Shown in pieces: positions 1-63,198 of a stretch of 63,198 nucleotides of DNA. This DNA comes from a virus. The stretch lies in IMG/VR virus record IMGVR_UViG_3300028146_000011, positions 1-63,198 of that record; one strand, given 5' to 3'. Position 1 is the stretch's first letter; every line of letters starts with the position of its first letter. Both the position numbers and the translations under genes were made by a program. The notes under the pieces were generated by a model. The model was not told where the DNA came from. It was given only the letters and a program-made list of their open reading frames with translations, and made no database searches.

Positions 1-146
1 TGCGCGGTGATGTAGAAGTGTTCATATAGCTACAACTATCTTAAGCTACATGTGCCTATTTGTCAACATGTAATTATTACGTTTTTCGCCTGAGTGCCTT
101 ACGTGCTCTTTCGATCATGGTCTTAGGTGCTGGCCTATGCGCGTCT
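1..146. repeat. Left copy of terminal redundancy
   Basis: These 146 bases are repeated at 63052-63198, so the window closes on itself. The only difference is one T missing from the T-run near positions 20-22 here. The missing base shifts the frame of the small leftward gene that is intact at 62892-63077, so this copy probably holds a sequencing or assembly error at the contig edge rather than a true variant. The copy also carries a promoter and one near-match of the dispersed palindrome (69-81, last base G). Confidence 0.95.
38..66 (-). promoter_or_regulatory. Leftward sigma70-like promoter at the redundancy
   Basis: On the minus strand TTGACA (61-66) is followed after 17 bp by TAAGAT (38-43). 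The -35 box continues into AATAGGCA, a run shared with two other leftward promoters near 12.17 and 12.37 kb. A one-mismatch palindrome (69-81) abuts its upstream side. In the right copy the boxes fall at 63113-63118 and 63090-63095, and the predicted start lies only a few bases before the ATG at 63077, so that message would be almost leaderless. Confidence 0.6.
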
Positions 147-301
147 ATAAAGGTACACGCTATATTCCACCCGCTGAGCACGGCTGTGTCAAAGTCTGCC
201 ACGATCTTAGATGCGCGTGTACCGTCCGCGTCTATTACCTCCACGTGGTATTTATTGTCGTAGCCGAGAATGATTTGCATAGATTTGATGTGCTGTTTCA
301 T
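77..301 (-). CDS. Small hypothetical protein (74 aa)
   Basis: A 74-residue protein with a basic C-terminal end (residues about 61-74 rich in R and K) and no family I recognise. It lies directly downstream of the DNA polymerase gene in the leftward early operon, separated by 16 bp. A Shine-Dalgarno-like GGAGAC lies just upstream of the ATG. Its 3' part lies in the terminal redundancy, so the gene crosses the arbitrary join of the circular genome. Confidence 0.75.
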   Translation of the reverse strand: MKQHIKSMQIILGYDNKYHVEVIDADGTRASKIVADFDTAVLSGWNIACTFIDAHRPAPKTMIERARKALRRKT

Positions 302-317
302 AAAGTCTCCAATTAGG

Positions 318-1805
318 CTACTTTGGCAATAGGCCCCATGAGGTGGCCTTTGCTACACTTGCTTTGATTTCTACCGCGAAGCAGGGGAAGAGTGTTTCAA
401 ACCGATACTTGACCATGCTCCCCAACTCATCGGCCATGTCGTCTCTCACCTCAAATAGTAGCTCATCGTGTACTTGCAGCAGGGGGTGTACCACCTCGTA
501 TATGCTCTCTCCGCAAGCGTCCAGGTCGTCGTCTACTGCTGCCATTGTTATCTTAATGGTGCCCTGTGCTCCACTCTGCATTGGGTGGTTACTGCCTTCA
601 CGCAAGGTATTAGCGACTACCCAATCGTGAACGCTCCTCACTCCCTGTGTGTGCAGGATGCGGCCCCACATATCCACCATGTAGGCATTGCGCCGCATAT
701 AGGCGTGGTCGGCACGCCGCATTGGTATTAGGTAAGAGTACCGTTGGTAGAACTGATTGATTTGATTCTGGCAGGCTGTCTCAATCCAGAGTGGCACAAA
801 CCGATGACATGCTTGTGACTCACCATTTTCTGCGGCCTTAGCTCGGGCCTTCTCTGTGTGTACCTTGCCATCGTGGAAGCAGTTAGCACAGACTACCGGC
901 ATCTGATCCTGTAGTCCCATCGCGGTCACGTCATAGATGCAGGCGAGTACAGAGATTTTAGCCGGTCGCCTGTGCTTCATTTTGTCAACAGTTGGATAGT
1001 GCCAGCCCTCCGCATCCTTATATCTCTGATCTGGCAGCTTGTTGGCGAATGTGGCGAAGTCGCTATAGATGTCCTCTTGATTCTGGTACACACGGATGAG
1101 GTTAGGGTCCTTGCTTCTGTGTGCAGCTATGCGGACTTCGATTTGTGACTCGTCAATGCTGACGATTGACCACCCACTCTTAGTTATGAATCCTTTGCGT
1201 ATCTCTCTGCCTCTGTCTGTGCGAGTGGGCATAGCTAAGAGGTTAGGGTCTTTGCAGGATAGTCTGCCAGAAGTGACGCGGGTGTGATTCAGGTTGGGGA
1301 ACATCCGCCACTCATCATGAGCAACGTGTACAGCAAGTGAGAACATAGGGTCAACGTACGTACCCTTCAGCTTCTCAAACTCTTTGTAGTCCTGTAGATG
1401 GGGTACTACTGGGTGCTCATGCTGTATAGCTGTGAGCACTTCATCAGCCACGCTCTCACGGTCACCGCTGGGAGTCATCTTGCGGCGGGCTTGCTTGAGT
1501 CCCAGCTTCTTAAAGAGAAGGTCTGCTACTTGGTCACCAGATCCAGGGTTGACATAGTAGCCAGTGATAGACCGGATGTCTTCGACGCAGCGCTCCATGT
1601 CGTCAGAGAGCGACTTTTGCATCTTGGCGAAGTGGTCAAGGTCCACTTGCAGCCCAGTGGCCGCCATCCTATTTATCATGGGCAAAGCGCCCATGTCGAT
1701 AAGCTCTACGTTACGTCTGCACGGTCCTAAGCCGTCGATAAGTCTGATGTTGTTGTAGAGCTTCCAGAGGCGTGGATAGACTACTGGCAGGCGAGTCTGG
1801 AGCAT
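318..1805 (-). CDS. DNA polymerase family A, polymerase domain only
   Basis: The template-directed replicative polymerase palm, fingers and thumb. Motif A is DESQIEVRIAAH (about 218-229), motif B is RRPAKISVLACIYD (about 279-292) and motif C is QVHDELLFEV (about 444-453), so the metal-binding Asp residues are present. Relative to E. coli Pol I, the position equivalent to Phe762 is Leu (287), a state reported to be enriched in temperate phages, and the Gly after the motif-B Tyr is Asp. An insertion at about 303-335 carries CxxC and a further Cys-His. There is no exonuclease domain in this 495-residue protein; that lies in the gene at 3434-4819, six small genes upstream. The palindrome at 1807-1819 touches the start codon and no Shine-Dalgarno is visible. 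Family assignment is firm. Confidence 0.93.
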   Translation of the reverse strand: MLQTRLPVVYPRLWKLYNNIRLIDGLGPCRRNVELIDMGALPMINRMAATGLQVDLDHFAKMQKSLSDDMERCVEDIRSITGYYVNPGSGDQVADLLFKKLGLKQARRKMTPSGDRESVADEVLTAIQHEHPVVPHLQDYKEFEKLKGTYVDPMFSLAVHVAHDEWRMFPNLNHTRVTSGRLSCKDPNLLAMPTRTDRGREIRKGFITKSGWSIVSIDESQIEVRIAAHRSKDPNLIRVYQNQEDIYSDFATFANKLPDQRYKDAEGWHYPTVDKMKHRRPAKISVLACIYDVTAMGLQDQMPVVCANCFHDGKVHTEKARAKAAENGESQACHRFVPLWIETACQNQINQFYQRYSYLIPMRRADHAYMRRNAYMVDMWGRILHTQGVRSVHDWVVANTLREGSNHPMQSGAQGTIKITMAAVDDDLDACGESIYEVVHPLLQVHDELLFEVRDDMADELGSMVKYRFETLFPCFAVEIKASVAKATSWGLLPK

Positions 1806-1814
1806 GTGTAATGA

Positions 1815-1964
1815 TTACAGTCCTGTGGCCCAGCCCCAGAAGGTTTCCACCACTAGAGTCAGGCCGTAGAGTAAGCAGGCGATACCGAGGACGCAGAGGA
1901 TGCCAACTATCCACACGATAGCTTTGCTGGACCACAGCCAAATGATACGATCAGCCCATTTCAT
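1815..1964 (-). CDS. Small membrane protein (49 aa)
   Basis: A short protein with a single hydrophobic stretch (about residues 13-38) between a basic N-terminus and a Trp-rich tail, so probably a single-pass inner-membrane protein. Its ATG overlaps the TGA of the preceding gene (ATGA) and its own TAA stop is supplied by the palindrome at 1807-1819. The chain of overlaps supports translation in the early operon. No function can be assigned. Confidence 0.75.
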   Translation of the reverse strand: MKWADRIIWLWSSKAIVWIVGILCVLGIACLLYGLTLVVETFWGWATGL

Positions 1965-2158
1965 GTTTCATACCCGTCCCAAGGTTCCTGCTTGCCGTAA
2001 ATTAGGTTCTCTTGTATGTGCGTCCCACCTGAGAACTCTTCCCTCTCCATCAGTTTTTCAAACAGTGGGTTAGGGCGAACTAGCCACTTGCCAAAGTCTC
2101 TAGCAAATCTTGGTAGTGGTCGCATCTTCTTGCGCTTGTGGTAGAGATTCTTGCGCAT
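1961..2158 (-). CDS. Small basic hypothetical protein (65 aa)
   Basis: A Lys/Arg-rich N-terminus (residues 2-25) is followed by an acidic, polar C-terminal half. It has no recognised domain. Its start overlaps the stop of the upstream gene and its stop overlaps the next start, as is usual in this operon. Confidence 0.8.
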   Translation of the reverse strand: MRKNLYHKRKKMRPLPRFARDFGKWLVRPNPLFEKLMEREEFSGGTHIQENLIYGKQEPWDGYET

Positions 2159-2505
2159 TATGGTGTCACCTTGTATGATCCTCTGGTTTGTGCTCTGAAC
2201 CAGTGAGCAAAAGTAGAGCGCTCCTCGTCGGTGAGATCCTTCTGGTTCATGACCATCACGCGGCTGGGTGCCAGTAGTCCACCAAAGTGTAGGATCTCTA
2301 CCAGGACATCGCCGCCCTCTGCTATGATGCGCCGCTGACTCTCCGTCAATTCCAGACGGTAGATTGCGCTTGCTCCATTCTCCCCTGGCAGCGTGCGGAG
2401 TGGATTGTACTTATCCATCTGCTCCAGAGCGTAGATTTTCTCATGATCCTCTAGGCCATCCACAACAGGGCCAATCGAGGGTGATAGATAGTCGAATCGG
2501 CTCAT
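2158..2505 (-). CDS. Hypothetical protein (115 aa)
   Basis: A soluble-looking protein with mixed alpha/beta character and no motif I recognise. The gene is coupled on both sides by start/stop overlaps to small genes lying between the exonuclease and polymerase halves of the replication polymerase. Position suggests a replication-period role, nothing more specific. Confidence 0.85.
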   Translation of the reverse strand: MSRFDYLSPSIGPVVDGLEDHEKIYALEQMDKYNPLRTLPGENGASAIYRLELTESQRRIIAEGGDVLVEILHFGGLLAPSRVMVMNQKDLTDEERSTFAHWFRAQTRGSYKVTP

Positions 2506-2636
2506 TTTCTACCTCTCTTAATTATCCGTACTGCATCCCAGTAGCAGATTGGGCAGTCTTGTCCTGCTACGGTCCCATAACCAGGACACTGGCCAAGCAT
2601 ATGCGGCACGAACCACTTAAGCCAGACAAGAATCAT
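2502..2636 (-). CDS. Small Cys-containing protein (44 aa)
   Basis: Too short for ordinary ORF cut-offs. The N-terminal 14 residues are hydrophobic, then a C...CPIC arrangement (Cys at about 17, 28 and 31) suggests possible metal binding. Both ends form ATGA overlaps with neighbours (stop of the 2633-3013 gene and start of the 2158-2505 gene), which is good evidence that it is translated. Function unknown. Confidence 0.7.
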   Translation of the reverse strand: MILVWLKWFVPHMLGQCPGYGTVAGQDCPICYWDAVRIIKRGRK

Positions 2637-3013
2637 CCGAGTAGTGACCTACCCAATCCAGTGCTCTGCTCTCTCTTATGCCAAGCAGCGGCCTCTTTCT
2701 TAGCCTCTGCTATCTGCTCTAGAGTGAGTCTGCGCAACGGTCCTGTTGTCTCTCGTTCTGGAGGCTTACGCATAGCTCGTAGCTGTCTGTTGCGCACCTC
2801 CTGTAGCTTCTTTCGTACTGCTGCCTTCATGCTGGGTACCTCAATTCCTGTTAGTGCTGCTGCCTCACACCACCTTACATAGATGCGGTTGCCATACGGC
2901 GTGTACCTCACACTCAGCCTGTCGTCATCACACCAGATGACGCCGTAAGGCTTCACCTCTAGTATGAGAGCGTCCAGTATTCGCTGCCTATATGGTTCTT
3001 CTGGCACTGTCAT
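2633..3013 (-). CDS. Hypothetical protein, charged C-terminal helix (126 aa)
   Basis: Residues 1-60 look globular; from about 61 on, the protein is strongly basic and helical (RKKLQEVRNRQLRAMRK), then acidic/alanine-rich. I do not recognise the family. An exact palindrome (3017-3029) lies 3 bp upstream of the ATG, between this gene and the preceding one, so the site could control entry into the second half of the polymerase region. Confidence 0.85.
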   Translation of the reverse strand: MTVPEEPYRQRILDALILEVKPYGVIWCDDDRLSVRYTPYGNRIYVRWCEAAALTGIEVPSMKAAVRKKLQEVRNRQLRAMRKPPERETTGPLRRLTLEQIAEAKKEAAAWHKREQSTGLGRSLLG

Positions 3014-3030
3014 GACTGTAATGATTACAC

Positions 3031-3219
3031 CTACGGAGTCTTCTCCGCATAGATCCTTTCAAGGATCTCTTCTTGCTTAGGTGAGAGACGGCCATTAGCG
3101 TCGAGAGACTCAGTTACACTCTCAACAAATTCGTCTTCCCACGATGTTAGATCTTTTCCGTATCTTTCGATTTGGTTGATCCAGCCTCTAAGGGTTGCTT
3201 CGTCGTATCTTGCAGCCAT
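3031..3219 (-). CDS. Small acidic helical protein (62 aa)
   Basis: The start at MAARYDEATL is preferred over an upstream in-frame ATG because a GGAGTGGAGAG Shine-Dalgarno precedes it and it trims the overlap with the neighbouring frame. The protein is mostly helical and acidic. It still overlaps the 3' end of the 3147-3437 gene by about 70 bp, an unusually long overlap for this operon. No function is recognised. Confidence 0.75.
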   Translation of the reverse strand: MAARYDEATLRGWINQIERYGKDLTSWEDEFVESVTESLDANGRLSPKQEEILERIYAEKTP

Positions 3220-3437
3220 TTCTCTCTCCACTCCTTCATTGCCGTAGCGCAGTCCCAAGCCTCTGACTGCTTGGCGTCACACTTCTCGTCTATCTTTAAG
3301 AAAGTGCGTACCATCATCCAATACCGCACTGTCATTTCAGCCGCTTTATCTCTGGCTAGTAGGACGAATACAGGCTCGTCGTCTTTAGCTTTATTGAGAC
3401 AGCTATTAGGGTCGCGTATTTCGTCTATTTTCTTCAT
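3147..3437 (-). CDS. Conserved-type phage hypothetical protein (96 aa)
   Basis: Contains the segment DDEPVFVLLARDKAA (about 20-34), a pattern I associate with small conserved phage proteins of unknown function. The start ATG overlaps the TGA of the UDG/exonuclease gene. The product is soluble, with a Lys-rich C-terminus. It lies immediately downstream of the exonuclease half of the polymerase. Confidence 0.8.
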   Translation of the reverse strand: MKKIDEIRDPNSCLNKAKDDEPVFVLLARDKAAEMTVRYWMMVRTFLKIDEKCDAKQSEAWDCATAMKEWREKWLQDTTKQPLEAGSTKSKDTEKI

Positions 3438-4819
3438 GCTGCTACCTCTCTCCAAGTCTCTTGTAGACCTTTCCTGATCCTGCTCTCCATATGCATAAGC
3501 ACGTCACGTAGTCTGCGCAATGCGTCAGCGTCACGACAGGCGTAATGTTTCACCTTCTCCCAGTCGTCCTCTGCTGCGTGCGTGATGCACTTCCCCGGCC
3601 ACTCACCCATTCTCTTCTCAATCATCTGGTGGGAGTCCACCCAGTTCTTAGTCCACTGCTCAAAGATGTTGATAGACGGGTCCTTTTCGTACTTAGTAAA
3701 GAACGTTTTGAGCTTGGTCTTCATGCTGTGTGGCTGCTTGTCCTTCCACGAGCCGTCCTTCTGCCGTTCACGTACTGGCTCTGGCTTAGGCCAGTCCTCT
3801 CTTGCTGCATCCCCATAGTAGGCCAGCACACGACGAGTGCTGTGCGGTGCGACGACATCATCAAAGTCCATCATCTCCATGCCTAACTCGCGGAAGGCTA
3901 ACGCTTTAAGGCCCTGTGGTATATTGCCCAAGTTGAAGGCCCTCACCATTGTGTCGATGATCTTATGCTTGGGGAATCGTAGGCCCATCTGCTTGGTGAT
4001 CGGGTAGTCTGCCATCCAGTTGTGCCATAGGATGTCGCCCTCCCATATGTCTAAGTGCTCTTGAAACGCGGCTAGAGCTAACTTGTTCTCTGCTCTGATG
4101 AGCCGTCCACGTCCAGCCCTTGTTGTGTAACTGAGACAGAATGCGAGTCTTTTGCGTGTGAACTCTGTATCACAGGCAAGCGGTTGGTCAGCCTCTCCGT
4201 CGAGATCACGGTGTACGTCTGATGAGGTAATAGACTCTGCGTAGTCTTCCAGACCGGCGTACTCATCAAACCCAAGCTGAAGCCGCCCGTTGATGTACTG
4301 TCGCAGTCGATACCAGTCTGTCCTGATCTGGAGCATCTTCTTCGGCTCATGAATCCCTCCTGCTGGGTGGTACATCGGGAATGTCCAGCCCCATTTAGTC
4401 TGTAGTGGCATCCCGTGGTGTAGTTCAAGGTTGATGTCTGGGTCAATCGCATGGCAGGCGAAGGCTCCCATTGGGATGATTAGAGATGCCGGGTATTGTT
4501 GAAGCTCTGGGTACAGCCGGTGACCGGCACACGTGTACAGCAACTCGCGGTGCGCTGGTTTCTTAAGGTCCAGCTTGTGCTCCGACGTGTCCGGTAGACA
4601 GCCAATAGCATTACCGATTCTAATGTTTCCTCTACGTAGTCCAGCCAAAGGCAGGTATCCATTGTCCACTTCCTTTCCTGTCTTGCCTACGAAACACTCA
4701 CCCTTGCGCTCCTCTTCCCAGCCGGGTGCCTCACCTATGAACTTGTAGGAGCTAGTGCAAGGCCCCATGAATGGGACACATTTATACTTGCCTGGGCAGG
4801 CTGGGCAGCGGTCGCTCAT
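3434..4819 (-). CDS. Uracil-DNA glycosylase (family 4-like) fused to 3'-5' exonuclease
   Basis: Two domains in 461 residues. The N-terminal part (about 1-190) matches iron-sulfur UDGs: Cys at 5, 8 and 14, the signature GEAPG (29-33) followed by CFVGKTG, further Cys at 74 and 97, and HPAGG (151-155). The C-terminal part is a DnaQ-type proofreading exonuclease: ExoI DTEF (217-220), ExoII HNWMADYP (266-273) and ExoIII YACRDAD (426-432). It should remove uracil from DNA and supply proofreading to the polymerase domain encoded separately at 318-1805. The last residues correspond to where the thumb would begin in an unsplit enzyme. Domain calls are confident; catalytic state is inferred from conserved residues. 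Confidence 0.9.
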   Translation of the reverse strand: MSDRCPACPGKYKCVPFMGPCTSSYKFIGEAPGWEEERKGECFVGKTGKEVDNGYLPLAGLRRGNIRIGNAIGCLPDTSEHKLDLKKPAHRELLYTCAGHRLYPELQQYPASLIIPMGAFACHAIDPDINLELHHGMPLQTKWGWTFPMYHPAGGIHEPKKMLQIRTDWYRLRQYINGRLQLGFDEYAGLEDYAESITSSDVHRDLDGEADQPLACDTEFTRKRLAFCLSYTTRAGRGRLIRAENKLALAAFQEHLDIWEGDILWHNWMADYPITKQMGLRFPKHKIIDTMVRAFNLGNIPQGLKALAFRELGMEMMDFDDVVAPHSTRRVLAYYGDAAREDWPKPEPVRERQKDGSWKDKQPHSMKTKLKTFFTKYEKDPSINIFEQWTKNWVDSHQMIEKRMGEWPGKCITHAAEDDWEKVKHYACRDADALRRLRDVLMHMESRIRKGLQETWREVAA

Positions 4820-4998
4820 AATCTCTTAAGTATCTCGTTTGCAAGAGACTTAGCCTGTTCTACAGTCAGACCAATAGTTCTCTCCCCCTTCCATATGTGA
4901 ACCATTTGGATTTCACCGTTAGGGGCTAAGTCAGTTTTGAATACTACTGTTATTGGACTCTGCTCTGTGTCCTTATTATTGGTTACTTCCCTGTCCAT
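4816..4998 (-). CDS. Small hypothetical protein (60 aa)
   Basis: A short two-part protein: a polar N-terminus, a predicted beta segment and a C-terminal amphipathic helix (EQAKSLANEILKRL). Start and stop overlap both neighbours, placing it between the ERCC4 nuclease and the UDG/exonuclease. Function unknown. Confidence 0.8.
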   Translation of the reverse strand: MDREVTNNKDTEQSPITVVFKTDLAPNGEIQMVHIWKGERTIGLTVEQAKSLANEILKRL

Positions 4999-5714
4999 AT
5001 CTCCCTCGCAATTCTCTTAGCCGTACGTGGGCTGATCCCGTGTATCTTCACCCAATCAGTCTCATCTGAGTTGCCCATCTCATGCAGACTGCTGAATATG
5101 TCATCCGCTCTACTACTGAGCTTCACACCTAGCCCGTCAATCTGCGCCGCACATCGTCTCACAAGTGTCGGCCTGCCGCCTATCTCAGCAAGTGGGAGTA
5201 GCTGTATCTCAAGCAGGCTCGTGTGGTCATCCCATGCCTTACGGAAGTATTCGTACAACATGCAGACGTTGTAGGCTGTGCCGTACTGATCTCTGCTGGG
5301 TGTAATGATTACACCTGAGAGTGCAACTGAGACTAAATAGTTGAATAGTTTAGAGTAGAGTGGCGGCCTTTGCCTGTAGCGGCACACTCCCCATGATGCT
5401 CCACCCTTGAAGCCCTCCATCAGCGTGCCCTCGTTATCGTGTGGCTTGTACAGCCCTTCGATTGCGAGGAAGCTCAACTGATAGAGGGTACGCATTCCAC
5501 CCCTCTGCACACCGGCATACCGCGCGTCATCTATACAGTGGAGCATGTCATGCAGTGACTTGCGCTCTACACCTATATTGATGACACCCTCTGGACCATT
5601 GCCCTCAAAGGCAAAGTCAGCGTACTTGAGGTTAGCTAACACAGCTTGGTAGCCTATGCGTTGTATGGTGGGCAGCAGTTCCCTACTGCCTGTTTCGTGG
5701 GCGACTAGGATCAT
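4983..5714 (-). CDS. ERCC4/XPF-type nuclease with helix-hairpin-helix
   Basis: The structure-specific nuclease signature ERKSLHD (E50-R51-K52...D56) with an upstream Asp (33) defines the ERCC4 catalytic domain. The C-terminus (about 222-240, IHGISPRTAKRIAREIW) looks like a helix-hairpin-helix DNA-binding motif. In XPF/Mus81 relatives this pairing cuts branched DNA; here it probably processes forks or recombination joints. The palindrome at 5301-5313 lies inside the gene and encodes the in-frame VIIT of SGVIITPSRD, between catalytic and HhH regions. Confidence 0.88.
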   Translation of the reverse strand: MILVAHETGSRELLPTIQRIGYQAVLANLKYADFAFEGNGPEGVINIGVERKSLHDMLHCIDDARYAGVQRGGMRTLYQLSFLAIEGLYKPHDNEGTLMEGFKGGASWGVCRYRQRPPLYSKLFNYLVSVALSGVIITPSRDQYGTAYNVCMLYEYFRKAWDDHTSLLEIQLLPLAEIGGRPTLVRRCAAQIDGLGVKLSSRADDIFSSLHEMGNSDETDWVKIHGISPRTAKRIAREIWTGK

Positions 5715-6493
5715 ACTTGTATACAGACTCTTGGCTCGTCCTCTGTACCGCCTACTTCAAGAAACAGGCAAGATTCTCTACCGCGCAATCGTGCGGGCCG
5801 TCCAGCAGTTTTCTCTGCCTCTACTACATCTTTCACCTTCTCTAGCTGCTCGGATGATCGCCACTGCAATGCGCGGACCATAGCCGCCGGTAGGTCGCGT
5901 TTGGCGTCATCCTCCACCATGTCTACGATCTCTTTTGCGAGTGCAGTCTTCAACTCCTTAACTTCTTCATCGGGGGCTAGTAGCACTATCTTGTCAATCC
6001 AAATCTCTAGCGCGTGCCACACCAGATATGGGACGGCGGGATCTGACTTCAAAGAATCCCGTATCTTTCCAGCCATCTCTCTCAGTTGCTTGACAGGGGC
6101 TTTGAGCACAGGCTCCAAACACTCATTGACTGCCGCTTCATATCGGTCGGCCTCATCCTTATCATGTGCAGTAGCCAGCCCAACTAGTAGCCCATGCCAC
6201 CTTTTAACCATTGCGTCCACGTCGATTGGCATCTTTTTCTTCCTTCCCGTATGAGTCTCAGTACATCCTAGCCATAGATAACAACCAAGTTCTCTCGCCC
6301 ACCGCACTGCCGATAGGGACATACGCTGGTGGGGTTGTGTGACGCCCTCACTATAGTGATGTGCTCCTATTGGGTAGGTACTCAATAGCCATGTTCGTAT
6401 GCCTGTGGAAGTGAATACCGCCAGAGCTTTTTCTTCAGCGGCTTGGGCTGCTTCTTCCGTAAGTGGAGTATGCTCCAAGGTATAGTCGATCAT
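5711..6493 (-). CDS. Hypothetical protein (260 aa)
   Basis: A mostly helical protein with a long charged middle (about 120-215) that may form a coiled coil. I recognise no catalytic motif. I chose the ATG at 6493 because it overlaps the stop of the macro-domain gene (ATGA); an ATG three codons upstream is in frame. It sits between the ERCC4 nuclease and macro-domain genes in the replication/recombination block. Confidence 0.85.
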   Translation of the reverse strand: MIDYTLEHTPLTEEAAQAAEEKALAVFTSTGIRTWLLSTYPIGAHHYSEGVTQPHQRMSLSAVRWARELGCYLWLGCTETHTGRKKKMPIDVDAMVKRWHGLLVGLATAHDKDEADRYEAAVNECLEPVLKAPVKQLREMAGKIRDSLKSDPAVPYLVWHALEIWIDKIVLLAPDEEVKELKTALAKEIVDMVEDDAKRDLPAAMVRALQWRSSEQLEKVKDVVEAEKTAGRPARLRGRESCLFLEVGGTEDEPRVCIQV

Positions 6494-6954
6494 AGCTCCC
6501 ACACGTCTATGTTATCCGGCAGTGTCTTAACGAACGGCCATACTAACTCACGGCTCAGCCCGCCATTGCCGATGCCGGGGAAGTTGAGTGCAATGCGGTA
6601 CTTCTGCCAGTCGGCATTAGCTAGGATCTCCAGCTTACGTGTGGAGAACTCAATGAGGCTAAGCTCTGCCTGATTCATATAGTGCCACTTGACTTGGAAT
6701 AGTCCAAGGATAGGCTTGCGGCTTGGCAGATACAGCAGACCATACGGCTCGTCAATCATACAGGTGTCGCGGTGGTGCTTGATGAGTCGGCCAAAGTCCA
6801 GGTCGCATCCAGAGAAGATGTCACGGGCACTCTTGGCGGCTCCCCTGCCCATCACGAGAGCACCGTTTTGTTTGAGTGTCGCGTTGCCCGTCACGACTAT
6901 CACGTCGTAGGCGGGAGCGTGCAGTGAGATCATGTTGCCGCGTTTGAGATTCAT
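6490..6954 (-). CDS. Macro-domain-like (ADP-ribose-binding) protein
   Basis: The order IVVTGNATLKQNGALVMGRG (about 19-38) and NFPGIGNGGLS (about 127-137) resembles the ADP-ribose-binding loops of macro domains, with the Asn and the glycine-rich second loop conserved. Members remove ADP-ribose from proteins, nucleic acids or ADP-ribose-1''-phosphate. In a phage early operon it might process NAD metabolites or counter an ADP-ribosylation-based defence; that is inference. The start overlaps the upstream stop as TAATG. Length (154 aa) suits a stand-alone macro domain. Confidence 0.68.
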   Translation of the reverse strand: MNLKRGNMISLHAPAYDVIVVTGNATLKQNGALVMGRGAAKSARDIFSGCDLDFGRLIKHHRDTCMIDEPYGLLYLPSRKPILGLFQVKWHYMNQAELSLIEFSTRKLEILANADWQKYRIALNFPGIGNGGLSRELVWPFVKTLPDNIDVWEL

Positions 6955-7817
6955 TAGTACCCCCAATCGGACAGCGGTATGTGCGGATAGACGTGCCTAA
7001 GTATGGACGGCAGATTGCAGTCCTCTCCAGCAAACTCTGTACCGTCTAGGTTGCGATTAGGCTTGCACAGTTCAAGCCGTGCGGCGAACTCACCAGCCTC
7101 CACTAAGTTCCCGTCCTTGTCATACTTGGCATCCATCCTGTAGCAGTTGATCGACAGTTGTAGGCTGTAGTCAATACCATCAAATCCTGCCCGCTCCCAG
7201 TTACCGGACCACGCTCTCTTAGGCTTGCCCTTGTCGTCCATCTCTGGCTCACCATTGGGCTTGTACACCTGCACATACTCCTTGGTCATCTTACTGGTGA
7301 ATATAAGGAACTTGCGGAAGTCGGTTAGTTTGCTGTAGTAGACGCGACGGGCAGCGTTGACACCTACATATAGGTGCGACGGCACTTGGCTGAGCCGCCC
7401 AAACTCAGCCATCCTCTGTATCTCCCAGGTGTCAGAGTCACCGTCTAGGATGACGCTGCGTACCTCTGGCAGTTTGCACACGTCGTAGCTTGTGTCTCTG
7501 ATGAGTGCCCAGTACTGGCCGAACTCAGACTGTTGCTGTCCGTGTACTTGAGCACCAGGGAATAGAGGAGGGTCAATTACTTTCCAGAAGGCGTTAGGGT
7601 TGCGCGTCTTAGGTGGGCTAGGGTTGAGCAGCACGTTGAGGTAGCCGCGATCTACGGTGACTCCGGCAATGAGTCCAGGCGCAGACAGGGCAAGCTCAGT
7701 CTTACCCTCTCCAGGCTTACCGCTGAGATTGATAGCGTGAGGTAGTCCTTTGCTGCCGGTGGGACGCAGCATAGTGCCGCTTGAGGCAAAGCCCAGGCGT
7801 TGTAGTGAGGGGGACAT
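6954..7817 (-). CDS. RecA-like P-loop ATPase (Sak4/AAA_24-like)
   Basis: Walker A is GKPGEGKTELAL (about 33-44) and a Walker B-like VRSVILDGDSD lies near the middle (about 119-129). The single P-loop core of 287 residues surrounded by recombination nucleases resembles phage Sak4-type ATPases that work with an ssDNA-binding protein to promote annealing. I cannot separate Sak4 from related AAA_24 proteins without a profile search. The start overlaps the small membrane-protein gene upstream. Confidence 0.75.
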   Translation of the reverse strand: MSPSLQRLGFASSGTMLRPTGSKGLPHAINLSGKPGEGKTELALSAPGLIAGVTVDRGYLNVLLNPSPPKTRNPNAFWKVIDPPLFPGAQVHGQQQSEFGQYWALIRDTSYDVCKLPEVRSVILDGDSDTWEIQRMAEFGRLSQVPSHLYVGVNAARRVYYSKLTDFRKFLIFTSKMTKEYVQVYKPNGEPEMDDKGKPKRAWSGNWERAGFDGIDYSLQLSINCYRMDAKYDKDGNLVEAGEFAARLELCKPNRNLDGTEFAGEDCNLPSILRHVYPHIPLSDWGY

Positions 7818-8005
7818 TAGTTATTCTTACCTTCCTTCCAGCAGAACCATACTATTATGAGCATCAGCGGGCCTATAACGCAGGCTCCAGCCACCGCTAA
7901 CGGGGATGTCTTTTTATCATTGGCTCGGATGGTCAATATCTCGTAACAGACAAAGCCAATGAATATCCAGAACATCCAGCCCCACTCTTCAAACCAGCCG
8001 TCCAT
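7817..8005 (-). CDS. Two-helix membrane protein (62 aa)
   Basis: Trp-rich N-terminus, then two hydrophobic segments (about 9-26 and 36-56) separated by a charged RANDKKTS loop, ending in a short basic tail. Probably an integral inner-membrane protein. It has the size and topology of small holins but lies among replication genes, so I do not call it one. Confidence 0.8.
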   Translation of the reverse strand: MDGWFEEWGWMFWIFIGFVCYEILTIRANDKKTSPLAVAGACVIGPLMLIIVWFCWKEGKNN

Positions 8006-8006
8006 T

Positions 8007-8702
8007 TCACTCTCCTATCGCGTAGATTCCGTCGTTGTCTTGTGATGCAAGCCAGTGATCCCTATAGTCGCGTAGAGTTGCCCAGTTGTTCTCAAGCTCA
8101 ATGTCCTCAAACTCTAGCTGCCACGCCATGTTTTTGGGCCTGATTGGATACGTGTAGTCTCCGCACACAAACAGCACGTGCAGCACAGCGAACCGTGTCT
8201 TACGCGCCAGACAGTATCCCTTGATCTGAGCCATCCACATCCACTGGCGTTGAATAGCTTGGGCTAACTCCTCCGCTGTGGCGATTACGTAGTCTCTGCC
8301 TGCCACAGTGCGGACACTCTTATATGTGCATTTGACTTCGTGGACTACACACGCCATCCGTGGGCCGGTAGATGTAATGATTACACTCACCGACTCACCA
8401 TCACGGCTCATGTAGACGCCTTCGTGACATATCTCTGGTGGGTGGTCCAGTACGTTGTGGTGACGTGTGAGCACTTCTGGGATATAGTAGCGCTCCCACC
8501 CGATGCCTAAGCCTATGCGGCCTAGAGCTACTGGGTCTGTGATATCCCGTGAGTCAACTAGTGACAACTCCTCCACGGCATCAGGCGTCAGTATGCCGTG
8601 CTCAATAGCTATGTTGCGTATGATGGAGGACTGATGAATACCGGGTGACCGCCCATCAGGTGGTGGGAGTTGCAGGTCAAAAGTAACGGGCGTAACGATC
8701 AC
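8007..8702 (-). CDS. PD-(D/E)XK (Cas4/RecB-like) nuclease
   Basis: I start the gene at GTG 8702, which overlaps the upstream TGA (GTGTGA) and gives MIVTPVTFDLQLPP. The nuclease core shows HEVKCTYKS (E-x-K, about 121-129), an upstream Glu/Asp pair, and a Q-x3-Y-like MAQIKGYCLA, as in Cas4/RecB exonucleases. With the neighbouring ATPase it likely forms the recombination or end-processing set. One exact palindrome (8373-8385) encodes VIIT in frame, and a degenerate one (8690-8702) overlaps the start and encodes VIVT. Confidence 0.78.
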   Translation of the reverse strand: MIVTPVTFDLQLPPPDGRSPGIHQSSIIRNIAIEHGILTPDAVEELSLVDSRDITDPVALGRIGLGIGWERYYIPEVLTRHHNVLDHPPEICHEGVYMSRDGESVSVIITSTGPRMACVVHEVKCTYKSVRTVAGRDYVIATAEELAQAIQRQWMWMAQIKGYCLARKTRFAVLHVLFVCGDYTYPIRPKNMAWQLEFEDIELENNWATLRDYRDHWLASQDNDGIYAIGE

Positions 8703-9172
8703 ACTGCAAGCTCCACACCGGACAGCGAATCTAGCCACCGAGAGCACTTCTTACGCCACTCTCGTACGAGCTTGGCTGATTCCTTTGTCTCAAACATAGC
8801 AACGGCTGCCGAATCATCTGCGCCTAACATGATGCGGCGCACCGATAAAGCCTCTTTAACCGGATCGCTGCCCAGGCACGCTTGTAGAGCAATACGGGTT
8901 AGTGGCAGTAGAGGCATGTCTACACACACATAAACATGGTAGTTGTTGCCGCCACTCTTACTAGGTACAGTTAGTATTTCCTCAAAATGTCGTAAAGAGT
9001 TGGTAGACAAGACGTTGAGTACGGGGTTGCTTAGATGCTTTGCCACCTGTATTTCATACTCTTCATCGTAGTCCAGTACAAGCTCGTTGGGCAGGGGGAA
9101 GAAACACTCAAGACCAAGGTCAATGGCAGTTAGTTCTGCGTCAGACTGCGTACGTTGGATAACTTCACTCAT
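8699..9172 (-). CDS. Hypothetical early protein (157 aa)
   Basis: An acidic N-terminal half and a more basic C-terminal half ending in KCSRWLDSL. No motif is recognised. The gene stands between a Pro/Ala-rich protein and the Cas4-like nuclease and shares overlapping stop/start bases with the latter, so co-translation is likely. Confidence 0.85.
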   Translation of the reverse strand: MSEVIQRTQSDAELTAIDLGLECFFPLPNELVLDYDEEYEIQVAKHLSNPVLNVLSTNSLRHFEEILTVPSKSGGNNYHVYVCVDMPLLPLTRIALQACLGSDPVKEALSVRRIMLGADDSAAVAMFETKESAKLVREWRKKCSRWLDSLSGVELAV

Positions 9173-9221
9173 AAATGTTTGTGGGGCTAGCCGTAGCCAG
9201 CCCCTCCCTATTTGTTGTTGG

Positions 9222-10262
9222 TTAGCTCGGCATCACGAATGCACCGGCAACCTTGTAACCCAGGTCACCAAGTACAGTTTCGAGAACACCCGGAGCGTCG
9301 AAGATTTGAGCGATGACAGCCGATGCCACTGCTTCACCCGACTTGGAGGTGAGGTGGTTGAAGGTGTCATTGCGGAGTTGCAAGCGGGCGAGAGTGTTGA
9401 CACCCTTCGCCGCTGAGATACCGAGTATGTCAGCGATGCCGTTAGAGGCGGCTGCACGGATGTCTGCACCGTCCAGTCCGACAGGGGCCGCTGGAGGTGC
9501 AGGAGCGCCATTCACTCTTGGAGCGGGAGCGGCCACGTGGTGAACTGGAGGAGCCGGAGGTGCGCCGTCGATGATGACGGGCTGTGCAGGCCAGCCCCCA
9601 CCACCTTCCCACGGTTTGCCGCCATCTAGGATCTGTCCGACGACAGCAATCTTCCGGTCCACTCGTGCAGCGCCGCCCTGGACTTCGGCGGTCTTGGACT
9701 GGAAGCCCTTGCGCTCCTCTGGTTCGTCAATGTGCTGGATGTAGACCCAGGTGCCCTCGATGGGGTCCACGCGGTTGGTGACGTACCCAATGGGTAAGCC
9801 ACACTCATACAGCGACTTGAGGAAGATGTTCCAGTTCGTCAAGCCTGCAAGAGTAGCCGCTGGTGCGCCAGGGATGGGGACGATACCCTTGCCGTGTGCC
9901 GGATTGGGCATGAAACTCTTGTGAGCGTCTGTGCCCATAGCGTAGAACTGCTGTTTCGCATTTTCCTGTCGCGGATCGTTGAGCGGTACGAGAGTTACGA
10001 CGACGCCCAGCTTGCGCTCGTCTTCTCGCTGCTTCTCGCCCTTGAACATCTGCACAGTTGCGTCTGTGATGACGTAGTTACCCTGCGGCGTGATGAAGCC
10101 TGAGCTATAGAAGCTCAACTCCATGAAGTTGGGGCCTTCAAGCCCTGGTGCTCCCCCCATCGGAGCCGGTGCTGCTGCGGCAGCCGCGTACTGTTGAACT
10201 GGCGGTGGAGGTGGAGGTGCCATAGGGGTTGGTGCTGAAGCCGTCTTTCTAGTGATTGCCAT
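9222..10262 (-). CDS. Pro/Ala-rich protein, possible ssDNA-binding or recombination partner
   Basis: Of 346 residues, the first 40 or so and a middle section (about 235-270) are Pro/Ala-rich linkers. Between them is a beta-rich domain (about 50-220), and a C-terminal helical domain (about 275-346) follows. This multi-domain, linker-joined form beside a helicase, a RecA-like ATPase and nucleases would suit a single-strand-binding or annealing protein, but I see no diagnostic motif, so this is inference from context. Confidence 0.8.
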   Translation of the reverse strand: MAITRKTASAPTPMAPPPPPPVQQYAAAAAAPAPMGGAPGLEGPNFMELSFYSSGFITPQGNYVITDATVQMFKGEKQREDERKLGVVVTLVPLNDPRQENAKQQFYAMGTDAHKSFMPNPAHGKGIVPIPGAPAATLAGLTNWNIFLKSLYECGLPIGYVTNRVDPIEGTWVYIQHIDEPEERKGFQSKTAEVQGGAARVDRKIAVVGQILDGGKPWEGGGGWPAQPVIIDGAPPAPPVHHVAAPAPRVNGAPAPPAAPVGLDGADIRAAASNGIADILGISAAKGVNTLARLQLRNDTFNHLTSKSGEAVASAVIAQIFDAPGVLETVLGDLGYKVAGAFVMPS

Positions 10263-10289
10263 CTTGTGTCTTTCTCCAAAGTGTAATGA

Positions 10290-10562
10290 TTACATTTCCT
10301 GTTTTGTCCTAGCGACACTCGCTAGTCCGTTTCGTATCCAAGCTCTCGCGGCTTGGGTCGCTTCAAATCCTGTATCCTCCTCTCCACCATTGCCAAGCGC
10401 CCACCAGTAATAGACATCACGTCGAGTCTCACCTCTGCCTACTGACCCCTTCCACATATAATACTCACCCTTCTTACCGTTGTCTGCTGTGTATGCTACA
10501 CAGACTGCTTCAATTGGCACTCCCTGTGGTCTGGGCTTGTGTGGGATTTCATCCTGGCTCAT
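10290..10562 (-). CDS. Hypothetical protein (90 aa)
   Basis: Aromatic-rich core (YYMWKG, DVYYWWALG) and a helical Ala/Arg-rich C-terminus. The start is taken at MSQDE because it overlaps the helicase stop (ATGA). The stop TAA is provided by the palindrome at 10282-10294. No family is recognised. Confidence 0.8.
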   Translation of the reverse strand: MSQDEIPHKPRPQGVPIEAVCVAYTADNGKKGEYYMWKGSVGRGETRRDVYYWWALGNGGEEDTGFEATQAARAWIRNGLASVARTKQEM

Positions 10563-12136
10563 GGTAGCCTCGGTGGTGGCGGCGGTACTACTAGCGCCGG
10601 TGTTACCTTGAAGTGTTTGGGTACTAGATGACCTACTCTGTTGAGGAACCAATCTCCATGTCCATCGGCTAGTACCGTCTCGCATTGGTCCTTCTCATCT
10701 CGCATTGGCCTGCCCACCATCTGTACGAGTCGTCGGGCAGCATTGTACACACGGTACTCTCTGTCCTCCGCTTCTCTCGCCTTGAGGATCTTTGATGGCG
10801 GCTCGAATGGAATCTTACAGATGTACTGCCACTCACAGCGCTTGAAGCGGAAGTCATAGCCTGACTCAACGCTTGGGCTAACGAGTATCGCACCAGGATA
10901 GGTACCGTAGAAGCGCTCTAGTGTCTCCGCAACCGGCTCACCCTTATCGTTATAGATCATGTTGTTACCAAAGCGGCTGGCGTTCACGATCTCCTTGCGC
11001 CGCTCATAGCTGACCGTATGCACGACACAGTTGCGGTCTGTGCGTCTAGCGTGGATCTGATCGAACTTGAGCCAAAGGGGAGCTAAGCTATCTGCTCTGC
11101 TATCCACCCGCATTGCAGGTGAGTAGTAGACTGGGCAGCGCTCTGGAGGGAAGGTGGACGGGAACTCTCTAAACTCTGAATCCGCTCTGCCGATACCCAT
11201 CATATATAAGGTCTTGGGGCGAATCGTGGCAGACACAAATATGATATGAGGTACGTGCAGTAGTAGCGTGCTCTCCGCATACCGGCCAATGCGTATCGGG
11301 TCGAACTGATACCCAACGTTATTGATCTGTTCGACTATCCAGTCCTCTGGCCGTGCTGACTTGACTACTGCGAGACGACGCCAGAGATTCCGCATATGTG
11401 TGTAGTGTCTGACGTGAGATGGACGCGGTGAGGAGACGCCAGTTATCCGCGCCCGTGCGATGTTCATCTCGTTCTCTGCAACAGAGGCAGCATGTCTGGC
11501 CCATGTGCGCCATATCTCAATCTCTTCTGCCTCATGTGCTGCTGGGAAGCTAAGCTGTAGGTCCTTCTCTACCTCCTTGAAGTTGAGGACAACTCGCATC
11601 GCTTCTGCGATAGCATCAGGCCCTTCGTCACCTTCGTCGAATACCACCTGCTGAAAGTGGGCCATGCCGGTACCGTACTTGCGGCTGGCCGTCCACTTAG
11701 CATAGTTCGTTACCACTAAAGAGGATGCAGCGGCGGCCATCTCAGCTTGGCTGGAGGCGCACATGACAGTCCCGCGATGTGGGCAGTTAGCTGCGGTGCC
11801 TTCCTCACAGCTATAGTCTTCTCTCAGAGTGCATGGGTAGTTCTGCTTCCCCATGAGAGACACCATTCCACAGTCGCTAAAGTCCTCCATGTACTGTTTT
11901 TGCAAGGCCCTGCTATAAGTAACGATGCAGGTGGGACGGGCACTATACAGAGCACCGCCCACTACGGCGAGAGACTTGCCGAATCCTGTTGGCGCACAAG
12001 CCGCCTTGACTCTTTTGTTGGATGTAATGATTACATCAAGGAACTCTTCTTGGGCAGGACGCCAGCGGTCGAACTTAGCAGGAAGACCTAGCTCTTGGGG
12101 GGTTGGTATGCGGCGAGGTGGCCGGGTGAGTGCCAT
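10559..12136 (-). CDS. DinG/XPD-like superfamily 2 helicase
   Basis: Walker A is APTGFGKSLAVV, the DEAH-box equivalent is VVFDEGDEG, and motif VI is QMVGRPMRDEKD. Between Walker A and the DEGD box are four Cys (YPCTLREDYSCEEG...NCPHRGTVMC) in the position of the iron-sulfur domain of DinG/XPD helicases. It should unwind DNA 5'-3' in replication or repair. I prefer the ATG at 12136 (MALTRPPRR) to the one at 12163 because a promoter -10 box overlaps the latter; the message would then be nearly leaderless. The palindrome at 12023-12035 lies in the gene as VIIT just before the P-loop. It is the first gene of the leftward early operon. Confidence 0.88.
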   Translation of the reverse strand: MALTRPPRRIPTPQELGLPAKFDRWRPAQEEFLDVIITSNKRVKAACAPTGFGKSLAVVGGALYSARPTCIVTYSRALQKQYMEDFSDCGMVSLMGKQNYPCTLREDYSCEEGTAANCPHRGTVMCASSQAEMAAAASSLVVTNYAKWTASRKYGTGMAHFQQVVFDEGDEGPDAIAEAMRVVLNFKEVEKDLQLSFPAAHEAEEIEIWRTWARHAASVAENEMNIARARITGVSSPRPSHVRHYTHMRNLWRRLAVVKSARPEDWIVEQINNVGYQFDPIRIGRYAESTLLLHVPHIIFVSATIRPKTLYMMGIGRADSEFREFPSTFPPERCPVYYSPAMRVDSRADSLAPLWLKFDQIHARRTDRNCVVHTVSYERRKEIVNASRFGNNMIYNDKGEPVAETLERFYGTYPGAILVSPSVESGYDFRFKRCEWQYICKIPFEPPSKILKAREAEDREYRVYNAARRLVQMVGRPMRDEKDQCETVLADGHGDWFLNRVGHLVPKHFKVTPALVVPPPPPRLP

Positions 12137-12150
12137 GTAGTTGAATACAC

Positions 12151-12179
12151 ATGGTATTACCACTATGCCTATTTGTCAA
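12151..12179 (-). promoter_or_regulatory. Leftward promoter, proximal to helicase
   Basis: Minus-strand TTGACA (12174-12179) with AATAGGCA following, then 17 bp to TACCAT (12151-12156). The -35 extension matches the promoters at 12346-12374 and 38-66. The -10 box is poor. The predicted start is about 8 bases before the ATG at 12136. Confidence 0.5.
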
Positions 12180-12377
12180 AGAATTTGTATGCCGGTTGAC
12201 TAACCTGTGGAAAACTAGTTGCAGACTGTGGAAAAAGTAATGCCCCACGTGGCCGGTGTTGCGCGCCGTGGGGCTGTTGGAAGTCTCTTCGGGATAGATA
12301 AACAAGGGAAGGTCGTGATGTTAGCAACGGCCTTCAATTAAGAGTAGTATAACTGGCCGCTGCCTATTTGTCAATAG
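12164..12377. other. Untranslated early leader region
   Basis: No gene here. Reading leftward from the promoter at 12346-12374, the transcript would contain a hairpin with imperfect AAGGCCGT/ACGACCTT arms (about 12308-12334), then a second with perfect CCCCACG/CGTGGGG arms (about 12243-12274), followed by a short U-run (CTTTTTC). The second could act as a weak terminator or attenuator ahead of the helicase. The next promoter lies at the left end of this stretch. Confidence 0.5.
12346..12374 (-). promoter_or_regulatory. Main leftward early promoter
   Basis: The best sigma70 match in the genome on inspection: TTGACA (12369-12374), 17 bp, TATACT (12346-12351), reading leftward. The spacer begins AATAGGCA as in two other leftward promoters. 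It lies just downstream of the repressor stop codon, so repressor messages read into it. It should start the long early operon headed by the helicase. There is no exact palindrome within it; the nearest is at 12655-12667. Confidence 0.75.
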
Positions 12378-12614
12378 TTATGCAGCACGTTTGCGGGCGG
12401 CGATGTCTCTCAGCAATTCGTACACATCCACGCCAATTGACTCCGCGATGTGTATGAACACGTCCACGCTGGGCCGTCTCTTCCCGGCCAGAATACGCGA
12501 TAGGTACGTGTTGTCGATGCCGATCGAACGCGCCATAGCTGTCATGTTGACAGCTTTGCCGCACACCACAACTGAGTGCTTGTGAGGTTTCTCATGCACA
12601 AAGGTCGGTGTCAT
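12378..12614 (-). CDS. XRE/Cro-CI-type repressor
   Basis: A 78-residue protein whose residues about 22-66 form a classic helix-turn-helix: MTAMARSIGIDNTYLSRILAGKRRPS, followed by the VDVFIHIAESIGVDVYELL helix pair. Such proteins bind palindromic operators as dimers. It has no added dimerisation or peptidase domain. It faces the rightward gene at 12713 across a 98-bp region with two dyads, the arrangement of a lambda-like switch. Its promoter (12621-12648) would start the message at about the ATG itself, so translation is probably leaderless. It is the first candidate to bind the genome-wide palindrome. Confidence 0.85.
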   Translation of the reverse strand: MTPTFVHEKPHKHSVVVCGKAVNMTAMARSIGIDNTYLSRILAGKRRPSVDVFIHIAESIGVDVYELLRDIAARKRAA

Positions 12615-12620
12615 ACCTCT

Positions 12621-12648
12621 ATTGTATAAGGTGCCGTCAGCCTGTCAA
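12621..12648 (-). promoter_or_regulatory. Repressor promoter (leaderless message)
   Basis: Minus-strand TTGACA (12643-12648), 16 bp, TACAAT (12621-12626). The start point predicted 6-7 bp downstream falls at the repressor ATG (12614). The exact palindrome at 12655-12667 lies just upstream of the -35 box, a position suited to activation or to mild self-repression. Confidence 0.65.
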
Positions 12649-12654
12649 ACAAAA

Positions 12655-12667
12655 TGTAATCATTACA
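12655..12667. promoter_or_regulatory. Palindromic operator in the switch region
   Basis: Exact TGTAATCATTACA between the repressor promoter and the rightward promoter. It is the copy most likely to be the primary operator, because it stands between two divergent regulators. Confidence 0.7.
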
Positions 12668-12674
12668 GACTCTT

Positions 12675-12702
12675 TAGTTGTAATTCAGACCAATTACAAC
12701 TA
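12675..12702. promoter_or_regulatory. Wide-spaced operator variant over the rightward promoter
   Basis: A perfect inverted repeat: TAGTTGTAATT, 6 bp, AATTACAACTA. It contains the same TGTAAT/ATTACA half-sites as the dispersed palindrome, but separated by 8 bp instead of 1. It covers the -35 box and spacer of the rightward promoter, so binding would block that promoter. Confidence 0.75.
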
Positions 12703-12706
12703 AACT
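12678..12706 (+). promoter_or_regulatory. Rightward promoter (leaderless message)
   Basis: TTGTAA (12678-12683), 17 bp, TAAACT (12701-12706). The predicted start point coincides with the ATG at 12713, mirroring the leaderless repressor message on the other side. The wide-spaced dyad lies across it. Confidence 0.55.
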
Positions 12707-12712
12707 ATATGT

Positions 12713-12937
12713 ATGGGTAGTCGTAGGCAGAGAGCGTTGTCTACCGATGAAATCGTCATCAAGGACTGGATTAAGGCCAACCGTGGTGTGTTGACACTGA
12801 TCGCTCTACAGCATGGAGTATCCCCCCAGTTTGTGCAGTCATACGCTTACGGCAGAGGCACTACCTGTCAGGGTCATCCTGTGGAGAAGAGTTTACATGA
12901 GTTTGGCTGGCCGGGGATAAGGAGACGCAATGTTTGA
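12713..12937 (+). CDS. Small regulator-like protein, Cro position (74 aa)
   Basis: A basic protein with a possible helix-turn-helix (LTLIALQHGVSPQFVQSYAYGR, about residues 28-49) but no clear family match. It is the first rightward gene, divergent from the XRE repressor, the place occupied by cro or an excisionase-like gene in temperate phages. No ribosome-binding site precedes the ATG, which fits a leaderless transcript. The regulatory role is inferred. Confidence 0.75.
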   Translation: MGSRRQRALSTDEIVIKDWIKANRGVLTLIALQHGVSPQFVQSYAYGRGTTCQGHPVEKSLHEFGWPGIRRRNV

Positions 12938-13076
12938 GATGGCGGTGTGCGCGGTGGCTGTAGGTATGACGTGGGCAATTAAATACCACTCGTACCAGGG
13001 TGCCCTCAACGTACTTATCGTGTTCTTGTGGATTTGCTGGTACTGCTGGGCATCTAGTAAAGGAGAAGTAAGATGA
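12930..13076 (+). CDS. Small membrane protein (48 aa)
   Basis: Too short for usual cut-offs. A hydrophobic N-terminal segment (about 4-16) and a Trp-rich hydrophobic segment (about 25-40) suggest one or two membrane passes. GGAG lies 6 bp before the ATG, which overlaps the end of the preceding gene. Confidence 0.65.
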   Translation: MFEMAVCAVAVGMTWAIKYHSYQGALNVLIVFLWICWYCWASSKGEVR

Positions 13077-13085
13077 GGAGGAAAC

Positions 13086-13253
13086 ATGCCGAAGTTCCTG
13101 GAAGAGAAGCTGAAGAAGGAATACCCCCGCAACCCCAGAGCGGTGTACGGGACGATGAACAAGATCGGAGCGATGCACGGATCGAAGATCACGGCAAAGG
13201 GCCGGGAGATGGAGCGCAACCACGAAATGAAGCTGGGCAAGAGGACCAAGTAG
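13086..13253 (+). CDS. Conserved small phage protein (55 aa)
   Basis: A strongly basic helical protein starting MPKFLEEKLKKEYP and containing MNKIGAMHGSKITAKG, a pattern I recall from many phage small proteins of unknown function. GAGGAGG is placed well before the ATG. A longer ORF in another frame (13073-13396) overlaps it but lacks coding character in this part. Confidence 0.8.
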   Translation: MPKFLEEKLKKEYPRNPRAVYGTMNKIGAMHGSKITAKGREMERNHEMKLGKRTK

Positions 13254-13264
13254 CTTGGCGAGGT

Positions 13265-13396
13265 GTGGTACACGGCATTGAGTACCGTGTAGTACTGCCT
13301 GTCTACCACCCTCTTGGATACGCTCACATCAAACTGGAGCGGCGTATATCGCATCCTCACGAAGAGGAGCAGTGGTCAGTAGAGTGGAGGGGCTGA
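13265..13396 (+). CDS. Small hypothetical protein (43 aa, GTG start)
   Basis: The segment IEYRVVLPVYHPLGYAHIKL and the acidic end look coding. The only suitable start in frame after the previous stop is GTG at 13265; the Shine-Dalgarno is too close to be convincing. No function is known. Confidence 0.5.
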   Translation: MVHGIEYRVVLPVYHPLGYAHIKLERRISHPHEEEQWSVEWRG

Positions 13397-13397
13397 T

Positions 13398-13589
13398 ATG
13401 TTTTGTGGGTGTTGTGGCCGTGAGATATCATGCTCTGTCCAGAGTGGTGCCGGTGAGTGGTGCTTTGACTGTTGGACTCACCTTGACCACACTCAGAGTG
13501 CGCCGTGGGATCAAACGTGGTTTGCACAGCATGGGACGCCCTGTCCATTTGAGCCTCAACCTGATGGTGGATTGGAAAAGGTGGCATAG
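13398..13589 (+). CDS. Small Cys-rich zinc-ribbon-like protein (63 aa)
   Basis: CGCC near the N-terminus (Cys 3, 5 and 6) and CFDCW (about 22-26) form two Cys pairs, with additional His, suggesting one zinc site. GGAGG precedes the ATG. Its stop overlaps the start of the glycosyltransferase gene. Confidence 0.8.
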   Translation: MFCGCCGREISCSVQSGAGEWCFDCWTHLDHTQSAPWDQTWFAQHGTPCPFEPQPDGGLEKVA

Positions 13590-14758
13590 TGAAGTCTTTC
13601 TCTAACCCCTTGTTAATCGTGTCTGATAACCCGGCCCTACCCGGCGGGCTGTCTCGAATGGGCCGCGACTTGGCCTCACTCTGCTGTACGCTGCCTCAGT
13701 TTCGAGTGGGCTACCTTGGCCGGGGTACTGGCAACACCTGCCGTTTCCCCTTTGTTTTGTATCAGTATCCAGAATCAGGGCAGTGGGGCGAAGCATATAT
13801 AAAGGATGCGTGGGATGACTTAGCAGGCTCAGACGAGGGTGTAATCATTACACTAGACGATCCCTCTCGCCGTCACTGGTTTGTCAATCCTACCGGCCTA
13901 CCCACTGAGCTTGCCTCATTCTTAGGCTCCGGCCGTAACTTCAAGCGTTGGGCATACTTCCCCATCGACAGCGTAGGCCCCGGTGGTACGACATTATCAA
14001 TGGCTGGGCGTGACTGTGTAGCCCGCTATGACCGTGTACTTGCAGCGTCAGAGTGGGCCTGCGATGTCCTACGCTGTGGAGGCAGAGCAGACGCAGACTG
14101 GCTACCCCACGGCATCATCCCCACCGTCTTCTATCCTTATAAGAATGCCCAGTCGCTACTTGATTGGACCGGCAAGGTAGTAGTTGGTGCTGTGATGGCC
14201 AACCAATCGCGTAAGGACTTCCCGGCAGCATTCGAGTGCTTCGCTGTGCTCAAGGCGAAGTACGGTAACCGATTCAAGGCGTGGCTCAACACTGACGTAC
14301 TAATGAGGTACTGGAATGTCTACGCATTGGCTGCTGACTATGGCGTGGGCGACTGTCTTGAAGTTAGTACAGGACTTAACGACGATCAGCTTGCTCTGCG
14401 GTACTCTGCTTGTGCTTGCACTGTACTTCCTACTGCCGGAGAGGGGTTCGGCTTCCCAATTGCTGAGAGTCTGGCTTGTGGCACTAGCTGCGTCACTACT
14501 GATTATGCTGCTGGTAAGGACCTTGTACCTGATGACTGCCGTATAAGGCCCATGTGCTTCCGAGTAGACACACAGCATAACGTACTTCGTGCCGTCATCA
14601 GTGGCTACGCTTTCGCACAGGCCGCTATTGGGCAGATTGAGGAGAAGTTAGCGGATTGGGACTACAGGTCAGAGCAGACGGCGGCATCAGTTACTCATCT
14701 ACACTGGCCTAATCTTCGCCACTTGTGGGAACGGTGGCTGTTAGCGGGGTTGAAATGA
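13589..14758 (+). CDS. GT-B glycosyltransferase (GT4-like)
   Basis: A 389-residue retaining-type glycosyltransferase: the donor-binding E-x7-E motif appears as GEGFGFPIAESLACGT near residues 290-305, and the C-terminal Rossmann half (GKVVVGAVMANQSRKDF) is typical of GT4. It transfers an activated sugar to an unknown acceptor. First gene of a six-gene glycan-modification block. The palindrome at 13840-13852 encodes VIIT in DEGVIITLDDPS. Confidence 0.85.
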   Translation: MKSFSNPLLIVSDNPALPGGLSRMGRDLASLCCTLPQFRVGYLGRGTGNTCRFPFVLYQYPESGQWGEAYIKDAWDDLAGSDEGVIITLDDPSRRHWFVNPTGLPTELASFLGSGRNFKRWAYFPIDSVGPGGTTLSMAGRDCVARYDRVLAASEWACDVLRCGGRADADWLPHGIIPTVFYPYKNAQSLLDWTGKVVVGAVMANQSRKDFPAAFECFAVLKAKYGNRFKAWLNTDVLMRYWNVYALAADYGVGDCLEVSTGLNDDQLALRYSACACTVLPTAGEGFGFPIAESLACGTSCVTTDYAAGKDLVPDDCRIRPMCFRVDTQHNVLRAVISGYAFAQAAIGQIEEKLADWDYRSEQTAASVTHLHWPNLRHLWERWLLAGLK

Positions 14759-15453
14759 CATACGCGATTGCAACTGTGCTGTGTGGTGGTCCAGGTCTTA
14801 AGTTGCCTGAGAGGGACTATCCACCAATCTTCCGAGTGAGCAACACTACCAATGTCATCAGTCCATGTCAGGCTTACTGGCGGATTCACCAGAGAGTACT
14901 GGCCGATGTCATTATCTACATCCACGATGATGTCACCATCCATGATGCAGACTGGATCGACAGGATTATGGAAGTGTTCGAGGAGCATCCTCCAGCCGTG
15001 GCGGTTGGTCTAGGTGGCGCTACCAAGCTGGGCAGCGATGATTTGCTGCGTAAGCCGTACGACATTCGCAATATGGCACGGTCAGGCTACGCTAGTAACC
15101 AGACTGACGCTGAGGTACACGGTGAGCAGTTCACTGGTGTGCGCCGCGTAGCTGTGCTTGACGCCTTCTGTATGGCTGTCAACCGCCGCTGGTTAGAGTG
15201 CCGTGGTGGATGGCCCACCAGTAAGCTGACCCACCACTGCCTTGACTTGTGGTTGGCGTGTGAGGCAGCAAGAGATAACAAGGACATTTACATGGTGGGA
15301 GCAAGCTGTACTCACCACGGGGGCGGCTCTAGCACTAAAGAAGGGTACGCCAAAGCCAGATGGCTACAGGGCGGCACGCTTGAGTCTGACCACCAGCGCC
15401 CACACGAGTGGCTGTACCGCGAGTACAAAGACGTGCTCCCTATCGAGGTGTAA
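14755..15453 (+). CDS. GT2-like glycosyltransferase (GT-A fold)
   Basis: A 232-residue protein with IIYIHDDVTIHD (about 51-62), a DxD-like metal/nucleotide-sugar site, and a GT-A layout with C-terminal His cluster (CTHHGGG). The ATG overlaps the previous TGA. The stop TAA lies within the palindrome 15449-15461, whose last A is also the A of the next gene's ATG. Confidence 0.75.
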   Translation: MTYAIATVLCGGPGLKLPERDYPPIFRVSNTTNVISPCQAYWRIHQRVLADVIIYIHDDVTIHDADWIDRIMEVFEEHPPAVAVGLGGATKLGSDDLLRKPYDIRNMARSGYASNQTDAEVHGEQFTGVRRVAVLDAFCMAVNRRWLECRGGWPTSKLTHHCLDLWLACEAARDNKDIYMVGASCTHHGGGSSTKEGYAKARWLQGGTLESDHQRPHEWLYREYKDVLPIEV

Positions 15454-15460
15454 TCATTAC

Positions 15461-16150
15461 ATGACTAACATAGTGATGGCAGTCAAAGATCGCTACTTGC
15501 TCACACGGCAGGCGCTTGAGTCGCTATTCGACAACACGTCAGACTTCACTCTGACTATTGTAGACGATGAGAGCAGAGACTTCCGAGTGCGTAACATGCT
15601 CGATAAATATGCACTGTGGCCCCACGTGCTCCGTGTGAGGCTCACTGGCAGTGGTGGTGTGATCGCCCGCGTCAAGAACATTGGGGTGTTCTCCTCCGAG
15701 GCTGTATTCGTTCGTGGCGAGTGGCTGTACTTGTCTGACTGCGACGTGTGCTTCACAAAGGGATGGCTGGAGACTCTAACAGAGGTGGCGGCTCTCTCTG
15801 AGAAGGATGACTTTGCTCTGTGGGGTGGCCAGTTACACCCTTTCCACCACACTACCTTGATGCCACCGGTGTCAGGGCTGAACGAGTGCAACGTACTTGA
15901 TGGCCCATCATGGCTGATGCGTCACAAGACTTGGCAAGACATTGGTGGTATGGATTCTGGGTGTGCTCCCGGTCCTTGCATGGGAGAGGATGGCGCATTT
16001 TGTGAAGGACTCAAGGCGCAAGGTGGCCACATTGGTGTTGTCGTTCCTCATGTCGTCTACCATACCGGCCTGACACAGACTGATGGCAAGCCCGCACCTG
16101 GAGCAGATCAAAGACGACAACTCATCCCACCTGGAGTCTACTGTGAATAG
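15461..16150 (+). CDS. GT2 family glycosyltransferase
   Basis: Starts with a canonical GT-A beta strand, then LTIVDDES (about 30-37) and LYLSDCDVCF (DxD, about 87-96). The ATG begins at the last base of the palindrome 15449-15461, so a protein on that site would cover the start codon. The third in the sugar-transfer block. Confidence 0.82.
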   Translation: MTNIVMAVKDRYLLTRQALESLFDNTSDFTLTIVDDESRDFRVRNMLDKYALWPHVLRVRLTGSGGVIARVKNIGVFSSEAVFVRGEWLYLSDCDVCFTKGWLETLTEVAALSEKDDFALWGGQLHPFHHTTLMPPVSGLNECNVLDGPSWLMRHKTWQDIGGMDSGCAPGPCMGEDGAFCEGLKAQGGHIGVVVPHVVYHTGLTQTDGKPAPGADQRRQLIPPGVYCE

Positions 16151-16757
16151 TTTATGCGTGTTCACAACTGGCACTGATCTCACTCTACTGAGACAGTCCT
16201 GTGACCTTGTAGGAGTTCCACTCCAAACGTACGATGTGCCTTGGTCTGGCTATGTCTCAGTCAAGATCAAGGCAGCACGAGACTTCCTGTCAACTAGGGA
16301 TGAGCCATACTCAATGTGGGTAGATGGTAATGACTCACTAATCCTTAAACCCATCACTAGGATACTAGACCAATATACATGGTCAGTTAGCTCCGCTAAG
16401 ATTCTGATCGCAGCTGAGGCTAACTGCTGGCCTGATTCCAGTCTCATGGATCAATACCCATTCGGAGCAGAGCCGCGTTTTATTAACTCTGGAGGTTGGA
16501 TAGGGCCAACGTCTTTACTAGTGGCTATTCTATGCAGGCTATCTACTCTGGCAACTACAGAGGACGATCAGTTGGAGTGGACCAAGCTATTCCTGTCCGG
16601 CGTAAAAGGTATTGCTATAGATCACGGTAGACGAGTGTTTGCTTCTATTAGTGACGGTCAAGCAGCACTGGACTGCGACTCCTGCGTTAAGCACTGGAAT
16701 GGCAGAGTCCCTGGTAGAGAGGAGTACTATGAGCGGTTTGCTGCTCAACATCGGTAG
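16143..16757 (+). CDS. PLOD/procollagen-type glycosyltransferase-like protein
   Basis: I start at GTG 16143, which overlaps the preceding TAG. Motifs are MWVDGNDSLI (acidic donor site), AAEANCWPD and RFINSGGWIG. The CWPD...NSGG(F/W)IG series is characteristic of the glycosyltransferase domain of PLOD and related GTs. The enzyme is expected to add Glc or Gal to a protein or glycan. 204 residues. Confidence 0.75.
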   Translation: MNSLCVFTTGTDLTLLRQSCDLVGVPLQTYDVPWSGYVSVKIKAARDFLSTRDEPYSMWVDGNDSLILKPITRILDQYTWSVSSAKILIAAEANCWPDSSLMDQYPFGAEPRFINSGGWIGPTSLLVAILCRLSTLATTEDDQLEWTKLFLSGVKGIAIDHGRRVFASISDGQAALDCDSCVKHWNGRVPGREEYYERFAAQHR

Positions 16758-17262
16758 CGGTCAGCGGCCATTTCCTAAACCCTGGATCAACGTAGACAAG
16801 CAGGCTGTGTGGAATCCAGACGTGATATGGGACGCTGGTAATCCAATGGTGAAGTGCCCCTTTGATGATGGGTCAGCCTCTACTATTGTCCTCCATCATG
16901 TACTGGAACACTTCGGCTGTGGCGAAGCATCTAACCTACTGAGGCAGTGTCACTCTCTATTGAAGTCTAGCGGACTACTCTGTGTGTATGTTCCAGACTT
17001 GAGGGAGCTTGCTGACATGTGGATAGAGGGTCTACTATCAGATCAAGTGTACCTCACTAATTTATACGGCGCGTATATGGGCGATGAAGCGGATAGACAT
17101 AAGTGGGGATTCACTAAGTCCTCTCTAGTGGCTACACTTCAGGCTTCTGGATTCAGCAAAGTGCGATTCTTGACTAAGGGGCTAAGGGGGCTAAGGATGT
17201 CCTTACATGGAGCGGACATAGCTGAGGATAGGTGGATTCTAGGAGCGGTCGCATGTCGATAG
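16729..17262 (+). CDS. SAM-dependent methyltransferase (class I)
   Basis: The SAM-binding loop LLNIGSGQRPFP and acidic strand end WINVD stand at the N-terminus; DDGSASTIVLHHVLEHF (about 48-64) and YVPDLRE follow. It probably methylates a sugar, as small methyltransferases in such clusters do. It overlaps the preceding gene by 29 bp. Confidence 0.82.
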   Translation: MSGLLLNIGSGQRPFPKPWINVDKQAVWNPDVIWDAGNPMVKCPFDDGSASTIVLHHVLEHFGCGEASNLLRQCHSLLKSSGLLCVYVPDLRELADMWIEGLLSDQVYLTNLYGAYMGDEADRHKWGFTKSSLVATLQASGFSKVRFLTKGLRGLRMSLHGADIAEDRWILGAVACR

Positions 17263-17954
17263 CTGTTGTAGTAGCCCGCAACAATCTTCACCTGACCAAG
17301 AAGGCTGTTAACTCTCTTCAGTCCTGTGTAGATAACGTGCTGGTAGTCGATAACCACTCTAGCGACGGCACAGCCGAATGGCTTAGAGCCAAGCGTACGC
17401 TCGCCATGTACCCACAAGTTGTCAAGTCTCTTGCGTGGTGTTGGAATACAGCCCTCAAGCACATATGGAAGGCGGGCTACACTGAGGCTCTAGTCTGCAA
17501 CAACGACATAGAGGTGAGACTAGACACTTACTCTATGCTAGTCTCTACTCCCTACGAGTTTGTGTCCTGTGTGTCGGTTGACTCTAAGTCTCAGGTAGGA
17601 GTGGCAGGCGACAAGAGCACCGAGTATTTAATAAGGTCAGCCCGGCCTCATCCAGACTTTAGCTGTTTCCTGATTCGCAAGACTGTGACTGACGCCATCG
17701 GCTTCTTTAACGAGTCCTACTACCCCGCCTACTGTGAGGACTGTGATTACCATGTCAGGATGCACCGGGCTGGTATCAAGGCTATGTGTGTTGACCTGCC
17801 CTTCCTACATCATGGCGCACAGACTGTGAAGCAAGCCAGCATTGGAGAACAGATCAGGATCAGGCGGGGAGCAGAGGAGAACAGAGAGAGGTTCCGCGTG
17901 AAGTACGGCTGTCTCCCCGGCACTCCTGAGTATTCAAAGCTGTTTGAAGTGTAA
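17253..17954 (+). CDS. GT2 family glycosyltransferase
   Basis: IAVVVARNNLHLTKKAVNSL, then VVDNHSSDGT (about 35-44), VCNNDIEV (about 87-94, metal site) and YCEDCDYHVRM (catalytic acidic pair), all standard for GT2. 233 residues. The palindrome 17950-17962 supplies the TAA stop. It ends the glycan cassette. Confidence 0.87.
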   Translation: MSIAVVVARNNLHLTKKAVNSLQSCVDNVLVVDNHSSDGTAEWLRAKRTLAMYPQVVKSLAWCWNTALKHIWKAGYTEALVCNNDIEVRLDTYSMLVSTPYEFVSCVSVDSKSQVGVAGDKSTEYLIRSARPHPDFSCFLIRKTVTDAIGFFNESYYPAYCEDCDYHVRMHRAGIKAMCVDLPFLHHGAQTVKQASIGEQIRIRRGAEENRERFRVKYGCLPGTPEYSKLFEV

Positions 17955-17970
17955 TGATTACAGGTGATAT

Positions 17971-18168
17971 ATGGAAGACTGGATGAGTATCTACAAGCCC
18001 TTGAGACTACAGGGCTGGCGTCTTACCTTACAGGATGGTGATGGCTGGTGGACTGCCACACTCACACAGATGAGCAGAGCTATATCAGTACGGTGTGGCT
18101 CAGCTACACCATTTCGGGCTGTGAGAGAAGCCGTGCGGATTGCGCGGGATCGACGGACTAGGGCTTGA
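17971..18168 (+). CDS. Small hypothetical protein (65 aa)
   Basis: Last rightward gene of this block, with AGGTG upstream and the palindrome 17950-17962 just before. The C-terminus is basic (REAVRIARDRRTRA). It overlaps by 11 bp the 3' end of the convergent virion-type gene. Confidence 0.75.
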   Translation: MEDWMSIYKPLRLQGWRLTLQDGDGWWTATLTQMSRAISVRCGSATPFRAVREAVRIARDRRTRA

Positions 18169-19417
18169 TCTCGCCATACTTGGGTAGCCGCTTCTGCGAG
18201 TCCATAAAGTCGTACACGTCCCGCATCTGCTCTACAGTCAAGTCTGACCACGACTTCTTACCAAACACATCCTTTGCCAGTTGACTGAGGTTAGCGTGCC
18301 CATTCTTGCCCGCTGGTGACCCTGGTAGCTCTAGCTCTTGGGCACGGGCATGAGCCATCCTATTCATCTCAAACTTGTTGATGGATGGTAGAGTCTTCAT
18401 AGTCTCACTTAATGGTACTGTAGGCTCTGCTGCCTGTGGTGTGGGAGCCTGTGCAATAGGCAGCTGTGCTATGGGCTTGCCCGGTATGCGGCCAGACGGC
18501 AGAGCTTCCACCTTTGGTATGTTCAACTCGGGGCTGGGTTGTGGTGTCGGCTGTGGCATGTCAGCCCACCAAGGACGAGGACGTAATGTGATAGTAGAGG
18601 TTGATTTGGGCGTAGACTCTGGGCGTACGACTTGCCCAGTCTTAGGCCCTGGTGTCCTGCCACTGGGCAGTGGAGTTTGTACCGGCTCCGGTAGTTGCAG
18701 TCCAGGACCCTGACCTGGAATGGGCACATTGCCTACGCCTACAGGTGGCCTTGGAGGTACAGTCTCAGGGTTAATAGGTCTTGGCTCCCACGGGGTCTGC
18801 ACAGGTTGAGGCAACTGTAGTCCAGGCCCAGGTTGCGGTGTAGGTACGCTCTGTGCTGGCAAGTGAGATACTTGCGGCCTTATCCTTAGCTGGGGAAACA
18901 TCGTTAGTAGTGCTTTCTCACCGGCGGCTACGATAGGCTCTAATCTAGATCCTGTGTAGTACCCACCAGCCATAGCTCCCACATCCTGCAAACCTTGTTT
19001 GTACTCAGGCGCTAAGTCACCAGCGTCAGCAGCCGCAGTAGCCGCATAGTGTCCAAGTGCCGCTCCTGGTAGGTAGGTCAAGGCGCGGATAGGATGAGTG
19101 AGTGCAAACGGAGCGGCCACTAAAGGCCCTAGAGATCGAACTACATCTGAGCCGCCGCCAACGATATTCTTGGATATGCTCTCAGTAGCTCCCGTCGGCC
19201 CACCCTTATCACTCTTGATACCCAGCATCTTCTCTACACCTCTGGATGCTCTATCCACAGTGGAGCTTGCAAACTCATCCAGAGTGCCTAGCGGTCCCGG
19301 TAGGCTAGACGTGAATCCAGGATAGCCAAACGTAGCTTTCTTCAAGGGCTGTGACGACACCACAGACAGGCCACTGTTAGTTAACGGCTCGGATTTGGTT
19401 ACAGTTAGGTCGGCCAT
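18158..19417 (-). CDS. Pro-rich virion-associated protein (419 aa)
   Basis: The N-terminal 150 residues look globular with Gly/Ala helices; about 180-330 is a proline-rich linker with an imperfect repeat (GPGLQLPQPVQTP and GPGLQLPEPVQTP). The C-terminus (about 350-419) is a small helical domain. Last gene of the leftward virion operon. It is perhaps an internal or ejected protein; no enzymatic motif was seen. Confidence 0.8.
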   Translation of the reverse strand: MADLTVTKSEPLTNSGLSVVSSQPLKKATFGYPGFTSSLPGPLGTLDEFASSTVDRASRGVEKMLGIKSDKGGPTGATESISKNIVGGGSDVVRSLGPLVAAPFALTHPIRALTYLPGAALGHYAATAAADAGDLAPEYKQGLQDVGAMAGGYYTGSRLEPIVAAGEKALLTMFPQLRIRPQVSHLPAQSVPTPQPGPGLQLPQPVQTPWEPRPINPETVPPRPPVGVGNVPIPGQGPGLQLPEPVQTPLPSGRTPGPKTGQVVRPESTPKSTSTITLRPRPWWADMPQPTPQPSPELNIPKVEALPSGRIPGKPIAQLPIAQAPTPQAAEPTVPLSETMKTLPSINKFEMNRMAHARAQELELPGSPAGKNGHANLSQLAKDVFGKKSWSDLTVEQMRDVYDFMDSQKRLPKYGEIKP

Positions 19418-21297
19418 TACTGCCTCGTGATATTACCTGTGGCGTCCTTCATCCACTTAGAGCCGTCGCTTAAGGTGTGGATGCCGGGTCCAACACTGGA
19501 GAGAGCTTTGGTCACTTCGGGCGGCACTGTACCGGATGGCGGCAGGTTAGGTGTAATGTTTACACCTTGACCACTCAGAGCTTTTGACAGTGGCTCTTGC
19601 TGACCCTTCAGGGCGGCTATCGAGTTATCGAGTACCCGCCGTGTGATGTCAGGCTTGGCGAGTAGCTGTCCACGCTGAGCTTGCAAAGCCTGCCACGCTT
19701 CAGGCCCTCTAAACCCAGTAGCTCCCATCGGTCCACGCAACAGGTTGATATCTTCCATCATAGTGCGAAAGTCGCCAACGAACTCAGCTTCAGATGGCGT
19801 CAGAGGCATAGCTCTGTTGACGATAGCGCGGATGAGATGATTCGAGTCTGTCTCTAGGGCCAACTTGCCAGAATTGAGCATCGAGTCAAGCAGTGTCAGC
19901 TTGCCCCTAATGTTCTGCATACGGTTGATGGCCAGATTATACTGTTCTAATTGCTGCTGATGCTTAACCATCTGCTCTGGTGTGAAGGGCTTGACGAATG
20001 ACTTCTCACCTGAAGTCTTAGGAGGTGTGACAGGTGACACAGACGGCGTACCTGATGCTTTGGGTGACACTGGTGCTGGTGCTCCACCTTGAGGAGCCAC
20101 TTTGCTGGTGCTTGTCTGCACAGGCTCCAGCCGTGTGACAGGTACACCATTCTCAACTGTTTGCACCATTCTATATGTGTTGGACACTGACGGTAGCATA
20201 GCAGGAGCCACTGCTCCCGGCACAGTTACAGGGCTGATGCCCGCTTGCACTCCAGCGGGCGTGAATTGCTCAACCCCTCCACCAGCGGTAGGAGCCGTCC
20301 GTACAGCATTCATAGATGGCGGCACAGCACCAGTGACGGGAGCCATAGTGTCTCCAGTCAGACGATTACTCACCTGCAATCCACCAGGAGTCTGTGTAAA
20401 TGCTGTTTGAGCTTCGATAGGATACCCAGCCAGAGTACCCATGTGCTCCATGATCCGGTACTCCTTCTTGGGATCAAGAGGCTGACCTGTAGCAGCTTCC
20501 ACTACTCCAGGGTAGTCTTTGCCTACTGCGCGACTGGCTACCAGCCGGGGCAGCATGGCGAATCCAGGCATAGACACTGGAGACATACCAGACGCTTCCG
20601 CTTCATATGCTGCCTTCTGGTATGGCATCAAGTTGTCCCACAACTCTTTGTTAGACTTGAGAGACTGTAGACCGGCTCTTTTGTATGCTAGAGCCGTAGC
20701 CAACTGCTCAGTGCCCTGTCTCAGTGCTTCGTTGTGTGCAATCTCCTGATCCATCAACGGCTTAAGTCTGGCGAATCCTGCCTGTGTCTGCCACTCGGGT
20801 AGAGTGGAATACTTACGGTAGATGTCGGCAACACTCTGCGGCTGAGGAGCACCAACAGGTGGAGTGAACGCCGGCGGCTGCTGAGCTTGAGGTTGTACAG
20901 GAGACGTAGCGGGCTGTGCCGCAACTGGAGACGAGCCTCCAATGGGTGTGAAGTTCGGCGTGCCCGGTGTCTGTCCAGGTGGGGCAGGCCCAGGCTGGGG
21001 CGTAGGCTGTTGGGGTGGACCACCCAACATCTGACCTAAGGCGTGATCGCTCTCAGTATGCGCCTGTAGAGTCTTGATGGCGGCGGGGACGATCTTACTC
21101 ATGTCCTTGCCGCCTAGCAAGTCACTCACATGGCCATACAGTTCAGCTTGCCTCTGTGGATCTACCTCATTAGATGCACGCTGGGCCAGCAGATTGGCGA
21201 ACGAGTTACGCCTCTCTTCAAAGATACCGCGCATCCGCTGACCGTAATCAATCAATGGTCCCGCTGCGCCGCCAATTGCTGCTGCAAAGCCTGCCAT
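19417..21297 (-). CDS. Large internal-virion-type protein (626 aa)
   Basis: An Ala/Gly-rich N-terminus, a helical region, a Pro/Gln linker (about 93-155) and long low-complexity stretches separate three or more helical segments. Composition and position downstream of tail genes suggest an internal or ejection protein. The one-mismatch palindrome at 19552-19564 lies in frame and encodes VNIT. Confidence 0.8.
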   Translation of the reverse strand: MAGFAAAIGGAAGPLIDYGQRMRGIFEERRNSFANLLAQRASNEVDPQRQAELYGHVSDLLGGKDMSKIVPAAIKTLQAHTESDHALGQMLGGPPQQPTPQPGPAPPGQTPGTPNFTPIGGSSPVAAQPATSPVQPQAQQPPAFTPPVGAPQPQSVADIYRKYSTLPEWQTQAGFARLKPLMDQEIAHNEALRQGTEQLATALAYKRAGLQSLKSNKELWDNLMPYQKAAYEAEASGMSPVSMPGFAMLPRLVASRAVGKDYPGVVEAATGQPLDPKKEYRIMEHMGTLAGYPIEAQTAFTQTPGGLQVSNRLTGDTMAPVTGAVPPSMNAVRTAPTAGGGVEQFTPAGVQAGISPVTVPGAVAPAMLPSVSNTYRMVQTVENGVPVTRLEPVQTSTSKVAPQGGAPAPVSPKASGTPSVSPVTPPKTSGEKSFVKPFTPEQMVKHQQQLEQYNLAINRMQNIRGKLTLLDSMLNSGKLALETDSNHLIRAIVNRAMPLTPSEAEFVGDFRTMMEDINLLRGPMGATGFRGPEAWQALQAQRGQLLAKPDITRRVLDNSIAALKGQQEPLSKALSGQGVNITPNLPPSGTVPPEVTKALSSVGPGIHTLSDGSKWMKDATGNITRQ

Positions 21298-21325
21298 AGA
21301 AATACCTCAGACTGTAATCATTACA

Positions 21326-21928
21326 CTAGTGGAAGATGTTCCCAAACAGACTACCGCCGCCAGTTGTGGGAGCAAGAGCTAAGCCCATAAGGGTCTGCCC
21401 AATCCCACCGAACAACTGATTAGATATCTGCTGTTGCTGCTGGCCAATTTGAGCCAAGTTTGTGTTGACAGCACCAGAGCCAGTGAGTGCGCTGTTGGCT
21501 AGGTTGAACAAGTTAGCCCCCTGCCCAGTCTCCTGTAGCCCAATCTGTGGTAACTGTTGCGCCGCCGCCATCCTCGGCTGATTGAATAGGTTGATGAGAT
21601 CGCCAGTGCTCGACAGGGGTACTCCGTAGTTAGCGCCAAACCTGCCTCCACCTCTGGGCGTCAGCGTGTTAACAGCGGACAGAGTATTGTTGCGGGCCGC
21701 ATTAGCTCTCTCTATGTCGGGCTGTAGCAGCGCTGTCGTATTCGCATTGTTACCGTTGAGGAGAGTGTTGAAGAAGTTGACACCAGATGAAGTGGTGCCA
21801 GCCCCAGTGTTCAGCATATTGCCAGCCGCCGTGTTAAGCTGCGGAAACTGGACATTTTGTAGAGCGTTGGACACACCACCCAAGTTGTTCTCAGCAGTTT
21901 TCGTTGTGTTGCTGGGGCCAAAGGACAT
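21326..21928 (-). CDS. Gln/Asn/Gly-rich structural protein (200 aa)
   Basis: The ATG at 21928 has AGAGGTG well placed; two codons upstream is a GTG alternative. The protein is rich in N, Q, G and A with a hydrophobic end (GIGQTLMGLALAPTTGGG), as in internal virion proteins that interact with membranes. The stop is 1 bp from the palindrome 21313-21325. Confidence 0.8.
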   Translation of the reverse strand: MSFGPSNTTKTAENNLGGVSNALQNVQFPQLNTAAGNMLNTGAGTTSSGVNFFNTLLNGNNANTTALLQPDIERANAARNNTLSAVNTLTPRGGGRFGANYGVPLSSTGDLINLFNQPRMAAAQQLPQIGLQETGQGANLFNLANSALTGSGAVNTNLAQIGQQQQQISNQLFGGIGQTLMGLALAPTTGGGSLFGNIFH

Positions 21929-21936
21929 AGACACCT

Positions 21937-22422
21937 CTACTGGATACGTTCATCCTCTAACGGCAAGTTCTCTTGCAGTATTGGCTGCAATTCAACAGGT
22001 GACTTGGTAGGCATTTCTGGGTACACGAGTTTACTCAACACAACCCACGGCTCGACTTGCATACCAATCTTAGTCGCCAACTGCGCAACTTTGCCAGCCG
22101 GAGCGAACAGATATACCCACTGTGGGCCGGTCGTTTTGAGTATGTGACTTTCAGCGGCATTGACGAGAGGCAGAAACAAGTCAGAGTGCCCGTCCTCGAT
22201 ATACATAGGCTCAGCGTGTAGCTTAAGTTGCAGCACAACAAAGCCCAGCACTTTACCGTCTTTGACTACTCCAATGAACACAGACACAGAGGTGTTAGGA
22301 AGTGAAGCACCCTGAGCCGTGAAGATATGCTCTACGGACTTGATCTCTTCTGGTGTGAGCACACGGATACCGTCATTGCTGATCTTCTGCTCTGTCGGCT
22401 TCGGTAGCATATCAATGGCCAT
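21937..22422 (-). CDS. GNAT-like fold protein in virion operon (161 aa)
   Basis: Central strands VSVFIGVVKDGKVLGFVVLQLKL and a helix plus final strand (LATKIGMQVEP) follow the GNAT acetyltransferase layout, but the acetyl-CoA loop (Q/R-x-x-G-x-G/A) is not clear. Similar proteins of tail operons in podoviruses act in virion assembly rather than catalysis. Moderate certainty. Confidence 0.75.
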   Translation of the reverse strand: MAIDMLPKPTEQKISNDGIRVLTPEEIKSVEHIFTAQGASLPNTSVSVFIGVVKDGKVLGFVVLQLKLHAEPMYIEDGHSDLFLPLVNAAESHILKTTGPQWVYLFAPAGKVAQLATKIGMQVEPWVVLSKLVYPEMPTKSPVELQPILQENLPLEDERIQ

Positions 22423-22451
22423 ACTTTATTATACTCCTCTAAGTGTAATAA

Positions 22452-23033
22452 TTACAGAGGCGTAAGCAGCCACAGTGACCCCCAACAGTAGAATGCCGGG
22501 CCAAAGACTAAGGTGTTTAAGGCTCCTCCAGAGTCCTGAAAAGCGTTGAACTCGCAGAAATCTCCCTTGTCCATCATTCTTATAGCTGATACAGGTATCA
22601 CATTAAAGACGGCACTTGGGAGATTGATACTGAATGGGAACGGTATGGGTATGGCTCCGTTGACGTATATCGCAGACCTACGGAATGTGCCTGCCGCACT
22701 ACCCGCAAACCCTACTTGCCCAACTACTAGGTACAGACCCTTGACCGGAGCGGTGAACTTAGACCCAGATACTATGCCGCCCGTGTCTGTATCTACCGCG
22801 TCCATAGTGACTGGTGTGGCTGTGTTGTTTGGTATGGACTGAGGAGCACTTGCGTGAGCTAGGGCGTATGCAGTAGTGGCCTGAGCAGTAGTCTGTGACA
22901 CAGTGCCGGGGGAGGCTTGCAGTCGTGCGAGAGCTTCACTAACCTGCGCCAGCTTGTTATACACGTCTTGTAGAGCCTGATTAGTCTGTGGATCAGGCAG
23001 CGTGTATCGAGTAAAGGGTACAGGAGGTGTCAC
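22452..23033 (-). CDS. C1q/TNF-like jelly-roll fibre protein
   Basis: A helical N-terminus (about 15-45, coiled-coil trimeriser) precedes a beta-sandwich with SKFTAPVKGLYLVVGQVGF (about 90-108), typical of C1q-like domains in phage receptor-binding proteins. It is probably a trimeric tail appendage. The stop codon lies in the palindrome 22444-22456. Confidence 0.8.
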   Translation of the reverse strand: MTPPVPFTRYTLPDPQTNQALQDVYNKLAQVSEALARLQASPGTVSQTTAQATTAYALAHASAPQSIPNNTATPVTMDAVDTDTGGIVSGSKFTAPVKGLYLVVGQVGFAGSAAGTFRRSAIYVNGAIPIPFPFSINLPSAVFNVIPVSAIRMMDKGDFCEFNAFQDSGGALNTLVFGPAFYCWGSLWLLTPL

Positions 23034-26000
23034 GCTCTAAATACCGCCAAGTTAATGTAAGACTCTTCCGTCCACTGTTTCGTTTCAATCGTAAAGTCTT
23101 GCGGGAAGAAGGCAAAGTTCTGCCCTTGTCCGTCAAGCTGTAACGCGAAGGCTAAGTCCTTCACTCCATGAGGTAGCATCTGGGGCAGTATCCGGTACTG
23201 CCCACCTGTGCTTGGAATGGTGAATGGGCCGTATGTTCTGTCGTCCTGTGTCTTGATCGTCATCAGTACTGGACTGTTGGATATGATCGCTGGGTACATC
23301 CGTCGCATATGCTTCCATCCAGGGAACGAGAACGGTATGAACTGGGTAACAAAGAACTGTGACAGGTAGGGCTGTAGGAATGCGGACATCTCCCACGCAT
23401 ACAGCCTTGGCCCATCAGGGCCACCAGTCCACGCGAACTTAGCTCCAATATTGCGGTGTAGAGTTAGATCAGCAAGAGATGCAATGTTCTGTAAGAACTG
23501 TTGAATGGAGCCGGTCACGCTGAAGTTAGTCACAGGCGAGAATGATTGAGCATTGTCAAATGAGGCAGCTACAGCAACAGTGCCGTTGCCGTCAGCCTGC
23601 ACCATCTCATCTACATAGAGCTTCTGTGCTCTCTCATCGCCACCGTCAGCAGATGGAGTGAGCACAATCGTGTTGATGACCTTACCGTTATCGGTGTTGC
23701 CGCCAGACTGCATGATGGAGTCTGAGTCAACAGACAACATCAGAATCTCTTGGTCGTTAGGGGCGGATGAGGAGGGCTCTACGAGATAGTGGCGGATGAT
23801 GTTGTTGCCGTAGTTGTTGAGTAGCCATCGCTTCTTGTAAATCTCATACACCAGTGTGTTGAAGTTGCCGCCAGTGTCCTTATAGGAGAAGCGAAGTGAC
23901 TCATCACAATAGGTCAGGTGGAGGAACTGTAACTGCGTCATGTCCACCGGCAGTATGATGTTAGACCCCGAGTTAATAGCTTCAGCGGCCTGTCCATCGT
24001 GCGGAAACAGAGGGTAAAGCCGCTCATCAGTAATGCTCACAGCAGTAGTGTCTGAGGCAATATAGATGCCGTCTCTGCCTAGATAAGCCACTCCAATGGG
24101 GCACGCACAGCACGCCCAGCGACTCCACATGCCAGACGGCGCAGAGACTTTGGACCACTGGTAAGACGTACTACCAGACGCCCCAATCTGTGTGAGGTAG
24201 GAGTAGCGGACAACAAAGATATCCTCTCTACTACCTACGATGGCCATTCCCTTCCACACATCGCCGCTAACTAGGTCCTGTGACGGCGTAGACAACTCCA
24301 GCGTGTTGGCATCAGAGGCTCCGTCGGCATCGCTAAAGTTGGTGAAGTACAGCAGGCCACCGTTGAGTGGGTCACCCAATGCGAAGATGACAGGAGCAAA
24401 TGGCCCCTCTAACGAGCCAAACGCAAACGGTAGCGGCTGACCGGCAAGAGTTGGGGAGGCTAGAGTAAATGAAGCTATGGCTATGTCGCCACCGTCTTGC
24501 GTCAACTGCAACTTGGTAGTGCTCTCTGGATTACCAAAGGTCTGGAATACGGTGCCATTGATGATGATGGCAGAGTTAGTGACTAGAGCCGTGTTGAACT
24601 TAGAACCACTCAGCCACACCACAGAGGTGCCCACCACCTGACAGGTGCCAGTCCAAGGAGACACAAGTAGCGGCCAGGGCTGGAGAGATGTGATAGGGGC
24701 AGCTTGATTAGCCACTAGTACAGAGGTGTCTGGCAGCCCATCAGTGTAACTCGCTGGCGAAGTGGGAGCATTGGTAGCAGTGCCCACATATAGGAGAGAG
24801 GTTATGGTACCCCCTATCCTATATATATCCAAGCTGTCCACACCTGCTTGAGTACTGGCCACAGGTGTAATGATTACACCTTCCCTCAATGGAAATAGCT
24901 GATACCGCGTGATGGGACTAGGCACAGACTTAGCCCCAGTTGACGAGTCCCTATTAGTTGTTGCGTAACTCAAGCCTACTGGCGAGTTAGGCTGCACAAC
25001 AGGGCCGTACGTGCCAAACAAGTACAGCCAATCAAAGCCCCAGTTAGACGCAGCGGACGTAACTACTTGAATGGCAACACCCTGGATACTGGCGAGTGTT
25101 TTAGTCTGATCTGATCCAAATCGCACACCAGACGAGATAGGGACTACGATCTCTACCCAGCTACTTGCACTAGAGCCTAGCACTTGGAGAGCACTGCCGC
25201 TGAGTGTGAAGACGTAGGCGTTACCTGGATCAGTGAAGGAGAACGAGGGCGTAGCATCTAACGCCAGCATTAACTGCACACTGCCGATTACTGCGGCATT
25301 CTGAAAGAACATGCTGATATGCAGGTAGTCGTTAGCCGCGTCAACCGGCCTACCGTTGGCAACTGAGGCATTAACTGCAACAGTGTCAGTCACGCCACCA
25401 GTACCGGCAGCAGCCTGCGTCATCAGAAGGTAATTGACCGTGACTGTCTCAGCGGCGGCATGAGTCTGAGTTGTATATACTCTCCACGACTGGAGGACTG
25501 TGCAGGCATCACCTGGATTGCGAGTGTTGGTTGTGACACAGCGGATACAGTATGTGGTGCCGTCTGGAGACTGGATAACCTCAAGCGCTCTCACAAGCTC
25601 TGTCGGACCACTAAAGCTGAGTAGAGAGTTGCGGTCTACTGGAGGCTGAGATGCCAGCTTGATAGTACATAAGCCGTCACTACCAATGTCATACAGGATG
25701 TCTAGCAGGGTTGTCGCTGACGATCCTGGATGAGACTCACGAATAGTGACACTCTCCTGGTTGCCTCCACCTGAGTTGAGAATCACCTTAGACCGTGGGG
25801 GTGCCCAGCTAACATCAGAGATACTGGCGTGGATACAGCACCAGCCTGTATTACCAGAGTCATAGAGAATGTCTGTAATAGTAACTGCGCTTGGCCTGCG
25901 GTCAGTCTGTGCCGGTCCTGTAGCTATGCCGGTATTCGTCCACCCAGTAGTAGCCTGCCCATCCACTATTAGCGCTTCTGCGGGTGCAGCAAGCTCAATA

Positions 26001-26458
26001 GTGGGTGCAGTGTTAGGGGGAGCAACACCGATAGCCCTCACCACTCCGTCTGGCCTGACCTTGGACATCTTCAACCTATCGTAGACATACATCCACGACT
26101 CAGGAGACTGCTCCGGCCTGAATGGTATAAGAGATAGTGGGTCACCTGAGTAGCCTATGTCCACCTTTGCATAAGAGGTGGACGGGCCAGCATATAGGTT
26201 AGGCCCACCTCCACCAACGTATATGTAGCCAGTTGGTGCAAAGGACTGCGATGGGTCATTCAGACGGCGTACTGAGTTGGGCGGATCTGACAGGGCCATC
26301 AACTGTGTATACCCCGGACGCCCATCAATGCGGCCTTCCTCCAGAATGCGGGCATTAAACAGGTAAGCAAACGACCCCTCTGGCATCCTGTCAATAGGAT
26401 GCACAAGGTCAATGCCCGTGCAGTTCATCCGTAGCGGCAGTCTAGATATGTCAGGCAT
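23030..26458 (-). CDS. Large tail protein (1142 aa), podovirus tail-tube/needle type
   Basis: The start region RILEEGRIDGRPGYTQL resembles the N-terminus of T7-like gp12/tail tubular B proteins, followed by extensive beta-rich repeats. Probably the tail hub or nozzle. The palindrome 24866-24878 encodes VIIT in REGVIITPVAS; a degenerate version near 25870-25882 encodes VTIT in the same frame. Overlaps both neighbours. Confidence 0.8.
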   Translation of the reverse strand: MPDISRLPLRMNCTGIDLVHPIDRMPEGSFAYLFNARILEEGRIDGRPGYTQLMALSDPPNSVRRLNDPSQSFAPTGYIYVGGGGPNLYAGPSTSYAKVDIGYSGDPLSLIPFRPEQSPESWMYVYDRLKMSKVRPDGVVRAIGVAPPNTAPTIELAAPAEALIVDGQATTGWTNTGIATGPAQTDRRPSAVTITDILYDSGNTGWCCIHASISDVSWAPPRSKVILNSGGGNQESVTIRESHPGSSATTLLDILYDIGSDGLCTIKLASQPPVDRNSLLSFSGPTELVRALEVIQSPDGTTYCIRCVTTNTRNPGDACTVLQSWRVYTTQTHAAAETVTVNYLLMTQAAAGTGGVTDTVAVNASVANGRPVDAANDYLHISMFFQNAAVIGSVQLMLALDATPSFSFTDPGNAYVFTLSGSALQVLGSSASSWVEIVVPISSGVRFGSDQTKTLASIQGVAIQVVTSAASNWGFDWLYLFGTYGPVVQPNSPVGLSYATTNRDSSTGAKSVPSPITRYQLFPLREGVIITPVASTQAGVDSLDIYRIGGTITSLLYVGTATNAPTSPASYTDGLPDTSVLVANQAAPITSLQPWPLLVSPWTGTCQVVGTSVVWLSGSKFNTALVTNSAIIINGTVFQTFGNPESTTKLQLTQDGGDIAIASFTLASPTLAGQPLPFAFGSLEGPFAPVIFALGDPLNGGLLYFTNFSDADGASDANTLELSTPSQDLVSGDVWKGMAIVGSREDIFVVRYSYLTQIGASGSTSYQWSKVSAPSGMWSRWACCACPIGVAYLGRDGIYIASDTTAVSITDERLYPLFPHDGQAAEAINSGSNIILPVDMTQLQFLHLTYCDESLRFSYKDTGGNFNTLVYEIYKKRWLLNNYGNNIIRHYLVEPSSSAPNDQEILMLSVDSDSIMQSGGNTDNGKVINTIVLTPSADGGDERAQKLYVDEMVQADGNGTVAVAASFDNAQSFSPVTNFSVTGSIQQFLQNIASLADLTLHRNIGAKFAWTGGPDGPRLYAWEMSAFLQPYLSQFFVTQFIPFSFPGWKHMRRMYPAIISNSPVLMTIKTQDDRTYGPFTIPSTGGQYRILPQMLPHGVKDLAFALQLDGQGQNFAFFPQDFTIETKQWTEESYINLAVFRA

Positions 26459-27908
26459 TGATACTCATCCTATCTGGCCGCTCTGCGCTCTCCTTGCGAG
26501 GCTGGCCAAACAGCGGTGCCAAGTATGTAATACGGGCTTTGTTGACACCCGCCCTCAACGACACAGACTTGAGGAACGAGTCATAGTCTGACATGGTGGA
26601 CTTGAACTCATTTCCACCACACTTGAATAGGAGGATATGCTGCACATAGTCGCGGATAGCAGACAGGTCTTCTGGCCCCACTTGGATAAAGTTGGATGAT
26701 ACTGGGGAGCCGCCAAGTAATGTAGGCAGAGGAGCCTTCTGTACTACATCCACAGAAAATCCGTATGGGTTGTCAGTTATGACTGGCGTGTTGCTGGAGT
26801 GGTCATAGATGATACCAAACTGATCCAACAGCAATCCTGGTGTAATGATTACAGTGTCGTAGAGAGCGCCAAACATCTCCGGCAATCCAGTCCTGTTTCT
26901 CCAATTAGGATCGCCAGCGTCAATGGCAGTTATCGAGTCCATCGGTATAGGCTTGCCATTGTACAGGAGGCGAATGACAGAGGTGGCATTCTCAGCCATC
27001 TTTAATGACTGCTGGTACCTCTGCTCGGCATAGTCGGCGCGTAGTGGGTCAGTGATCTGACTGTTAGAGGATAGGATGTCCGCTAAAGCCGCGTACTTGA
27101 TAGCGTGTGCCCACTCGTCAGGCACGTTGAACAACGAGATGGGACTAGTCAAGTCCATCTGCAAGGAGTCAACAGTTAGCACCTCAAGGACACCTGTATT
27201 AACAGGTGGAGGTACAAGCTGTAACTTGAGTGGTGACAGTTCTGCCTCAGAGTACCCATATGGAAGTCCTGGGGATGTAGTCCAGTCAGGTGTGCCCTTG
27301 TCAAACGCCCAAGCATCCTGACGCCATAGAGTTGTCCACCTGTCGGCTAGTGGGAATATAGCGGAGCCTGCCCCCACAGACTTATCCATCCATGAAGCTC
27401 TGTGGACAAACACTGACTGTTGGTCAAGGGTAATCAAGCCGTCAGGTGGGGCTGGAGTGATGTATGGTACGTGGATACTAATGGGAATCTTGAAGTCTTT
27501 AACAAATCGGTCGCGGGCTATCTGGATAGCAGCAAGGATGGTGCCCACCGTTACCTGACCACTCATCTGTTGGCCAGACAGACCATTAGGAGCTTCCAGC
27601 AGCATATACTGGATCTCTCTAACCATCTGATCTAGCGTGTACGAGTACCCTCGCAGGTCTGGAATGGCTACAGGCAGGGACACAACAGGAGAAGGTACGA
27701 AGTCTGCTTGCGCCCCTAACGGCACAGGGGGGTAGAGGGTGAATGCGCCTCTAGTTCTCCAGTAGCTTGTGTACGCGCCCCAGACGTTTAGGGCTTCATA
27801 CGTAGCGAACTGGATCTCTTGACGAGTCCAATATACCGCCGTCGTGTCATCAAGTATGACGCCGATAGATGTAATGAAATCGTCAAGAGTTGTGGTCTGG
27901 TAGGGCAC
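26451..27908 (-). CDS. Tail/adaptor protein (485 aa)
   Basis: The N-terminal helices (FITSIGVILDDTTAVYWTRQEIQFATYEALNV, about 11-42, interrupted) look like connector adaptors of podoviruses, and the middle is beta-rich. It may be related in fold to the product at 28562-29851. The palindrome 26841-26853 encodes VIIT (DTVIITPGLL). Confidence 0.75.
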   Translation of the reverse strand: MPYQTTTLDDFITSIGVILDDTTAVYWTRQEIQFATYEALNVWGAYTSYWRTRGAFTLYPPVPLGAQADFVPSPVVSLPVAIPDLRGYSYTLDQMVREIQYMLLEAPNGLSGQQMSGQVTVGTILAAIQIARDRFVKDFKIPISIHVPYITPAPPDGLITLDQQSVFVHRASWMDKSVGAGSAIFPLADRWTTLWRQDAWAFDKGTPDWTTSPGLPYGYSEAELSPLKLQLVPPPVNTGVLEVLTVDSLQMDLTSPISLFNVPDEWAHAIKYAALADILSSNSQITDPLRADYAEQRYQQSLKMAENATSVIRLLYNGKPIPMDSITAIDAGDPNWRNRTGLPEMFGALYDTVIITPGLLLDQFGIIYDHSSNTPVITDNPYGFSVDVVQKAPLPTLLGGSPVSSNFIQVGPEDLSAIRDYVQHILLFKCGGNEFKSTMSDYDSFLKSVSLRAGVNKARITYLAPLFGQPRKESAERPDRMSINA

Positions 27909-28097
27909 TTACTTGTGATAGCTGCGTGCGTGTTCGCTGCAAGGCCCTTCGATCGTTGTCTTGCCTTCGCCCTTGCCCAAGTTACCGCTAGATGGATAGT
28001 GTTTGGTGGGCAGTTTAAGTGCGTCACCCGGCTTGTTGCTGCCGTTGTAGTCGCCTGCCGGAGTCTCGATACCTGTTACGCTCTTGTCCTTTTCCAT
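27909..28097 (-). CDS. Small hydrophilic virion-operon protein (62 aa)
   Basis: A polar, Gly/Ser/Lys-rich protein without hydrophobic core, probably unstructured. It ends 1 bp before the next start. Its role is unknown; small polar proteins of this kind recur four times in this operon. Confidence 0.7.
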   Translation of the reverse strand: MEKDKSVTGIETPAGDYNGSNKPGDALKLPTKHYPSSGNLGKGEGKTTIEGPCSEHARSYHK

Positions 28098-28118
28098 GTT
28101 GTCTCCTTACTGTAATGA

Positions 28119-28529
28119 TTACAGTCTGTTCTCTTTGTTTTTGTTATGTACGGCCAGTTCCCAAGCCGCCACGTTGGATGAGAGGTTATCAACCGCCACG
28201 CCAAGCTCATCACTAGACTTGCGCATCTCTTTCACAGCGTCAATCACCGTCGTCATGACTTCGGTGACCTTAGTAGTCATCTCAACAATTCGGGCGTCCT
28301 TCTCTCTCATCGCATTCCATAGGACTCTAACAGCTATAGCTAACACGGCTACAACTGTCAAATGCTCCACTGGAGTCACAAAGGGTGACACGTCGGGGAC
28401 TGTATTCACTGCCGTCTGCATCACTAGGGCCGAAAAGCTGAGGCCAATTAGGGATTTGACTGCCACTACACCGTGGGTCACTGCCACATCTCCCCTCAGC
28501 CGAAAGCCCTCACCCAAGGGATTCGGCAT
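28119..28529 (-). CDS. Membrane protein with coiled coil, holin candidate (136 aa)
   Basis: Two hydrophobic stretches (about 20-45 and 52-72) precede a long amphipathic coiled coil (about 75-120). This architecture occurs in phage holins and in tail-associated membrane proteins. No lysozyme adjoins it, so holin is a guess. The TAA stop is in the palindrome 28111-28123. Confidence 0.7.
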   Translation of the reverse strand: MPNPLGEGFRLRGDVAVTHGVVAVKSLIGLSFSALVMQTAVNTVPDVSPFVTPVEHLTVVAVLAIAVRVLWNAMREKDARIVEMTTKVTEVMTTVIDAVKEMRKSSDELGVAVDNLSSNVAAWELAVHNKNKENRL

Positions 28530-28561
28530 ACCACAAAATCTCCTTACTTATTATCTCATGT

Positions 28562-29851
28562 TTACCCTAGAAGGTATGGCGCATGTTGCTGTTGCCATTG
28601 ACCGTCGAGCCAAGGAGCCGGAGCGTATGGGTATACTTGATAGTCAATCAAGCTAACTCCCACCTCTTCATCGTTTCTCTCCAGGTCAATCAGCATGTCT
28701 CTAACCTTACCCGCGTGATACCCGGCCTGCCTCAAGTCGTGGTACACGTTTGGATGGTCAGCATCCGGTCCTGGATACTCGGCGCACTTCTCAAGCGCCA
28801 TCTCAAGTAGCACCTCTCCACGATTGGCCACGAATGGCGGTAGCATCGGCTGATCGTCAGACAAATCATACTCTTTGGCAATGTATATATAAGGATAGAG
28901 GTAACCACTGAAGGTAGGTGCAGGCCACAACTCATATCTCGGCACACCTACAGACTGTTGATTGAGAGACGGGAAGCACTGGATAAGGAACTGTTGGCCA
29001 GCTATGTACGTGTTTGTGGGATCAGGCGGCCAGAATATCTGCACACCGTATTCTAGAGTAAGTGGATCTGGAGAGGACGCAATACCGGTGTTATTGACAG
29101 CCCCAGGCATACGCTGCCAACTGTACACACAGCTATTGATGCCTCCAGTAGTGATAGTGATGATGTATGACAGAGGTACTGGGAAGGTAAAGCCTGTGTC
29201 AGTTGTAGTCAGGCAGAACTTAGTTGGAGGGAGGCCAGAGGTGCCAGCAAACGGCATAGCTTGGCCTACTACACCATTCTGACTCTGTTGCTGGTAGTCT
29301 CTGAATGCAACAGCGTACGTCTGTCCGAAGTTAGTACGCTGCGGGTCCAACATCGCAAGGTCGGCCTGAGTAATGTTGGTCCATAGTCTAAAGCCATCCT
29401 TAATAGACACCGCCGCATAGAAGCTACCGAAGTCTGACGGCACTGGGTAGTACGCTTGCAGAATCGTGTAGGCTAAGTTGGATACGTCAGGACCGGCCCA
29501 CGGCTGATCTATATATAAGAGGGTAGGCGAGATGACAGCAATGATCGTGTAGAAGGGGTACAGCAGACCACCCACTCTGATCTGTCGGCCTATCATGTTA
29601 ACTGTCCAGTTGGTGTTAGTACCGCTGATCGCCGCTGGATTCCCTATGCCCTGAGCTACATTGGTGGAGGCTGTGCCGGTGGTGTAGATGTCAGGAGGAG
29701 CAAACGTGTTGGATCTACGTCTAAAGCTCCACTCACGGCGGGCTTGCAGGCTGTGCCAGGAGTCGTTGATGAACTGCTTAGCAAGGACAACTCCCACCTG
29801 TGGCGCTCTGTTTAGCAGCCGATTATAAAGGGTGATGAAGTTGTCAGCCAT
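28562..29851 (-). CDS. Head-tail adaptor / tail tubular A-like protein (429 aa)
   Basis: The helical N-terminus (FITLYNRLLNRAP...INDSWHSLQARREWSFRR) is typical of gp11-like adaptors that form a ring under the portal; the remainder is beta-rich. Start chosen at MADNF. Lies just downstream of capsid-region genes, the usual order. Confidence 0.75.
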   Translation of the reverse strand: MADNFITLYNRLLNRAPQVGVVLAKQFINDSWHSLQARREWSFRRRSNTFAPPDIYTTGTASTNVAQGIGNPAAISGTNTNWTVNMIGRQIRVGGLLYPFYTIIAVISPTLLYIDQPWAGPDVSNLAYTILQAYYPVPSDFGSFYAAVSIKDGFRLWTNITQADLAMLDPQRTNFGQTYAVAFRDYQQQSQNGVVGQAMPFAGTSGLPPTKFCLTTTDTGFTFPVPLSYIITITTGGINSCVYSWQRMPGAVNNTGIASSPDPLTLEYGVQIFWPPDPTNTYIAGQQFLIQCFPSLNQQSVGVPRYELWPAPTFSGYLYPYIYIAKEYDLSDDQPMLPPFVANRGEVLLEMALEKCAEYPGPDADHPNVYHDLRQAGYHAGKVRDMLIDLERNDEEVGVSLIDYQVYPYAPAPWLDGQWQQQHAPYLLG

Positions 29852-29915
29852 ATACAAAATGGGCAGGGCAGCCGCTAGACCACCCTGCCCTGATTCCCCT
29901 ATCCTGTGCCGTCAG

Positions 29916-30125
29916 TTACTTGTGAAAGCTCTTCAATGTCTCTGCCAGTCGCGCCCTCTTGCCTACTTTGCCGCCCATATGCTCTGCCTTCTTGAGCTTG
30001 GACTCTGGAATGCGCTTATTTGCGGGCACGCCTAAGTCTCTGTGAAGTTCACCTTTTCGCTTAATCGCGCCCTTGATCCACTTGCCGGATGATGACTCAC
30101 TGCCCTTGCCCTCAAGGTCTTCCAT
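29916..30125 (-). CDS. Small basic conserved phage protein (69 aa)
   Basis: The core SGKWIKGAIKRKGELHRDLG...KIPESKLKKA...RARLAETLKSF follows a pattern widespread in phage genomes (IKKPGAL-type small basic proteins) found near structural genes. It possibly binds nucleic acid or is packaged. The ATG is 1 bp from the stop of the upstream gene. Confidence 0.8.
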   Translation of the reverse strand: MEDLEGKGSESSSGKWIKGAIKRKGELHRDLGVPANKRIPESKLKKAEHMGGKVGKRARLAETLKSFHK

Positions 30126-30126
30126 G

Positions 30127-30378
30127 TTAACCTTCTCTTGAGAGCACCATAACGCGGGCCGCCCACGCACCAGCCGTGACAAAAGTGATGACTGCACCAC
30201 CAGCGGGCCATGTCGCACCGACTGCAATCGCTGTCGTCGGTGTAATGATTACATCGCGGATGCCGGGGTTAGGCAGCGTCAACGTGTCGCCATTGTTACC
30301 CGACAGGTCAAAGAACCGGGCAACAAGGTCGCCCATGACGTGACGCTGGGCGATGTTAGTTGGGAGAATTGCTGCCAT
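30127..30378 (-). CDS. Small beta-rich virion protein (83 aa)
   Basis: Likely a capsid-associated or minor structural protein: hydrophobic beta strands, few charges. The palindrome 30241-30253 encodes VIIT in IRDVIITPTTAIAV, a beta strand by pattern. The gene lies between a probable head decoration gene and a small basic protein. Confidence 0.75.
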   Translation of the reverse strand: MAAILPTNIAQRHVMGDLVARFFDLSGNNGDTLTLPNPGIRDVIITPTTAIAVGATWPAGGAVITFVTAGAWAARVMVLSREG

Positions 30379-30387
30379 GTTAGCTCC

Positions 30388-30969
30388 TTAGTCGAGGAAG
30401 GCGATGTTGACGTTGCACTGTGCCGTGTTGTTGGTGACCGTCGCGGACGTGAAGTAGCCCAACAGTTGAGTCGGCGGCGCAGTGGCAACGGTGTTCGAGA
30501 TCATGCGGGCTGTGTTGGCCGTGGTGTCTGCCGTAGCCGGTCCACCCTGCGTGATGGTGCCGTTGACCTGGACAGTTCCAAGGCCCTGGATAAGCAAGTC
30601 CGTCATGTAAAGCTGGGGCTGACCGTCAGGGCCGTTGACGTTCGGTGACACAGTAGGCACTTGGACGAACACACCGGCCACACGATTGGGCGCACCAGAT
30701 GGGCCGTAGTCGCACTGCTTGGGGTCGTTGGTGACAAGAGCCAGAGAGAAGCTCTTCCAGTATGCCAACTGACCAGATACGATGGCTCCAACTGAGGTGC
30801 TTGACGTAGCGCCAGAGTCCACCTGCACGCGAAGGTATGTCTTGCCGGTGTTCTGATCCGTGAAGGTGCAGCCCAGTTCACCTGGAGCGTAATAGGGCGA
30901 CGGAGCGTTAGTCTTGTCTGGTGTGCCATTCGGCATGTACGGATTCGAGATTTGCTTGTATACCTGCAT
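30388..30969 (-). CDS. Probable capsid decoration / head protein (193 aa)
   Basis: A Thr/Asn/Gly-rich beta protein encoded directly downstream of the major capsid gene, the normal place for head decoration proteins. No named family is recognised. Confidence 0.7.
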   Translation of the reverse strand: MQVYKQISNPYMPNGTPDKTNAPSPYYAPGELGCTFTDQNTGKTYLRVQVDSGATSSTSVGAIVSGQLAYWKSFSLALVTNDPKQCDYGPSGAPNRVAGVFVQVPTVSPNVNGPDGQPQLYMTDLLIQGLGTVQVNGTITQGGPATADTTANTARMISNTVATAPPTQLLGYFTSATVTNNTAQCNVNIAFLD

Positions 30970-30994
30970 GGTGATCTCCTGTAATGATTACACT

Positions 30995-32194
30995 CTAGCT
31001 CTGGAAGTTGTAGCCGTAGGTCACGTAGCCGGGCAGGATGGACCAATTGTGAGCAAGGAGCACCTTACCCACGAGCTTAGTGTTTCCAGCGGAGGGGATG
31101 AAGCCGTCGTCATCCAAGCTACCGTCGAAGGGCTTGGACTTACTGGTGCGGTACTTCACCATCGGCTTGCGGATGTTCTCGAACCAGATGGTTTCACCGA
31201 AGATGCTGCCACCAACGCCGGCTGCACCTGCACCATTGCCCCACATTGCAGCCGGAGCCGGGTAAGCAGAGGCGTTGTTACCGTTGGCGTAGTTGAACAT
31301 ACGCACCGCAACACGGTCGTTGGTGCCGTTTGAGTTGGGCACGGTCGCCGGGTTGGTAGACGCCACGCTGTTGGCGGGGTTCATCAGGTACGAGCCGGGA
31401 GCGTAGCGGCTGGAGAGAATCGTCGCGCCGTTGTACTCCAGACCACGGAAGCCAGCCTTACCAATGGTGGTGTTCTGGAAGCGCTGCTGGGTCTGGTAGT
31501 TGTTGCGGATAAAGCCGTAGCCAGTGGGCGTAGTCGTGATGACGTTGCACTCGTACTTGCCGGAGCCAAAGTTGACTGACTGATACATCGTCTCCATCTG
31601 AGGCAGAGTGATGACGCCGCCAGCAAAGTTGAAGGGCTTGGGGGCGAACATACGGCCACCGTACAGAGAACGGGTGAGTGTGCCGTAGATGGGGTACGTG
31701 TTGCCGTCCCACCCAGGGTTGACGCCATCGCTAGAGGCTTCAAGCAAGCCGTTCGGGAACTTGACGAAGCTCGCCGTCTGGCCTTGCAGGTAGCGTTGTA
31801 GTGCCGTCTGCGCACCCAGTTGGATGAACGCAGAGTCAACGCGCTCTGTCACCAGATTGATGACCGCCAGCGGGTCGCCCGCCACGTTGAACACGCGGAT
31901 GTCCTCTTTATAGAAGGGGATCATGACAACATTGAACTTGGGCACGAACTGCAATGCCTGTTCAATCTGACGCTGATCCGCAGGAAGGTCCTGACCCTTG
32001 CTGTAGGGGCCACCATCCTGGACATCGTACTCGATGTTGTCATTCCAGTTGAGGCCGCCGCCGATCTCTTCGTGGCAGTTCTCACCAATCATGGACATCG
32101 TTGGATCATGGTTGAAAACCAGATCGCGTAACTCGGGGTTCTCGTCAATGTACCTCCGAGTGGTGACGCTCAACTGTGTGGCGATGTCAGGCAT
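30995..32194 (-). CDS. Major capsid protein (HK97-fold type)
   Basis: Size (399 aa), place after the scaffold gene, and segments such as DPLAVINLVTERVDSAFIQLGAQTALQRYL (long spine helix, about 108-137) suggest the HK97-fold capsid protein. The C-terminus is glycine-rich. Forms the icosahedral shell. The palindromes at 30980-30992 and 32205-32217 flank the gene on both sides. Confidence 0.82.
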   Translation of the reverse strand: MPDIATQLSVTTRRYIDENPELRDLVFNHDPTMSMIGENCHEEIGGGLNWNDNIEYDVQDGGPYSKGQDLPADQRQIEQALQFVPKFNVVMIPFYKEDIRVFNVAGDPLAVINLVTERVDSAFIQLGAQTALQRYLQGQTASFVKFPNGLLEASSDGVNPGWDGNTYPIYGTLTRSLYGGRMFAPKPFNFAGGVITLPQMETMYQSVNFGSGKYECNVITTTPTGYGFIRNNYQTQQRFQNTTIGKAGFRGLEYNGATILSSRYAPGSYLMNPANSVASTNPATVPNSNGTNDRVAVRMFNYANGNNASAYPAPAAMWGNGAGAAGVGGSIFGETIWFENIRKPMVKYRTSKSKPFDGSLDDDGFIPSAGNTKLVGKVLLAHNWSILPGYVTYGYNFQS

Positions 32195-32218
32195 TTCTGT
32201 CTCCTGTAATGATTACAC

Positions 32219-33007
32219 TTACTGGACTCCGGCTCCCACCCACTCTTTTGCCAAGTCGCGGGTAAGGGCCGTCTTGTCGAACTTGTCAACCTCAGTCTTG
32301 GTGCGCTGACTGAGAGCACTGGGCGTCATGTCCGCACCAGTGGGGAACTGTGCCGACGCGCCACGCTTCTGAAGCTCCTCATCAACACGGCGCTTGATCT
32401 CAGTCTCGCGGGCGGCAGTCTCGACCTTCTCACGCTCAGGCTTGTCCCACTCATCGTATGCCTGATTTAAGTTGCCGTTGTACTTCTTCTCGGCAAGTTC
32501 AGCGACAACCTTGAAGTCGATGGGCGTCTTGCGACCGGCGAACATGTGGCGCTGTACCAGATCGCCAGTGTTCACGAGAAGATCAGACCAACGTGGAGCG
32601 TAGCCGCTCTGGATGCGCTGATCCACCAAGCGGGCAACCTGATCCTCTGTCAAACCGGCAGTGTTTGGAGGGTTGTTGGGGGCTGCACCATTCTCCATCA
32701 TCTTGTTATATGCGCCATCGCCGTACTTGGCGTCATACTTCTTGATGTCCTCAGAAAGCTTGGCGACAGCGGAGTAGTTCTTGTCGTACCAGTCTTTGTA
32801 CGCCTTGGTGCCGGGCTTGCCGTCCACACCATCTAACTCAGACTGGAGAGCATTGACGCGAGTTTCAAGCTGACCGTACTCATCCTGCGCCTTAAGCGCG
32901 ACCAAACGAGCCTTGTTGCCATCCTTGTTGATCTGCGCCTTCACGATCTCTGCTTGTTCGGGCGTCAAACCCTCTGTCAGCCAGCTTGTCAGTGTGTTGA
33001 TGTCCAC
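32219..33007 (-). CDS. Scaffolding protein (262 aa)
   Basis: A strongly charged, largely helical protein with heptad-like stretches (about 15-95 and 150-225). It sits directly upstream of the capsid gene, the usual scaffold position. Organises procapsid assembly and is then lost. It is flanked by palindromes at 32205-32217 and 33024-33036. Confidence 0.8.
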   Translation of the reverse strand: MDINTLTSWLTEGLTPEQAEIVKAQINKDGNKARLVALKAQDEYGQLETRVNALQSELDGVDGKPGTKAYKDWYDKNYSAVAKLSEDIKKYDAKYGDGAYNKMMENGAAPNNPPNTAGLTEDQVARLVDQRIQSGYAPRWSDLLVNTGDLVQRHMFAGRKTPIDFKVVAELAEKKYNGNLNQAYDEWDKPEREKVETAARETEIKRRVDEELQKRGASAQFPTGADMTPSALSQRTKTEVDKFDKTALTRDLAKEWVGAGVQ

Positions 33008-33031
33008 GTCATGTCTCCTAAACTGTAATGA

Positions 33032-33406
33032 TTACACTCCAGAGGGGCCGCCCACCGGCCCAGTCAGACCACCAGGACCGCCAGGAGGAAGACCACCAGC
33101 GCTAACACCACCTGTTAGACCGCTAGGCTGTAGTGCTTGCTGTGCTGCCATTGGCAGCAATGATACAGCAAGCGCCACGATTTGACCACAAACTTGCTCT
33201 GCGCCAGGAATCGCACCGGACTGAACAACCTGTTTTGCAGCGGCAATGATGTCGTCCACCGCTTTCTTAACAGGTGCTATGCCGGATACGATTGAGGACA
33301 TTGCAGATTGTGGTCCGGCTGACGCACCCTGACTCTCGCCAGCCCCAGAGAGGTTGGGCAGAGGAGGCAGGGGAGCAGCAGCCGGAGATGATGGGGAGGG
33401 GGTCAT
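33032..33406 (-). CDS. Pro/Gly/Ala-rich small virion protein (124 aa)
   Basis: N-terminal (1-35) and C-terminal (95-124) low-complexity proline/glycine stretches flank a hydrophobic helical part (about 40-92). Function unknown. The TAA stop lies in the palindrome 33024-33036. Confidence 0.7.
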   Translation of the reverse strand: MTPSPSSPAAAPLPPLPNLSGAGESQGASAGPQSAMSSIVSGIAPVKKAVDDIIAAAKQVVQSGAIPGAEQVCGQIVALAVSLLPMAAQQALQPSGLTGGVSAGGLPPGGPGGLTGPVGGPSGV

Positions 33407-33411
33407 GAAGG

Positions 33412-33588
33412 TTACTTGTGGTGAGGACCGGCGATCTCCGACTTCTTGCCGAAACTGTGTTTGCCCAGCTTTGCGCCAAAGCCGTGCTCTTTCTTGCCCA
33501 TGTGACCGGCGTGCTTCATGTGGTGCTTGCCGCCCATGTGCTCCGGCTTCTTGCCCTCATGCTCTGCGCCTTCTTTGTGGTGTGCCAT
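33412..33588 (-). CDS. His/Lys/Met-rich small protein (58 aa)
   Basis: Missed by ordinary length limits. Very rich in His, Lys, Gly and Met (HMGGKHHMKHAGHMGKKEHG). It may bind metal or nucleic acid. Its ATG overlaps the TAA of the preceding gene (TAATG), which supports it as translated. Seems to be made with the head proteins. Confidence 0.7.
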   Translation of the reverse strand: MAHHKEGAEHEGKKPEHMGGKHHMKHAGHMGKKEHGFGAKLGKHSFGKKSEIAGPHHK

Positions 33589-33791
33589 TATGCTAAGGCT
33601 CCTTTTCCTCGGAGTTTGGACAGTGACTCTGCCTTGGTGCTGGTTTTGCCCAACTTACCAGGGCTACCGGGGTTCTTGCGTTGAAACAGAACACGAGCGC
33701 CCAGAACACGGCGTCCAACAGTGGGGGTAGCATCAGCAAAACCGCTGGGCTGATCCTCATTGCCGGATGTAATTGAGCCGCTGTAAGCCAT
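33588..33791 (-). CDS. Small basic virion-operon protein (67 aa)
   Basis: Polar N-terminal third, then an Arg/Lys-rich C-terminal half (RRVLGARVLFQRKNPG). No family is recognised. It starts the small-gene group between portal and scaffold. Confidence 0.7.
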   Translation of the reverse strand: MAYSGSITSGNEDQPSGFADATPTVGRRVLGARVLFQRKNPGSPGKLGKTSTKAESLSKLRGKGALA

Positions 33792-33912
33792 CAGCTATCA
33801 TCCTACGTCTCAGGTATGCACCCGTCAATATAAGTTTTAGATAAGTTGAATGTTGTCAACATATCAGTTGTACATAGTTGTGAAAGGCCCTCACCGAAGT
33901 GTAATGATTACA
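33792..33912. other. Intergenic region with possible internal promoter
   Basis: About 120 bp without a gene. On the minus strand TTGACA lies at 33852-33857 and is followed by AT-rich sequence but without a well-spaced -10 box, so a promoter for the head genes is possible but weak. The right edge carries the exact palindrome 33900-33912, directly after the portal stop. Confidence 0.4.
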
Positions 33913-35859
33913 CTAAGTGGTGGTAATTGTCGGGCCGTTGGTATTCTGACCCATAGACGGAGGAGCCGCGTCAGTGGCCTTCCTGCCCTGTGAGTTGGCA
34001 ATCATACCAATACCAAGTGACTGTTGCAGCTTCAAACGGCTAATTTCGTCAGCCGGTATGACAAGAGACGGGGGTGCAAAGTTCTGTATGCCCATCTTCT
34101 CCATAAGGGTGAACACGGACACGTAACCCATCTTAGCCAACAAGAAGTACTTCATTAACTCTGCCTGCGCCGCCGTATTCAACAGAGATGATGGGTCAAA
34201 TTTGCACTCAAACGCCATCAGCATGGCCTTTGCACGCTGAAATAGCGGACGAGGGTTGTCAGACGCAAGTGCAGACTCAGTAGCCGCGATGTCACCCGGC
34301 TCACCATCGGGCACATCGTCAGGCACACCAACCTTCGGGCTATAGTCGAAGTCCTCTTTAGTGGCTCCCTGTGGGCCAAAGATGGCGACACGCTTTGCCA
34401 GTGAGTCAAATTCCCACCAGTTGTACAAGAACTGTCGTGCAAGCTCCTTATAACAGCCCTCCAGTATGCGGGATCGAAGGCGCACACCGGGAGTCATAGC
34501 CTTCATGAGAGCATCAATGGTGTCATCAGAGGGTATTTGGGCAAGCTGAAGCATGGCGCTTGGGTCAGCAGTGCCACTGATCTTCTGCATCATCTCTGTA
34601 CACCACTTGATGACTTCCCATATCAATTGGTCAAGTGGTGGCGGATTGACAATCTGAAGACCCTTGCCGCTGGCCGTGTTGGTACGAATCTTCATACCGG
34701 GAGCACGAGTATTAGCCCTCTGCATCTCAGCTTTAGACACATTGCGGTCGCCAATTAGGGCCGGTTGCGCTACTTGAGCCGCATGGTCATCAATAACTCG
34801 CAAGTTGTCGTTGATTGACTTGTTCAATGGCAGGCAATCCCACACCGGAGCCTTACCAAACCAGCTATTTGGCCACGGGTTGAGCGTCCATTTAGTAACT
34901 GGGAACTCAGAATGCCAGTAAGGAGCAGGGCCATCGTGCAACAGAGCGTTGCCACCCCACACAATCAACCTATTAAAAGGATAGAGAGGAGAGCCGGGAG
35001 TCACTTCATAGGACCAAGTAGACGTGGGGCTGCCGTCTTTCCACGGACCCATGCGAACAGTCTTGCCGGTCTTGTTCACACGGCTATCACGCAGATACAA
35101 GGTGTTCACAAACACGGTATCCGTGAACGGAATGGGCCTGTCTGCCGCCGACTTCTTAGATAACGGGCCACCTCTCCGCGCTGGACTATCAATCACACGC
35201 TGAAGCCAGCCAAAGAAGGACCCTTGTGTCGCCGTATCCGGCTTGACTGTCTTACCGTGCTCCTCTTTAACCCACTCAGGAGTACGCGCACGTCGCAAAA
35301 TGACTCCCGTGCAGTCTTGAAAGCTGTGATAACTCAGAGGGTCGATAGGGAATACGTTGCGAGGGTCCTCCGCTTCAAGCATGAAGTCGTTAATACGGCG
35401 GCAGTAATACAGGTGGGAGACGCCTGTACCGGCCACCGTGTAGTAACGGATCACGTCACCGATGCGAAGGTCAATGTTGCGCGACGTGTACCACTGCTCC
35501 CCACCCTTATTAGATAGACGGCACTGCGGCTCGTACTTAGAGTTGTTGGTGGTGTAGTTCCAGAAGTACCTCACGTCGGTAAGCATTGCAGTCAAGTCCT
35601 CTGCGATCTTAGCAACTAGGTTGACGCGAGTTTGGCTGAGCGGGCGGGAGGTGGGTACGTAGGAAGCGCTTGTCTGCTTCTCGTACGCAAATATCTCGTC
35701 GATGGCGAGAGATATCTTGTCGTAGCCTACCTGAGACTCAACGAACCGAATACCACGACGTAGGCGCTCATCGCACCACTGCACAATAGCGTAGTCGTTA
35801 GTGCCCGGTTTAGCATCATCAGCGGCTATCGGCGGGAGATCATAGTACTCGTCAGCCAT
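33913..35859 (-). CDS. Portal protein (648 aa)
   Basis: A large protein of the size and location of podovirus portals. Features include a helical N-terminus (RLRRGIRFVESQVGYDKISLAIDEIF, about 33-58, with Trp/Asp before), a central beta region (PRNVFPIDPLSYHSFQDC) and a long helical C-terminal crown with low-complexity end. It forms the dodecameric DNA gate. The palindrome 35862-35874 is 2 bp upstream of the ATG and 33900-33912 abuts its stop, so the gene is bracketed by sites. Confidence 0.82.
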   Translation of the reverse strand: MADEYYDLPPIAADDAKPGTNDYAIVQWCDERLRRGIRFVESQVGYDKISLAIDEIFAYEKQTSASYVPTSRPLSQTRVNLVAKIAEDLTAMLTDVRYFWNYTTNNSKYEPQCRLSNKGGEQWYTSRNIDLRIGDVIRYYTVAGTGVSHLYYCRRINDFMLEAEDPRNVFPIDPLSYHSFQDCTGVILRRARTPEWVKEEHGKTVKPDTATQGSFFGWLQRVIDSPARRGGPLSKKSAADRPIPFTDTVFVNTLYLRDSRVNKTGKTVRMGPWKDGSPTSTWSYEVTPGSPLYPFNRLIVWGGNALLHDGPAPYWHSEFPVTKWTLNPWPNSWFGKAPVWDCLPLNKSINDNLRVIDDHAAQVAQPALIGDRNVSKAEMQRANTRAPGMKIRTNTASGKGLQIVNPPPLDQLIWEVIKWCTEMMQKISGTADPSAMLQLAQIPSDDTIDALMKAMTPGVRLRSRILEGCYKELARQFLYNWWEFDSLAKRVAIFGPQGATKEDFDYSPKVGVPDDVPDGEPGDIAATESALASDNPRPLFQRAKAMLMAFECKFDPSSLLNTAAQAELMKYFLLAKMGYVSVFTLMEKMGIQNFAPPSLVIPADEISRLKLQQSLGIGMIANSQGRKATDAAPPSMGQNTNGPTITTT

Positions 35860-35913
35860 AGTGTAATGATTACACCGAGAAGGCTATTGGGCAATAGCTA
35901 GTTGTAGACTAGA

Positions 35914-37188
35914 TTAGAACGGTGCACAGGGGCCGTAAGACAACACATCACCAGATATAGAGGTGCCTGTGAACGTGACTGATGTGGCATTAGTCGAAGT
36001 CACTCTGAATAGATTACCAGTTGTGCGGTCCGAAATAGGGCAGTTCCATCCATTTGTTGCCACAGTACCAACGAATGTTAGCGATACAACACAAGCACCA
36101 GTTGGTGCACCTGTAAGTGTTCCACTAGTCTGATTACCAACTCCAAATGCCGCACCACACGCACCACCCACAGTAGGAGCACCAGCAATACCATAATCCC
36201 ACAACACTGTGCCAGTCGAGTTGTCATAAGAGTTATTGACCCAAGTACCCTGCGCGTACTGGTGACTAGTCCAGTTGCCGCCAGCACCACCGCAATTCGT
36301 ACAGTCCGCGTCAATAAAGTTGACGCCAACCACCTGATGATTCGCCCCATTTGCGACAATTCCTTTAGCCGTGCTCGTCCACCCTGTATTTGAATTGTGC
36401 TCAAAGTGCCCACCAGTGACCTTCGCACCCTTACCCTCCAGTAGTAGCAGGATAGGGCTTGCTCCTGTGGGGAACTCAAAGTCGTTGTCGTGGATATCCC
36501 ACGACACGCACCCAGAGCACATATGGACACCTTGATTAGTAAACTGGAAGATGTTATTTGGGCCGATAGTCACCCGGTTCACAGTATTAGCGCCTGCATT
36601 ACCGCTAGAGTCAATACCGTTAACGTTGTTAGTGATCGAGCTATTCGATATGGAACCAAAATAGTCGCCGGGACTGGTTTGGCCGTGAAGTAAAACGCCG
36701 GTATTCCAATTAGTCACCTGTAGATTATCTAGAATTCCACCGCCAAGTCCAGCTACATCAATGCCGGTACTCCCTTGAGCACTGGCCTTAGTGATCGTGA
36801 TGTTTCTAAGAGAGATGCGGCCTGTAGTCGAGATAGCAGTACCACTGCCAGTAAATGAGAGCGTGGCACATGTTGTATTACCGGCTCCAATAAGAGACTT
36901 GCCACCAGGGATAGTGACAGTTGTGCTGATATTGAACGACGCGCATGGAATATACACGTCGCCAATCGTGCTGGAGGCAAAGAGAGCGTTGAGGTGTGCA
37001 GCAATATCAGTAGCCGCTAAACCAGGAGAGACAGAGAACGGCGTACCCGTGCCCTGTGGAATCTGAAGTAGTGGGAAGTGAAAGATATGTCCAAATGCCC
37101 TCTCAATCGCCCGTGATGGACTCCACGGCAATGGGTCAGCACTCAAAATGGAACACGTAGAGGCAAGTAGGAGTGCAATATAACGCAT
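35914..37188 (-). CDS. Exported right-handed beta-helix protein (pectate-lyase-like)
   Basis: The preferred start (MRYIALLLASTCSILSA) gives a clean Sec signal peptide. The mature part shows a Gly/Asn/Thr-rich ladder (SLIGAGNTTC, LRNITITKASAQGSTGIDV, SSITNNVNGIDSSGNAG), typical of parallel beta-helix tailspikes and polysaccharide lyases. Four or more Cys appear in the second half, consistent with export to an oxidising space. It may bind or degrade surface glycans. A signal peptide is unusual for a phage fibre. Confidence 0.82.
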   Translation of the reverse strand: MRYIALLLASTCSILSADPLPWSPSRAIERAFGHIFHFPLLQIPQGTGTPFSVSPGLAATDIAAHLNALFASSTIGDVYIPCASFNISTTVTIPGGKSLIGAGNTTCATLSFTGSGTAISTTGRISLRNITITKASAQGSTGIDVAGLGGGILDNLQVTNWNTGVLLHGQTSPGDYFGSISNSSITNNVNGIDSSGNAGANTVNRVTIGPNNIFQFTNQGVHMCSGCVSWDIHDNDFEFPTGASPILLLLEGKGAKVTGGHFEHNSNTGWTSTAKGIVANGANHQVVGVNFIDADCTNCGGAGGNWTSHQYAQGTWVNNSYDNSTGTVLWDYGIAGAPTVGGACGAAFGVGNQTSGTLTGAPTGACVVSLTFVGTVATNGWNCPISDRTTGNLFRVTSTNATSVTFTGTSISGDVLSYGPCAPF

Positions 37189-37199
37189 GGGGGTAGTCC

Positions 37200-38165
37200 T
37201 TATTTGAACTGAGTTACAGACATCACGGATGTGTAATCCGTGGTGCCTCCACCTGGGAAGCATCCAACCGCTCTCAATATATGAGTACCTGATGCAACCC
37301 TTATTGTCATAGTTGTAGTAGTTTCTCGGTTAGACCCACTCTGGCCTGACCCATTCTGCTCACCGTAAGCGTGATTAGCAGTCAGCAGAGCACCGTCATA
37401 TGTGAACCCGGTGGCTGGGTTGATATTGGTGCAGGTAACACACCCTATGAACAACTTTGCTTCCCATGTACCCGTTGTCAGATTCCACCTATCGGGATTA
37501 GTTGTGGTGGAATGCACAGCGCCCGCGAAGTCATCAAAATTGATCTCTGTGCCACCCGCTCCTGTACCGTCAAAGCTAATAACACCAAAGCAAGAGGCCA
37601 CAGACGTGGGTGTTGCGTTGACACCTTCGCCAGCAGACACAGTATTAAGGGATGAGCCACCAGCAGGCCCAGTTGCTCCTGTAGCTCCCGTAGGTCCCGC
37701 TGGGCCAGTTGCACCCGCCGCACCAGCAGGCCCAGTTGCTCCTGTTGCCCCTGCGGCTCCAGTTGAACCAGTCTGCCCCACCCCACCAGAAGTAAGCAGT
37801 AGAGTACCCGTCTTATTCGTGCCAAACGTGACCACAACCTGATACGTGGTTTGGTCCACAGTGATAGTGGCTGAAATGTCATTAGCCGGTGATGCGTTAT
37901 CAAAGATAGCAAGTACACCAACAGGGCCAGTAGACCACGGGTGTGTGTTAGGCGTGCCGGTGGTGCAAGTGCTTCCACCGTTAACTGTCACAGAGGAAAC
38001 GTTAGTGAAAGAGATAGAACAGGCATTAGCTCCCGCTCCACCACCCCCTCCACCACTACCACCTGCAAACGGGCTGGGCACAGGCTGCTGAGCAAACAGT
38101 AGCACTGCGATCAAAAGTGTAATCATTACACTTCTGAGAGCACTCTTGTCGTGTCGGAAGCTCAT
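37200..38165 (-). CDS. Exported collagen-like fibre protein (321 aa)
   Basis: Signal-like N-terminus (SVMITLLIAVLLFAQ, about 13-27), a Gly-rich linker, then a collagen-like Gly-X-Y tract (about 130-175, rich in GATGPAG), and a beta-rich C-terminal domain with Cys pairs. It looks like a trimeric adhesin. GGAG precedes the ATG at 38165, which overlaps the upstream stop; a second ATG at 38126 lies inside the palindrome 38118-38130 (VMIT). Either start keeps the hydrophobic segment. Confidence 0.78.
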   Translation of the reverse strand: MSFRHDKSALRSVMITLLIAVLLFAQQPVPSPFAGGSGGGGGGAGANACSISFTNVSSVTVNGGSTCTTGTPNTHPWSTGPVGVLAIFDNASPANDISATITVDQTTYQVVVTFGTNKTGTLLLTSGGVGQTGSTGAAGATGATGPAGAAGATGPAGPTGATGATGPAGGSSLNTVSAGEGVNATPTSVASCFGVISFDGTGAGGTEINFDDFAGAVHSTTTNPDRWNLTTGTWEAKLFIGCVTCTNINPATGFTYDGALLTANHAYGEQNGSGQSGSNRETTTTMTIRVASGTHILRAVGCFPGGGTTDYTSVMSVTQFK

Positions 38166-38644
38166 TGCTCACTCCATATAAAGGTGATAACAACCGTGCC
38201 GGTGATTGAGTTGGTGGATATGGAGTAGTTCGTGGCTGATGTGCTTGTCTTAGAGAAATACACCTTCGACAAGTCAATAATGAGCACACCAGCGGCAGGC
38301 ACAGGCAGAGGGTTAGCCCCAATCGTGGTGCCCGCTCCCACATTACTGGCCGTCCATGTCGTTGCTGTAGCTGCTGGGCCGCACGGCTGCACACAAGAAA
38401 TGCTGCCCGCCGTAGACGTGGCCGCTGCGCCGTTCTCAGCTTGCGTCACCTCACAGGCGACAGTGCAGGAAACAGTTGCACCCTCTAGGATTATCTTCTT
38501 ACTGCCAACTGACGCCTGTTGTAGCGTGAAGGTGGTAGCCGCCCCACTGAGCACCACCTTGCCAGTAGAGGAAGAGAAGCGGTTAGGCGTGCCCTGTGCA
38601 GTGCAGAACAGACACAAGACGATACTTATCAGCAGTTTTCTCAT
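38162..38644 (-). CDS. Exported small Cys-containing protein (160 aa)
   Basis: MRKLLISIVLCLFCTAQG is a typical signal peptide. The mature protein is Thr/Ser/Ala-rich with two CxxxC or CxxxxC groups (SCTVACE, SCVQPCG), suggesting disulfides in the periplasm or outside. It forms a translationally coupled pair with the collagen-like gene. Confidence 0.78.
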   Translation of the reverse strand: MRKLLISIVLCLFCTAQGTPNRFSSSTGKVVLSGAATTFTLQQASVGSKKIILEGATVSCTVACEVTQAENGAAATSTAGSISCVQPCGPAATATTWTASNVGAGTTIGANPLPVPAAGVLIIDLSKVYFSKTSTSATNYSISTNSITGTVVITFIWSEQ

Positions 38645-38662
38645 AGGTGCTCCGTGTAATGA

Positions 38663-39094
38663 TTACACCAGATTCTCACCGCCAGTGAACGGGCCAGAAG
38701 CAAATGCAGCCGCCATATCAGTAGCCAGAGACTTGACCACTTCTGGACTCATCTTCGGACGCTCCGGCTCTCTCGACACGCTAGGCTCATTGCCAGAGTT
38801 GAAGTTGGACGCCTCATGAACAGACCCAGACTGTCTCTCCCAGGCCGTCATGGACTGTATCTCATGACGTTCAAAGCCTTGGTCCGCATAGACTTGAGGC
38901 ATGGGCATGTCGGCTCTCGCGGGAGTGCGGTGCTCACCAGTGAGAGAGTTATAGTAGACGACGGCTCTATCCGCTTGCCGCACTTGAGCAAACCGCTCAA
39001 TACGTGGGTGTCCACACTTAACGCACCTCATGTCGTACCGTGTGTTCTTCTCACGGCACGATCCACACCACCACGATTGGAGAGTAGTCCGCAT
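38663..39094 (-). CDS. Zinc-finger protein (143 aa)
   Basis: WWCGSCREKNTRYDMRCVKC (about residues 8-27) is a RanBP2/zinc-ribbon-like C2-C2 finger at the N-terminus. The rest is polar and probably disordered. Start taken at MRTTLQ, whose ATG overlaps the preceding TAA. Its own TAA stop is in the palindrome 38655-38667. Confidence 0.75.
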   Translation of the reverse strand: MRTTLQSWWCGSCREKNTRYDMRCVKCGHPRIERFAQVRQADRAVVYYNSLTGEHRTPARADMPMPQVYADQGFERHEIQSMTAWERQSGSVHEASNFNSGNEPSVSREPERPKMSPEVVKSLATDMAAAFASGPFTGGENLV

Positions 39095-39336
39095 TAGTAT
39101 ACGTGACCAATGACAGCCCGCTTGATGATGTTCTCCCACACGTAGCGGTCCAACGACATGGAGTAAGAACGCCGCTTAATGCGCTCTGCTGTTACCTTGT
39201 CAATCTGGAACTGTACGTCAAGAGTGCCATCAGGACACTCATGCACAATGCAGGGGACACCTGACTGAGCAGGCTGGGAGGTAGGCTGTAGGTCTTCAAC
39301 TACAGCGGTATCTGAGTCCTTACGCTTAATGCCCAT
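39094..39336 (-). CDS. Possible ribbon-helix-helix protein (80 aa)
   Basis: The C-terminal part (LDVQFQIDKVTAERIKRRSYSMSLDRYVWENIIKRAV) has the strand-helix-turn-helix order seen in Arc/MetJ-type DNA-binding proteins. The N-terminus is polar. If so it is a second class of potential regulator in the late operon. Tentative. Confidence 0.65.
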   Translation of the reverse strand: MGIKRKDSDTAVVEDLQPTSQPAQSGVPCIVHECPDGTLDVQFQIDKVTAERIKRRSYSMSLDRYVWENIIKRAVIGHVY

Positions 39337-39392
39337 ACACACATAGCGTAGGTCAGAGATGCAGAGTTGTCAATTAGCTGTGTACCGGGCTA

Positions 39393-39740
39393 CTAGTCTC
39401 CGTCGATTAGACCTTCTGGTAGCTTAGGCAATGGAACTGACTTACCAGCAAAAGCATGTGTGCAGTCCGCTTGGAAGTTGAGCACACCAGATGTTAGAAC
39501 ATAGTGGCAAACTACTGGAACTGTAGAGCCGGATGCGTCACGTACCCACTCTCCTGTCCACTTGCCTTTTACGAATACTCTCTTTAAGCACTCATGCTTA
39601 AAGCTAGGGGTGAATGTAGGGCTTTCAAGATTACCGTCAAAATTCCAGCCGTCAGGCAGTGAGTGTGTTTCTTCACAGGCAGGACACCAGTGCGTATAAC
39701 CCCCAACCACTCGACGCAATACACTACTTACTTGCCCCAT
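39393..39740 (-). CDS. DUF6527-like protein (115 aa)
   Basis: WCPACEETHSL and GWNFDGNLESPTFTPSF (about 30-48), then CHYVLTSGVLNFQADCTHAFAG, match the pattern I know from DUF6527 phage proteins: Cys/His residues probably binding a metal, ending in LP-rich segment. Function unknown. Confidence 0.78.
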   Translation of the reverse strand: MGQVSSVLRRVVGGYTHWCPACEETHSLPDGWNFDGNLESPTFTPSFKHECLKRVFVKGKWTGEWVRDASGSTVPVVCHYVLTSGVLNFQADCTHAFAGKSVPLPKLPEGLIDGD

Positions 39741-39759
39741 AACCTAGCTCTCTTATCTA

Positions 39760-39894
39760 CTACTTGACTACGAGTCCAATGCAGATGAGCAGTACTGGAA
39801 TCCACAGCGGCACTTTACCCCAGATGCCGTGAGCTAATGTCAACCCGCCAGCAATCAAGTAGAGAATTAGCGGTACGCTACTGAGAATAGACAT
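39760..39894 (-). CDS. Small membrane protein (44 aa), holin candidate
   Basis: Two hydrophobic segments (about 3-21 and 28-43) around a short Gly/His/Lys turn. The small size and place just downstream of the terminase genes fit a pinholin-like protein or another membrane factor. No Shine-Dalgarno is clear, but codon phase and hydrophobicity look genuine. Confidence 0.6.
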   Translation of the reverse strand: MSILSSVPLILYLIAGGLTLAHGIWGKVPLWIPVLLICIGLVVK

Positions 39895-39907
39895 GATTCA
39901 ATCCCTC

Positions 39908-40825
39908 CTAGTCCCATTCTTCCACCATTCGGGACTTCCAGTCTGAGAATGTTTCGTAGTCATCTAGGCCGGGAGCATACCGTTGGTAGTCTTGACTTGG
40001 CTCTGTGGTCACTTTCTCCTCAGTCCTATCCACATTATATGTCCACTTGTGCGCAGCCCAAGTAGCCATACAGAACGCTTGCATCCGGTCGTCATGCATA
40101 CCGTAGCTAGCACGTGCCCTCATCTTATCCATGTCTATCTCGGCATCGGCTAGCTCACCTAAAAGGAAGCGGCTTCTAATAACAGATTGGCGCTGCATTA
40201 GGTGCCGTCTAGAGCGATACCAGAGAATCCGTTGACTCTCTCGCGTAGATCGCCAGCCCATTCTATTGGTAGTTTCGGCAACAGAATCGATGTACTCCCA
40301 CATCCAGAGGTTACCGTAGCCTATCCTCAATAACTCCTGAGTAGCCAGCAGTCCGCATCCAGGCCATGACTCCCATATCAGTTCGCACTGATCGTCATCC
40401 TCACCAGCGTAAATACGGCCTAAGACATTAGCAATTCTGGCAATCTCCACGGCATCAACAGGACCGGCGAACTCGCACACCTGCACATCCTTATATATAC
40501 GCCGCTGTTTGCCGTTAGACAAGTCGATATCAGGGATGCGCTTACCGTTCTCCTCTTTATAGGCGTACTCCCAGGTGCCATCTACCTTAATGATCTCGAT
40601 AGCTCCATTGTCTGTCTTATGGTCGCCGTCTACCTTAGTGGCACGACTCCAGCCTGTGATGCCCTCAGACGAGTCTAATCCTAATACGTACTTGGCAGTC
40701 TTCTCTGGTGGCTCCCACATGAGCACTAGCCCACGAGGGTCGCGCTCAATGTCTTCCCACGACTCTTGTGTATACTCCTCGATGCTACTACCGGAGACGT
40801 GGAGAACTTTGGGGAAGTCGGGCAT
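39908..40825 (-). CDS. Terminase large subunit, nuclease half
   Basis: YVLGLDSSEGITGW (about 46-59) matches the first Asp strand of the RNase H-like terminase nuclease, and HDDRMQAFCMATWA (about 246-259) matches the distal acidic helix. It cuts concatemeric DNA at packaging. The ATPase half is a separate gene immediately upstream, and the exact palindrome 40829-40841 lies between them. A downstream tail (about 270-305) is polar. Confidence 0.82.
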   Translation of the reverse strand: MPDFPKVLHVSGSSIEEYTQESWEDIERDPRGLVLMWEPPEKTAKYVLGLDSSEGITGWSRATKVDGDHKTDNGAIEIIKVDGTWEYAYKEENGKRIPDIDLSNGKQRRIYKDVQVCEFAGPVDAVEIARIANVLGRIYAGEDDDQCELIWESWPGCGLLATQELLRIGYGNLWMWEYIDSVAETTNRMGWRSTRESQRILWYRSRRHLMQRQSVIRSRFLLGELADAEIDMDKMRARASYGMHDDRMQAFCMATWAAHKWTYNVDRTEEKVTTEPSQDYQRYAPGLDDYETFSDWKSRMVEEWD

Positions 40826-40836
40826 AACTGTAATGA

Positions 40837-42093
40837 TTACACTCTTGCTACTTGGATCTCATACGGTCGCGGCTGTCGTACATCAAGCTCCATCTGCTCA
40901 ATAAGTTCTACCGGCAACGCACCCTGCGCCCAATTAGTAAAGCTCTGCTCTGGAGTAGCCGGGTAGTTAGCTAAGAAGGACGCAAGTTCACCAGACATTG
41001 CGTGCAGTGCTCTCGTTTTCTCCCACCAGAATAATTGGTCTACCGTCGGCCTATACGTCTTGCCATCGCAGAACTCAGGCGATGTTCGCTCAATCAAGTC
41101 GGCGTGCTTGATCGTGTGCTCCTCCGGTTGCCAGTCATTAGGTGGGTTACCTCGATACTTGAGCGTGTTCATGTACCAAGGAACAAATATGTAAATGTAG
41201 TCCTCGAATCCAACACGACGATGACGGCAACCTTCAGATACTTCCTGCCAATAGCCACCCTTACCAGCACTCGTGCCCTCCTGAATATGGAGAGTGGATA
41301 TAGCTTTCGGGATAGATGGGACAAACGAATATCGTATGCGGTGGGGATAGTTCCAGAGCGGTACTTCTGTGAGGTGACTAACATCCTGCTGACTGCCCGT
41401 ACCAATGCCCTGTTGTTGATTCTCTGCCTGATAGGACAGTCGGGAATCCAGCGGTGACTCAAAGCCTATCTCCTCATCCTTCACATTAGGGTACACAGAC
41501 GGCTTCAGCCAAAAGGGTAAGTTGTTGATAGATATAGTGTCACGCTTATACAACTCACCAGTACCAAGTGGGCCATCCTTCAGTGTTGCAGCAAAGCAGC
41601 GTGTCCCAGGCCAAAATAGCATCCTATGTATAGACGCTGCACGGCTGGTAGCAGTGAACGCCACCTGCCTGCACTTGTGTGCATATACAAGGATACCCGC
41701 AGTGTGTCCATACTTCTTTAGTTCCTGATGACACACTTCCTCCCGCTTACCTACCATCTGTATAAAACGTAGCTGGGATTCAAGCAGCTTGGCAGGGCCA
41801 ATGCCGCCTTCTGTGCCCACACCAGGGTCACGCTCTATAGAGTGGTAGCGAGTAAGGTAGTAGGTGAAGTCAGCACGACAGAGGATGCGCTCAGATGTGA
41901 TGAACTCTTGCTCTCTGTCGTCTAAATCGCGTAGAAGCTGGCCGGATGGGAGAGGATTACCTTTTAGGTCGAATGTGAGCTTTTGGAGACGAGAGGCTAT
42001 CTCAATACTACGGTCACGAGGGAGACGATTGAAGATCAAGCCATCTCTTCTAGCCTTGAACAGACGACGCTCAGTGATCTCAGAGGAGTACAC
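40837..42093 (-). CDS. Terminase large subunit, ATPase half
   Basis: HKCRQVAFTATSRAA (about 136-150) is the variant Walker A (K-x-R-Q-x-x-x-T/S) of large terminases, and later parts (YIYIFVPWYMN, about 290-300; FWWEKTRAL; FLANYPATPEQSF near 395) match the ATPase-to-linker region, with the YP-T-x-x-E-A/S-F signature. In most phages this is joined to the nuclease; here the TAA in the palindrome 40829-40841 ends it. Powers DNA translocation. Confidence 0.85.
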   Translation of the reverse strand: MYSSEITERRLFKARRDGLIFNRLPRDRSIEIASRLQKLTFDLKGNPLPSGQLLRDLDDREQEFITSERILCRADFTYYLTRYHSIERDPGVGTEGGIGPAKLLESQLRFIQMVGKREEVCHQELKKYGHTAGILVYAHKCRQVAFTATSRAASIHRMLFWPGTRCFAATLKDGPLGTGELYKRDTISINNLPFWLKPSVYPNVKDEEIGFESPLDSRLSYQAENQQQGIGTGSQQDVSHLTEVPLWNYPHRIRYSFVPSIPKAISTLHIQEGTSAGKGGYWQEVSEGCRHRRVGFEDYIYIFVPWYMNTLKYRGNPPNDWQPEEHTIKHADLIERTSPEFCDGKTYRPTVDQLFWWEKTRALHAMSGELASFLANYPATPEQSFTNWAQGALPVELIEQMELDVRQPRPYEIQVARV

Positions 42094-42094
42094 A

Positions 42095-42382
42095 CTAGTT
42101 GCTCACGAGACGGACAGGACGTACTAGCTTCTCAGCACCCTCAATGATGAAGTCCACGTCATCGCGGCCTAGAAGCTGACGGCACTTGCCCTTGATATAC
42201 TCAACGCCGTCGTCTTGGTCAAGGAAGCACCTCACTTCAGATTTAGCCGGGTCTTCACCAAACTGGGTCTGGCCACTGACGCACGAGCCTACAATCATAC
42301 CGCTGTCGGCGCGGGCGAAGAACACGGCGTCATTCCCGTTCACCTTCGTCTGCCTCATCCTGATCTTCGGTAGTGGTCCCAT
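42095..42382 (-). CDS. Small hypothetical protein (95 aa)
   Basis: Adjoins the terminase gene. The region FLDQDDGVEYIKGKCRQLL is helical and acidic. The start could be 42382 or the ATG at 42358; the latter leaves a smaller overlap with the upstream gene. No family is recognised. Confidence 0.7.
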   Translation of the reverse strand: MGPLPKIRMRQTKVNGNDAVFFARADSGMIVGSCVSGQTQFGEDPAKSEVRCFLDQDDGVEYIKGKCRQLLGRDDVDFIIEGAEKLVRPVRLVSN

Positions 42383-42599
42383 CTAAGCCTCCATGAAATA
42401 ACTTAGACAGCGCACTCTTGGGCTTCTCTGGCTCCTCATCGTAGAACACTTCAGTGTCAGTCTTCTTTGGCTTCTCCGTGACTCGTATGATAGGCTTCTC
42501 ACGCTCACGTAGCTCAAGCTCATACAACTCCCTAAGTGCTGTCAACTCGCGGGCGATGACAGCAAAGGGGTTGACGAGAGCTAAGAGCTTATTCCACAT
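42330..42599 (-). CDS. Small charged helical protein (89 aa)
   Basis: An amphipathic N-terminal helix (LLALVNPFAVIARELTALREL) that could touch a membrane is followed by a very charged, likely disordered C-terminus. Overlaps the genes at both ends. Confidence 0.7.
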   Translation of the reverse strand: MWNKLLALVNPFAVIARELTALRELYELELREREKPIIRVTEKPKKTDTEVFYDEEPEKPKSALSKLFHGGLDGTTTEDQDEADEGERE

Positions 42600-43278
42600 C
42601 AGACGAGTCTACGTCAATCGTCATCGGCATTTTGTCATTCATGTCGTCCACAGCACTAGCATGTGACGCACCGCCAAAGTTCTGGATGATGCTGACTCCG
42701 GCCTTATCCTTCTTAATAGTGCCCGCCATCTCTAATATGCGGTCGCGGGCGTGAGCATCACCGGGCTTGCGCATCGTCTTGCTACCTTTGCACGACGGGC
42801 AGGTGCGCACCCACTGGTTATCCCCTATCGCTTTGTACCCAGGCGTGTCAGACGGCAGGCCAGGAGACGCAGCGACAAAGCCCAAGTCATCACACCGGCT
42901 ACACGGGACATCCTTAGACTTGGCGTCCTCTACCATGTCACGTGTAATCATTACACTGCCCATTTGCGCCTCAGCTATGGCACGCTGTGTAGCCTCACGC
43001 TTCCACCACATAGTAAACTCTTGCAAGTCTATGCAGCACGCCTTCGCTATCGTCGCCAAATTGACACGGTTATAGGTGCGAGACTGGATGCGCTCTAAGA
43101 ACTCTTTGAAACGGATGTCCTTTGAGCAGGCAAGAGCAAGTTGAACCTCCATGTTTTCACGGGGATTCAGAGTATCAAGATAAGCGTTGTACACCTTATC
43201 TTTAGCTCCAAATGCCCGTGCAGGCACGTCACCTCGCAGGCCATCCTTCTCCTGCATGACTCTGATTTTCTTGCTCAT
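42589..43278 (-). CDS. Probable small terminase with zinc insertion (229 aa)
   Basis: The N-terminal half has an HTH-like segment (VNLATIAKACCIDLQEFTMWWKR, about 72-94), and the position just before the large terminase genes is that of small terminases, which recognise packaging sites. A DnaJ-like zinc cluster (PCSRCDDLGF ... CPSCKG, about 121-163) follows. The palindrome 42943-42955 encodes VMIT in GSVMITRDM. TerS is inferred mainly from position and HTH. Confidence 0.65.
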   Translation of the reverse strand: MSKKIRVMQEKDGLRGDVPARAFGAKDKVYNAYLDTLNPRENMEVQLALACSKDIRFKEFLERIQSRTYNRVNLATIAKACCIDLQEFTMWWKREATQRAIAEAQMGSVMITRDMVEDAKSKDVPCSRCDDLGFVAASPGLPSDTPGYKAIGDNQWVRTCPSCKGSKTMRKPGDAHARDRILEMAGTIKKDKAGVSIIQNFGGASHASAVDDMNDKMPMTIDVDSSDVE

Positions 43279-43532
43279 GGGTTACGCTTATCCATCATCC
43301 GCCTAACTAGTTCTTTTGGAGAAAGCTCTATTGCCCCAGCCTCCACTGCCTTAGACCGTTTGGAGAGGCAGATATCAAAATGCTCCCAATAGGTACCGGG
43401 TTTTTGAATCCATCTGCGCTGGACGCCAATTTTATCAACCATCGCCAGCAGTTCATCGTGACTGTCTGCGATCATGTGACACATAATCATTCGGCCAAAT
43501 GCGGCCCCATAATTATCCACATAAACCGACAT
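43275..43532 (-). CDS. DUF4031 protein (85 aa)
   Basis: MSVYVDNYGAAFGRMIMCHM, followed by ADSHDELLAMVDKIGV, HFDICLSKR and AVEAGAIELSPKEL, follows the DUF4031 pattern very closely. These short proteins occur in many phages and bacteria with unknown role. Start overlaps the terminase-side neighbour's ATG. Confidence 0.9.
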   Translation of the reverse strand: MSVYVDNYGAAFGRMIMCHMIADSHDELLAMVDKIGVQRRWIQKPGTYWEHFDICLSKRSKAVEAGAIELSPKELVRRMMDKRNP

Positions 43533-43538
43533 AAACAG

Positions 43539-43865
43539 CTACTTAGGAGGAACCTGAGCAGATTTCTTGGTGACTAGCCCACTAGCTACATCTATAGCGC
43601 AATTACCAGTTGGACTGTAGACCAAACCGGCCTTAGAGCAGTACTTCTTGACGATCTCGTCATGCTCCATAACAATTGGGCCAGCTTCCGACTGGTAGCG
43701 CAACTGGAGAGCCTGCAACTGAGCTTCTGTGCGCTTCAGAATCTCGCGGTCAATCTGATCGACCACCACAGCAGATGGCTGACTGAACACTTTGCGCAAG
43801 CCAACACCACATAAGATGATGGCGATAGCGGCCAGTACTGGAACAAGAGTGATGCGTGTCTTCAT
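43539..43865 (-). CDS. Membrane-anchored coiled-coil protein, spanin-like candidate (108 aa)
   Basis: Starting at MKTRIT, a single N-terminal membrane segment (about 5-24) is followed by a predicted coiled coil (DQIDREILKRTEAQLQALQLRYQ) and a small C-terminal part with a Cys pair. This resembles an inner-membrane spanin (Rz) in topology, but there is no nested outer-membrane partner gene. Tentative. Confidence 0.7.
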   Translation of the reverse strand: MKTRITLVPVLAAIAIILCGVGLRKVFSQPSAVVVDQIDREILKRTEAQLQALQLRYQSEAGPIVMEHDEIVKKYCSKAGLVYSPTGNCAIDVASGLVTKKSAQVPPK

Positions 43866-43951
43866 AGAAAACACTGTAACACACTGCTGTACTATTTACA
43901 ACTAAAAACAACTAAGTGGCTGTGCGTCAGAGTGTAGTGATTACAGTTGCT

Positions 43952-46900
43952 CTAGTTGCAGAAGACTCCAGTGATAAGCCCCTGATAAAGAGTCAGTGAG
44001 CTTACATGCTGACCACCTCCACACGCTTGACTACCCGTGAGCGTGGCTGTGCCGTTGCCCTGGATAGATCCTGTGAAGTTCACAAGAGTAGTAAATGCAG
44101 TGCCACCAGCACCAGCCATAACAAACCCACCTGATCCCGAGAATATGACTGACCCACCAGTAAGAGACAGCCCATTACTGAGGTTCAGGCCAGTGAACGT
44201 ACCATTTCTACTAGAGTCCACAATCACCGTGCCGCCCATCTTATAAGATCCAGAGCCGCCCGTGACATTAAACTGACTCGCAGCGGACACATTGCCATTA
44301 CCATCCACTTGAAAATTGAAGTTAGTCGTTTGGAACCCAATAGATGAGCCGGTCACAGTTGACTGGATAGGACCGGCTGTCACAGAGCCGAATGTCACAT
44401 TAGATGCCAATCCAATAGGTTGCGGTGTGGATAGAGTGATGGTCGAACCACTTGGACTGACTATGATCTCCTGCCCAGTGCCAGCGATAGTGAGTGCCCC
44501 AGTCAAACCATTGAGGCTGCTAACAAGGCCAGCCGCAGTAGTCAGAGAGAGCCACGTAGAGCCGTTAAATACCTTCTCTACTGCTGCCCCAGTGTCCCAG
44601 TACATTGCCCCCGCGTTGAACGTATCACTAGTGCTAACAGTAGGAGTGCCGTTGTTATTACCTGTCTGTATATAGGTAGATGCAGTGAACGAGCGGGCCA
44701 GCATACCGCCAGATGGATTCTGCACAGAGTTGTACTGAGTACTCGCGTTCACGAGCACTCCCTTATCTGTCTGCAAGTACCCATTAGTGATGTTGATGCC
44801 AGCCGTGTTAGTGACAGCAGTGACGCTTAGCAACTGAGTCGAATTGTTCCAAGTGAAGTTACCAGAACCGCCAAATGCACCAGCATTGTTGAACTGAACA
44901 TTAGTGTTAGCTCCACCGGGAGTGCTACCAGAGCCAGCGACACAGGCAAATGCTGAACCATTGTGTACCTCAAGACAGGCATTAGTGGTGTCGTAGTACA
45001 GTGTGCCCGCGTGGAATGTATCTCCACTTGTGGCAGTTGGAGCAGACGTACCGAAGCCCACCTGCACATACTTAGTTGCTGTGAAGCTCTTACCAGCTAC
45101 GCCACCGCCAGGAGCCTGAATGCTGTTATATAAGGTAGCGGTGCCCACTGTCGCAAGGAATCCAGCGTCAGCTTGAACGAAGCCTGTAGCCACAGCTAGA
45201 CCGGCATTGGCAGAGCTAGATGGCGTAAGAGTGAGTAGCCGTGTGGAGGGGTTGTAGAAGAAGAAGCTGTCGCCCCCAAATGATCCACTAGAGTTGAACT
45301 GCACACTCGTATTAGATCCACCAGGACTGGTAGCACCACCAGTAGCCACTGTTACCCATGCAGACCCATTGAACACCTTGAGAGCCGTTGCACCTGTGTC
45401 GTAGTACATAGCCCCAGCATTAAACGTGTCGCCAGTTGTGACAGGGGGTATGCCAGATGAGTTACCAAGCTGCACATAGTTAGTGCCTGTGAATGACAGT
45501 GCAGCCACACCACCATGAGGAGACTGAATAGAGTTGTACTGCAAAGCGGTGGTAGGCGAAGCGTTGTTCTGCGCAAGAAAGCCTGTGTCGGACCTTATAT
45601 AACCATTCAGCACCACGATACCTGGATTCGCACCTAATCCACCCGTGGTCGTCACCTTAATGAACTTGCCGGTATTATCCCATGCGAAGTTGTCAGACCC
45701 GCCGCAAGTACCACCTCCAGCGTTGAACTGCACATCAAATGTAGACCCACCGGGAGTGCAGCCGCCACCTCCACCAGAGCCGATATTGACCCACGCCGAA
45801 CCATTGAATACACGCTCCACACCAAGAGCGGTGTCCCAATAGAGAGCACCGGCATTAAAGCTGTCGCCAGCCGTAAGTGCCGGGATACCAGAGGAGTTAC
45901 CACTCTGTATGTAGTTGATTGAAGTGAACGACTTAGCGAACATGCCAGCATTCGGCGCTTGAAACGAGTTGAACTGACCAGCAGCACAGTTGCCGCCTAC
46001 GTTCGGACACACAGCGAAGCCGCCTGAAGCATTAATAAAGAGGTTAGTGTTCAGTCCAAACGTGATGTCAGCCGCCATCGTGTTGGTAGCGCTCACCCAG
46101 AGTAGAGCAGTGTGATTGCCGAATGCAGACAGGCCAGATAGCGGTAGAGGCTGATTAGCATAGCCCAGTGGCGCAATGTTGATATACCCACCAGTCGTGC
46201 CCGCAACAGTCGGAGCAATATGGGAGCCTCTGAACAACGCACCGTCGGTATTCGTGTTGAATCCCTGCCAACTGTTCGCGGCGCTGAAGATGCCGCCAGC
46301 AGTCTGGATAAAGCCCTGATTGATACGCAGGGCCGGAGTTGAGGTGATACCTGTTATAGATAAGGTCTGTGCTACCCTATCCCACACAAAGTTAGAATCA
46401 CCTGCAAGTGACCCATTGAGGTTGTACTGCACACCACCAGTCACTGGCCCGCCTGGACCGCACCCTATAAAGGATAAGATGCCAACACCATTTGACGCTA
46501 GACAACCGGCTGCGTCCGCTGGCGGCAACGTCCAAGCTGTAGACGCAGTGATAGCAGGAGCCTTGAAGCCTAAAGTAAAGCTGCTACTGCCAGCACCATA
46601 CACACCAATCTCGTTAGTGGCGAAGAAGTTAGTTGGTGCCCATGTGGAGAAGTCAAATAGTGTGATCGCACCAAGCGTAAATGGTGACGTGATGCCGCCG
46701 CCTGTAAACTGCACATCGTACGTGCCGTTATCAGCAAAGAAGCGCCAGTAGCCAGACGTAGTTGCAGTAAAGGGATTTGACAGCGGTGTACCGGCATTAT
46801 CAGAGAAGATGTTGACCCTAGTTGTCGTGCCCGTCTGGTACACAGAGACACTGCAACCAGGATATGACTGCTGGAACTGACGTGTAGTCGGTGTGCCACC

Positions 46901-47923
46901 TGACGAGGACGAAGCATACACAGACACTCCACCCTTCTCACACCAGCCCCATGCGGCCTGTCTACCTAACACAGCGGGCGGGCCAAATAAAAGAGACAGC
47001 GAAGCCAGCCCGAAGACTGACATTTTCAATGGGTTAGTCATAGAGTCTGTAATACCTCCAATAATAGAATTGCGTTGCTGAGTCACTGTCATATAGCCAG
47101 TCAGCCCACCTGAGAACATCTGATTAGCGGTAGGTCCAAAGAAGCCAGAAGGGTTCACAGAGACGTTGACCGGAGAGACGATGTTTGCCCCTGTGAACGG
47201 ATCTGTAATCATTACACGGAAATTGGTAGGAGTGCTTAAGTATGCAGAGAAATTGAAGTTAGCTCCACCATGGGAGTTGACACCAGTGACAGTAATAGGA
47301 GTGCTGACCACATTGAATACTAGTGAGCTACCACTTACTTTGTCGCGGCAGGAGCCAAGAGCACCCACGTTATAACAGTTCACATTCAGTCCATAGTAGA
47401 AGACAACCGTGTTCTGCTCTGTGGCGTTGCCGGGATTCTGTAAGAGTCGATAGAAGCCTACCTCTGGCCCAAACTCATAACAGTTGTCAGTTGAGAAGAA
47501 CATGGACTGAATGAATGTCTGTGTAGACGGCGACGAGTTAGCCCCTAACGAGCCGGTCATAGAGAGGTTAGTGGATAGACCAGACCAATTAGATGTTGGT
47601 GTGGTAGTCGCGTCGAATGTAGTAAAGAAGCCGTACACAGGGCCAGTAACAGGACCACTCCACGTAGCTGACGATGGGTCGTATACAAAGTGGTTGTACT
47701 TCAAATTGGCATAAGTCGAGCAGTTCACAGGAGTTAGCTGGCTACCAGTCGCCTGATTAGGAAATGTAAGAAGAAACTGAGTGCCAATAGGAGGAGTCGG
47801 AGGAGGTACCGGCGAGTAAGAGAAGAAAGTCAATGATGACGGAGGTATCGGGTGCGGCTGCGTGGTGACTGTCTGTGCGTATATAAAGGATACGCAGGTG
47901 AGCACCGCTGCTAATCTCTTCAT
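43952..47923 (-). CDS. Giant exported repeat fibre protein (1323 aa)
   Basis: N-terminal signal peptide (MKRLAAVLTCVSFIYAQ) followed by a beta-rich head (about 20-490), then about four repeats of 125-135 residues. Each repeat has a PGGxxTxVQFN-like opening, an NFxWDxxxxxL segment, YNSxQxPxGG, and GDTFNAGAMYYDT...VFNGSAW closing. The end is a Gly/Ser/Thr beta region. It is likely a surface fibre or adhesin. The palindrome 47204-47216 encodes VMIT in FRVMITDPF. A signal peptide on such a fibre is unusual. Confidence 0.85.
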   Translation of the reverse strand: MKRLAAVLTCVSFIYAQTVTTQPHPIPPSSLTFFSYSPVPPPTPPIGTQFLLTFPNQATGSQLTPVNCSTYANLKYNHFVYDPSSATWSGPVTGPVYGFFTTFDATTTPTSNWSGLSTNLSMTGSLGANSSPSTQTFIQSMFFSTDNCYEFGPEVGFYRLLQNPGNATEQNTVVFYYGLNVNCYNVGALGSCRDKVSGSSLVFNVVSTPITVTGVNSHGGANFNFSAYLSTPTNFRVMITDPFTGANIVSPVNVSVNPSGFFGPTANQMFSGGLTGYMTVTQQRNSIIGGITDSMTNPLKMSVFGLASLSLLFGPPAVLGRQAAWGWCEKGGVSVYASSSSGGTPTTRQFQQSYPGCSVSVYQTGTTTRVNIFSDNAGTPLSNPFTATTSGYWRFFADNGTYDVQFTGGGITSPFTLGAITLFDFSTWAPTNFFATNEIGVYGAGSSSFTLGFKAPAITASTAWTLPPADAAGCLASNGVGILSFIGCGPGGPVTGGVQYNLNGSLAGDSNFVWDRVAQTLSITGITSTPALRINQGFIQTAGGIFSAANSWQGFNTNTDGALFRGSHIAPTVAGTTGGYINIAPLGYANQPLPLSGLSAFGNHTALLWVSATNTMAADITFGLNTNLFINASGGFAVCPNVGGNCAAGQFNSFQAPNAGMFAKSFTSINYIQSGNSSGIPALTAGDSFNAGALYWDTALGVERVFNGSAWVNIGSGGGGGCTPGGSTFDVQFNAGGGTCGGSDNFAWDNTGKFIKVTTTGGLGANPGIVVLNGYIRSDTGFLAQNNASPTTALQYNSIQSPHGGVAALSFTGTNYVQLGNSSGIPPVTTGDTFNAGAMYYDTGATALKVFNGSAWVTVATGGATSPGGSNTSVQFNSSGSFGGDSFFFYNPSTRLLTLTPSSSANAGLAVATGFVQADAGFLATVGTATLYNSIQAPGGGVAGKSFTATKYVQVGFGTSAPTATSGDTFHAGTLYYDTTNACLEVHNGSAFACVAGSGSTPGGANTNVQFNNAGAFGGSGNFTWNNSTQLLSVTAVTNTAGINITNGYLQTDKGVLVNASTQYNSVQNPSGGMLARSFTASTYIQTGNNNGTPTVSTSDTFNAGAMYWDTGAAVEKVFNGSTWLSLTTAAGLVSSLNGLTGALTIAGTGQEIIVSPSGSTITLSTPQPIGLASNVTFGSVTAGPIQSTVTGSSIGFQTTNFNFQVDGNGNVSAASQFNVTGGSGSYKMGGTVIVDSSRNGTFTGLNLSNGLSLTGGSVIFSGSGGFVMAGAGGTAFTTLVNFTGSIQGNGTATLTGSQACGGGQHVSSLTLYQGLITGVFCN

Positions 47924-47956
47924 GCCTTATAGCCTAGAACATAAGACTAGATTAGT

Positions 47957-47971
47957 CCATAGACACGAAAC
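47957..47971. repeat. 15-bp direct repeat, left copy
   Basis: CCATAGACACGAAAC occurs here and again at 48436-48450 in the same orientation, flanking the HAD-like gene. It may be a recombination scar or a shared leader element. The two copies are exact. Confidence 0.8.
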
Positions 47972-47986
47972 TCAGTCTATATGCCC

Positions 47987-48403
47987 CTATACAAAGATGA
48001 CTAAGTTAGGCTCTGCCCATAAACCGCGCAGTGTCTCAGCAGTAATAAGCACAGCGTTGATTCCGGCGTCCCTTGCCGCCTGCACATTTTCTATCCTATC
48101 GTCAAAGAAGCTATTAGCTTTTATCTGCACCAACACAGCAGCCTTCCACTTAGCTATCTCCTCACCACTGTGATCCCACGCAATATGCAGAGCAGTGTAA
48201 GGTACACCTAACTCAGCGGCAATAACCGGGTAGGGTTTGCCAGACAATCCTTCTATTTTTGCCTCTGGATCGCCAGTGCCGGAGATGATGTGCACCTCAT
48301 GTCCCTTCTCGTAAACACGATTTGCGTGAGCACGTAACTCTGGAAAAGTATCCAAGCATCCACACCAGTCGTAGGCAAACACTAATCTAGACTTATCTTC
48401 CAT
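47987..48403 (-). CDS. HAD-like hydrolase with altered catalytic motif (138 aa)
   Basis: Motif I reads YDWCGCLDT: the first Asp is kept but the usual second Asp is Cys, so phosphatase activity is doubtful. Motif III/IV appears as FFDDRIENVQAARDAG with GINAVLI, typical of HAD folds. Start at MEDKSR, next to the palindrome 48406-48418. Flanked by 15-bp direct repeats and a hairpin, this gene looks like a stand-alone cargo (moron) set among virion genes. Confidence 0.78.
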   Translation of the reverse strand: MEDKSRLVFAYDWCGCLDTFPELRAHANRVYEKGHEVHIISGTGDPEAKIEGLSGKPYPVIAAELGVPYTALHIAWDHSGEEIAKWKAAVLVQIKANSFFDDRIENVQAARDAGINAVLITAETLRGLWAEPNLVIFV

Positions 48404-48435
48404 ACTGTAATTATTACAGATAAACAAAAAGCCAG

Positions 48436-48450
48436 CCATAGACACGAAAC
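48436..48450. repeat. 15-bp direct repeat, right copy
   Basis: Exact second copy of CCATAGACACGAAAC (first at 47957-47971). It runs directly into the left arm of the stem-loop at 48448-48489. Confidence 0.8.
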
Positions 48451-48489
48451 CCCGGCCACATGACGCGGTAAACGTGTGTAGCCGGGGTT
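48448..48489 (-). other. Long stem-loop upstream of the HAD gene
   Basis: Perfect arms AACCCCGGC (48448-48456) and GCCGGGGTT (48481-48489) around a 24-nt loop that holds a second short stem (CAC/GTG). On the minus strand it lies between the virion gene 48576-48941 and the HAD gene. It has no proper U-tract, so it is more likely a processing or pausing element than a full terminator. The exact palindrome 48553-48565 is nearby. Confidence 0.55.
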
Positions 48490-48575
48490 CCGTGGGTTGA
48501 TGCCCAAGGAGTGAACATCTCTACGCTACTACGTCATCTCCTTATTGGCAAGTGTAATCATTACACACACCTCCA

Positions 48576-48941
48576 TTACTGCGGAGTGGGTGTACCGAAC
48601 GTGAACACGATTGAGGCAGCAACCGGAGGAGGCGGCGGCGGTGCAGCAGTGGTGACGATAGTTGCTACACCCTGAACCTTCTCCGTCGTGCTGCCGTCCG
48701 GCTCTGTCGCAATTGCTACCTCTGTTAGAGTCGCTGTACCAACTCCAACGCCAGTGATGATCGCGCCGCCCGGTACATTCGGGTCAGCCGCGACAGTAAA
48801 GATAGTGTTGTCGGATGAGGTGTACTGTTGACCTGACAGCTTGGCCGCACTCGGGATTGGTAACCCGTCTGGACCCAACTGTGCTGTCACAGCATTACCA
48901 ACTACCGACGCCTTCTCTGTTGAAAGCATTGTGAACTGCAT
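48576..48941 (-). CDS. Small Ig-like/beta virion protein (121 aa)
   Basis: Start at MQFTMLS, with AGGAG 7 bp upstream. The pattern of strands, ATLTEVA, and a C-terminal proline run (PPPPPP) before a final strand suggests a bacterial Ig-like fold of the kind found as decoration on heads or tails. Confidence 0.72.
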   Translation of the reverse strand: MQFTMLSTEKASVVGNAVTAQLGPDGLPIPSAAKLSGQQYTSSDNTIFTVAADPNVPGGAIITGVGVGTATLTEVAIATEPDGSTTEKVQGVATIVTTAAPPPPPPVAASIVFTFGTPTPQ

Positions 48942-49100
48942 GAAGTCTCCTGATATTTGGTTTTGGTTTACTGAAAACGTGAACCGTAGTCGGTGAGCAC
49001 GGTGATGATGCCGCCACTCACGCTCCCATAGTTCATGAAAGAGTTTGTCAATGTCGTGGAGTGTTAGTCGCTCCATACCACCTCCAGGGTACCACAAGTA
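48942..49100. other. Intergenic stretch, possible tiny ORF
   Basis: About 160 bp. No convincing gene longer than 30 codons. On the minus strand a 22-codon frame beginning MNYGSVSGGIIT and ending shortly before the 48941 start looks vaguely coding but has no ribosome-binding site. It may be a relic. Confidence 0.3.
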
Positions 49101-49406
49101 CTAAGTGGTGCCCGACTTCTTAGCAGCGAGTGTAATCGTTACAGTCGCCCCGTCTAACCTATCCAACAGGACAGAGAGTTGGGGCACTAAGTTAGCTACC
49201 ACTTCTCGTAGCTTATCCACTTCAGTGAGTAGAGGCTGCTCAGCCTGTTGAATAGATGTGAGTGCGTCTGCAATCACCCTAGATAGAACAGGAGTGAGTT
49301 GTGTAATAAGGTGGTCCTCAAGCTGAATACCAGCAGACTGCGCCTGTACCAAGCCGTCAGACACTACCTTATTAAGATCCAAGCCAGCGACACTCAGCAG
49401 ACTCAT
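49101..49406 (-). CDS. Small helical virion-operon protein (101 aa)
   Basis: A helical protein with a regular hydrophobic pattern (VLSRVIADALTSIQQAEQPLLTEVDKL...). The near-palindrome 49131-49143 lies in frame and encodes VTIT (GATVTITLAAKK). Overlaps the upstream gene by 4 bp. Confidence 0.75.
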   Translation of the reverse strand: MSLLSVAGLDLNKVVSDGLVQAQSAGIQLEDHLITQLTPVLSRVIADALTSIQQAEQPLLTEVDKLREVVANLVPQLSVLLDRLDGATVTITLAAKKSGTT

Positions 49407-49918
49407 GACACCTTCACCCCAGGCACAGTCAGAAGCAGACCGTATAGCTTGGCCAGCTTGTTGTCGATCCCATCGAGTCTCGCCGCCAGTGCCGGATCAA
49501 GTGGAGACTGAGTGCGATTCGGATTGTCTGGACCAAGGCCGCCCTGAGTCGGCAATACGTTAGGAGCGGGTTGAAGCGTCAGTAGTGTGCCTGCTGGGAA
49601 GTTGGCGGTGTGTATTGGAAGCACTGGGTCGTCTGGCCACACCTGCATCTGAGGCAGAGGCGGTAAGCTGCTCACAGCATCCGCGATTGGCTTACCGTTG
49701 AACTGTGGCTCACCAGCGTCGATGGCACGCTGTACTGACGAGACGTAGCCGTTGTACTCGCTTACGGCTTTGAGATTGGTTGCGTTGCCGTCTGCCTGCT
49801 CACTGATCCTACGTGATGCAGCGGCGTACTTCTTTGAATCATCAAAGATGCTGAGTGCTACCTGCTTACCAGAGGCATCAATGTACCTGATAGTTCCATC
49901 TGGAGACTCTGTAATCAT
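49403..49918 (-). CDS. First gene of the leftward virion operon (171 aa)
   Basis: Begins MITESPDGTIRYIDASGKQVAL; the ATG lies in a half-palindrome (TGTAATCAT, 49910-49918). The middle is charged and helical, the C-terminal half Pro/Asn-rich. The exact palindrome 49936-49948 lies 17 bp upstream. Its role is unknown; the whole late operon appears to start here. Confidence 0.78.
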   Translation of the reverse strand: MITESPDGTIRYIDASGKQVALSIFDDSKKYAAASRRISEQADGNATNLKAVSEYNGYVSSVQRAIDAGEPQFNGKPIADAVSSLPPLPQMQVWPDDPVLPIHTANFPAGTLLTLQPAPNVLPTQGGLGPDNPNRTQSPLDPALAARLDGIDNKLAKLYGLLLTVPGVKVS

Positions 49919-50012
49919 GTGTCCTCTCTTCTGAGTGTAATCATTACACCCAAGAACAGAGTATCACGACTGCCCCTTCTTATATGGTCGCTACATACTA
50001 CCATCTATATAT

Positions 50013-50029
50013 GACACGCTTCGCGCGTC
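50013..50029. other. GAA-triloop mini-hairpin
   Basis: GACACGC-TTC-GCGCGTC; on the minus strand this contains CGCGAAGCG, the exceptionally stable d(GCGAAGC) type of DNA mini-hairpin. One A-C mismatch lies in the stem. It belongs to a set of such elements in 50.0-55.9 kb. Confidence 0.55.
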
Positions 50030-50074
50030 ACACATATCTGGTGTACGTAGCTCCCATCCGCTCAGCTTTTGGAC

Positions 50075-50111
50075 AATAAAAAAGGCCAGTCGCCGCGTAG
50101 ACGAACTGGCC
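50075..50111 (-). terminator. Rho-independent terminator (leftward)
   Basis: Minus strand: GGCCAGT ... ACTGGCC (arms 50105-50111 and 50084-50090) followed directly by TTTTTTATTG (50075-50083). A strong intrinsic terminator. It ends the short transcript from the promoter 50220-50249 before the virion operon. Confidence 0.85.
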
Positions 50112-50213
50112 AATCTCTCCTGTAGGAAGACTACTGAACCGCCCCCCTTATCGGTATCTGCTGCCTCGCCAGTGGCTCGGCAGCATCTACCTACCCCAAA
50201 TAAGGAAGGGATG
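50077..50213 (-). ncRNA. Candidate small structured RNA (about 137 nt)
   Basis: It runs from the predicted start near 50213 to the terminator at 50075-50111 with no gene in any frame. Inside, TGCTGCC/GGCAGCA arms (50159-50165 and 50179-50185) enclose a second stem GCC-AGT-GGC (50168-50176) with a symmetric two-base bulge, giving a stacked hairpin. A promoter, a compact fold and a strong terminator together suggest a stand-alone small RNA or an antitermination/attenuation leader for the virion operon. No known family is recognised. Confidence 0.65.
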
Positions 50214-50219
50214 TCTTAT

Positions 50220-50249
50220 ACTTTAATGCTTGTCAAGTGGGTTTGTCAA
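50220..50249 (-). promoter_or_regulatory. Promoter of the small RNA (leftward)
   Basis: Minus-strand TTGACA (50244-50249), 18 bp, TAAAGT (50220-50225). A second TTGACA lies at 50231-50236 without a matching -10. The predicted start is near 50213. Confidence 0.6.
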
Positions 50250-50382
50250 TAGTTTTACAATCTTTTTTTATCCTTATTTTTACAGCTATTTTTGACTGTA
50301 TCTAAATGTAATTATTACACTTGGTAGTCTGCGCACATAGTGTATTTTGCTCAGCTATAAATGTAGTTACAAAAAGCTGTGT

Positions 50383-50405
50383 TATACTCTCTGCCGAGGT
50401 GACCC
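50383..50405 (+). promoter_or_regulatory. Rightward -10 box and ribosome-binding site
   Basis: TATACT (50383-50388) is a good -10 box; a convincing -35 box 17 bp upstream is lacking. GAGGT at 50396-50400 is the ribosome-binding site for the ATG at 50406, so the 5' leader would be very short. The palindrome 50307-50319 lies about 65 bp upstream. Confidence 0.5.
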
Positions 50406-50669
50406 ATGTGTATGACGATGACCCTATGCCACCGTTGCGGTCGCCCCGTAAACGGTAATTTGGACATGTGTGTTCTATGTGGTGCATCACTCGGTGAAGT
50501 GTATAGCCAACTTTTTGTAGTGCGCCAGTCTAACCCGCCTACTCATAGACCACTCACTCCTCAACATAGCCCCGAGCCGAGCGTACTAGGGGCCGCGAAG
50601 CGGACCCGTACGCGAGGCGAGGGGGAAATATTAACACACCACAATATAACTATGCGTGTGTCGGCTTAG
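50406..50669 (+). CDS. Zinc-ribbon protein, first rightward gene of the hub (87 aa)
   Basis: CHRCGRPVNGNLDMCVLCGASLGE (interrupted; Cys at about 8, 11, 22 and 25) is a C4 zinc ribbon. The second half is Pro/Arg-rich and covers a hairpin at 50581-50613, so it may be poorly structured. A DNA-binding or adaptor role is possible but not shown. Confidence 0.78.
   Translation: MCMTMTLCHRCGRPVNGNLDMCVLCGASLGEVYSQLFVVRQSNPPTHRPLTPQHSPEPSVLGAAKRTRTRGEGEILTHHNITMRVSA
50581..50613. other. Long hairpin with GAA triloop
   Basis: GCGTAC ... GTACGC outer arms (50581-50586 and 50608-50613), inner GGG/CCC and CCGC-GAA-GCGG. It lies inside the 3' part of the zinc-ribbon gene and contains a GCGAAGC-type core, like 50013-50029 and 55866-55880. 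Confidence 0.6.
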
Positions 50670-50689
50670 TTGAACGTGTTCAGAGTGTA

Positions 50690-50896
50690 ATGATTACACT
50701 ACACCCCATGTTGCAACTGTCTAATAAAGGGCTAACTGATGCAGCGGTACGCTCTGCCTGTCAAGATATCGAGCAAGCTGAGCAAGAATCTAAGAACTAC
50801 GCACTTTACTATGTGCAGACGTTTGAGAAACCTTGTTTGCTTGGCCCTTTTAACTGGGGGTATGGTAGTCCAGATCTACCTGAAGACGATTATTAG
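50690..50896 (+). CDS. Small hypothetical protein (68 aa)
   Basis: The ATG at 50690 is formed by the palindrome 50686-50698 (M-I-T). A downstream ATG (50708, MLQLSNKG) would exclude it. The product has an N-terminal helix, aromatic residues (NYALYYV) and a GPFNWGYG segment. Function unknown. Confidence 0.7.
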   Translation: MITLHPMLQLSNKGLTDAAVRSACQDIEQAEQESKNYALYYVQTFEKPCLLGPFNWGYGSPDLPEDDY

Positions 50897-51191
50897 TTAG
50901 TTTTACAACTGTCCACTTTCATTTTTTATTCAGCTGTACTCACCCGGCGCCTCTCCCCCGCACATCCCCCCACCCACCCCTTAAACAATGGATTCAATCA
51001 ATCGTTTGAAAGTGTAATGATTACACTGCGCCTCGCATGGCAGGCAGGCTAGACGGTGACACGCCGGACTGCCTGACAGACCATCCCAATCTGGCCAGCC
51101 TATGCCGTCATACGCTCGCGTAGCGAGCGGATGGCGAGCATACACTACGTAGTAGTGTATGCGAGCAGGCATATAAGAACGGTCGCAGCGA
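50897..51191. other. Intergenic region with palindrome and two triloop hairpins
   Basis: No convincing gene. It holds an exact palindrome (51013-51025) and two perfect hairpins with GTA loops: CGCTCGC/GCGAGCG at 51113-51129 and GCATACACTAC/GTAGTGTATGC at 51138-51162. A C-rich stretch lies at 50940-50985. It could be an origin or a termination zone between small transcripts. Confidence 0.55.
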
Positions 51192-51518
51192 ATGAATGGC
51201 GAACAAATCGAGTCAGGATCTTGCAGACTCATTGCAGAGTTGTTGCAGCAAGCGGTTGCACACAGGTTGATAGCCATTCTCACGACAGGCAGGTGGACAT
51301 ATCACGGCATACCCTACCGATCGGACGCAGTACAGCGCGTCTACGTGCGATTGCGGGCATGTTTCGTGCTGCGCCTGACTGGTAACTGGCCAGCAAACGT
51401 GGCGCACACGAATTTACATGCTGTTCGCGTAGTGTTCTCCAGTGTAATAATTACAGTATGCCACTTGGCCAACGTGACGATGACTGGCGCTGTCCCGCAT
51501 GCTACAGACGCGGTGTGA
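51192..51518 (+). CDS. Doubtful hypothetical ORF (108 aa)
   Basis: Codon use does not strongly favour it and it runs 61 bp into the zinc-ribbon gene downstream. In its favour, the palindrome 51443-51455 encodes VIIT in this frame (SSVIITVCHL), as it does in proven genes. No domain is recognised. It may simply be an open frame. Confidence 0.35.
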   Translation: MNGEQIESGSCRLIAELLQQAVAHRLIAILTTGRWTYHGIPYRSDAVQRVYVRLRACFVLRLTGNWPANVAHTNLHAVRVVFSSVIITVCHLANVTMTGAVPHATDAV

Positions 51519-51655
51519 CACGCTACTTCCGTGCAAAGCTCAACCGCTGCCCGGTGTGTGGCGACATCCCCCGCAATCGTCGCACTCGCAAAATGCTGAG
51601 GGAGAGACACGGCCAAACGTTCATCATGCGCCACCTCAAAAAGTACGATCAGTAG
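51458..51655 (+). CDS. Zinc-ribbon protein (65 aa)
   Basis: CPACYRRGVTRYFRAKLNRC (interrupted; first pair at about 12-15) and CPVCGDIPRN form a C4 zinc ribbon; the C-terminal part is basic (RTRKMLRERHG). The ATG follows 2 bp after the palindrome 51443-51455, so the site could block translation or transcription initiation. A nucleic-acid-binding role is plausible. Confidence 0.82.
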   Translation: MPLGQRDDDWRCPACYRRGVTRYFRAKLNRCPVCGDIPRNRRTRKMLRERHGQTFIMRHLKKYDQ

Positions 51656-52355
51656 ACCTATTGTATATAGGGCTTTGGGTGGTGGTGGTTATCGTCCATG
51701 TGTGGTGGATATAAACCAGGGTACATTTCCCTTTATTCTCAACAGTTTAGATAAGCACAAACTAAACGTGTCAGGTGTATACCCTGGTTGAAAACCACCA
51801 AACTGTAATCATTACAGTGAGGCAAAGTGAAGCAAACAAAGACTAGTTGAGATGTTGCCTATTTGGCAACGATATTGCTCTATATGTCCCCGTAGTCAGA
51901 TAGAGCGGTACCTAAACGGTAGGTTGAGCGTAGCGGGTAGTACCCCGTAGCGTGGTGTGATGAGCATCACGTGGGAATCGGGGAATACGCCTTGCCGGAC
52001 CTACCCTTGAATGCGTCTGAATCACTCGTGATGGACGCAGGGGAGTATCTATCTGTGTGGTGCACGTCTTAACTGACACTATGCACTGCTCCAAGTCTGT
52101 ATAACAGACGAACACGCGATAGGCTGGATAGGCCAACACGAGCTAACAAATGTCGTTTGTGCCTCAGTAGTAACAGCTAATAGACGGGTGTCCCCCATCG
52201 AAAGCGTAAGTAGACGGAAAACAGACTATATTGACAGTCCCCACTACACGGATGGTAGATCGGCTAGTATGGCCGAAATTACATATGGATTCGCTCACTT
52301 ACTCTTGGAAAGTGGGCAGGTACAGTGCTTATGCTGTCTGTGAGGTACTCAAACG
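51656..52355. other. 700-bp gene-poor region rich in hairpins
   Basis: Contains the nested dyad at 51683-51800, the palindrome 51804-51816, the hairpin GTTGCC-TATTT-GGCAAC (51854-51870), GTGATG-AG-CATCAC (about 51957-51970) and GTCTGT-ATA-ACAGAC (about 52095-52109). TTGACA at 52231-52236 is followed only by a weak -10 box. A 24-codon frame (52269-52343, MAEITYGFAHLLLES...) ends just before the next ribosome-binding site. Otherwise I see no gene. This is a candidate replication or regulatory region. Confidence 0.55.
51683..51800. other. Nested inverted repeats (three-layer fold)
   Basis: Outer arms TGGTGGTT/AACCACCA (51683-51690 and 51793-51800), middle arms AACCAGGGTA/TACCCTGGTT (51714-51723 and 51780-51789), inner arms GTTTAG/CTAAAC (51745-51750 and 51762-51767). 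All are perfect and concentric, and the structure ends 4 bp from a palindrome. Would form one long hairpin in RNA or single-stranded DNA. Confidence 0.75.
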
Positions 52356-52604
52356 ATGGCCAAACAGAGGCGTTACACCTACTCCGTGTCCGGTTTCGGA
52401 CTGTTCCCGTTCGACATGCTACGCTATGACTCCTGCCACCCCGCACACGAAAGCGAAACCCCACTGATGGGGTATTGCAGAGTGTGTGACGGTAAGGAGA
52501 CGATACCGCGTATGATCCACCTACGCTCCAATCAACCACCTACACCTGAACGGTGGAAGTCTTTTGGCTGGGTAGTTCGAGACACCACGGAGAGTGCGGT
52601 ATGA
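52356..52604 (+). CDS. Hypothetical protein (82 aa)
   Basis: GAGG lies 8-11 bp before the ATG. Contains YCRVCDGKE (Cys pair) and an aromatic-rich start (YTYSVSGFGLFPFDML). No family is recognised. First of the small genes with individual leaders. Confidence 0.78.
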   Translation: MAKQRRYTYSVSGFGLFPFDMLRYDSCHPAHESETPLMGYCRVCDGKETIPRMIHLRSNQPPTPERWKSFGWVVRDTTESAV

Positions 52605-52747
52605 GTACCGCACAGACAGCATAAGCTAACGTAGACGCTGCTCGGCACACTCCCAACGATAGCCCAAGGGCTTAGGGTATGACGTGTCTTAGCGGTGCAA
52701 TTCCGCGTATGTGGCTAATACGTACTGTACTGAGTAATTCAGCCTAT

Positions 52748-52781
52748 CCCCTGCCTTGTGTAGAGATACATGGAGCAGGGG
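52748..52781 (+). promoter_or_regulatory. 5'-leader hairpin before the 52783 gene
   Basis: CCCCTGC (52748-52754) and GCAGGGG (52775-52781) arms end 1 bp before GAATGG, as in the other leader hairpins of this region, although here the AUG falls inside the GAATGG word. Confidence 0.55.
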
Positions 52782-52782
52782 A

Positions 52783-52926
52783 ATGGCTATCGTGAAACTC
52801 TACATGTACAAGCTGGGCGAACTAACCGGCGTCGAATTGAGTAGCCTGTCAGAAGGCTATGATGCCGCTGAGGACGCCTGCAAGCGTATTGCGAGTTTGA
52901 GCTTGGACACAACAAGCGCGGTGTGA
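52783..52926 (+). CDS. Small hypothetical protein (47 aa)
   Basis: Missed by length filters. MAIVKLYMYKLGELTGVELS followed by an acidic helix and a polar tail. It could also start at the in-frame GTG 9 bp later. Preceded by a 7-bp hairpin. Confidence 0.7.
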   Translation: MAIVKLYMYKLGELTGVELSSLSEGYDAAEDACKRIASLSLDTTSAV

Positions 52927-52937
52927 GATTCCACCTA

Positions 52938-52970
52938 GGAGCAGTTATGCTGCTCCGAATGGAGGTTCAC
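52938..52970 (+). promoter_or_regulatory. 5'-leader hairpin, type A
   Basis: GGAGCAG-TTATG-CTGCTCC (52938-52956) followed at once by GAATGGAGGTTCAC and the ATG at 52971. Shares the flanks TTCCAC-TAGGAGC and GCTCCGAATGGAGGT with the leader at 55919-55957, although stem bases differ in a compensating manner. Confidence 0.8.
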
Positions 52971-53183
52971 ATGACTCTGATTGATGACGATGTATGGATG
53001 ACGAAACAGAGAATCGCGTCCGTGCTGGTATCGCGGCCATCAAGGGATACGCAGTCTGCAACGATCAGGGTGACGATGAGGAGTTCAGCCGTAGAAGGTG
53101 TGACATCTGTGGGTCTCATCTCGCAGGGTCACGGCATCACATGGCGATACTCGGGGATTGAGGCTCTTTACACTGCTCTGTGA
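52971..53183 (+). CDS. Hypothetical ORF behind the type-A leader (70 aa)
   Basis: This frame starts at the ATG with the best ribosome-binding site and hairpin, but its sequence (MTLIDDDVWMTKQRIASV...) lacks coding character. The frame 52994-53161 inside it looks more like a real protein. One of the two may be wrong, or a single-base error may join the MTLIDDDV start to the other frame. Confidence 0.45.
   Translation: MTLIDDDVWMTKQRIASVLVSRPSRDTQSATIRVTMRSSAVEGVTSVGLISQGHGITWRYSGIEALYTAL
52994..53161 (+). CDS. Small CDICG-type protein (55 aa)
   Basis: Contains RRRCDICGSHLAGSRHHMA (about 35-53), reminiscent of the short CxxCGS-LxGxRH proteins common in phages. It starts MDDETENRVRAGIAAIKG without a visible ribosome-binding site, overlapping the 52971 frame. 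Metal binding is probable. I prefer this frame as the real gene. Confidence 0.6.
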   Translation: MDDETENRVRAGIAAIKGYAVCNDQGDDEEFSRRRCDICGSHLAGSRHHMAILGD

Positions 53184-53210
53184 CAGAGGGCAGTAATGGA
53201 GGTTCACCCT
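53172..53210 (+). promoter_or_regulatory. 5'-leader hairpin, type B
   Basis: ACTGC...GCAGT arms (53172-53176 and 53190-53194) with the inner palindrome CTCTG-TGA-CAGAG, then TAATGGAGGTTCACCCT and ATG at 53211. It shares the TGTGACAG tip with the hairpins at 53598-53618 and 54113-54135. Confidence 0.75.
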
Positions 53211-53441
53211 ATGACCAAAAAGCATTTCATTGCAATGGCTGATGCTATGCGGGAAGCATCCCGTAAGGTGTGGCAATTGCATCGTGATGGCGTGCTGACT
53301 GAAGAGCAAGCGGCTCTTGTGGTCACCTGCTATGAGACTGAGTTAGCCGACTTCTGCAAACAGGAGAACGGCGCATTCAATCGGCACCGCTGGATGGGCT
53401 ACATTCACGGTGAGTGCGGACCGAATGGAGGTGCTATCTGA
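53211..53441 (+). CDS. Helical phage hypothetical protein (76 aa)
   Basis: MTKKHFIAMADAMREASRKV is similar in style to small conserved phage proteins of unknown function (KKHFIAIA...). Mostly helical, then a Cys-containing and His-rich C-terminus. It has a strong GGAGG and a structured leader. Confidence 0.82.
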   Translation: MTKKHFIAMADAMREASRKVWQLHRDGVLTEEQAALVVTCYETELADFCKQENGAFNRHRWMGYIHGECGPNGGAI

Positions 53442-53587
53442 AGAGACAGCATCCCTACTCGCCCAAATGCAGGTGCCACCGCTGCCAAGCTGTGAAGCGC
53501 CTGCTAACTCCTGTGTCTAAGCTCATGCGTCAGATGCGTGGGCTTCAGATCATGCTGTCTGTGCGCAGAACGCCGCTGTTCAAGTAG
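53438..53587 (+). CDS. Small basic Cys protein with apparent CTG start (49 aa)
   Basis: The frame KRQHPYSPKCRCHRCQAVKR ... LMRQMRGLQIMLSVRR looks coding: CxCxxC with His and a basic helix. It follows the leader word CGAATGGAGGTGCTAT, the same as before other starts of the cluster, but the codon at the expected place is CTG. An in-frame GTG at 53414 is the alternative. It overlaps the preceding stop. Confidence 0.5.
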   Translation: MKRQHPYSPKCRCHRCQAVKRLLTPVSKLMRQMRGLQIMLSVRRTPLFK

Positions 53588-53597
53588 TCTGACATAT

Positions 53598-53631
53598 CCC
53601 GCTCGTGACAGGAGCGGGTGGTGAGGTGACT
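53598..53631 (+). promoter_or_regulatory. 5'-leader hairpin, type B
   Basis: CCCGCTC (53598-53604), loop GTGACAG, GAGCGGG (53612-53618), then GTGAGGTGACT and ATG at 53632. It shares GTAGTCTGACATA at its 5' side and GAGGTGACTATG at its 3' side with the leader at 54102-54147. Confidence 0.82.
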
Positions 53632-54102
53632 ATGAAACACTACAAAGGCTTCCGTGATCTAGAGAAGCACGGAATAGACGCACTGACAGGTGAAGCGTGC
53701 GGATACGGCTATCGTATCCTCTGCGATCTAACAGAGCGCGGCCTGAAGCTGGTGGCCGAATGCTTTGGTATGGACGCAGAACTGATGCGGGTTGCACTGC
53801 CGTCCAACTGGAATAGCAAGGGTGTGCGTAGCATCATGCTCGCACCTCAGATGCTCATTCCACTTGCAGTCTTCGCGTGCTTCGAGTCCAACTGTTCTAA
53901 GGTCTACATCATGTACGACGACTCTGTGGTCGGTATTGAGACAACCGACAAGCCAGAGGATGTAGAGATGTGGCTCAGTTGGAATCAGGGCAAGTACTGT
54001 GAAGAGTGCAGACGTTACGGTGCTGGCGGCGGCGTCTGTTTCCAGTACACCAACACCCACACATCCCGCAACATGCACCAGATGAGTGGGCGCACAACGT
54101 AG
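53632..54102 (+). CDS. Hypothetical protein (156 aa)
   Basis: Mixed alpha/beta with several Cys (CEECRRYGAGGGVC near the C-terminus), no recognised family. Start set by GAGGTGACT-ATG. It is the longest product of the leader-hairpin cluster. Confidence 0.82.
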   Translation: MKHYKGFRDLEKHGIDALTGEACGYGYRILCDLTERGLKLVAECFGMDAELMRVALPSNWNSKGVRSIMLAPQMLIPLAVFACFESNCSKVYIMYDDSVVGIETTDKPEDVEMWLSWNQGKYCEECRRYGAGGGVCFQYTNTHTSRNMHQMSGRTT

Positions 54103-54112
54103 TCTGACATAC

Positions 54113-54147
54113 CCGTCCCTGTGACAGAGGGGCGGCATGAGGTGACT
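54113..54147 (+). promoter_or_regulatory. 5'-leader hairpin, type B
   Basis: CCGTCCCTG-TGA-CAGAGGGGCGG (54113-54135, one G-U pair and a small bulge) followed by CATGAGGTGACT and ATG at 54148. Sequence around the stem differs from 53598-53618 but the fold and the TGTGACAG tip are kept, which indicates compensatory change. Confidence 0.8.
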
Positions 54148-54345
54148 ATGTTCATTATTAAAGAGGGTTGGGGCTATTGGGATGTTACACGCTTGTCTAC
54201 TGGTGTGTTCCATCGCGCAACAAAGGATATCCCAGTAGACATCATTGCGTATCTGTCTCCCACGGAGTCAAAGGTGCGCATTCATGGCACAGGTGAGATA
54301 TGCCGCGTATCTAAGCGGTCACTTGCCGAGGTGCCGGAGAAGTAG
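54148..54345 (+). CDS. Small hypothetical protein (65 aa)
   Basis: MFIIKEGWGYWDVTRLSTGV then a beta-rich middle and a basic end. Start set by GAGGTGACT. No family recognised; SH3-like barrels have such a pattern but this is only a guess. Confidence 0.8.
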   Translation: MFIIKEGWGYWDVTRLSTGVFHRATKDIPVDIIAYLSPTESKVRIHGTGEICRVSKRSLAEVPEK

Positions 54346-54429
54346 GGCAGCCGGTGTGCTGCCTGAACTGCACTTGCTCTGCTACTGCCAGAGGGTGAAC
54401 TGGTACAGGCGGATGTTAGTGCAGTTCAG
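54346..54429. other. Hairpin plus long inverted repeat
   Basis: GGCAGC-CGGTGT-GCTGCC (54346-54363), then an 11-bp perfect inverted repeat CTGAACTGCAC/GTGCAGTTCAG (54363-54373 and 54419-54429). The palindrome 54440-54452 follows. Could be a transcription stop after the preceding gene or a regulatory fold for the next. Confidence 0.65.
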
Positions 54430-54471
54430 CCAGCATACCTGTAATGATTACACATGCTGAAGAGGAGTAAA

Positions 54472-54582
54472 ATGACTGCTTATGCTGCTGCTGATGCTGC
54501 TTATGCTGATGCTGCACGCGACAAAGCTCAATCTCAGATGTGCGATATTATTCGCAGTCTGATTCAGTTTCCCGGTATTTAG
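54472..54582 (+). CDS. Ala/Tyr-rich micro-protein (36 aa)
   Basis: AGAGGAG is ideally placed before the ATG. The repeat-like MTAYAAADAAYADAARDKAQ followed by MCDIIRSLIQ resembles the C-terminal AYA-rich ends of some phage hypothetical proteins. It lies between the palindromes 54440-54452 and 54635-54647. Confidence 0.65.
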   Translation: MTAYAAADAAYADAARDKAQSQMCDIIRSLIQFPGI

Positions 54583-54674
54583 GGTGCTCTAACGGTCCTC
54601 TGCCTACACGGTGGAGCGCCGCCAGTGCATCAAGTGTAGTCATTACAGATGTTGCATTGGAGAATCGAGCAACT

Positions 54675-55835
54675 ATGAGAAGTAAAACGAACCTGATGGC
54701 GGCGTCCCGGCAGTGGGCCGAACGTCCGGCAGATCAACGGTTTTGGACCCTGCAAGACTTGCTTGACAGGACAAAGCTGTATGCAGAGCAATGCGTTATT
54801 AAACCCGTCGCACTTGGCGAGTGCAGCGTCATCCCAAATGGCGATGACTTGCGGCTTGTTGGGCCGGAGGGTCATAGCGCAGAGTTCATGCACTACAGTT
54901 TTGGTCAGGTCGCAGGTCTGGCGCAGGCCCCAGCGTCCTACCTTCGTGCGCTCCCCGCGCCTCTGGCATCCCAATGCCTGAATCACGGGCTGGCTCATGT
55001 TGGCGGCGAACAATCGTTGATGTTCCACAAGAATGGAGGGTTACACCTCCGCTGTGTCACGAGTGACAAGTACGCACGCATCTGGAACTGGGAGGTAGCC
55101 GAACTTGCGCTAGCTCTCCAGGAACAAGAAGGCTGGCGTACACCTCCTGCACGTCCTTGTGGACTGCCCAACATCGAAGTCCGTACGGCGACTAAAGAGG
55201 ATGTACTGCGCAATTCGGCGCACCCTAGCATGGGGATCAAGGTGGGTGACTCCATCTCCCCTGCCGGGCTGTATGCGTCGGATCACGACTTGTTCATCTT
55301 CCAGGTCAATGAGGACTATCCGGTTGAAGCTGGGGACGGCGAGACATTGTACCGTGGCGTATTCTGGCGCAACTCAGAAGTGGGTGAGTGCAAATGGCGC
55401 GGTACCTTCTTCCTCTATGACTCGGTGTGCGGAAATCACATCGTCTGGGGGGCGAAGGTGCTGGCTGAGATTGCTATCACTCACACGGGTAGCGCACGGG
55501 AGCGCTTTGCGGAAGCAATGGCAAGCTGTCATGCCTACATCAGCCACGCGGCCAGCGATGACGAGAAGCGTATCGAAGTCGCTAAGGGGACCATACTGGG
55601 CAGCACCCAGGTTGAAGTCGTTGAAACGGTGTTCAAGAAGCAGTTTGGCTTGAGCAAACGTGAATGCGAGGACAGCTATGTGCTGGCAGTGCGGCACGCT
55701 GACGACCACGGTAACAATCCTCATTCAGCATGGGGATACGCGGCGGGTGTCACTCGGCTCTCACAAGGCCGATACACTGACGAGCGTGACCGGATGGACC
55801 GAGCAGCGGGCAAGATACTCAGCTTGGCCCTGTAA
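54675..55835 (+). CDS. DUF932-like phage/plasmid protein (386 aa)
   Basis: The order YARIWNWEVAE, SPAGLYASDHDLFIFQVN, YRGVFWRNSEVGECKWRGTFFLYDSVCGNHIVWG and a C-terminal helix-rich part fits the DUF932 family found on plasmids and phages, whose role is unknown. The open frame extends upstream through 54540 and includes a near-palindrome (54635-54647, VVIT), but ATG 54675 has the best, though modest, GGAG. Confidence 0.75.
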   Translation: MRSKTNLMAASRQWAERPADQRFWTLQDLLDRTKLYAEQCVIKPVALGECSVIPNGDDLRLVGPEGHSAEFMHYSFGQVAGLAQAPASYLRALPAPLASQCLNHGLAHVGGEQSLMFHKNGGLHLRCVTSDKYARIWNWEVAELALALQEQEGWRTPPARPCGLPNIEVRTATKEDVLRNSAHPSMGIKVGDSISPAGLYASDHDLFIFQVNEDYPVEAGDGETLYRGVFWRNSEVGECKWRGTFFLYDSVCGNHIVWGAKVLAEIAITHTGSARERFAEAMASCHAYISHAASDDEKRIEVAKGTILGSTQVEVVETVFKKQFGLSKRECEDSYVLAVRHADDHGNNPHSAWGYAAGVTRLSQGRYTDERDRMDRAAGKILSLAL

Positions 55836-55918
55836 GCGAGCGTAGCGAAGCGGATACGAGACATACAGCGCGAAGCGCTGGATGTTGAGTATACGCGAGC
55901 GTCTACCGCTTCCACATA
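55836..55918. other. Intergenic mini-hairpins
   Basis: GAGCGTAGCGAAGCGG (about 55838-55853) and CAGCGC-GAA-GCGCTG (55866-55880), the second a perfect stem with a GAA triloop. They lie between the DUF932 gene and the type-A leader of the next gene. Confidence 0.55.
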
Positions 55919-55957
55919 GGAGCCGTGGTCAATACGCGGCTCCGAATGGAGGTGCCC
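55919..55957 (+). promoter_or_regulatory. 5'-leader hairpin, type A
   Basis: GGAGCCG (55919-55925) and CGGCTCC (55937-55943) arms, then GAATGGAGGTGCCC and ATG at 55958. The flanks TTCCACATAGGAGC and GCTCCGAATGGAGGT match those at 52938, while the stem middle (A-T vs C-G) co-varies. Confidence 0.8.
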
Positions 55958-56221
55958 ATGAGTGTAATCATTACAGTGGACCGGGATGGTAACCCAGTCA
56001 GCCGTGAGGACACCATACGAATGATGGAGGAAGCAGAGCATCATGCAGATGAGCGCTGCCCGTCCTGTCATCACTTATGGGAAGATCACGTAGAGGATAC
56101 AGACGACGGCGAGAGCTACTGTGTCGGTAACCTACGTGAGAACTCAACCCAGTTACCAACAATCGGATATGCACCGCTGTGTGTTTGTAGGCAGCGCTAT
56201 AGTGTCACAGATCAAATGTGA
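55958..56221 (+). CDS. Small zinc-type protein (87 aa)
   Basis: Begins MSVIITVDRDGNPV, where VIIT is encoded by the palindrome 55963-55975, five bases after the A of the start codon. CPSCHHLWEDH, then C and CVC later, may bind zinc. An early site of this kind could block the gene at its start. Confidence 0.8.
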   Translation: MSVIITVDRDGNPVSREDTIRMMEEAEHHADERCPSCHHLWEDHVEDTDDGESYCVGNLRENSTQLPTIGYAPLCVCRQRYSVTDQM

Positions 56222-56581
56222 ATACACTACGCTGTCGAAGCAGGTGGGCTGGATTCAGGATGCTGTAAGCATCCTTCCAGACCATTATACACATTTAAGT
56301 CAAGTGAAATCAACGACTTAGATGGGTTCTTTACAATTCTTTACAATCTGGGGTGGTCCTAGACGTTGGTAGGGGTGTCCGATCGCGGTGTAATGACCCC
56401 GTAATAGGCCAAAAAAACACCCATTTCTGACCCATTTCGGCCCGATGTAATCATTACAGTCGGTCCAAACATTAAGGCTTTGTTAATCCGATTTCCCTTG
56501 CGTTCAGACGTAAGCGGGCTTAGTCTGGAATGGCGAGGGTCACGCATTATGACCCGCACAACACAGAGAGGAACATAACGT
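56222..56581. other. Intergenic region before the ParB-like gene
   Basis: No gene. Contains the hairpin AGGATGC-TGTAA-GCATCCT (56257-56275), a tandem TTCTTTACAAT pair (56327-56347), a half-palindrome near 56390, an exact palindrome (56446-56458), and a promoter-like TTGCGT (56498-56503), 17 bp, TAGTCT (56521-56526). Together this looks like a controlled start of the ParB-like gene. Confidence 0.6.
56498..56526 (+). promoter_or_regulatory. Promoter of the ParB-like gene
   Basis: TTGCGT-17 bp-TAGTCT. The predicted start is near 56533, and AGAGAGG 12 bp before the ATG is the ribosome-binding site. The palindrome 56446-56458 lies 40 bp upstream. Confidence 0.5.
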
Positions 56582-57904
56582 ATGGCAAAGAAACAGACAG
56601 CAGAAGCGGTGAGTCCCGACGTGATTCAGCGCGTACCCCCGTCAGTGCTGATCGGTGACGAAAACAGCCGATTTGGACTGAAGGCCAACCGCATTGAGAC
56701 GATGAAGCAGGCGATTCTGGCGCAGGGTGGCATCTTAGTGCCGCTCGAAGTCGTTGCCCTGGCGAGTGCCGTCAATGGTGCAAAGTACCGCATCGAGGAC
56801 GGCCACTACCGGCACGCGGCTGCGTTGGAGTTGTCCAAAGAGTTTGACGGTATTGACTGTCCGGTTATCGTTCGGACACCTCAAGCCGATGAGACTCCGC
56901 TGAAACGGCTCATGCGGCAGACGGCCATCAACATGGAACGTGAAGCGCTCTCCCCGATGGATATCGCAGTCGCCATCAAACAGATGTACGACGGCGGCAT
57001 CCCCCGGCAGGAGATCCGCAACTTGTTCCAGCGTCCTGGTGGTCGCAAGGGCAATAAGGTCCAGCAACTCAGCAACTCGATGATGAACATCTACATGTCT
57101 TTCCTGGACTTCCCCAAGGACATCCAGGCGAAGATTCACGATGGCATCATCGGCGTTGCGGCGGCGTACAAGCTGTCAACAAAGCCTGCTGAGAAGTGGG
57201 CTGAGATCGTGGCCGAATGTGAGGCAGAGCGTGAAGAGGAACTGAAGGCAGACGAGCAGCGTGAAGAACGCTATCTGTCTGAAGTCAAGAAGGGCGAGGA
57301 GCGCGAAGCCAAGCAGAAGGAGTTGGAGCTTGCCGCCGTCGCTGCGCAAACCGCTGTGGACGAGAAGGCTAAGCTGGCCGACGAGAAGATCAAGGCTGAG
57401 GCTGATGCGTTGGCCGCTCTCCGCAAGGGCGCTGCTGACAATGAGGCCAAGAAGAAGCTGGAGGAACACTCGGCGGCAGCTAAGGCTGATTCGGTCGCGG
57501 CGGTGAAGGCGCTCGAAGACGCCAAGAAGGAAGCGGAGAAGGCTGCTAAGAAGCTGGAGACTGTCCGCGAGGAAGCCGCGAAGCGTGCGGCTAAGCTGGC
57601 GGAAGCTCGTGCGGCGGCGGCCAACAAGAAGGCTCCGGCTCCTGACAAGGCTCCGGCTCCCATCGGTGCTGGGCAAGTGGACCGTGCGGCTAACAAGCTG
57701 GGCGGCTCTACTCTGGTGAAGCTCACTGCTCAGCAGATGCGGCAAGCGGTACACGACTGGACGCTGCCCGGCTCCTTCCCCAAGGTGCAGGCACTCGCCC
57801 AGGTCATTATGAAGTGCTTCGACTCCGAGTTGACCCCGGCTCAGGCGTACACTGAGTTGGGCAAGCTCACGGGCGAAGCGAAACCCACAACCAAAAAGAA
57901 GTAG
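56582..57904 (+). CDS. ParB-like N-terminal domain with long coiled coil (440 aa)
   Basis: Residues 15-115 form a ParB/sulfiredoxin-like domain: IGDENSRFG, ILVPLEVVAL and IEDGHYRHAAAL, where G-H-Y-R-H occupies the place of the ParB GERR box, followed by a helical domain with an HTH-like GGIPRQEIRNLFQRPG. Residues about 205-350 are an Ala/Glu/Lys-rich coiled coil. The C-terminus is a small helical domain. Could be a DNA-partition, NTP-using or regulatory protein. No ParA partner was seen. Confidence 0.78.
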   Translation: MAKKQTAEAVSPDVIQRVPPSVLIGDENSRFGLKANRIETMKQAILAQGGILVPLEVVALASAVNGAKYRIEDGHYRHAAALELSKEFDGIDCPVIVRTPQADETPLKRLMRQTAINMEREALSPMDIAVAIKQMYDGGIPRQEIRNLFQRPGGRKGNKVQQLSNSMMNIYMSFLDFPKDIQAKIHDGIIGVAAAYKLSTKPAEKWAEIVAECEAEREEELKADEQREERYLSEVKKGEEREAKQKELELAAVAAQTAVDEKAKLADEKIKAEADALAALRKGAADNEAKKKLEEHSAAAKADSVAAVKALEDAKKEAEKAAKKLETVREEAAKRAAKLAEARAAAANKKAPAPDKAPAPIGAGQVDRAANKLGGSTLVKLTAQQMRQAVHDWTLPGSFPKVQALAQVIMKCFDSELTPAQAYTELGKLTGEAKPTTKKK

Positions 57905-57922
57905 CACAGACCGACCGACTAG

Positions 57923-57951
57923 GGGCGGCTCAGAGATGGGCCGCCCTTTTT
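57923..57951 (+). terminator. Rho-independent terminator
   Basis: GGGCGGC (57923-57929) and GCCGCCC (57940-57946) arms around a 10-nt loop, followed by TTTTT. It lies just after the ParB-like gene. A near-palindrome (57970-57982) follows. Confidence 0.9.
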
Positions 57952-58026
57952 GTTTCCTAATGCGGCCACTGTAATGATTACGGTGAGTGTTCCTAAGCCA
58001 CTAACGCAGAAGGGGAAAGAGGTGTT

Positions 58027-58302
58027 ATGTATTTGACATCAGGTCAAGTCTTACTGTTCTGTGCGCTCCTCTGGGCCGTGTTGCTCCTGTGGCCTAAGAT
58101 GGGTGCTGCATTTGGGTCGCTGCTAACACGCCACTCGTGGGCCTTGCAGCGGCTCTACGCTCATCTGGGGCGTGGTCTGGCCGCGTACAGTGAGCGTATC
58201 CAGCGGAGGATCAACTATCCCGAGGTGTCATTTGAGTATGACCTGGAGGGTGAGAACCGTGTGGATGCAGCACTTAAGGAGGTGACCAGACGGGGACTGT
58301 AA
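58027..58302 (+). CDS. Membrane-anchored small protein (91 aa)
   Basis: AGAGG precedes the ATG. An N-terminal hydrophobic helix (about 7-24) then a basic, amphipathic region (LTRHSWALQRLYAHL). Probably membrane-associated. The TAA stop comes from the palindrome 58298-58310, which also supplies the stop of the convergent gene. Confidence 0.75.
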   Translation: MYLTSGQVLLFCALLWAVLLLWPKMGAAFGSLLTRHSWALQRLYAHLGRGLAAYSERIQRRINYPEVSFEYDLEGENRVDAALKEVTRRGL

Positions 58303-58310
58303 TGATTACA
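58298..58310. promoter_or_regulatory. Palindrome giving stop codons on both strands
   Basis: Exact TGTAATGATTACA. On the plus strand TAA at 58300-58302 ends the membrane-protein gene; on the minus strand TAA at 58308-58306 ends the gene at 58306-58671. It sits exactly between two converging transcripts, the site where a bidirectional roadblock would be useful. Confidence 0.85.
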
Positions 58311-58671
58311 CGCCGTCAGGTGGGGGGCTAAACAGCTTGCGGTCTGCAATCTGCTTGTTTAGCTCCTCGCGTGTCTTAGTGGTCGTTAGTCTGTTGCGCT
58401 CTCCCACGATGTTTCGTAGAGCACAGAACAGTAGATCCCATAGACCGCGAGTGGTTCTGTTGAACCCCTGCACGTTCCCAGTGCGCCACGTATTACCTTT
58501 TGGCCAGTAGTGACCGCCGTACACTCCACCCCACAGTCTTACCTCATAGTCACCGAGATCCCCGCTACTCTGCACAGTAGTTCGCACGGTGTTGTTGATC
58601 TCTGCTCGTGCAAACTCTTGTGCTCGTGACTCATCCCCACCCGGCCACATCTCCACTTTAATAACGATCAT
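58306..58671 (-). CDS. Hypothetical protein (121 aa)
   Basis: Starts MIVIKVEMWPGGDESRAQEF and includes NDTVR-like strands; the pattern (GDLGDYEVRLWGGVYG) is of a small alpha/beta protein. ATG overlaps the stop of the RRM gene by about 14 bp. It is the last gene of the leftward early operon. Confidence 0.78.
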   Translation of the reverse strand: MIVIKVEMWPGGDESRAQEFARAEINNTVRTTVQSSGDLGDYEVRLWGGVYGGHYWPKGNTWRTGNVQGFNRTTRGLWDLLFCALRNIVGERNRLTTTKTREELNKQIADRKLFSPPPDGV

Positions 58672-58981
58672 GGTCGTCTCTTCTCTGTGCGTGCCTACCT
58701 TTGCCGTCCCCGCTCTTTCTCTCTCCTCTCGGCTTGTCCACAGCGATTCTCGCCGCAATGGGCCGCCCCATAAACTCCATACCGTTGATCCTGTCAATGC
58801 ACTCGTCCCTACCCTCATCGGACGAGAACTCCACGAATCCAAAGCCCTTAGACCGTCCATTATCCTTGTCAGTCACGATGCTAACCTTGGTGGGCCGTGC
58901 TGTCACGTTCCGCATAACAAGGTCTGTGATGTCGTCTGCCGTCGCTCTGTACGACAGGTTTGCGATAAACACTTGGCTCAT
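58658..58981 (-). CDS. RRM-type RNA-binding protein (107 aa)
   Basis: RNP2 is VFIANLSY (4-11) and RNP1 is KGFGFVEF (about 45-52), with the regular beta-alpha-beta spacing of a single RNA recognition motif, followed by a charged RGERKSGDGKGRHAQRR tail. RRM proteins are widespread in bacteria but rare in phages. It could act on phage RNA, for instance the leader hairpins; that link is inference. Confidence 0.9.
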   Translation of the reverse strand: MSQVFIANLSYRATADDITDLVMRNVTARPTKVSIVTDKDNGRSKGFGFVEFSSDEGRDECIDRINGMEFMGRPIAARIAVDKPRGERKSGDGKGRHAQRRDDHDRY

Positions 58982-59163
58982 TGTTGTCTCTCCGGTTGTC
59001 TAACTACACTTATCTCAATTGTCCCGTGAACTGATACCGCCCGTATTGAGTGCTGTTCGCATTGGTCACATGTGAACCCAAATCTCTGATACATGTTGGA
59101 CCAAATCACGTACACCTTGTGACCTAGTGGGCATGTGATGTACTCCGCTTTCTCATTCGGCAT
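58978..59163 (-). CDS. Small zinc-type protein (61 aa)
   Basis: CPLGHKVY and FTCDQCEQHS provide a C-x2-type pair with further Cys/His. Start chosen at MPNEKA. The palindrome 59173-59185 lies 10 bp upstream of the ATG. Confidence 0.78.
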   Translation of the reverse strand: MPNEKAEYITCPLGHKVYVIWSNMYQRFGFTCDQCEQHSIRAVSVHGTIEISVVRQPERQQ

Positions 59164-59204
59164 AGTGTCACCTGTAATCATTACACTTTGGCAAGTTCCC
59201 ACGG

Positions 59205-59294
59205 CTATGTGCTGTGGAGGTTGTGAAGACGCCCCCAGCGGCCCCGAGGCCAGCGTGCAATCTTGCCCTCATTTATAAGTGCAACCGGCCTCAT
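59205..59294 (-). CDS. Micro-protein (29 aa)
   Basis: A basic protein, MRPVALINEGKIARWPRGRW then GRLHNLHST. An inverted repeat CAACCGGCC/GGCCGGTTG (59282-59290 and 59323-59331) brackets its start, so it may be controlled by RNA folding. The ribosome-binding site is weak. Not certain. Confidence 0.5.
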   Translation of the reverse strand: MRPVALINEGKIARWPRGRWGRLHNLHST

Positions 59295-59408
59295 GATTTA
59301 CCCAATCACGTTATTTGTAAGTGGCCGGTTGGTACGCAGACAGTGCTCTGTAGTCCTCGGTGGCACGCCGTTACCGTTGCTTCCCGCCGTTAGACGCCCA
59401 CCTCATAG

Positions 59409-59933
59409 CTAACTCTCCTCTCTAGACGGCTGAATAGGTACAGCAACCGTCAGCAGCTTTGAAAGTAGTTCGCGTAGTCGGCTGGCGTGTGGAGTTTGGC
59501 TGTCAAGAGCGTCTAACACACTCCAAGACCACCTGCACACTACAACACCCTGCAACCTTAGTCTGGGCACTTGGAAGGTGGCTAGTCCAATCACACACAT
59601 CACGCATACCACGACAACCAATGTCCCAAGCATTATGCGCTGGAATCTACCAAGTGGTTCAATACGGCGGATGTTTCTTACCCCCTCTGCACTTCGTGTA
59701 GAGTAATCAGGTAGAGAGAAGAACACCCTCGCCACTGATGTTAGTAGGCACATGCCAGCTAACCAGTAGAAGGATTTAGCTCTCGCTGAGTCGAGAGTAT
59801 AAGTGAACCAGCACACAGCGCAGACTGCGGCGGATATTCTAGCCTGTTGGTCAGCATTGAGTCCCACTAGTGAGTGTACCCAGTCAGATACGATCTGCAT
59901 TCTATCTAGAATCCAGTCATCTATGGCTGTCAT
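59409..59933 (-). CDS. Membrane protein (174 aa)
   Basis: Start at MTAID, overlapping the TGA of the small upstream gene. Two to four hydrophobic segments (about 35-50, 57-75, 100-125) with a basic stretch between. Function unknown. Confidence 0.78.
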   Translation of the reverse strand: MTAIDDWILDRMQIVSDWVHSLVGLNADQQARISAAVCAVCWFTYTLDSARAKSFYWLAGMCLLTSVARVFFSLPDYSTRSAEGVRNIRRIEPLGRFQRIMLGTLVVVVCVMCVIGLATFQVPRLRLQGVVVCRWSWSVLDALDSQTPHASRLRELLSKLLTVAVPIQPSREES

Positions 59934-60070
59934 TTTATGACTCCCCATTGAAACATTTGATCCTCAGTCCAGCCGGGAAACATCCGGCTCAATTCTGACC
60001 GTGGAACCTGTACACAGTAGTCTGGATATGTGGGCGAACAGTACGTCACGGTCGTCGTAGTCGCCACCAC
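59930..60070 (-). CDS. Micro-protein with GTG start (46 aa)
   Basis: The frame starts at GTG 60070, overlapping the TAG of the preceding gene, and ends in an ATGA overlap with the next. The sequence (TYCSPTYPDYCVQVPRSELS ... WTEDQMFQWGVIK) looks coding. An overlapping longer ORF (59964-60149) is less convincing because it would run 80 bp into the upstream gene. Confidence 0.6.
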   Translation of the reverse strand: MVATTTTVTYCSPTYPDYCVQVPRSELSRMFPGWTEDQMFQWGVIK

Positions 60071-60477
60071 TAAAAAGTCCCTGTCTGTTGTGGAAACGGC
60101 CCACTCGGGTTAGATCCACTGACAGTGAACGGGCACAAGCTATTAGCACACGGACCTATCAGTATCGTGACCGTGTAGCCTAGACGCGACCAATTGACAG
60201 CGGTGAGTCCCGCAGTTGGTATCGGATTGGTAGGCGAGATGATGTACGTGTTTACTGGGTCGCTCCAGTTCCACGTTGACCAAGGTGCAGCGAGAGTAAA
60301 CAGGATGTTCTTGGATGCAGTTGGTGCTGCGTCACCTCTCACTGTTAGTATGAACGGCCCTGACTGCACGGTTACGCTTGTGGCGCTACCGGCTGTAGGC
60401 TGTACTCCAGGTACGATCGTGATGCCGTCAGCGGCCCAAGCTGACATGGAAAGGGCTAAAACTATGACTAGTTTCAT
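60070..60477 (-). CDS. Exported protein (135 aa)
   Basis: MKLVIVLALSMSAWAADG is a typical signal peptide. The mature protein is Thr/Pro/Ser-rich, beta-type, with one Cys pair (CANSLCPF). An exported product inside the early operon is unusual; it may alter the cell envelope early in infection. Confidence 0.8.
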   Translation of the reverse strand: MKLVIVLALSMSAWAADGITIVPGVQPTAGSATSVTVQSGPFILTVRGDAAPTASKNILFTLAAPWSTWNWSDPVNTYIISPTNPIPTAGLTAVNWSRLGYTVTILIGPCANSLCPFTVSGSNPSGPFPQQTGTF

Positions 60478-60486
60478 CTGTTTACC

Positions 60487-60762
60487 TCAATCGGTTGATA
60501 TGCACTGAAAGAACTTTAGGCTGTCTGGGCACTCGTCCCACCCTCCACGCCCTATGACTCTAGTTGCCGCCTCTATGAACGCTTCACGGCTGGTGTAGCC
60601 GGTGACTACAAACCACTGACCTGCCATTTGGAATCTATGGCCGATTGGCTCTTGTTCTGGACCGACTGATGTAGGCACGATGCCTACGGCTGCCATCTCT
60701 TTGGCATATGATAACCCCACGTCATTAGGGCTGTCGAAATGTACACCCACTTGTAAGATCAT
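60487..60762 (-). CDS. Hypothetical protein (91 aa)
   Basis: Alpha/beta pattern with two Trp and a terminal Cys pair region. No recognised family. The start overlaps the stop of the small gene upstream (ATGA). Confidence 0.8.
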   Translation of the reverse strand: MILQVGVHFDSPNDVGLSYAKEMAAVGIVPTSVGPEQEPIGHRFQMAGQWFVVTGYTSREAFIEAATRVIGRGGWDECPDSLKFFQCISTD

Positions 60763-60917
60763 GCGTTCCTCTTCTCGAACTCCTCAATGAACCTCTCAGC
60801 GGCATTGAAGGCTGTAGGTGTGTCGTGTACTGGATTGCGCAGCTTGAATAACAAGGCTACAATTCCAATGACATACGGTCGCGCCTCTTTAAACGTCTTC
60901 TTGTCGGCTTCAGTCAT
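60759..60917 (-). CDS. Small helical protein (52 aa)
   Basis: Below the usual size limit. MTEADKKTFKEARPYVIGIV then ALLFKLRNPVHDTPTAFNAAERFIEEF. Both ends overlap neighbours (ATGA), which is strong evidence of expression. Function unknown. Confidence 0.75.
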   Translation of the reverse strand: MTEADKKTFKEARPYVIGIVALLFKLRNPVHDTPTAFNAAERFIEEFEKRNA

Positions 60918-61075
60918 TGCTTACCCTCACATTCTCTGCATCTCAGCATCCAGTACGTAGGCTCTTTGTCGTCTAGTATCCGCTGGATGTGTCCGCATTC
61001 AAGGGTCACATCATAGTGGTCAACGTCCACCTGCACTACGTTGACTACTCTACGGCTTACATAGACTTCTGGCAT
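60914..61075 (-). CDS. Small zinc-type protein (53 aa)
   Basis: LECGHIQRI and LRCRECEGK give a C-x2H ... C-x2-C site, a common small phage zinc motif. Overlaps the following gene's start. Confidence 0.75.
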   Translation of the reverse strand: MPEVYVSRRVVNVVQVDVDHYDVTLECGHIQRILDDKEPTYWMLRCRECEGKQ

Positions 61076-61082
61076 ACAGCCT

Positions 61083-61268
61083 TTACAGGTCGCCTAACTC
61101 AACGGTGAGCTTAGATGTGCCCACATTATTAAAGGTGTACTCCCAGCACTTCATGCCATCAGGAGGAAAGGGGCCAAAAAGCACTTCCTCTTTCTTCTCT
61201 CCTAGCTCATCTTCTCGCTCCACCCATAAGTAGATCTTATTGGGTGGTGTAAACTCAGTATTCGCCAT
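61083..61268 (-). CDS. Small acidic protein (61 aa)
   Basis: A beta-type protein with acidic middle (EREDELGEKKEE). No family recognised. Overlaps the previous gene by 14 bp. Confidence 0.78.
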   Translation of the reverse strand: MANTEFTPPNKIYLWVEREDELGEKKEEVLFGPFPPDGMKCWEYTFNNVGTSKLTVELGDL

Positions 61269-61788
61269 TCTCGTCCTCTTCCTTCTCGTCGGGCTTCTGA
61301 ATGCGCAGTGTATAGCTGGGCTTGCCGTACTTCACACAGGCGCTCTTAATGCTGTGGATCTGCTCATCCTTCAGCCCTGCCGCAAGTAGAGCGTTAACTA
61401 GGTCAATCTCTTTGATGGTGACGCGGCCATCTGTGGCATAGTAGTTGATCGTCCAGCCTTCCCACAGTGCTCTGCTCACCTTGTTCTTACCAAGTATGTC
61501 CTTGATTCTCCGCGTGAGGGGCTTGCGCTCTCGTTTTGCTACTATCTCGGCTTCGGCCAGTTCACGCTCCTTAGTCAAATAGCGCACTAGCTCAAGCTGA
61601 GTCTTGCGGTCAGTGATGATAGCCGTAAGCTCCGGTACCGTCTCCTCTTCCTTAGAGGGTGGCGGCGTAATGGGTGGCTCTGGTGGCTTGACTCTCTTCA
61701 CTGACGCTTTGAGCCGGTCCTCAATGCTCATCTCATGGGGCACAGGAGGAGGTGTAGGTGGTTCGGGAATAGTCTTGCGCGTAATCAT
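61255..61788 (-). CDS. Hypothetical protein (177 aa), Pro-rich N-terminus
   Basis: The first 45 residues are Pro/Glu-rich and disordered; the rest (about 50-175) is helical with a C-terminal strand. The ATG (MITRK) is inside a near-palindrome (61780-61792), as with the 49403 and 50690 genes. Its role is unknown. Confidence 0.8.
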   Translation of the reverse strand: MITRKTIPEPPTPPPVPHEMSIEDRLKASVKRVKPPEPPITPPPSKEEETVPELTAIITDRKTQLELVRYLTKERELAEAEIVAKRERKPLTRRIKDILGKNKVSRALWEGWTINYYATDGRVTIKEIDLVNALLAAGLKDEQIHSIKSACVKYGKPSYTLRIQKPDEKEEDENGEY

Positions 61789-62216
61789 TACACTTCTCCT
61801 TGTGGTAACGCAGCAGGCTCCTGCACGATTGGGGTAAATGTGGGCAGCCGTTTGACAACTGCCGCCATTACTTCCTCGATATCAAGGCCATCCCCTCGGT
61901 TGTCAATTGCGTGGTTGAGTGCTGCGATGCTCCCCAGCCCCAGTTGTACCCACCTCAAGCAGGCGAGAGCCACGTCAGCCCTTCTGTTGCACACGTCTGA
62001 AAATAGCATCCAGATGCGTGGACCATAGATAGCGTGGGTATCAAGTGACAATAGAGGTGCTACGGCCCCCAGCATAGACTGCGGGTCAACGGTAGGGTTT
62101 GCCATTGCCATCTCCATGCAGGCACTCACCGCTCCTGGGTTGCCTTCAGATATCTTCTCGATTGCAGAAATAGGCGTGTCGCTCAATTCGATTCGTTCAT
62201 GGTGTCTCACGTTCAC
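61788..62216 (-). CDS. Hypothetical protein (142 aa)
   Basis: Mostly helical with several Ala/Leu-rich segments; MLFSDVCNRRADVALACLRW is hydrophobic and perhaps a structural core. No family recognised. It overlaps the 61788 start by one base. Confidence 0.8.
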   Translation of the reverse strand: MNVRHHERIELSDTPISAIEKISEGNPGAVSACMEMAMANPTVDPQSMLGAVAPLLSLDTHAIYGPRIWMLFSDVCNRRADVALACLRWVQLGLGSIAALNHAIDNRGDGLDIEEVMAAVVKRLPTFTPIVQEPAALPQGEV

Positions 62217-62222
62217 TCTCCT

Positions 62223-62741
62223 TTATGCTTTTTCTTTCGATAGTTGAGACTTGAGAGCGTGGTCGTGCATAAGCTCATCAAGAGCCTCTGAGTAGTTGGC
62301 TAGTTCAAGTCGGCCAAAGCCTTTAGTGCTCAGCTTTAGTTCCTCTAGCTGTTTGGTTGCCTTCTCCATCTGCTTCCTAGCTGCAATGAACGCCTCCAGC
62401 ACAGCACGGCATCCAGGAGTGTCAGGTACGACGTGCCTTAGAATTTTATCTTTGGGTATTCCAGTCAGTAGGAAGTCTTTGCTTGTACGGTTGATGCCGG
62501 TGAGGACGGCTTTATGCACTGTATTACCGTCCTCGTCACTACTAAAGTATGATTGCTTGGTCATGAGTCCAAGCACAGGGAGTGACAGCTTGCGCTTAGC
62601 TTCTGGAGTGAGAGCCTTGTCGATGAGGAGCTTCACAGCATCCAGACTGTCAGCAGATACAGTAGCCTCTTCGAGTACGCCAACAAACTTACCGCTGCTC
62701 TCTACCTGGATCTCGATGCCTTTATGTGTGAACAGTGCCAT
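62223..62741 (-). CDS. Hypothetical protein (172 aa)
   Basis: An N-terminal beta-rich part and a C-terminal coiled-coil-like helix (KQMEKATKQLEELKLSTKG). No family recognised. Part of the operon with the AbrB-like gene, overlapping it by 20 bp. Confidence 0.8.
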   Translation of the reverse strand: MALFTHKGIEIQVESSGKFVGVLEEATVSADSLDAVKLLIDKALTPEAKRKLSLPVLGLMTKQSYFSSDEDGNTVHKAVLTGINRTSKDFLLTGIPKDKILRHVVPDTPGCRAVLEAFIAARKQMEKATKQLEELKLSTKGFGRLELANYSEALDELMHDHALKSQLSKEKA

Positions 62742-62895
62742 TACTTTCTTCCTTATTTAATGTCAACTTCCCAGGCTCCTCAACTGTAATGATTACACGG
62801 TCGCCTTCCTTCAGACCTGATGCAGCTAACACCTGTGCTGTCAGCGTAACCACTACGCTGCATGAGGAGCGGCGAACTTTGACGATTGCTCTCAC
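62722..62895 (-). CDS. AbrB/MazE-type swapped-hairpin DNA-binding protein (57 aa)
   Basis: Start at GTG 62895, overlapping the previous TGA (GTGA). IVKVRRSSCSVVVTLTAQVL and GLKEGDRVIITVEEPGKLTL follow the AbrB/SpoVT/MazE beta-hairpin pattern. Such proteins bind DNA and often serve as antitoxins or transition-state regulators; no toxin lies adjacent. The palindrome 62785-62797 encodes the VIIT of DRVIITVEE. A candidate regulator. Confidence 0.78.
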   Translation of the reverse strand: MRAIVKVRRSSCSVVVTLTAQVLAASGLKEGDRVIITVEEPGKLTLNKEESNGTVHT

Positions 62896-63077
62896 CGCTG
62901 TCCTGGTGCCTCCACAACGCCCTCGATAGATGCCGCAAGCCATCCAGGACGTCTCAGTCGGAGATTGTTGAAGTAGTTAAGAGCATTGTCCCGTGACGTG
63001 GCGTATACGTCTTCCGTGTGCCATCCAGTCACGGAGTAGGCTTGACTGCACTGCGCGGTGATGTAGAAGTGTTTCAT
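62892..63077 (-). CDS. Small hypothetical protein (61 aa)
   Basis: MKHFYITAQCSQAYSVTGWH then a helical part and Arg/Gly-rich segment. The start lies next to the promoter in the terminal redundancy, so the message would be almost leaderless. The left copy (position about 20-25) lacks one T and would break this frame. Confidence 0.78.
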   Translation of the reverse strand: MKHFYITAQCSQAYSVTGWHTEDVYATSRDNALNYFNNLRLRRPGWLAASIEGVVEAPGQR

Positions 63078-63198
63078 ATAGCTACAACTATCTTAAGCTA
63101 CATGTGCCTATTTGTCAACATGTAATTATTACGTTTTTCGCCTGAGTGCCTTACGTGCTCTTTCGATCATGGTCTTAGGTGCTGGCCTATGCGCGTCT
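63052..63198. repeat. Right copy of terminal redundancy
   Basis: This 147-base stretch matches positions 1-146 with one additional T. It shows either a circular genome or a circularly permuted, terminally redundant one joined by an assembler; the short overlap looks like an assembly overlap rather than a long direct terminal repeat. The reading frame of the gene at 62892-63077 is intact here, so this copy should be taken as correct. Confidence 0.95.

Follow-up and report, generated by a model that had tools for sequence, protein, structure and literature searches.

The RK2/RP4 plasmid, a replicon of about 60 kb, carries the KorB operator OB, TTTAGCSGCTAAA, with S at its centre. Bacillus Noc binds dispersed palindromic sites, acts on the chromosome and on cell division, and has an N-terminal amphipathic membrane helix, and the ParABS centromeres of phages and plasmids consist of few sites rather than tens. 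Two papers on KorB describe twelve palindromic 13-bp operators in RP4 (PMC10954446) and a reach of up to 1.5 kb for the KorB clamp (PMC11790492), and they give OB different lengths, 16 bp (PMC11790492) and 13 bp (PMC10954446). The stoperators of cluster A phages are, according to PMC6550527, many and dispersed, lie mostly outside promoters and vary in motif between related phages, in a group that includes both integrating and parABS members.

The window, the whole 63,198-nt stretch of viral DNA analysed here (IMG/VR record IMGVR_UViG_3300028146_000011), carries 47 distinct exact or one-mismatch copies of the palindrome TGTAATNATTACA and encodes, on the plus strand at 56582-57904, a 440-aa ParB/Noc/KorB-family protein that is favoured as the candidate reader of these sites by profile, fold and co-occurrence. 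The likeness to RK2/RP4 KorB comprises a ParB-family protein, with KorB first by Z score among its structural matches, and palindromic 13-bp putative operators across one replicon. The window differs in being a phage rather than a plasmid, in having about 40 near-perfect, evenly spaced sites of another sequence, in a protein only distantly related to KorB in sequence (E 1e-4), and in offering for the part of KorA no more than candidates, the pair of short HTH proteins encoded at 12.4-12.9 kb. As in L5 and cluster A, the sites are many, genome-wide and mostly outside promoters. In L5, however, the stoperators lack symmetry, follow the direction of transcription and are the targets of Rep, whereas the window sites are symmetric (40 are perfect palindromes) and their candidate reader is of the ParB family; the label stoperator, under which the array was initially annotated, thus fails in the L5 sense on one defining feature. 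Noc belongs to the same superfamily and gives the highest profile score, but acts on the chromosome and not on a 63-kb phage. The parABS centromeres of P1, N15 and cluster A also combine a ParB-family protein with palindromic sites, but an AAA_31 ParA was not found here and the sites number tens rather than few.

With up to two mismatches allowed, TGTAATNATTACA matches the window 49 times (40 exact, 8 with one mismatch and 1 with two), against a mean of 1.86 and a maximum of 6 in 100 dinucleotide shuffles. The first and last ~146 bases of the window are the same but for one base, so the one-mismatch match at 63121-63133 is a copy of the site at 69-81 and seven rather than eight such sites are distinct, which agrees with the 40 plus 7 originally reported. 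Of the 40 exact palindromes, 36 have G or C at the centre. The gaps between the 47 sites average 1,342 nt and vary less than those of randomly placed sites (CV 0.61; P = 0.0003 in 10,000 simulations), and no point of the window lies further than 1,636 nt from a site. The statement that no gap exceeds 3.4 kb holds when the 7 one-mismatch sites are included (largest gap 3,271) and fails for the exact sites alone (4,261).

The sites prefer gene junctions, as had been noticed, and avoid coding sequence. On a hand-picked gene set, with no gene calls in 51.7-54.5 kb, a start or stop codon is no more than 25 nt away from 57% of the 40 exact sites (random 12%), a figure biased upward by up to three sites because three gene starts (12010, 38101 and 48380) were shifted to just downstream of a site before the count, and 25% are wholly intragenic (random 84%). 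All 10 intragenic sites share one reading frame. The data lend little weight to the further suggestion that sites lie beside promoters: contact with a sigma-70-like promoter match is seen for 4 of the 47, with 1.4 expected at random (P = 0.06), and an association with sigma-70 promoters was rejected. The one-mismatch site at 69-81 lies 2 nt upstream of a TTGACA-17-TAAGAT match, the exact site at 50307-50319 overlaps a TTGACT-18-TACACT match and the exact site at 12655-12667 lies upstream of the -35 match on the XRE side, 6 nt away. A reading as RNA hairpins was set aside by reasoning, as a stem of 6 bp closing on a loop of a single base cannot form in that shape.

Positions are conserved between the window and its kin. 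Eight of 18 mappable sites in G005 have a window site no more than 30 nt away (expected 0.7, P = 2.5e-7), and 6 of 11 in G051 match window sites (expected 0.44, P = 1.5e-6); the first mapping used site starts, so that an opposite-strand offset of exactly 10 means the same place, and the G051 mapping used centres. The same codon carries an exact site at 5301-5313 (within 4983-5714; G035, G036, G051, G052, and ~6 nt away in G037), 8373-8385 (within 8007-8747; G035, G036, G037, G049, G051, G052), 13840-13852 (in a glycosyltransferase gene; G005, G036, G037) and 24866-24878 (within 23030-26458; G005, G036). The same junction is occupied at 21313-21325 (G005, G036), 28111-28123 (G005), 30980-30992 (G003, G005), 32205-32217, upstream of the major head protein (G003, G006, G008), and 33024-33036 (G005, G006), and the same place at 12023-12035, by the helicase start (G035, G036, G037), and 17950-17962 (G035). 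Counterparts of exact sites lie within 10 nt of 1807-1819 in G051, within 9 nt of 38655-38667 in G005 and G008, and 14 nt from 62785-62797 in G037; those of one-mismatch sites lie within 6 nt of 54635-54647 in G051 and G052, and 46 nt from 57970-57982, just downstream of the ParB-like gene, in G036. The exact site at 56446-56458 precedes the ParB-like gene by ~125 nt, and sites ~50-120 nt upstream of that gene are also present in G049, G051 and G052. The other exact sites are at 35862-35874, upstream of the portal gene, and at 3017-3029, 10282-10294, 15449-15461, 22444-22456, 26841-26853, 30241-30253, 33900-33912, 38118-38130, 40829-40841, 42943-42955, 47204-47216, 48406-48418, 48553-48565, 49936-49948, 50686-50698, 51013-51025, 51443-51455, 51804-51816, 54440-54452, 55963-55975, 58298-58310 and 59173-59185, and the other one-mismatch sites at 19552-19564, 43933-43945, 49131-49143 and 61780-61792.

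Even spacing was seen in four of the six genomes tested, and not clearly in G005 (P 0.048) or G050 (P 0.15). Palindromes built alike but of other sequence, TTCCGASTCGGAA and TTCTGASTCAGAA, occur in sister-clade kin: G027 has an array of nine TTCCGASTCGGAA, and the palindromes of G020 and G038 are TTCTGASTCAGAA (six copies) and TCCAASTTGGA (five). Variants across the group include TGTAATS, TGTAACS, YGTAATW and TTCTGAS, the motif groups track the phage clades, and the arrays of G051 and G052 also cover unmatched structural regions. The genome-wide control system first proposed is well supported by these kin-conserved positions, even spacing and counterpart motifs. The initial annotation had also asked whether unrelated phages have the motif at the same level, which was followed up in part: TGTAANNNTTACA is absent from some kin of 62-64 kb, and among 80 examined contig stretches with GTGTAATSATTACAC in the viral collection (of at least 116), 54 had one relaxed site each and 26 two or more. 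As TGTAANNNTTACA-free kin exist and most examined GTGTAATSATTACAC stretches are single-site, the site density of the window is special.

The ParB-like protein contains a ParB N-domain plus an HTH domain by profile and structure matches; the N domain carries GxxR (74-77) and NxxR (117-120), the recognition helix spans about residues 165-176 and a long helix comes after residue 203. Profile E-values are 1.8e-17 for Noc, 1.8e-16 for Spo0J and 1e-4 for KorB, and matches to Pfam stay below the cut-offs. By Z, the predicted fold matches KorB best (8qa9_B, Z 12.3, rmsd 4.2, 177 aligned), with Noc 7nfu_B and ParB 6t1f_D within 1 of it; by Foldseek E-value for the first model, which has low confidence at residues 1-13, Myxococcus ParB ranks above KorB. 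At the putative CTP-pocket motifs (GxRR / ENxxR type), G74, R77 and N117 are present in 10 of 10 aligned proteins and R120 in 9 of 10, GERR being reduced to GxxR. The recognition helix reads [ST]N[SA]xxN in all seven TGTAA-group proteins and in five more that were themselves picked with that pattern, in a comparison where the search pattern fixed motif positions 2-5 and only positions 1, 6 and 7 inform. G050 (motif TGTAAC) has the sole protein with T first and R later in this helix.

An alignment scan with the ParB-like protein gave six loci, namely G005, G036 and four new contigs, and all four contigs, fetched by the protein alone, carry GTAAY-N-RTTAC arrays (7, 17, 38 and 32 copies). The other ParB-like scan matched only G020 and G038, both of which encode the protein. 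When contigs were instead fetched by motif, a ParB-like gene was present, among the matches examined, in all 5 new multi-site contigs that reach 25 kb and in none of 8 controls (P = 0.0008). With the groups as chosen in advance, the counts are 4 of 4 against 1 of 9 (P = 0.007); the one is G062, first taken as a single-site control and then reclassified, its piece holding 6 sites. Across 28 records of at least 30 kb, five or more identical 5-1-5 palindromes occur in 9 of 11 with the protein and 2 of 17 without (P = 3.6e-4), or in 8 of 11 if the G041 end repeat is counted once (P = 0.003; 0.017 leaving out protein-fetched contigs). The gene was not found in array-less G017, G021 or G025. Array-less records in general include short fragments, in which absence carries little weight. 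G017 and G025 also have no window-type polymerase or helicase, so the difference extends to their entire early module; both genes are present in G021, which has neither array nor ParB-like protein. Exceptions are G029 and G045, which have the gene without a clear array, and G027, which has an array and no detected ParB-like gene; as the G027 contig also gives no helicase match, its ParB region may be missing. No ParB-like gene was found in the short multi-site records G056, G057 and G059, and no ParB-like frame in the fetched pieces of the multi-site loci L195, L207, L214, L217, L219, L228, L238 (14.9 kb, 9 sites) and L241.

We consider it slightly favoured, at about 55%, that the palindromes are operators of the phage's ParB/Noc/KorB-family protein, acting as a CTP-loaded sliding clamp. 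A dimer would recognise TGTAATSATTACA through its helix-turn-helix, close on the site as a CTP-loaded clamp and slide into the DNA on either side; sites recur every ~1.3 kb, and the whole 63-kb genome lies within ~1.64 kb of one of the 47. Such clamps may silence all operons or adjust their activity, and the setting is probably a carrier or prophage state or the time shortly after infection. Slightly less firmly, and as a tentative extension, this phage group may have remade a CTP clamp of the ParB/KorB family as a silencer that coats the genome, with dozens of identical loading sites about one clamp reach apart, held by selection even in genes, an array that also covers unmatched structural modules attached to one and the same early module, and a motif that shifts with the recognition helix, so that it could be an immunity determinant. 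If correct, this would place a KorB-like clamp network, a genome-wide control so far known from plasmids, on a viral genome, for which the literature searches made found no report; it would provide a natural series of motif variants with matching proteins, and laboratory tests could then directly address how ParB-family proteins recognise their sites, how far sliding clamps reach and whether this is a new kind of phage immunity.

The ParB-like protein may also bind the sites for another purpose, as a dispersed centromere or a packaging or condensation scaffold using host ParA or, like Noc, the membrane. This is possible but unlikely: an AAA_31 ParA (PF13614) is absent from all 12 records tested, the window included, and partition usually needs fewer than the 30-45 sites present. 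Membership of the same protein family suits it, as do the sites over unmatched structural regions of G051 and G052, and no integrase was found in G005 or, for tyrosine integrase, in the window, as in plasmid-like prophages. In G041, two of four distinct sites (49 and 2897) flank the ParB-like gene (778-1728); as an array, its GTAGASTCTAC was rejected, since four distinct copies only equal the shuffle maximum. Sites just upstream of genes suggest regulation instead, although junctions may simply be harmless places.

It is more doubtful that the 78-aa XRE (HTH_3) protein (12378-12614, minus strand) serves as an immunity repressor and, bound to the palindromes, stops initiation as well as elongation like L5 Rep. 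Its gene does face a site, as the initial annotation stated: 12655-12667, between the XRE and the small HTH genes, is 40 nt from the XRE start codon, and a site on this upstream side is also present in G005, G035 and G051 (~30 nt off in G036). Palindromes fit HTH dimers, and XRE, found in the window, G005, G035, G036, G051, G054, G055, G056, G058 and L238, co-occurs with the TGTAAT-group motif. Yet none above threshold was found in palindrome-bearing G020, G027 and G038 (two weak HTH_3 matches in G038, E 0.002 and 0.005), nor in G037, where a TGTAA array is present and the XRE region covered; G002 has XRE without an array, its ParB region lying outside the contig; and the helices (DNTYLSRI, YPNHLSRI, SASHLSRV, DQSWLSRI, STSHLSML) vary while the motif is constantly TGTAATSATTACA, in the same comparison, informative at motif positions 1, 6 and 7, that gave the five ParB-like helices. 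XRE is thus not the best-supported reader, and the ParB-like protein, one of three regulators originally named for testing, fits the array better by co-occurrence and recognition helix; under the clamp reading, XRE may be a KorA-like partner or co-regulator. The 74-aa HTH-like protein divergent from XRE (12713-12937, plus strand; no Pfam or PHROG match) was rejected as reader, as it occurs in array-less G017 and G025 and was not found in G051 (38 sites).

That the phage took over an operator of its host, whose regulator reads the sites, is improbable, as searches by motif and by protein both link the array to a phage gene and motif groups track phage clades. A functionless short mobile or copy-biased palindrome would yield the near-identical copies seen, but is very hard to reconcile with codons retained across several genomes, even spacing and one reading frame for 10 of 10 intragenic sites.

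Two further repeats were rejected, GAGCGAGCCG/GAGAGAACCG of G002 as a counter-motif (a local array at 28.3-28.9 kb with one further copy at 17.9 kb) and four copies of TTCCANNNTGGAA in G015 as an array (only equal to the shuffle maximum). A portal alignment against the genome contig collection and a polymerase query against the viral contig collection found nothing, and at the nucleotide level neither positions 1-25000 in the named phage collection nor 40000-63198 in the named plasmid collection gave a match. The first 240 aa of the G050 ParB-like protein matched one weak record among named phages and 174 records among named plasmids, all under 60% identity.

The 13-bp palindrome TGTAATGATTACA is dispersed throughout the window, and the initial annotation, which had reported it as a probable global control system, was right that the repeat is real: TGTAATNATTACA has 40 exact matches, eight with one mismatch (seven distinct) and one with two, compared with an average of 1.86 in shuffles, counting everything from exact to two mismatches. 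A global control role is likely, given the even spacing, the positions kept in kin and the counterpart motifs there. Of the 40 exact copies, 36 have G or C at the centre. The 47 sites are spaced more evenly than random on the circle, and the greatest distance of any window point to one of them is about 1.64 kb. Coding sequence is avoided and gene junctions are favoured, in a count that used some hand-set gene starts, and the intragenic sites (10/10) lie in a single frame, reading V-[IM]-I-T. Two sites lie just upstream of promoter matches, site 12655 by 6 nt (an 11-of-12 match on the XRE side) and site 69 by 2 nt (a match of 10 of 12).

The window is a virus record whose ends (1-146 and 63053-63198) repeat each other over ~146 bases with a one-base difference, so that the unit, about 63.05 kb, is probably a complete genome assembled from a circle or end repeats, though classed linear. 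Its genes include a split DNA polymerase, helicase, major head, portal and terminase; the DNA polymerase A lies in two genes (318-1805 and 3434-4819) matching successive parts of one PHROG profile, both also present in the related records G005, G049, G051 and G052. No tyrosine integrase was found in the window or G005; integrases are present in six kin (G017, G020, G025, G029, G038 and G041), which makes it probable that some members of the wider group are temperate. By terminase, the closest named phages, at about 24% identity, are the Tunturiibacter phages Tunturi_1 and _2, described in passages of PMC11924767 as podovirus-type isolates of Acidobacteriota from tundra soil.

Relatives were gathered using portal and head proteins. 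Among the first seven records with a close head protein, an array or variant is present in G003, G004, G005, G006 and G008, with none in G002 or G007. When sites were mapped by protein alignment, 8 of 18 mappable sites in G005 fell no more than 30 nt from a site in the window, against 0.7 expected; the positional excess over chance was also clear in G035, G036 and G037 and weaker in G003, G006 and G008, these seven records being what the comparison in effect covers, leaving out G013, G014 and G026. In several genomes the intragenic sites 5301, 8373, 13840 and 24866 keep their codon, within proteins that are 44-64% identical as far as measured. Spacing is likewise even in G036, G051 and G052 (P 0.0006 or less), weakly so in G005 (P 0.048) and not clearly so in G050 (P 0.15). 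By blastp, G051 and G052 match the window in the early/replication part only, with no match for their structural genes; their arrays (38 and 32 relaxed sites, GTAAY-N-RTTAC) span the whole contigs, and their counterparts of sites 5301 and 8373 are exact.

An unbiased search for dispersed centre-one palindromes, with counts judged against Markov shuffle maxima, revealed counterparts exceeding those maxima in G027 (TTCCGASTCGGAA, nine exact), G020 (TTCTGASTCAGAA, six exact) and G038 (TCCAASTTGGA, five). GTAGASTCTAC in G041 (five copies, one end repeat accounting for two) and TTCCANNNTGGAA in G015 (four copies) were at shuffle level, and the search found no such arrays in G017, G021 and G025 (62-64 kb each). 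In the portal tree, one clade (16 rows, 100/99) unites the TGTAAT members and a second (12 rows, 96/93) the TTC-type members; array-less members occur in both. Subtypes are seen in G050, with C at position 6 (TGTAACSGTTACA), and in G051 and G052, with mostly A/T site centres. Dispersed palindromes of other geometry include TCCGG-N8-CCGGA, with 30 copies in 68 kb of the distant relative G048 (L162-L165), and the even-centred GTCCAANNTTGGAC, with nine copies (at most one mismatch each) in Tunturi_1 (L004/L007), where no ParB-like gene was detected; GGCC-N11-GGCC, with 37 copies in 62 kb of G021 (L063-L066), may be a coding repeat.

The favoured candidate reader of the palindromes is a protein of 440 aa (56582-57904, + strand), annotated as ParB-like by PHROGs. 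It was found in the window, G005, G036, G020, G038, G041, G045 and G029, and not in G017, G021 and G025, of which G017 and G025 are less informative than G021 because the window-type polymerase and helicase are absent there too. Across the 28 records that reach 30 kb, arrays occur in 9 of 11 with the protein versus 2 of 17 without (P = 3.6e-4), or in 8 of 11 with the protein if the G041 end repeat is counted once (P = 0.003). The exceptions are G034, whose palindrome count is reached by shuffles, G027, which has no helicase match and where the region is perhaps missing, and G029 and G045, which have the protein and no clear array. A protein-based scan yielded four new contigs, all with arrays. 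From a motif-based scan, seven multi-site contigs (G053-G059) and nine single-site controls were picked among the matches listed; the protein is encoded by G053, G054, G055 and G058, the four multi-site contigs of at least 25 kb, and was not found in G056, G057 and G059. One picked control, G062, also encodes it, and its piece turned out to hold six sites. Among the matches listed, the association has P = 0.007 with controls as first picked, and with G062 recounted as multi-site the protein is in 5/5 contigs of at least 25 kb versus 0/8 controls (P = 0.0008), one of which, G061, has a piece with two relaxed sites. The pieces of eight further multi-site loci among the matches listed, L238 included, contained no ParB-like frame. 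The searches from protein to motif and from motif to protein agree.

A profile of ten members matched the solved structures of Noc (1.8e-17), Spo0J (1.8e-16) and KorB (1e-4). Myxococcus ParB ranks first by Foldseek E-value for the first structure model; for the second (240 residues, pLDDT 81.6), KorB 8qa9_B is the first match at Z 12.3, and the scores of Noc and ParB are within 1 of it. The recognition helix lies at about 165-176, and a stretch with two short strands separates the two HTH helices. The helix carries [ST]N[SA]xxN in all seven TGTAA-group proteins seen without pattern selection, five more having been chosen using that pattern. It reads SRVSE in G020 and G038, and T first with R later is found only in G050 (TGTAAC).

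We consider it somewhat better than an even bet (roughly 0.55) that the palindromes are operators of the ParB-like protein, acting as a KorB-like clamp that silences or tunes phage operons. That a ParB/KorB-family clamp has been turned into a genome-coating phage silencer, and possibly an immunity determinant, is more tentative, at just short of even odds; both are tempered by the reclassified G062, the G041 end repeat and the early module missing from G017 and G025. On the simplest reading, loading sites spaced at clamp reach would allow the whole phage genome to be silenced. The closest analogue is plasmid KorB with its OB operators, more than the stoperators of mycobacteriophage L5; passages of PMC11790492 place OB upstream of promoters at distances of 4-10 bp or of 45 to over 1,000 bp. 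The main alternative to silencing is that the ParB-like protein and its sites serve partition. A ParB-like reader of the palindromes is a quickly testable hypothesis.

Three candidate readers were compared: the ParB-like protein, XRE (12378-12614, - strand, 78 aa) and a small HTH protein (12713-12937, + strand, 74 aa). XRE, the regulator originally proposed, is less likely than the ParB-like protein: it is present in the TGTAAT group, with nothing above threshold in G020, G027, G037 and G038, and its recognition helices are very different between genomes with an identical motif. The small HTH protein was rejected as palindrome reader.

The small HTH-like family is kept near glycosyltransferase genes in several kin, and its window member has no Pfam or PHROG match. 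By eye, a TTGAC...TAAACT-like promoter precedes the HTH-like gene in some kin, and an inverted repeat, TTGTAATT-N6-AATTACAA, lies directly upstream of the window gene (12678-12699), holding two TGTAAT half-sites at wider spacing. Elsewhere in the window, a small protein at 58658-58981 clearly matches the RNA recognition motif (RRM_1, E 9e-14), and another at 62722-62943 is MazE/AbrB-like (PF04014, E 3e-5, just under the cut-off). In G002, positions 28350-28903 (L006 11350-11903) contain an array of repeats of about 18 nt built on GAGCGAGCCG / GAGAGAACCG.
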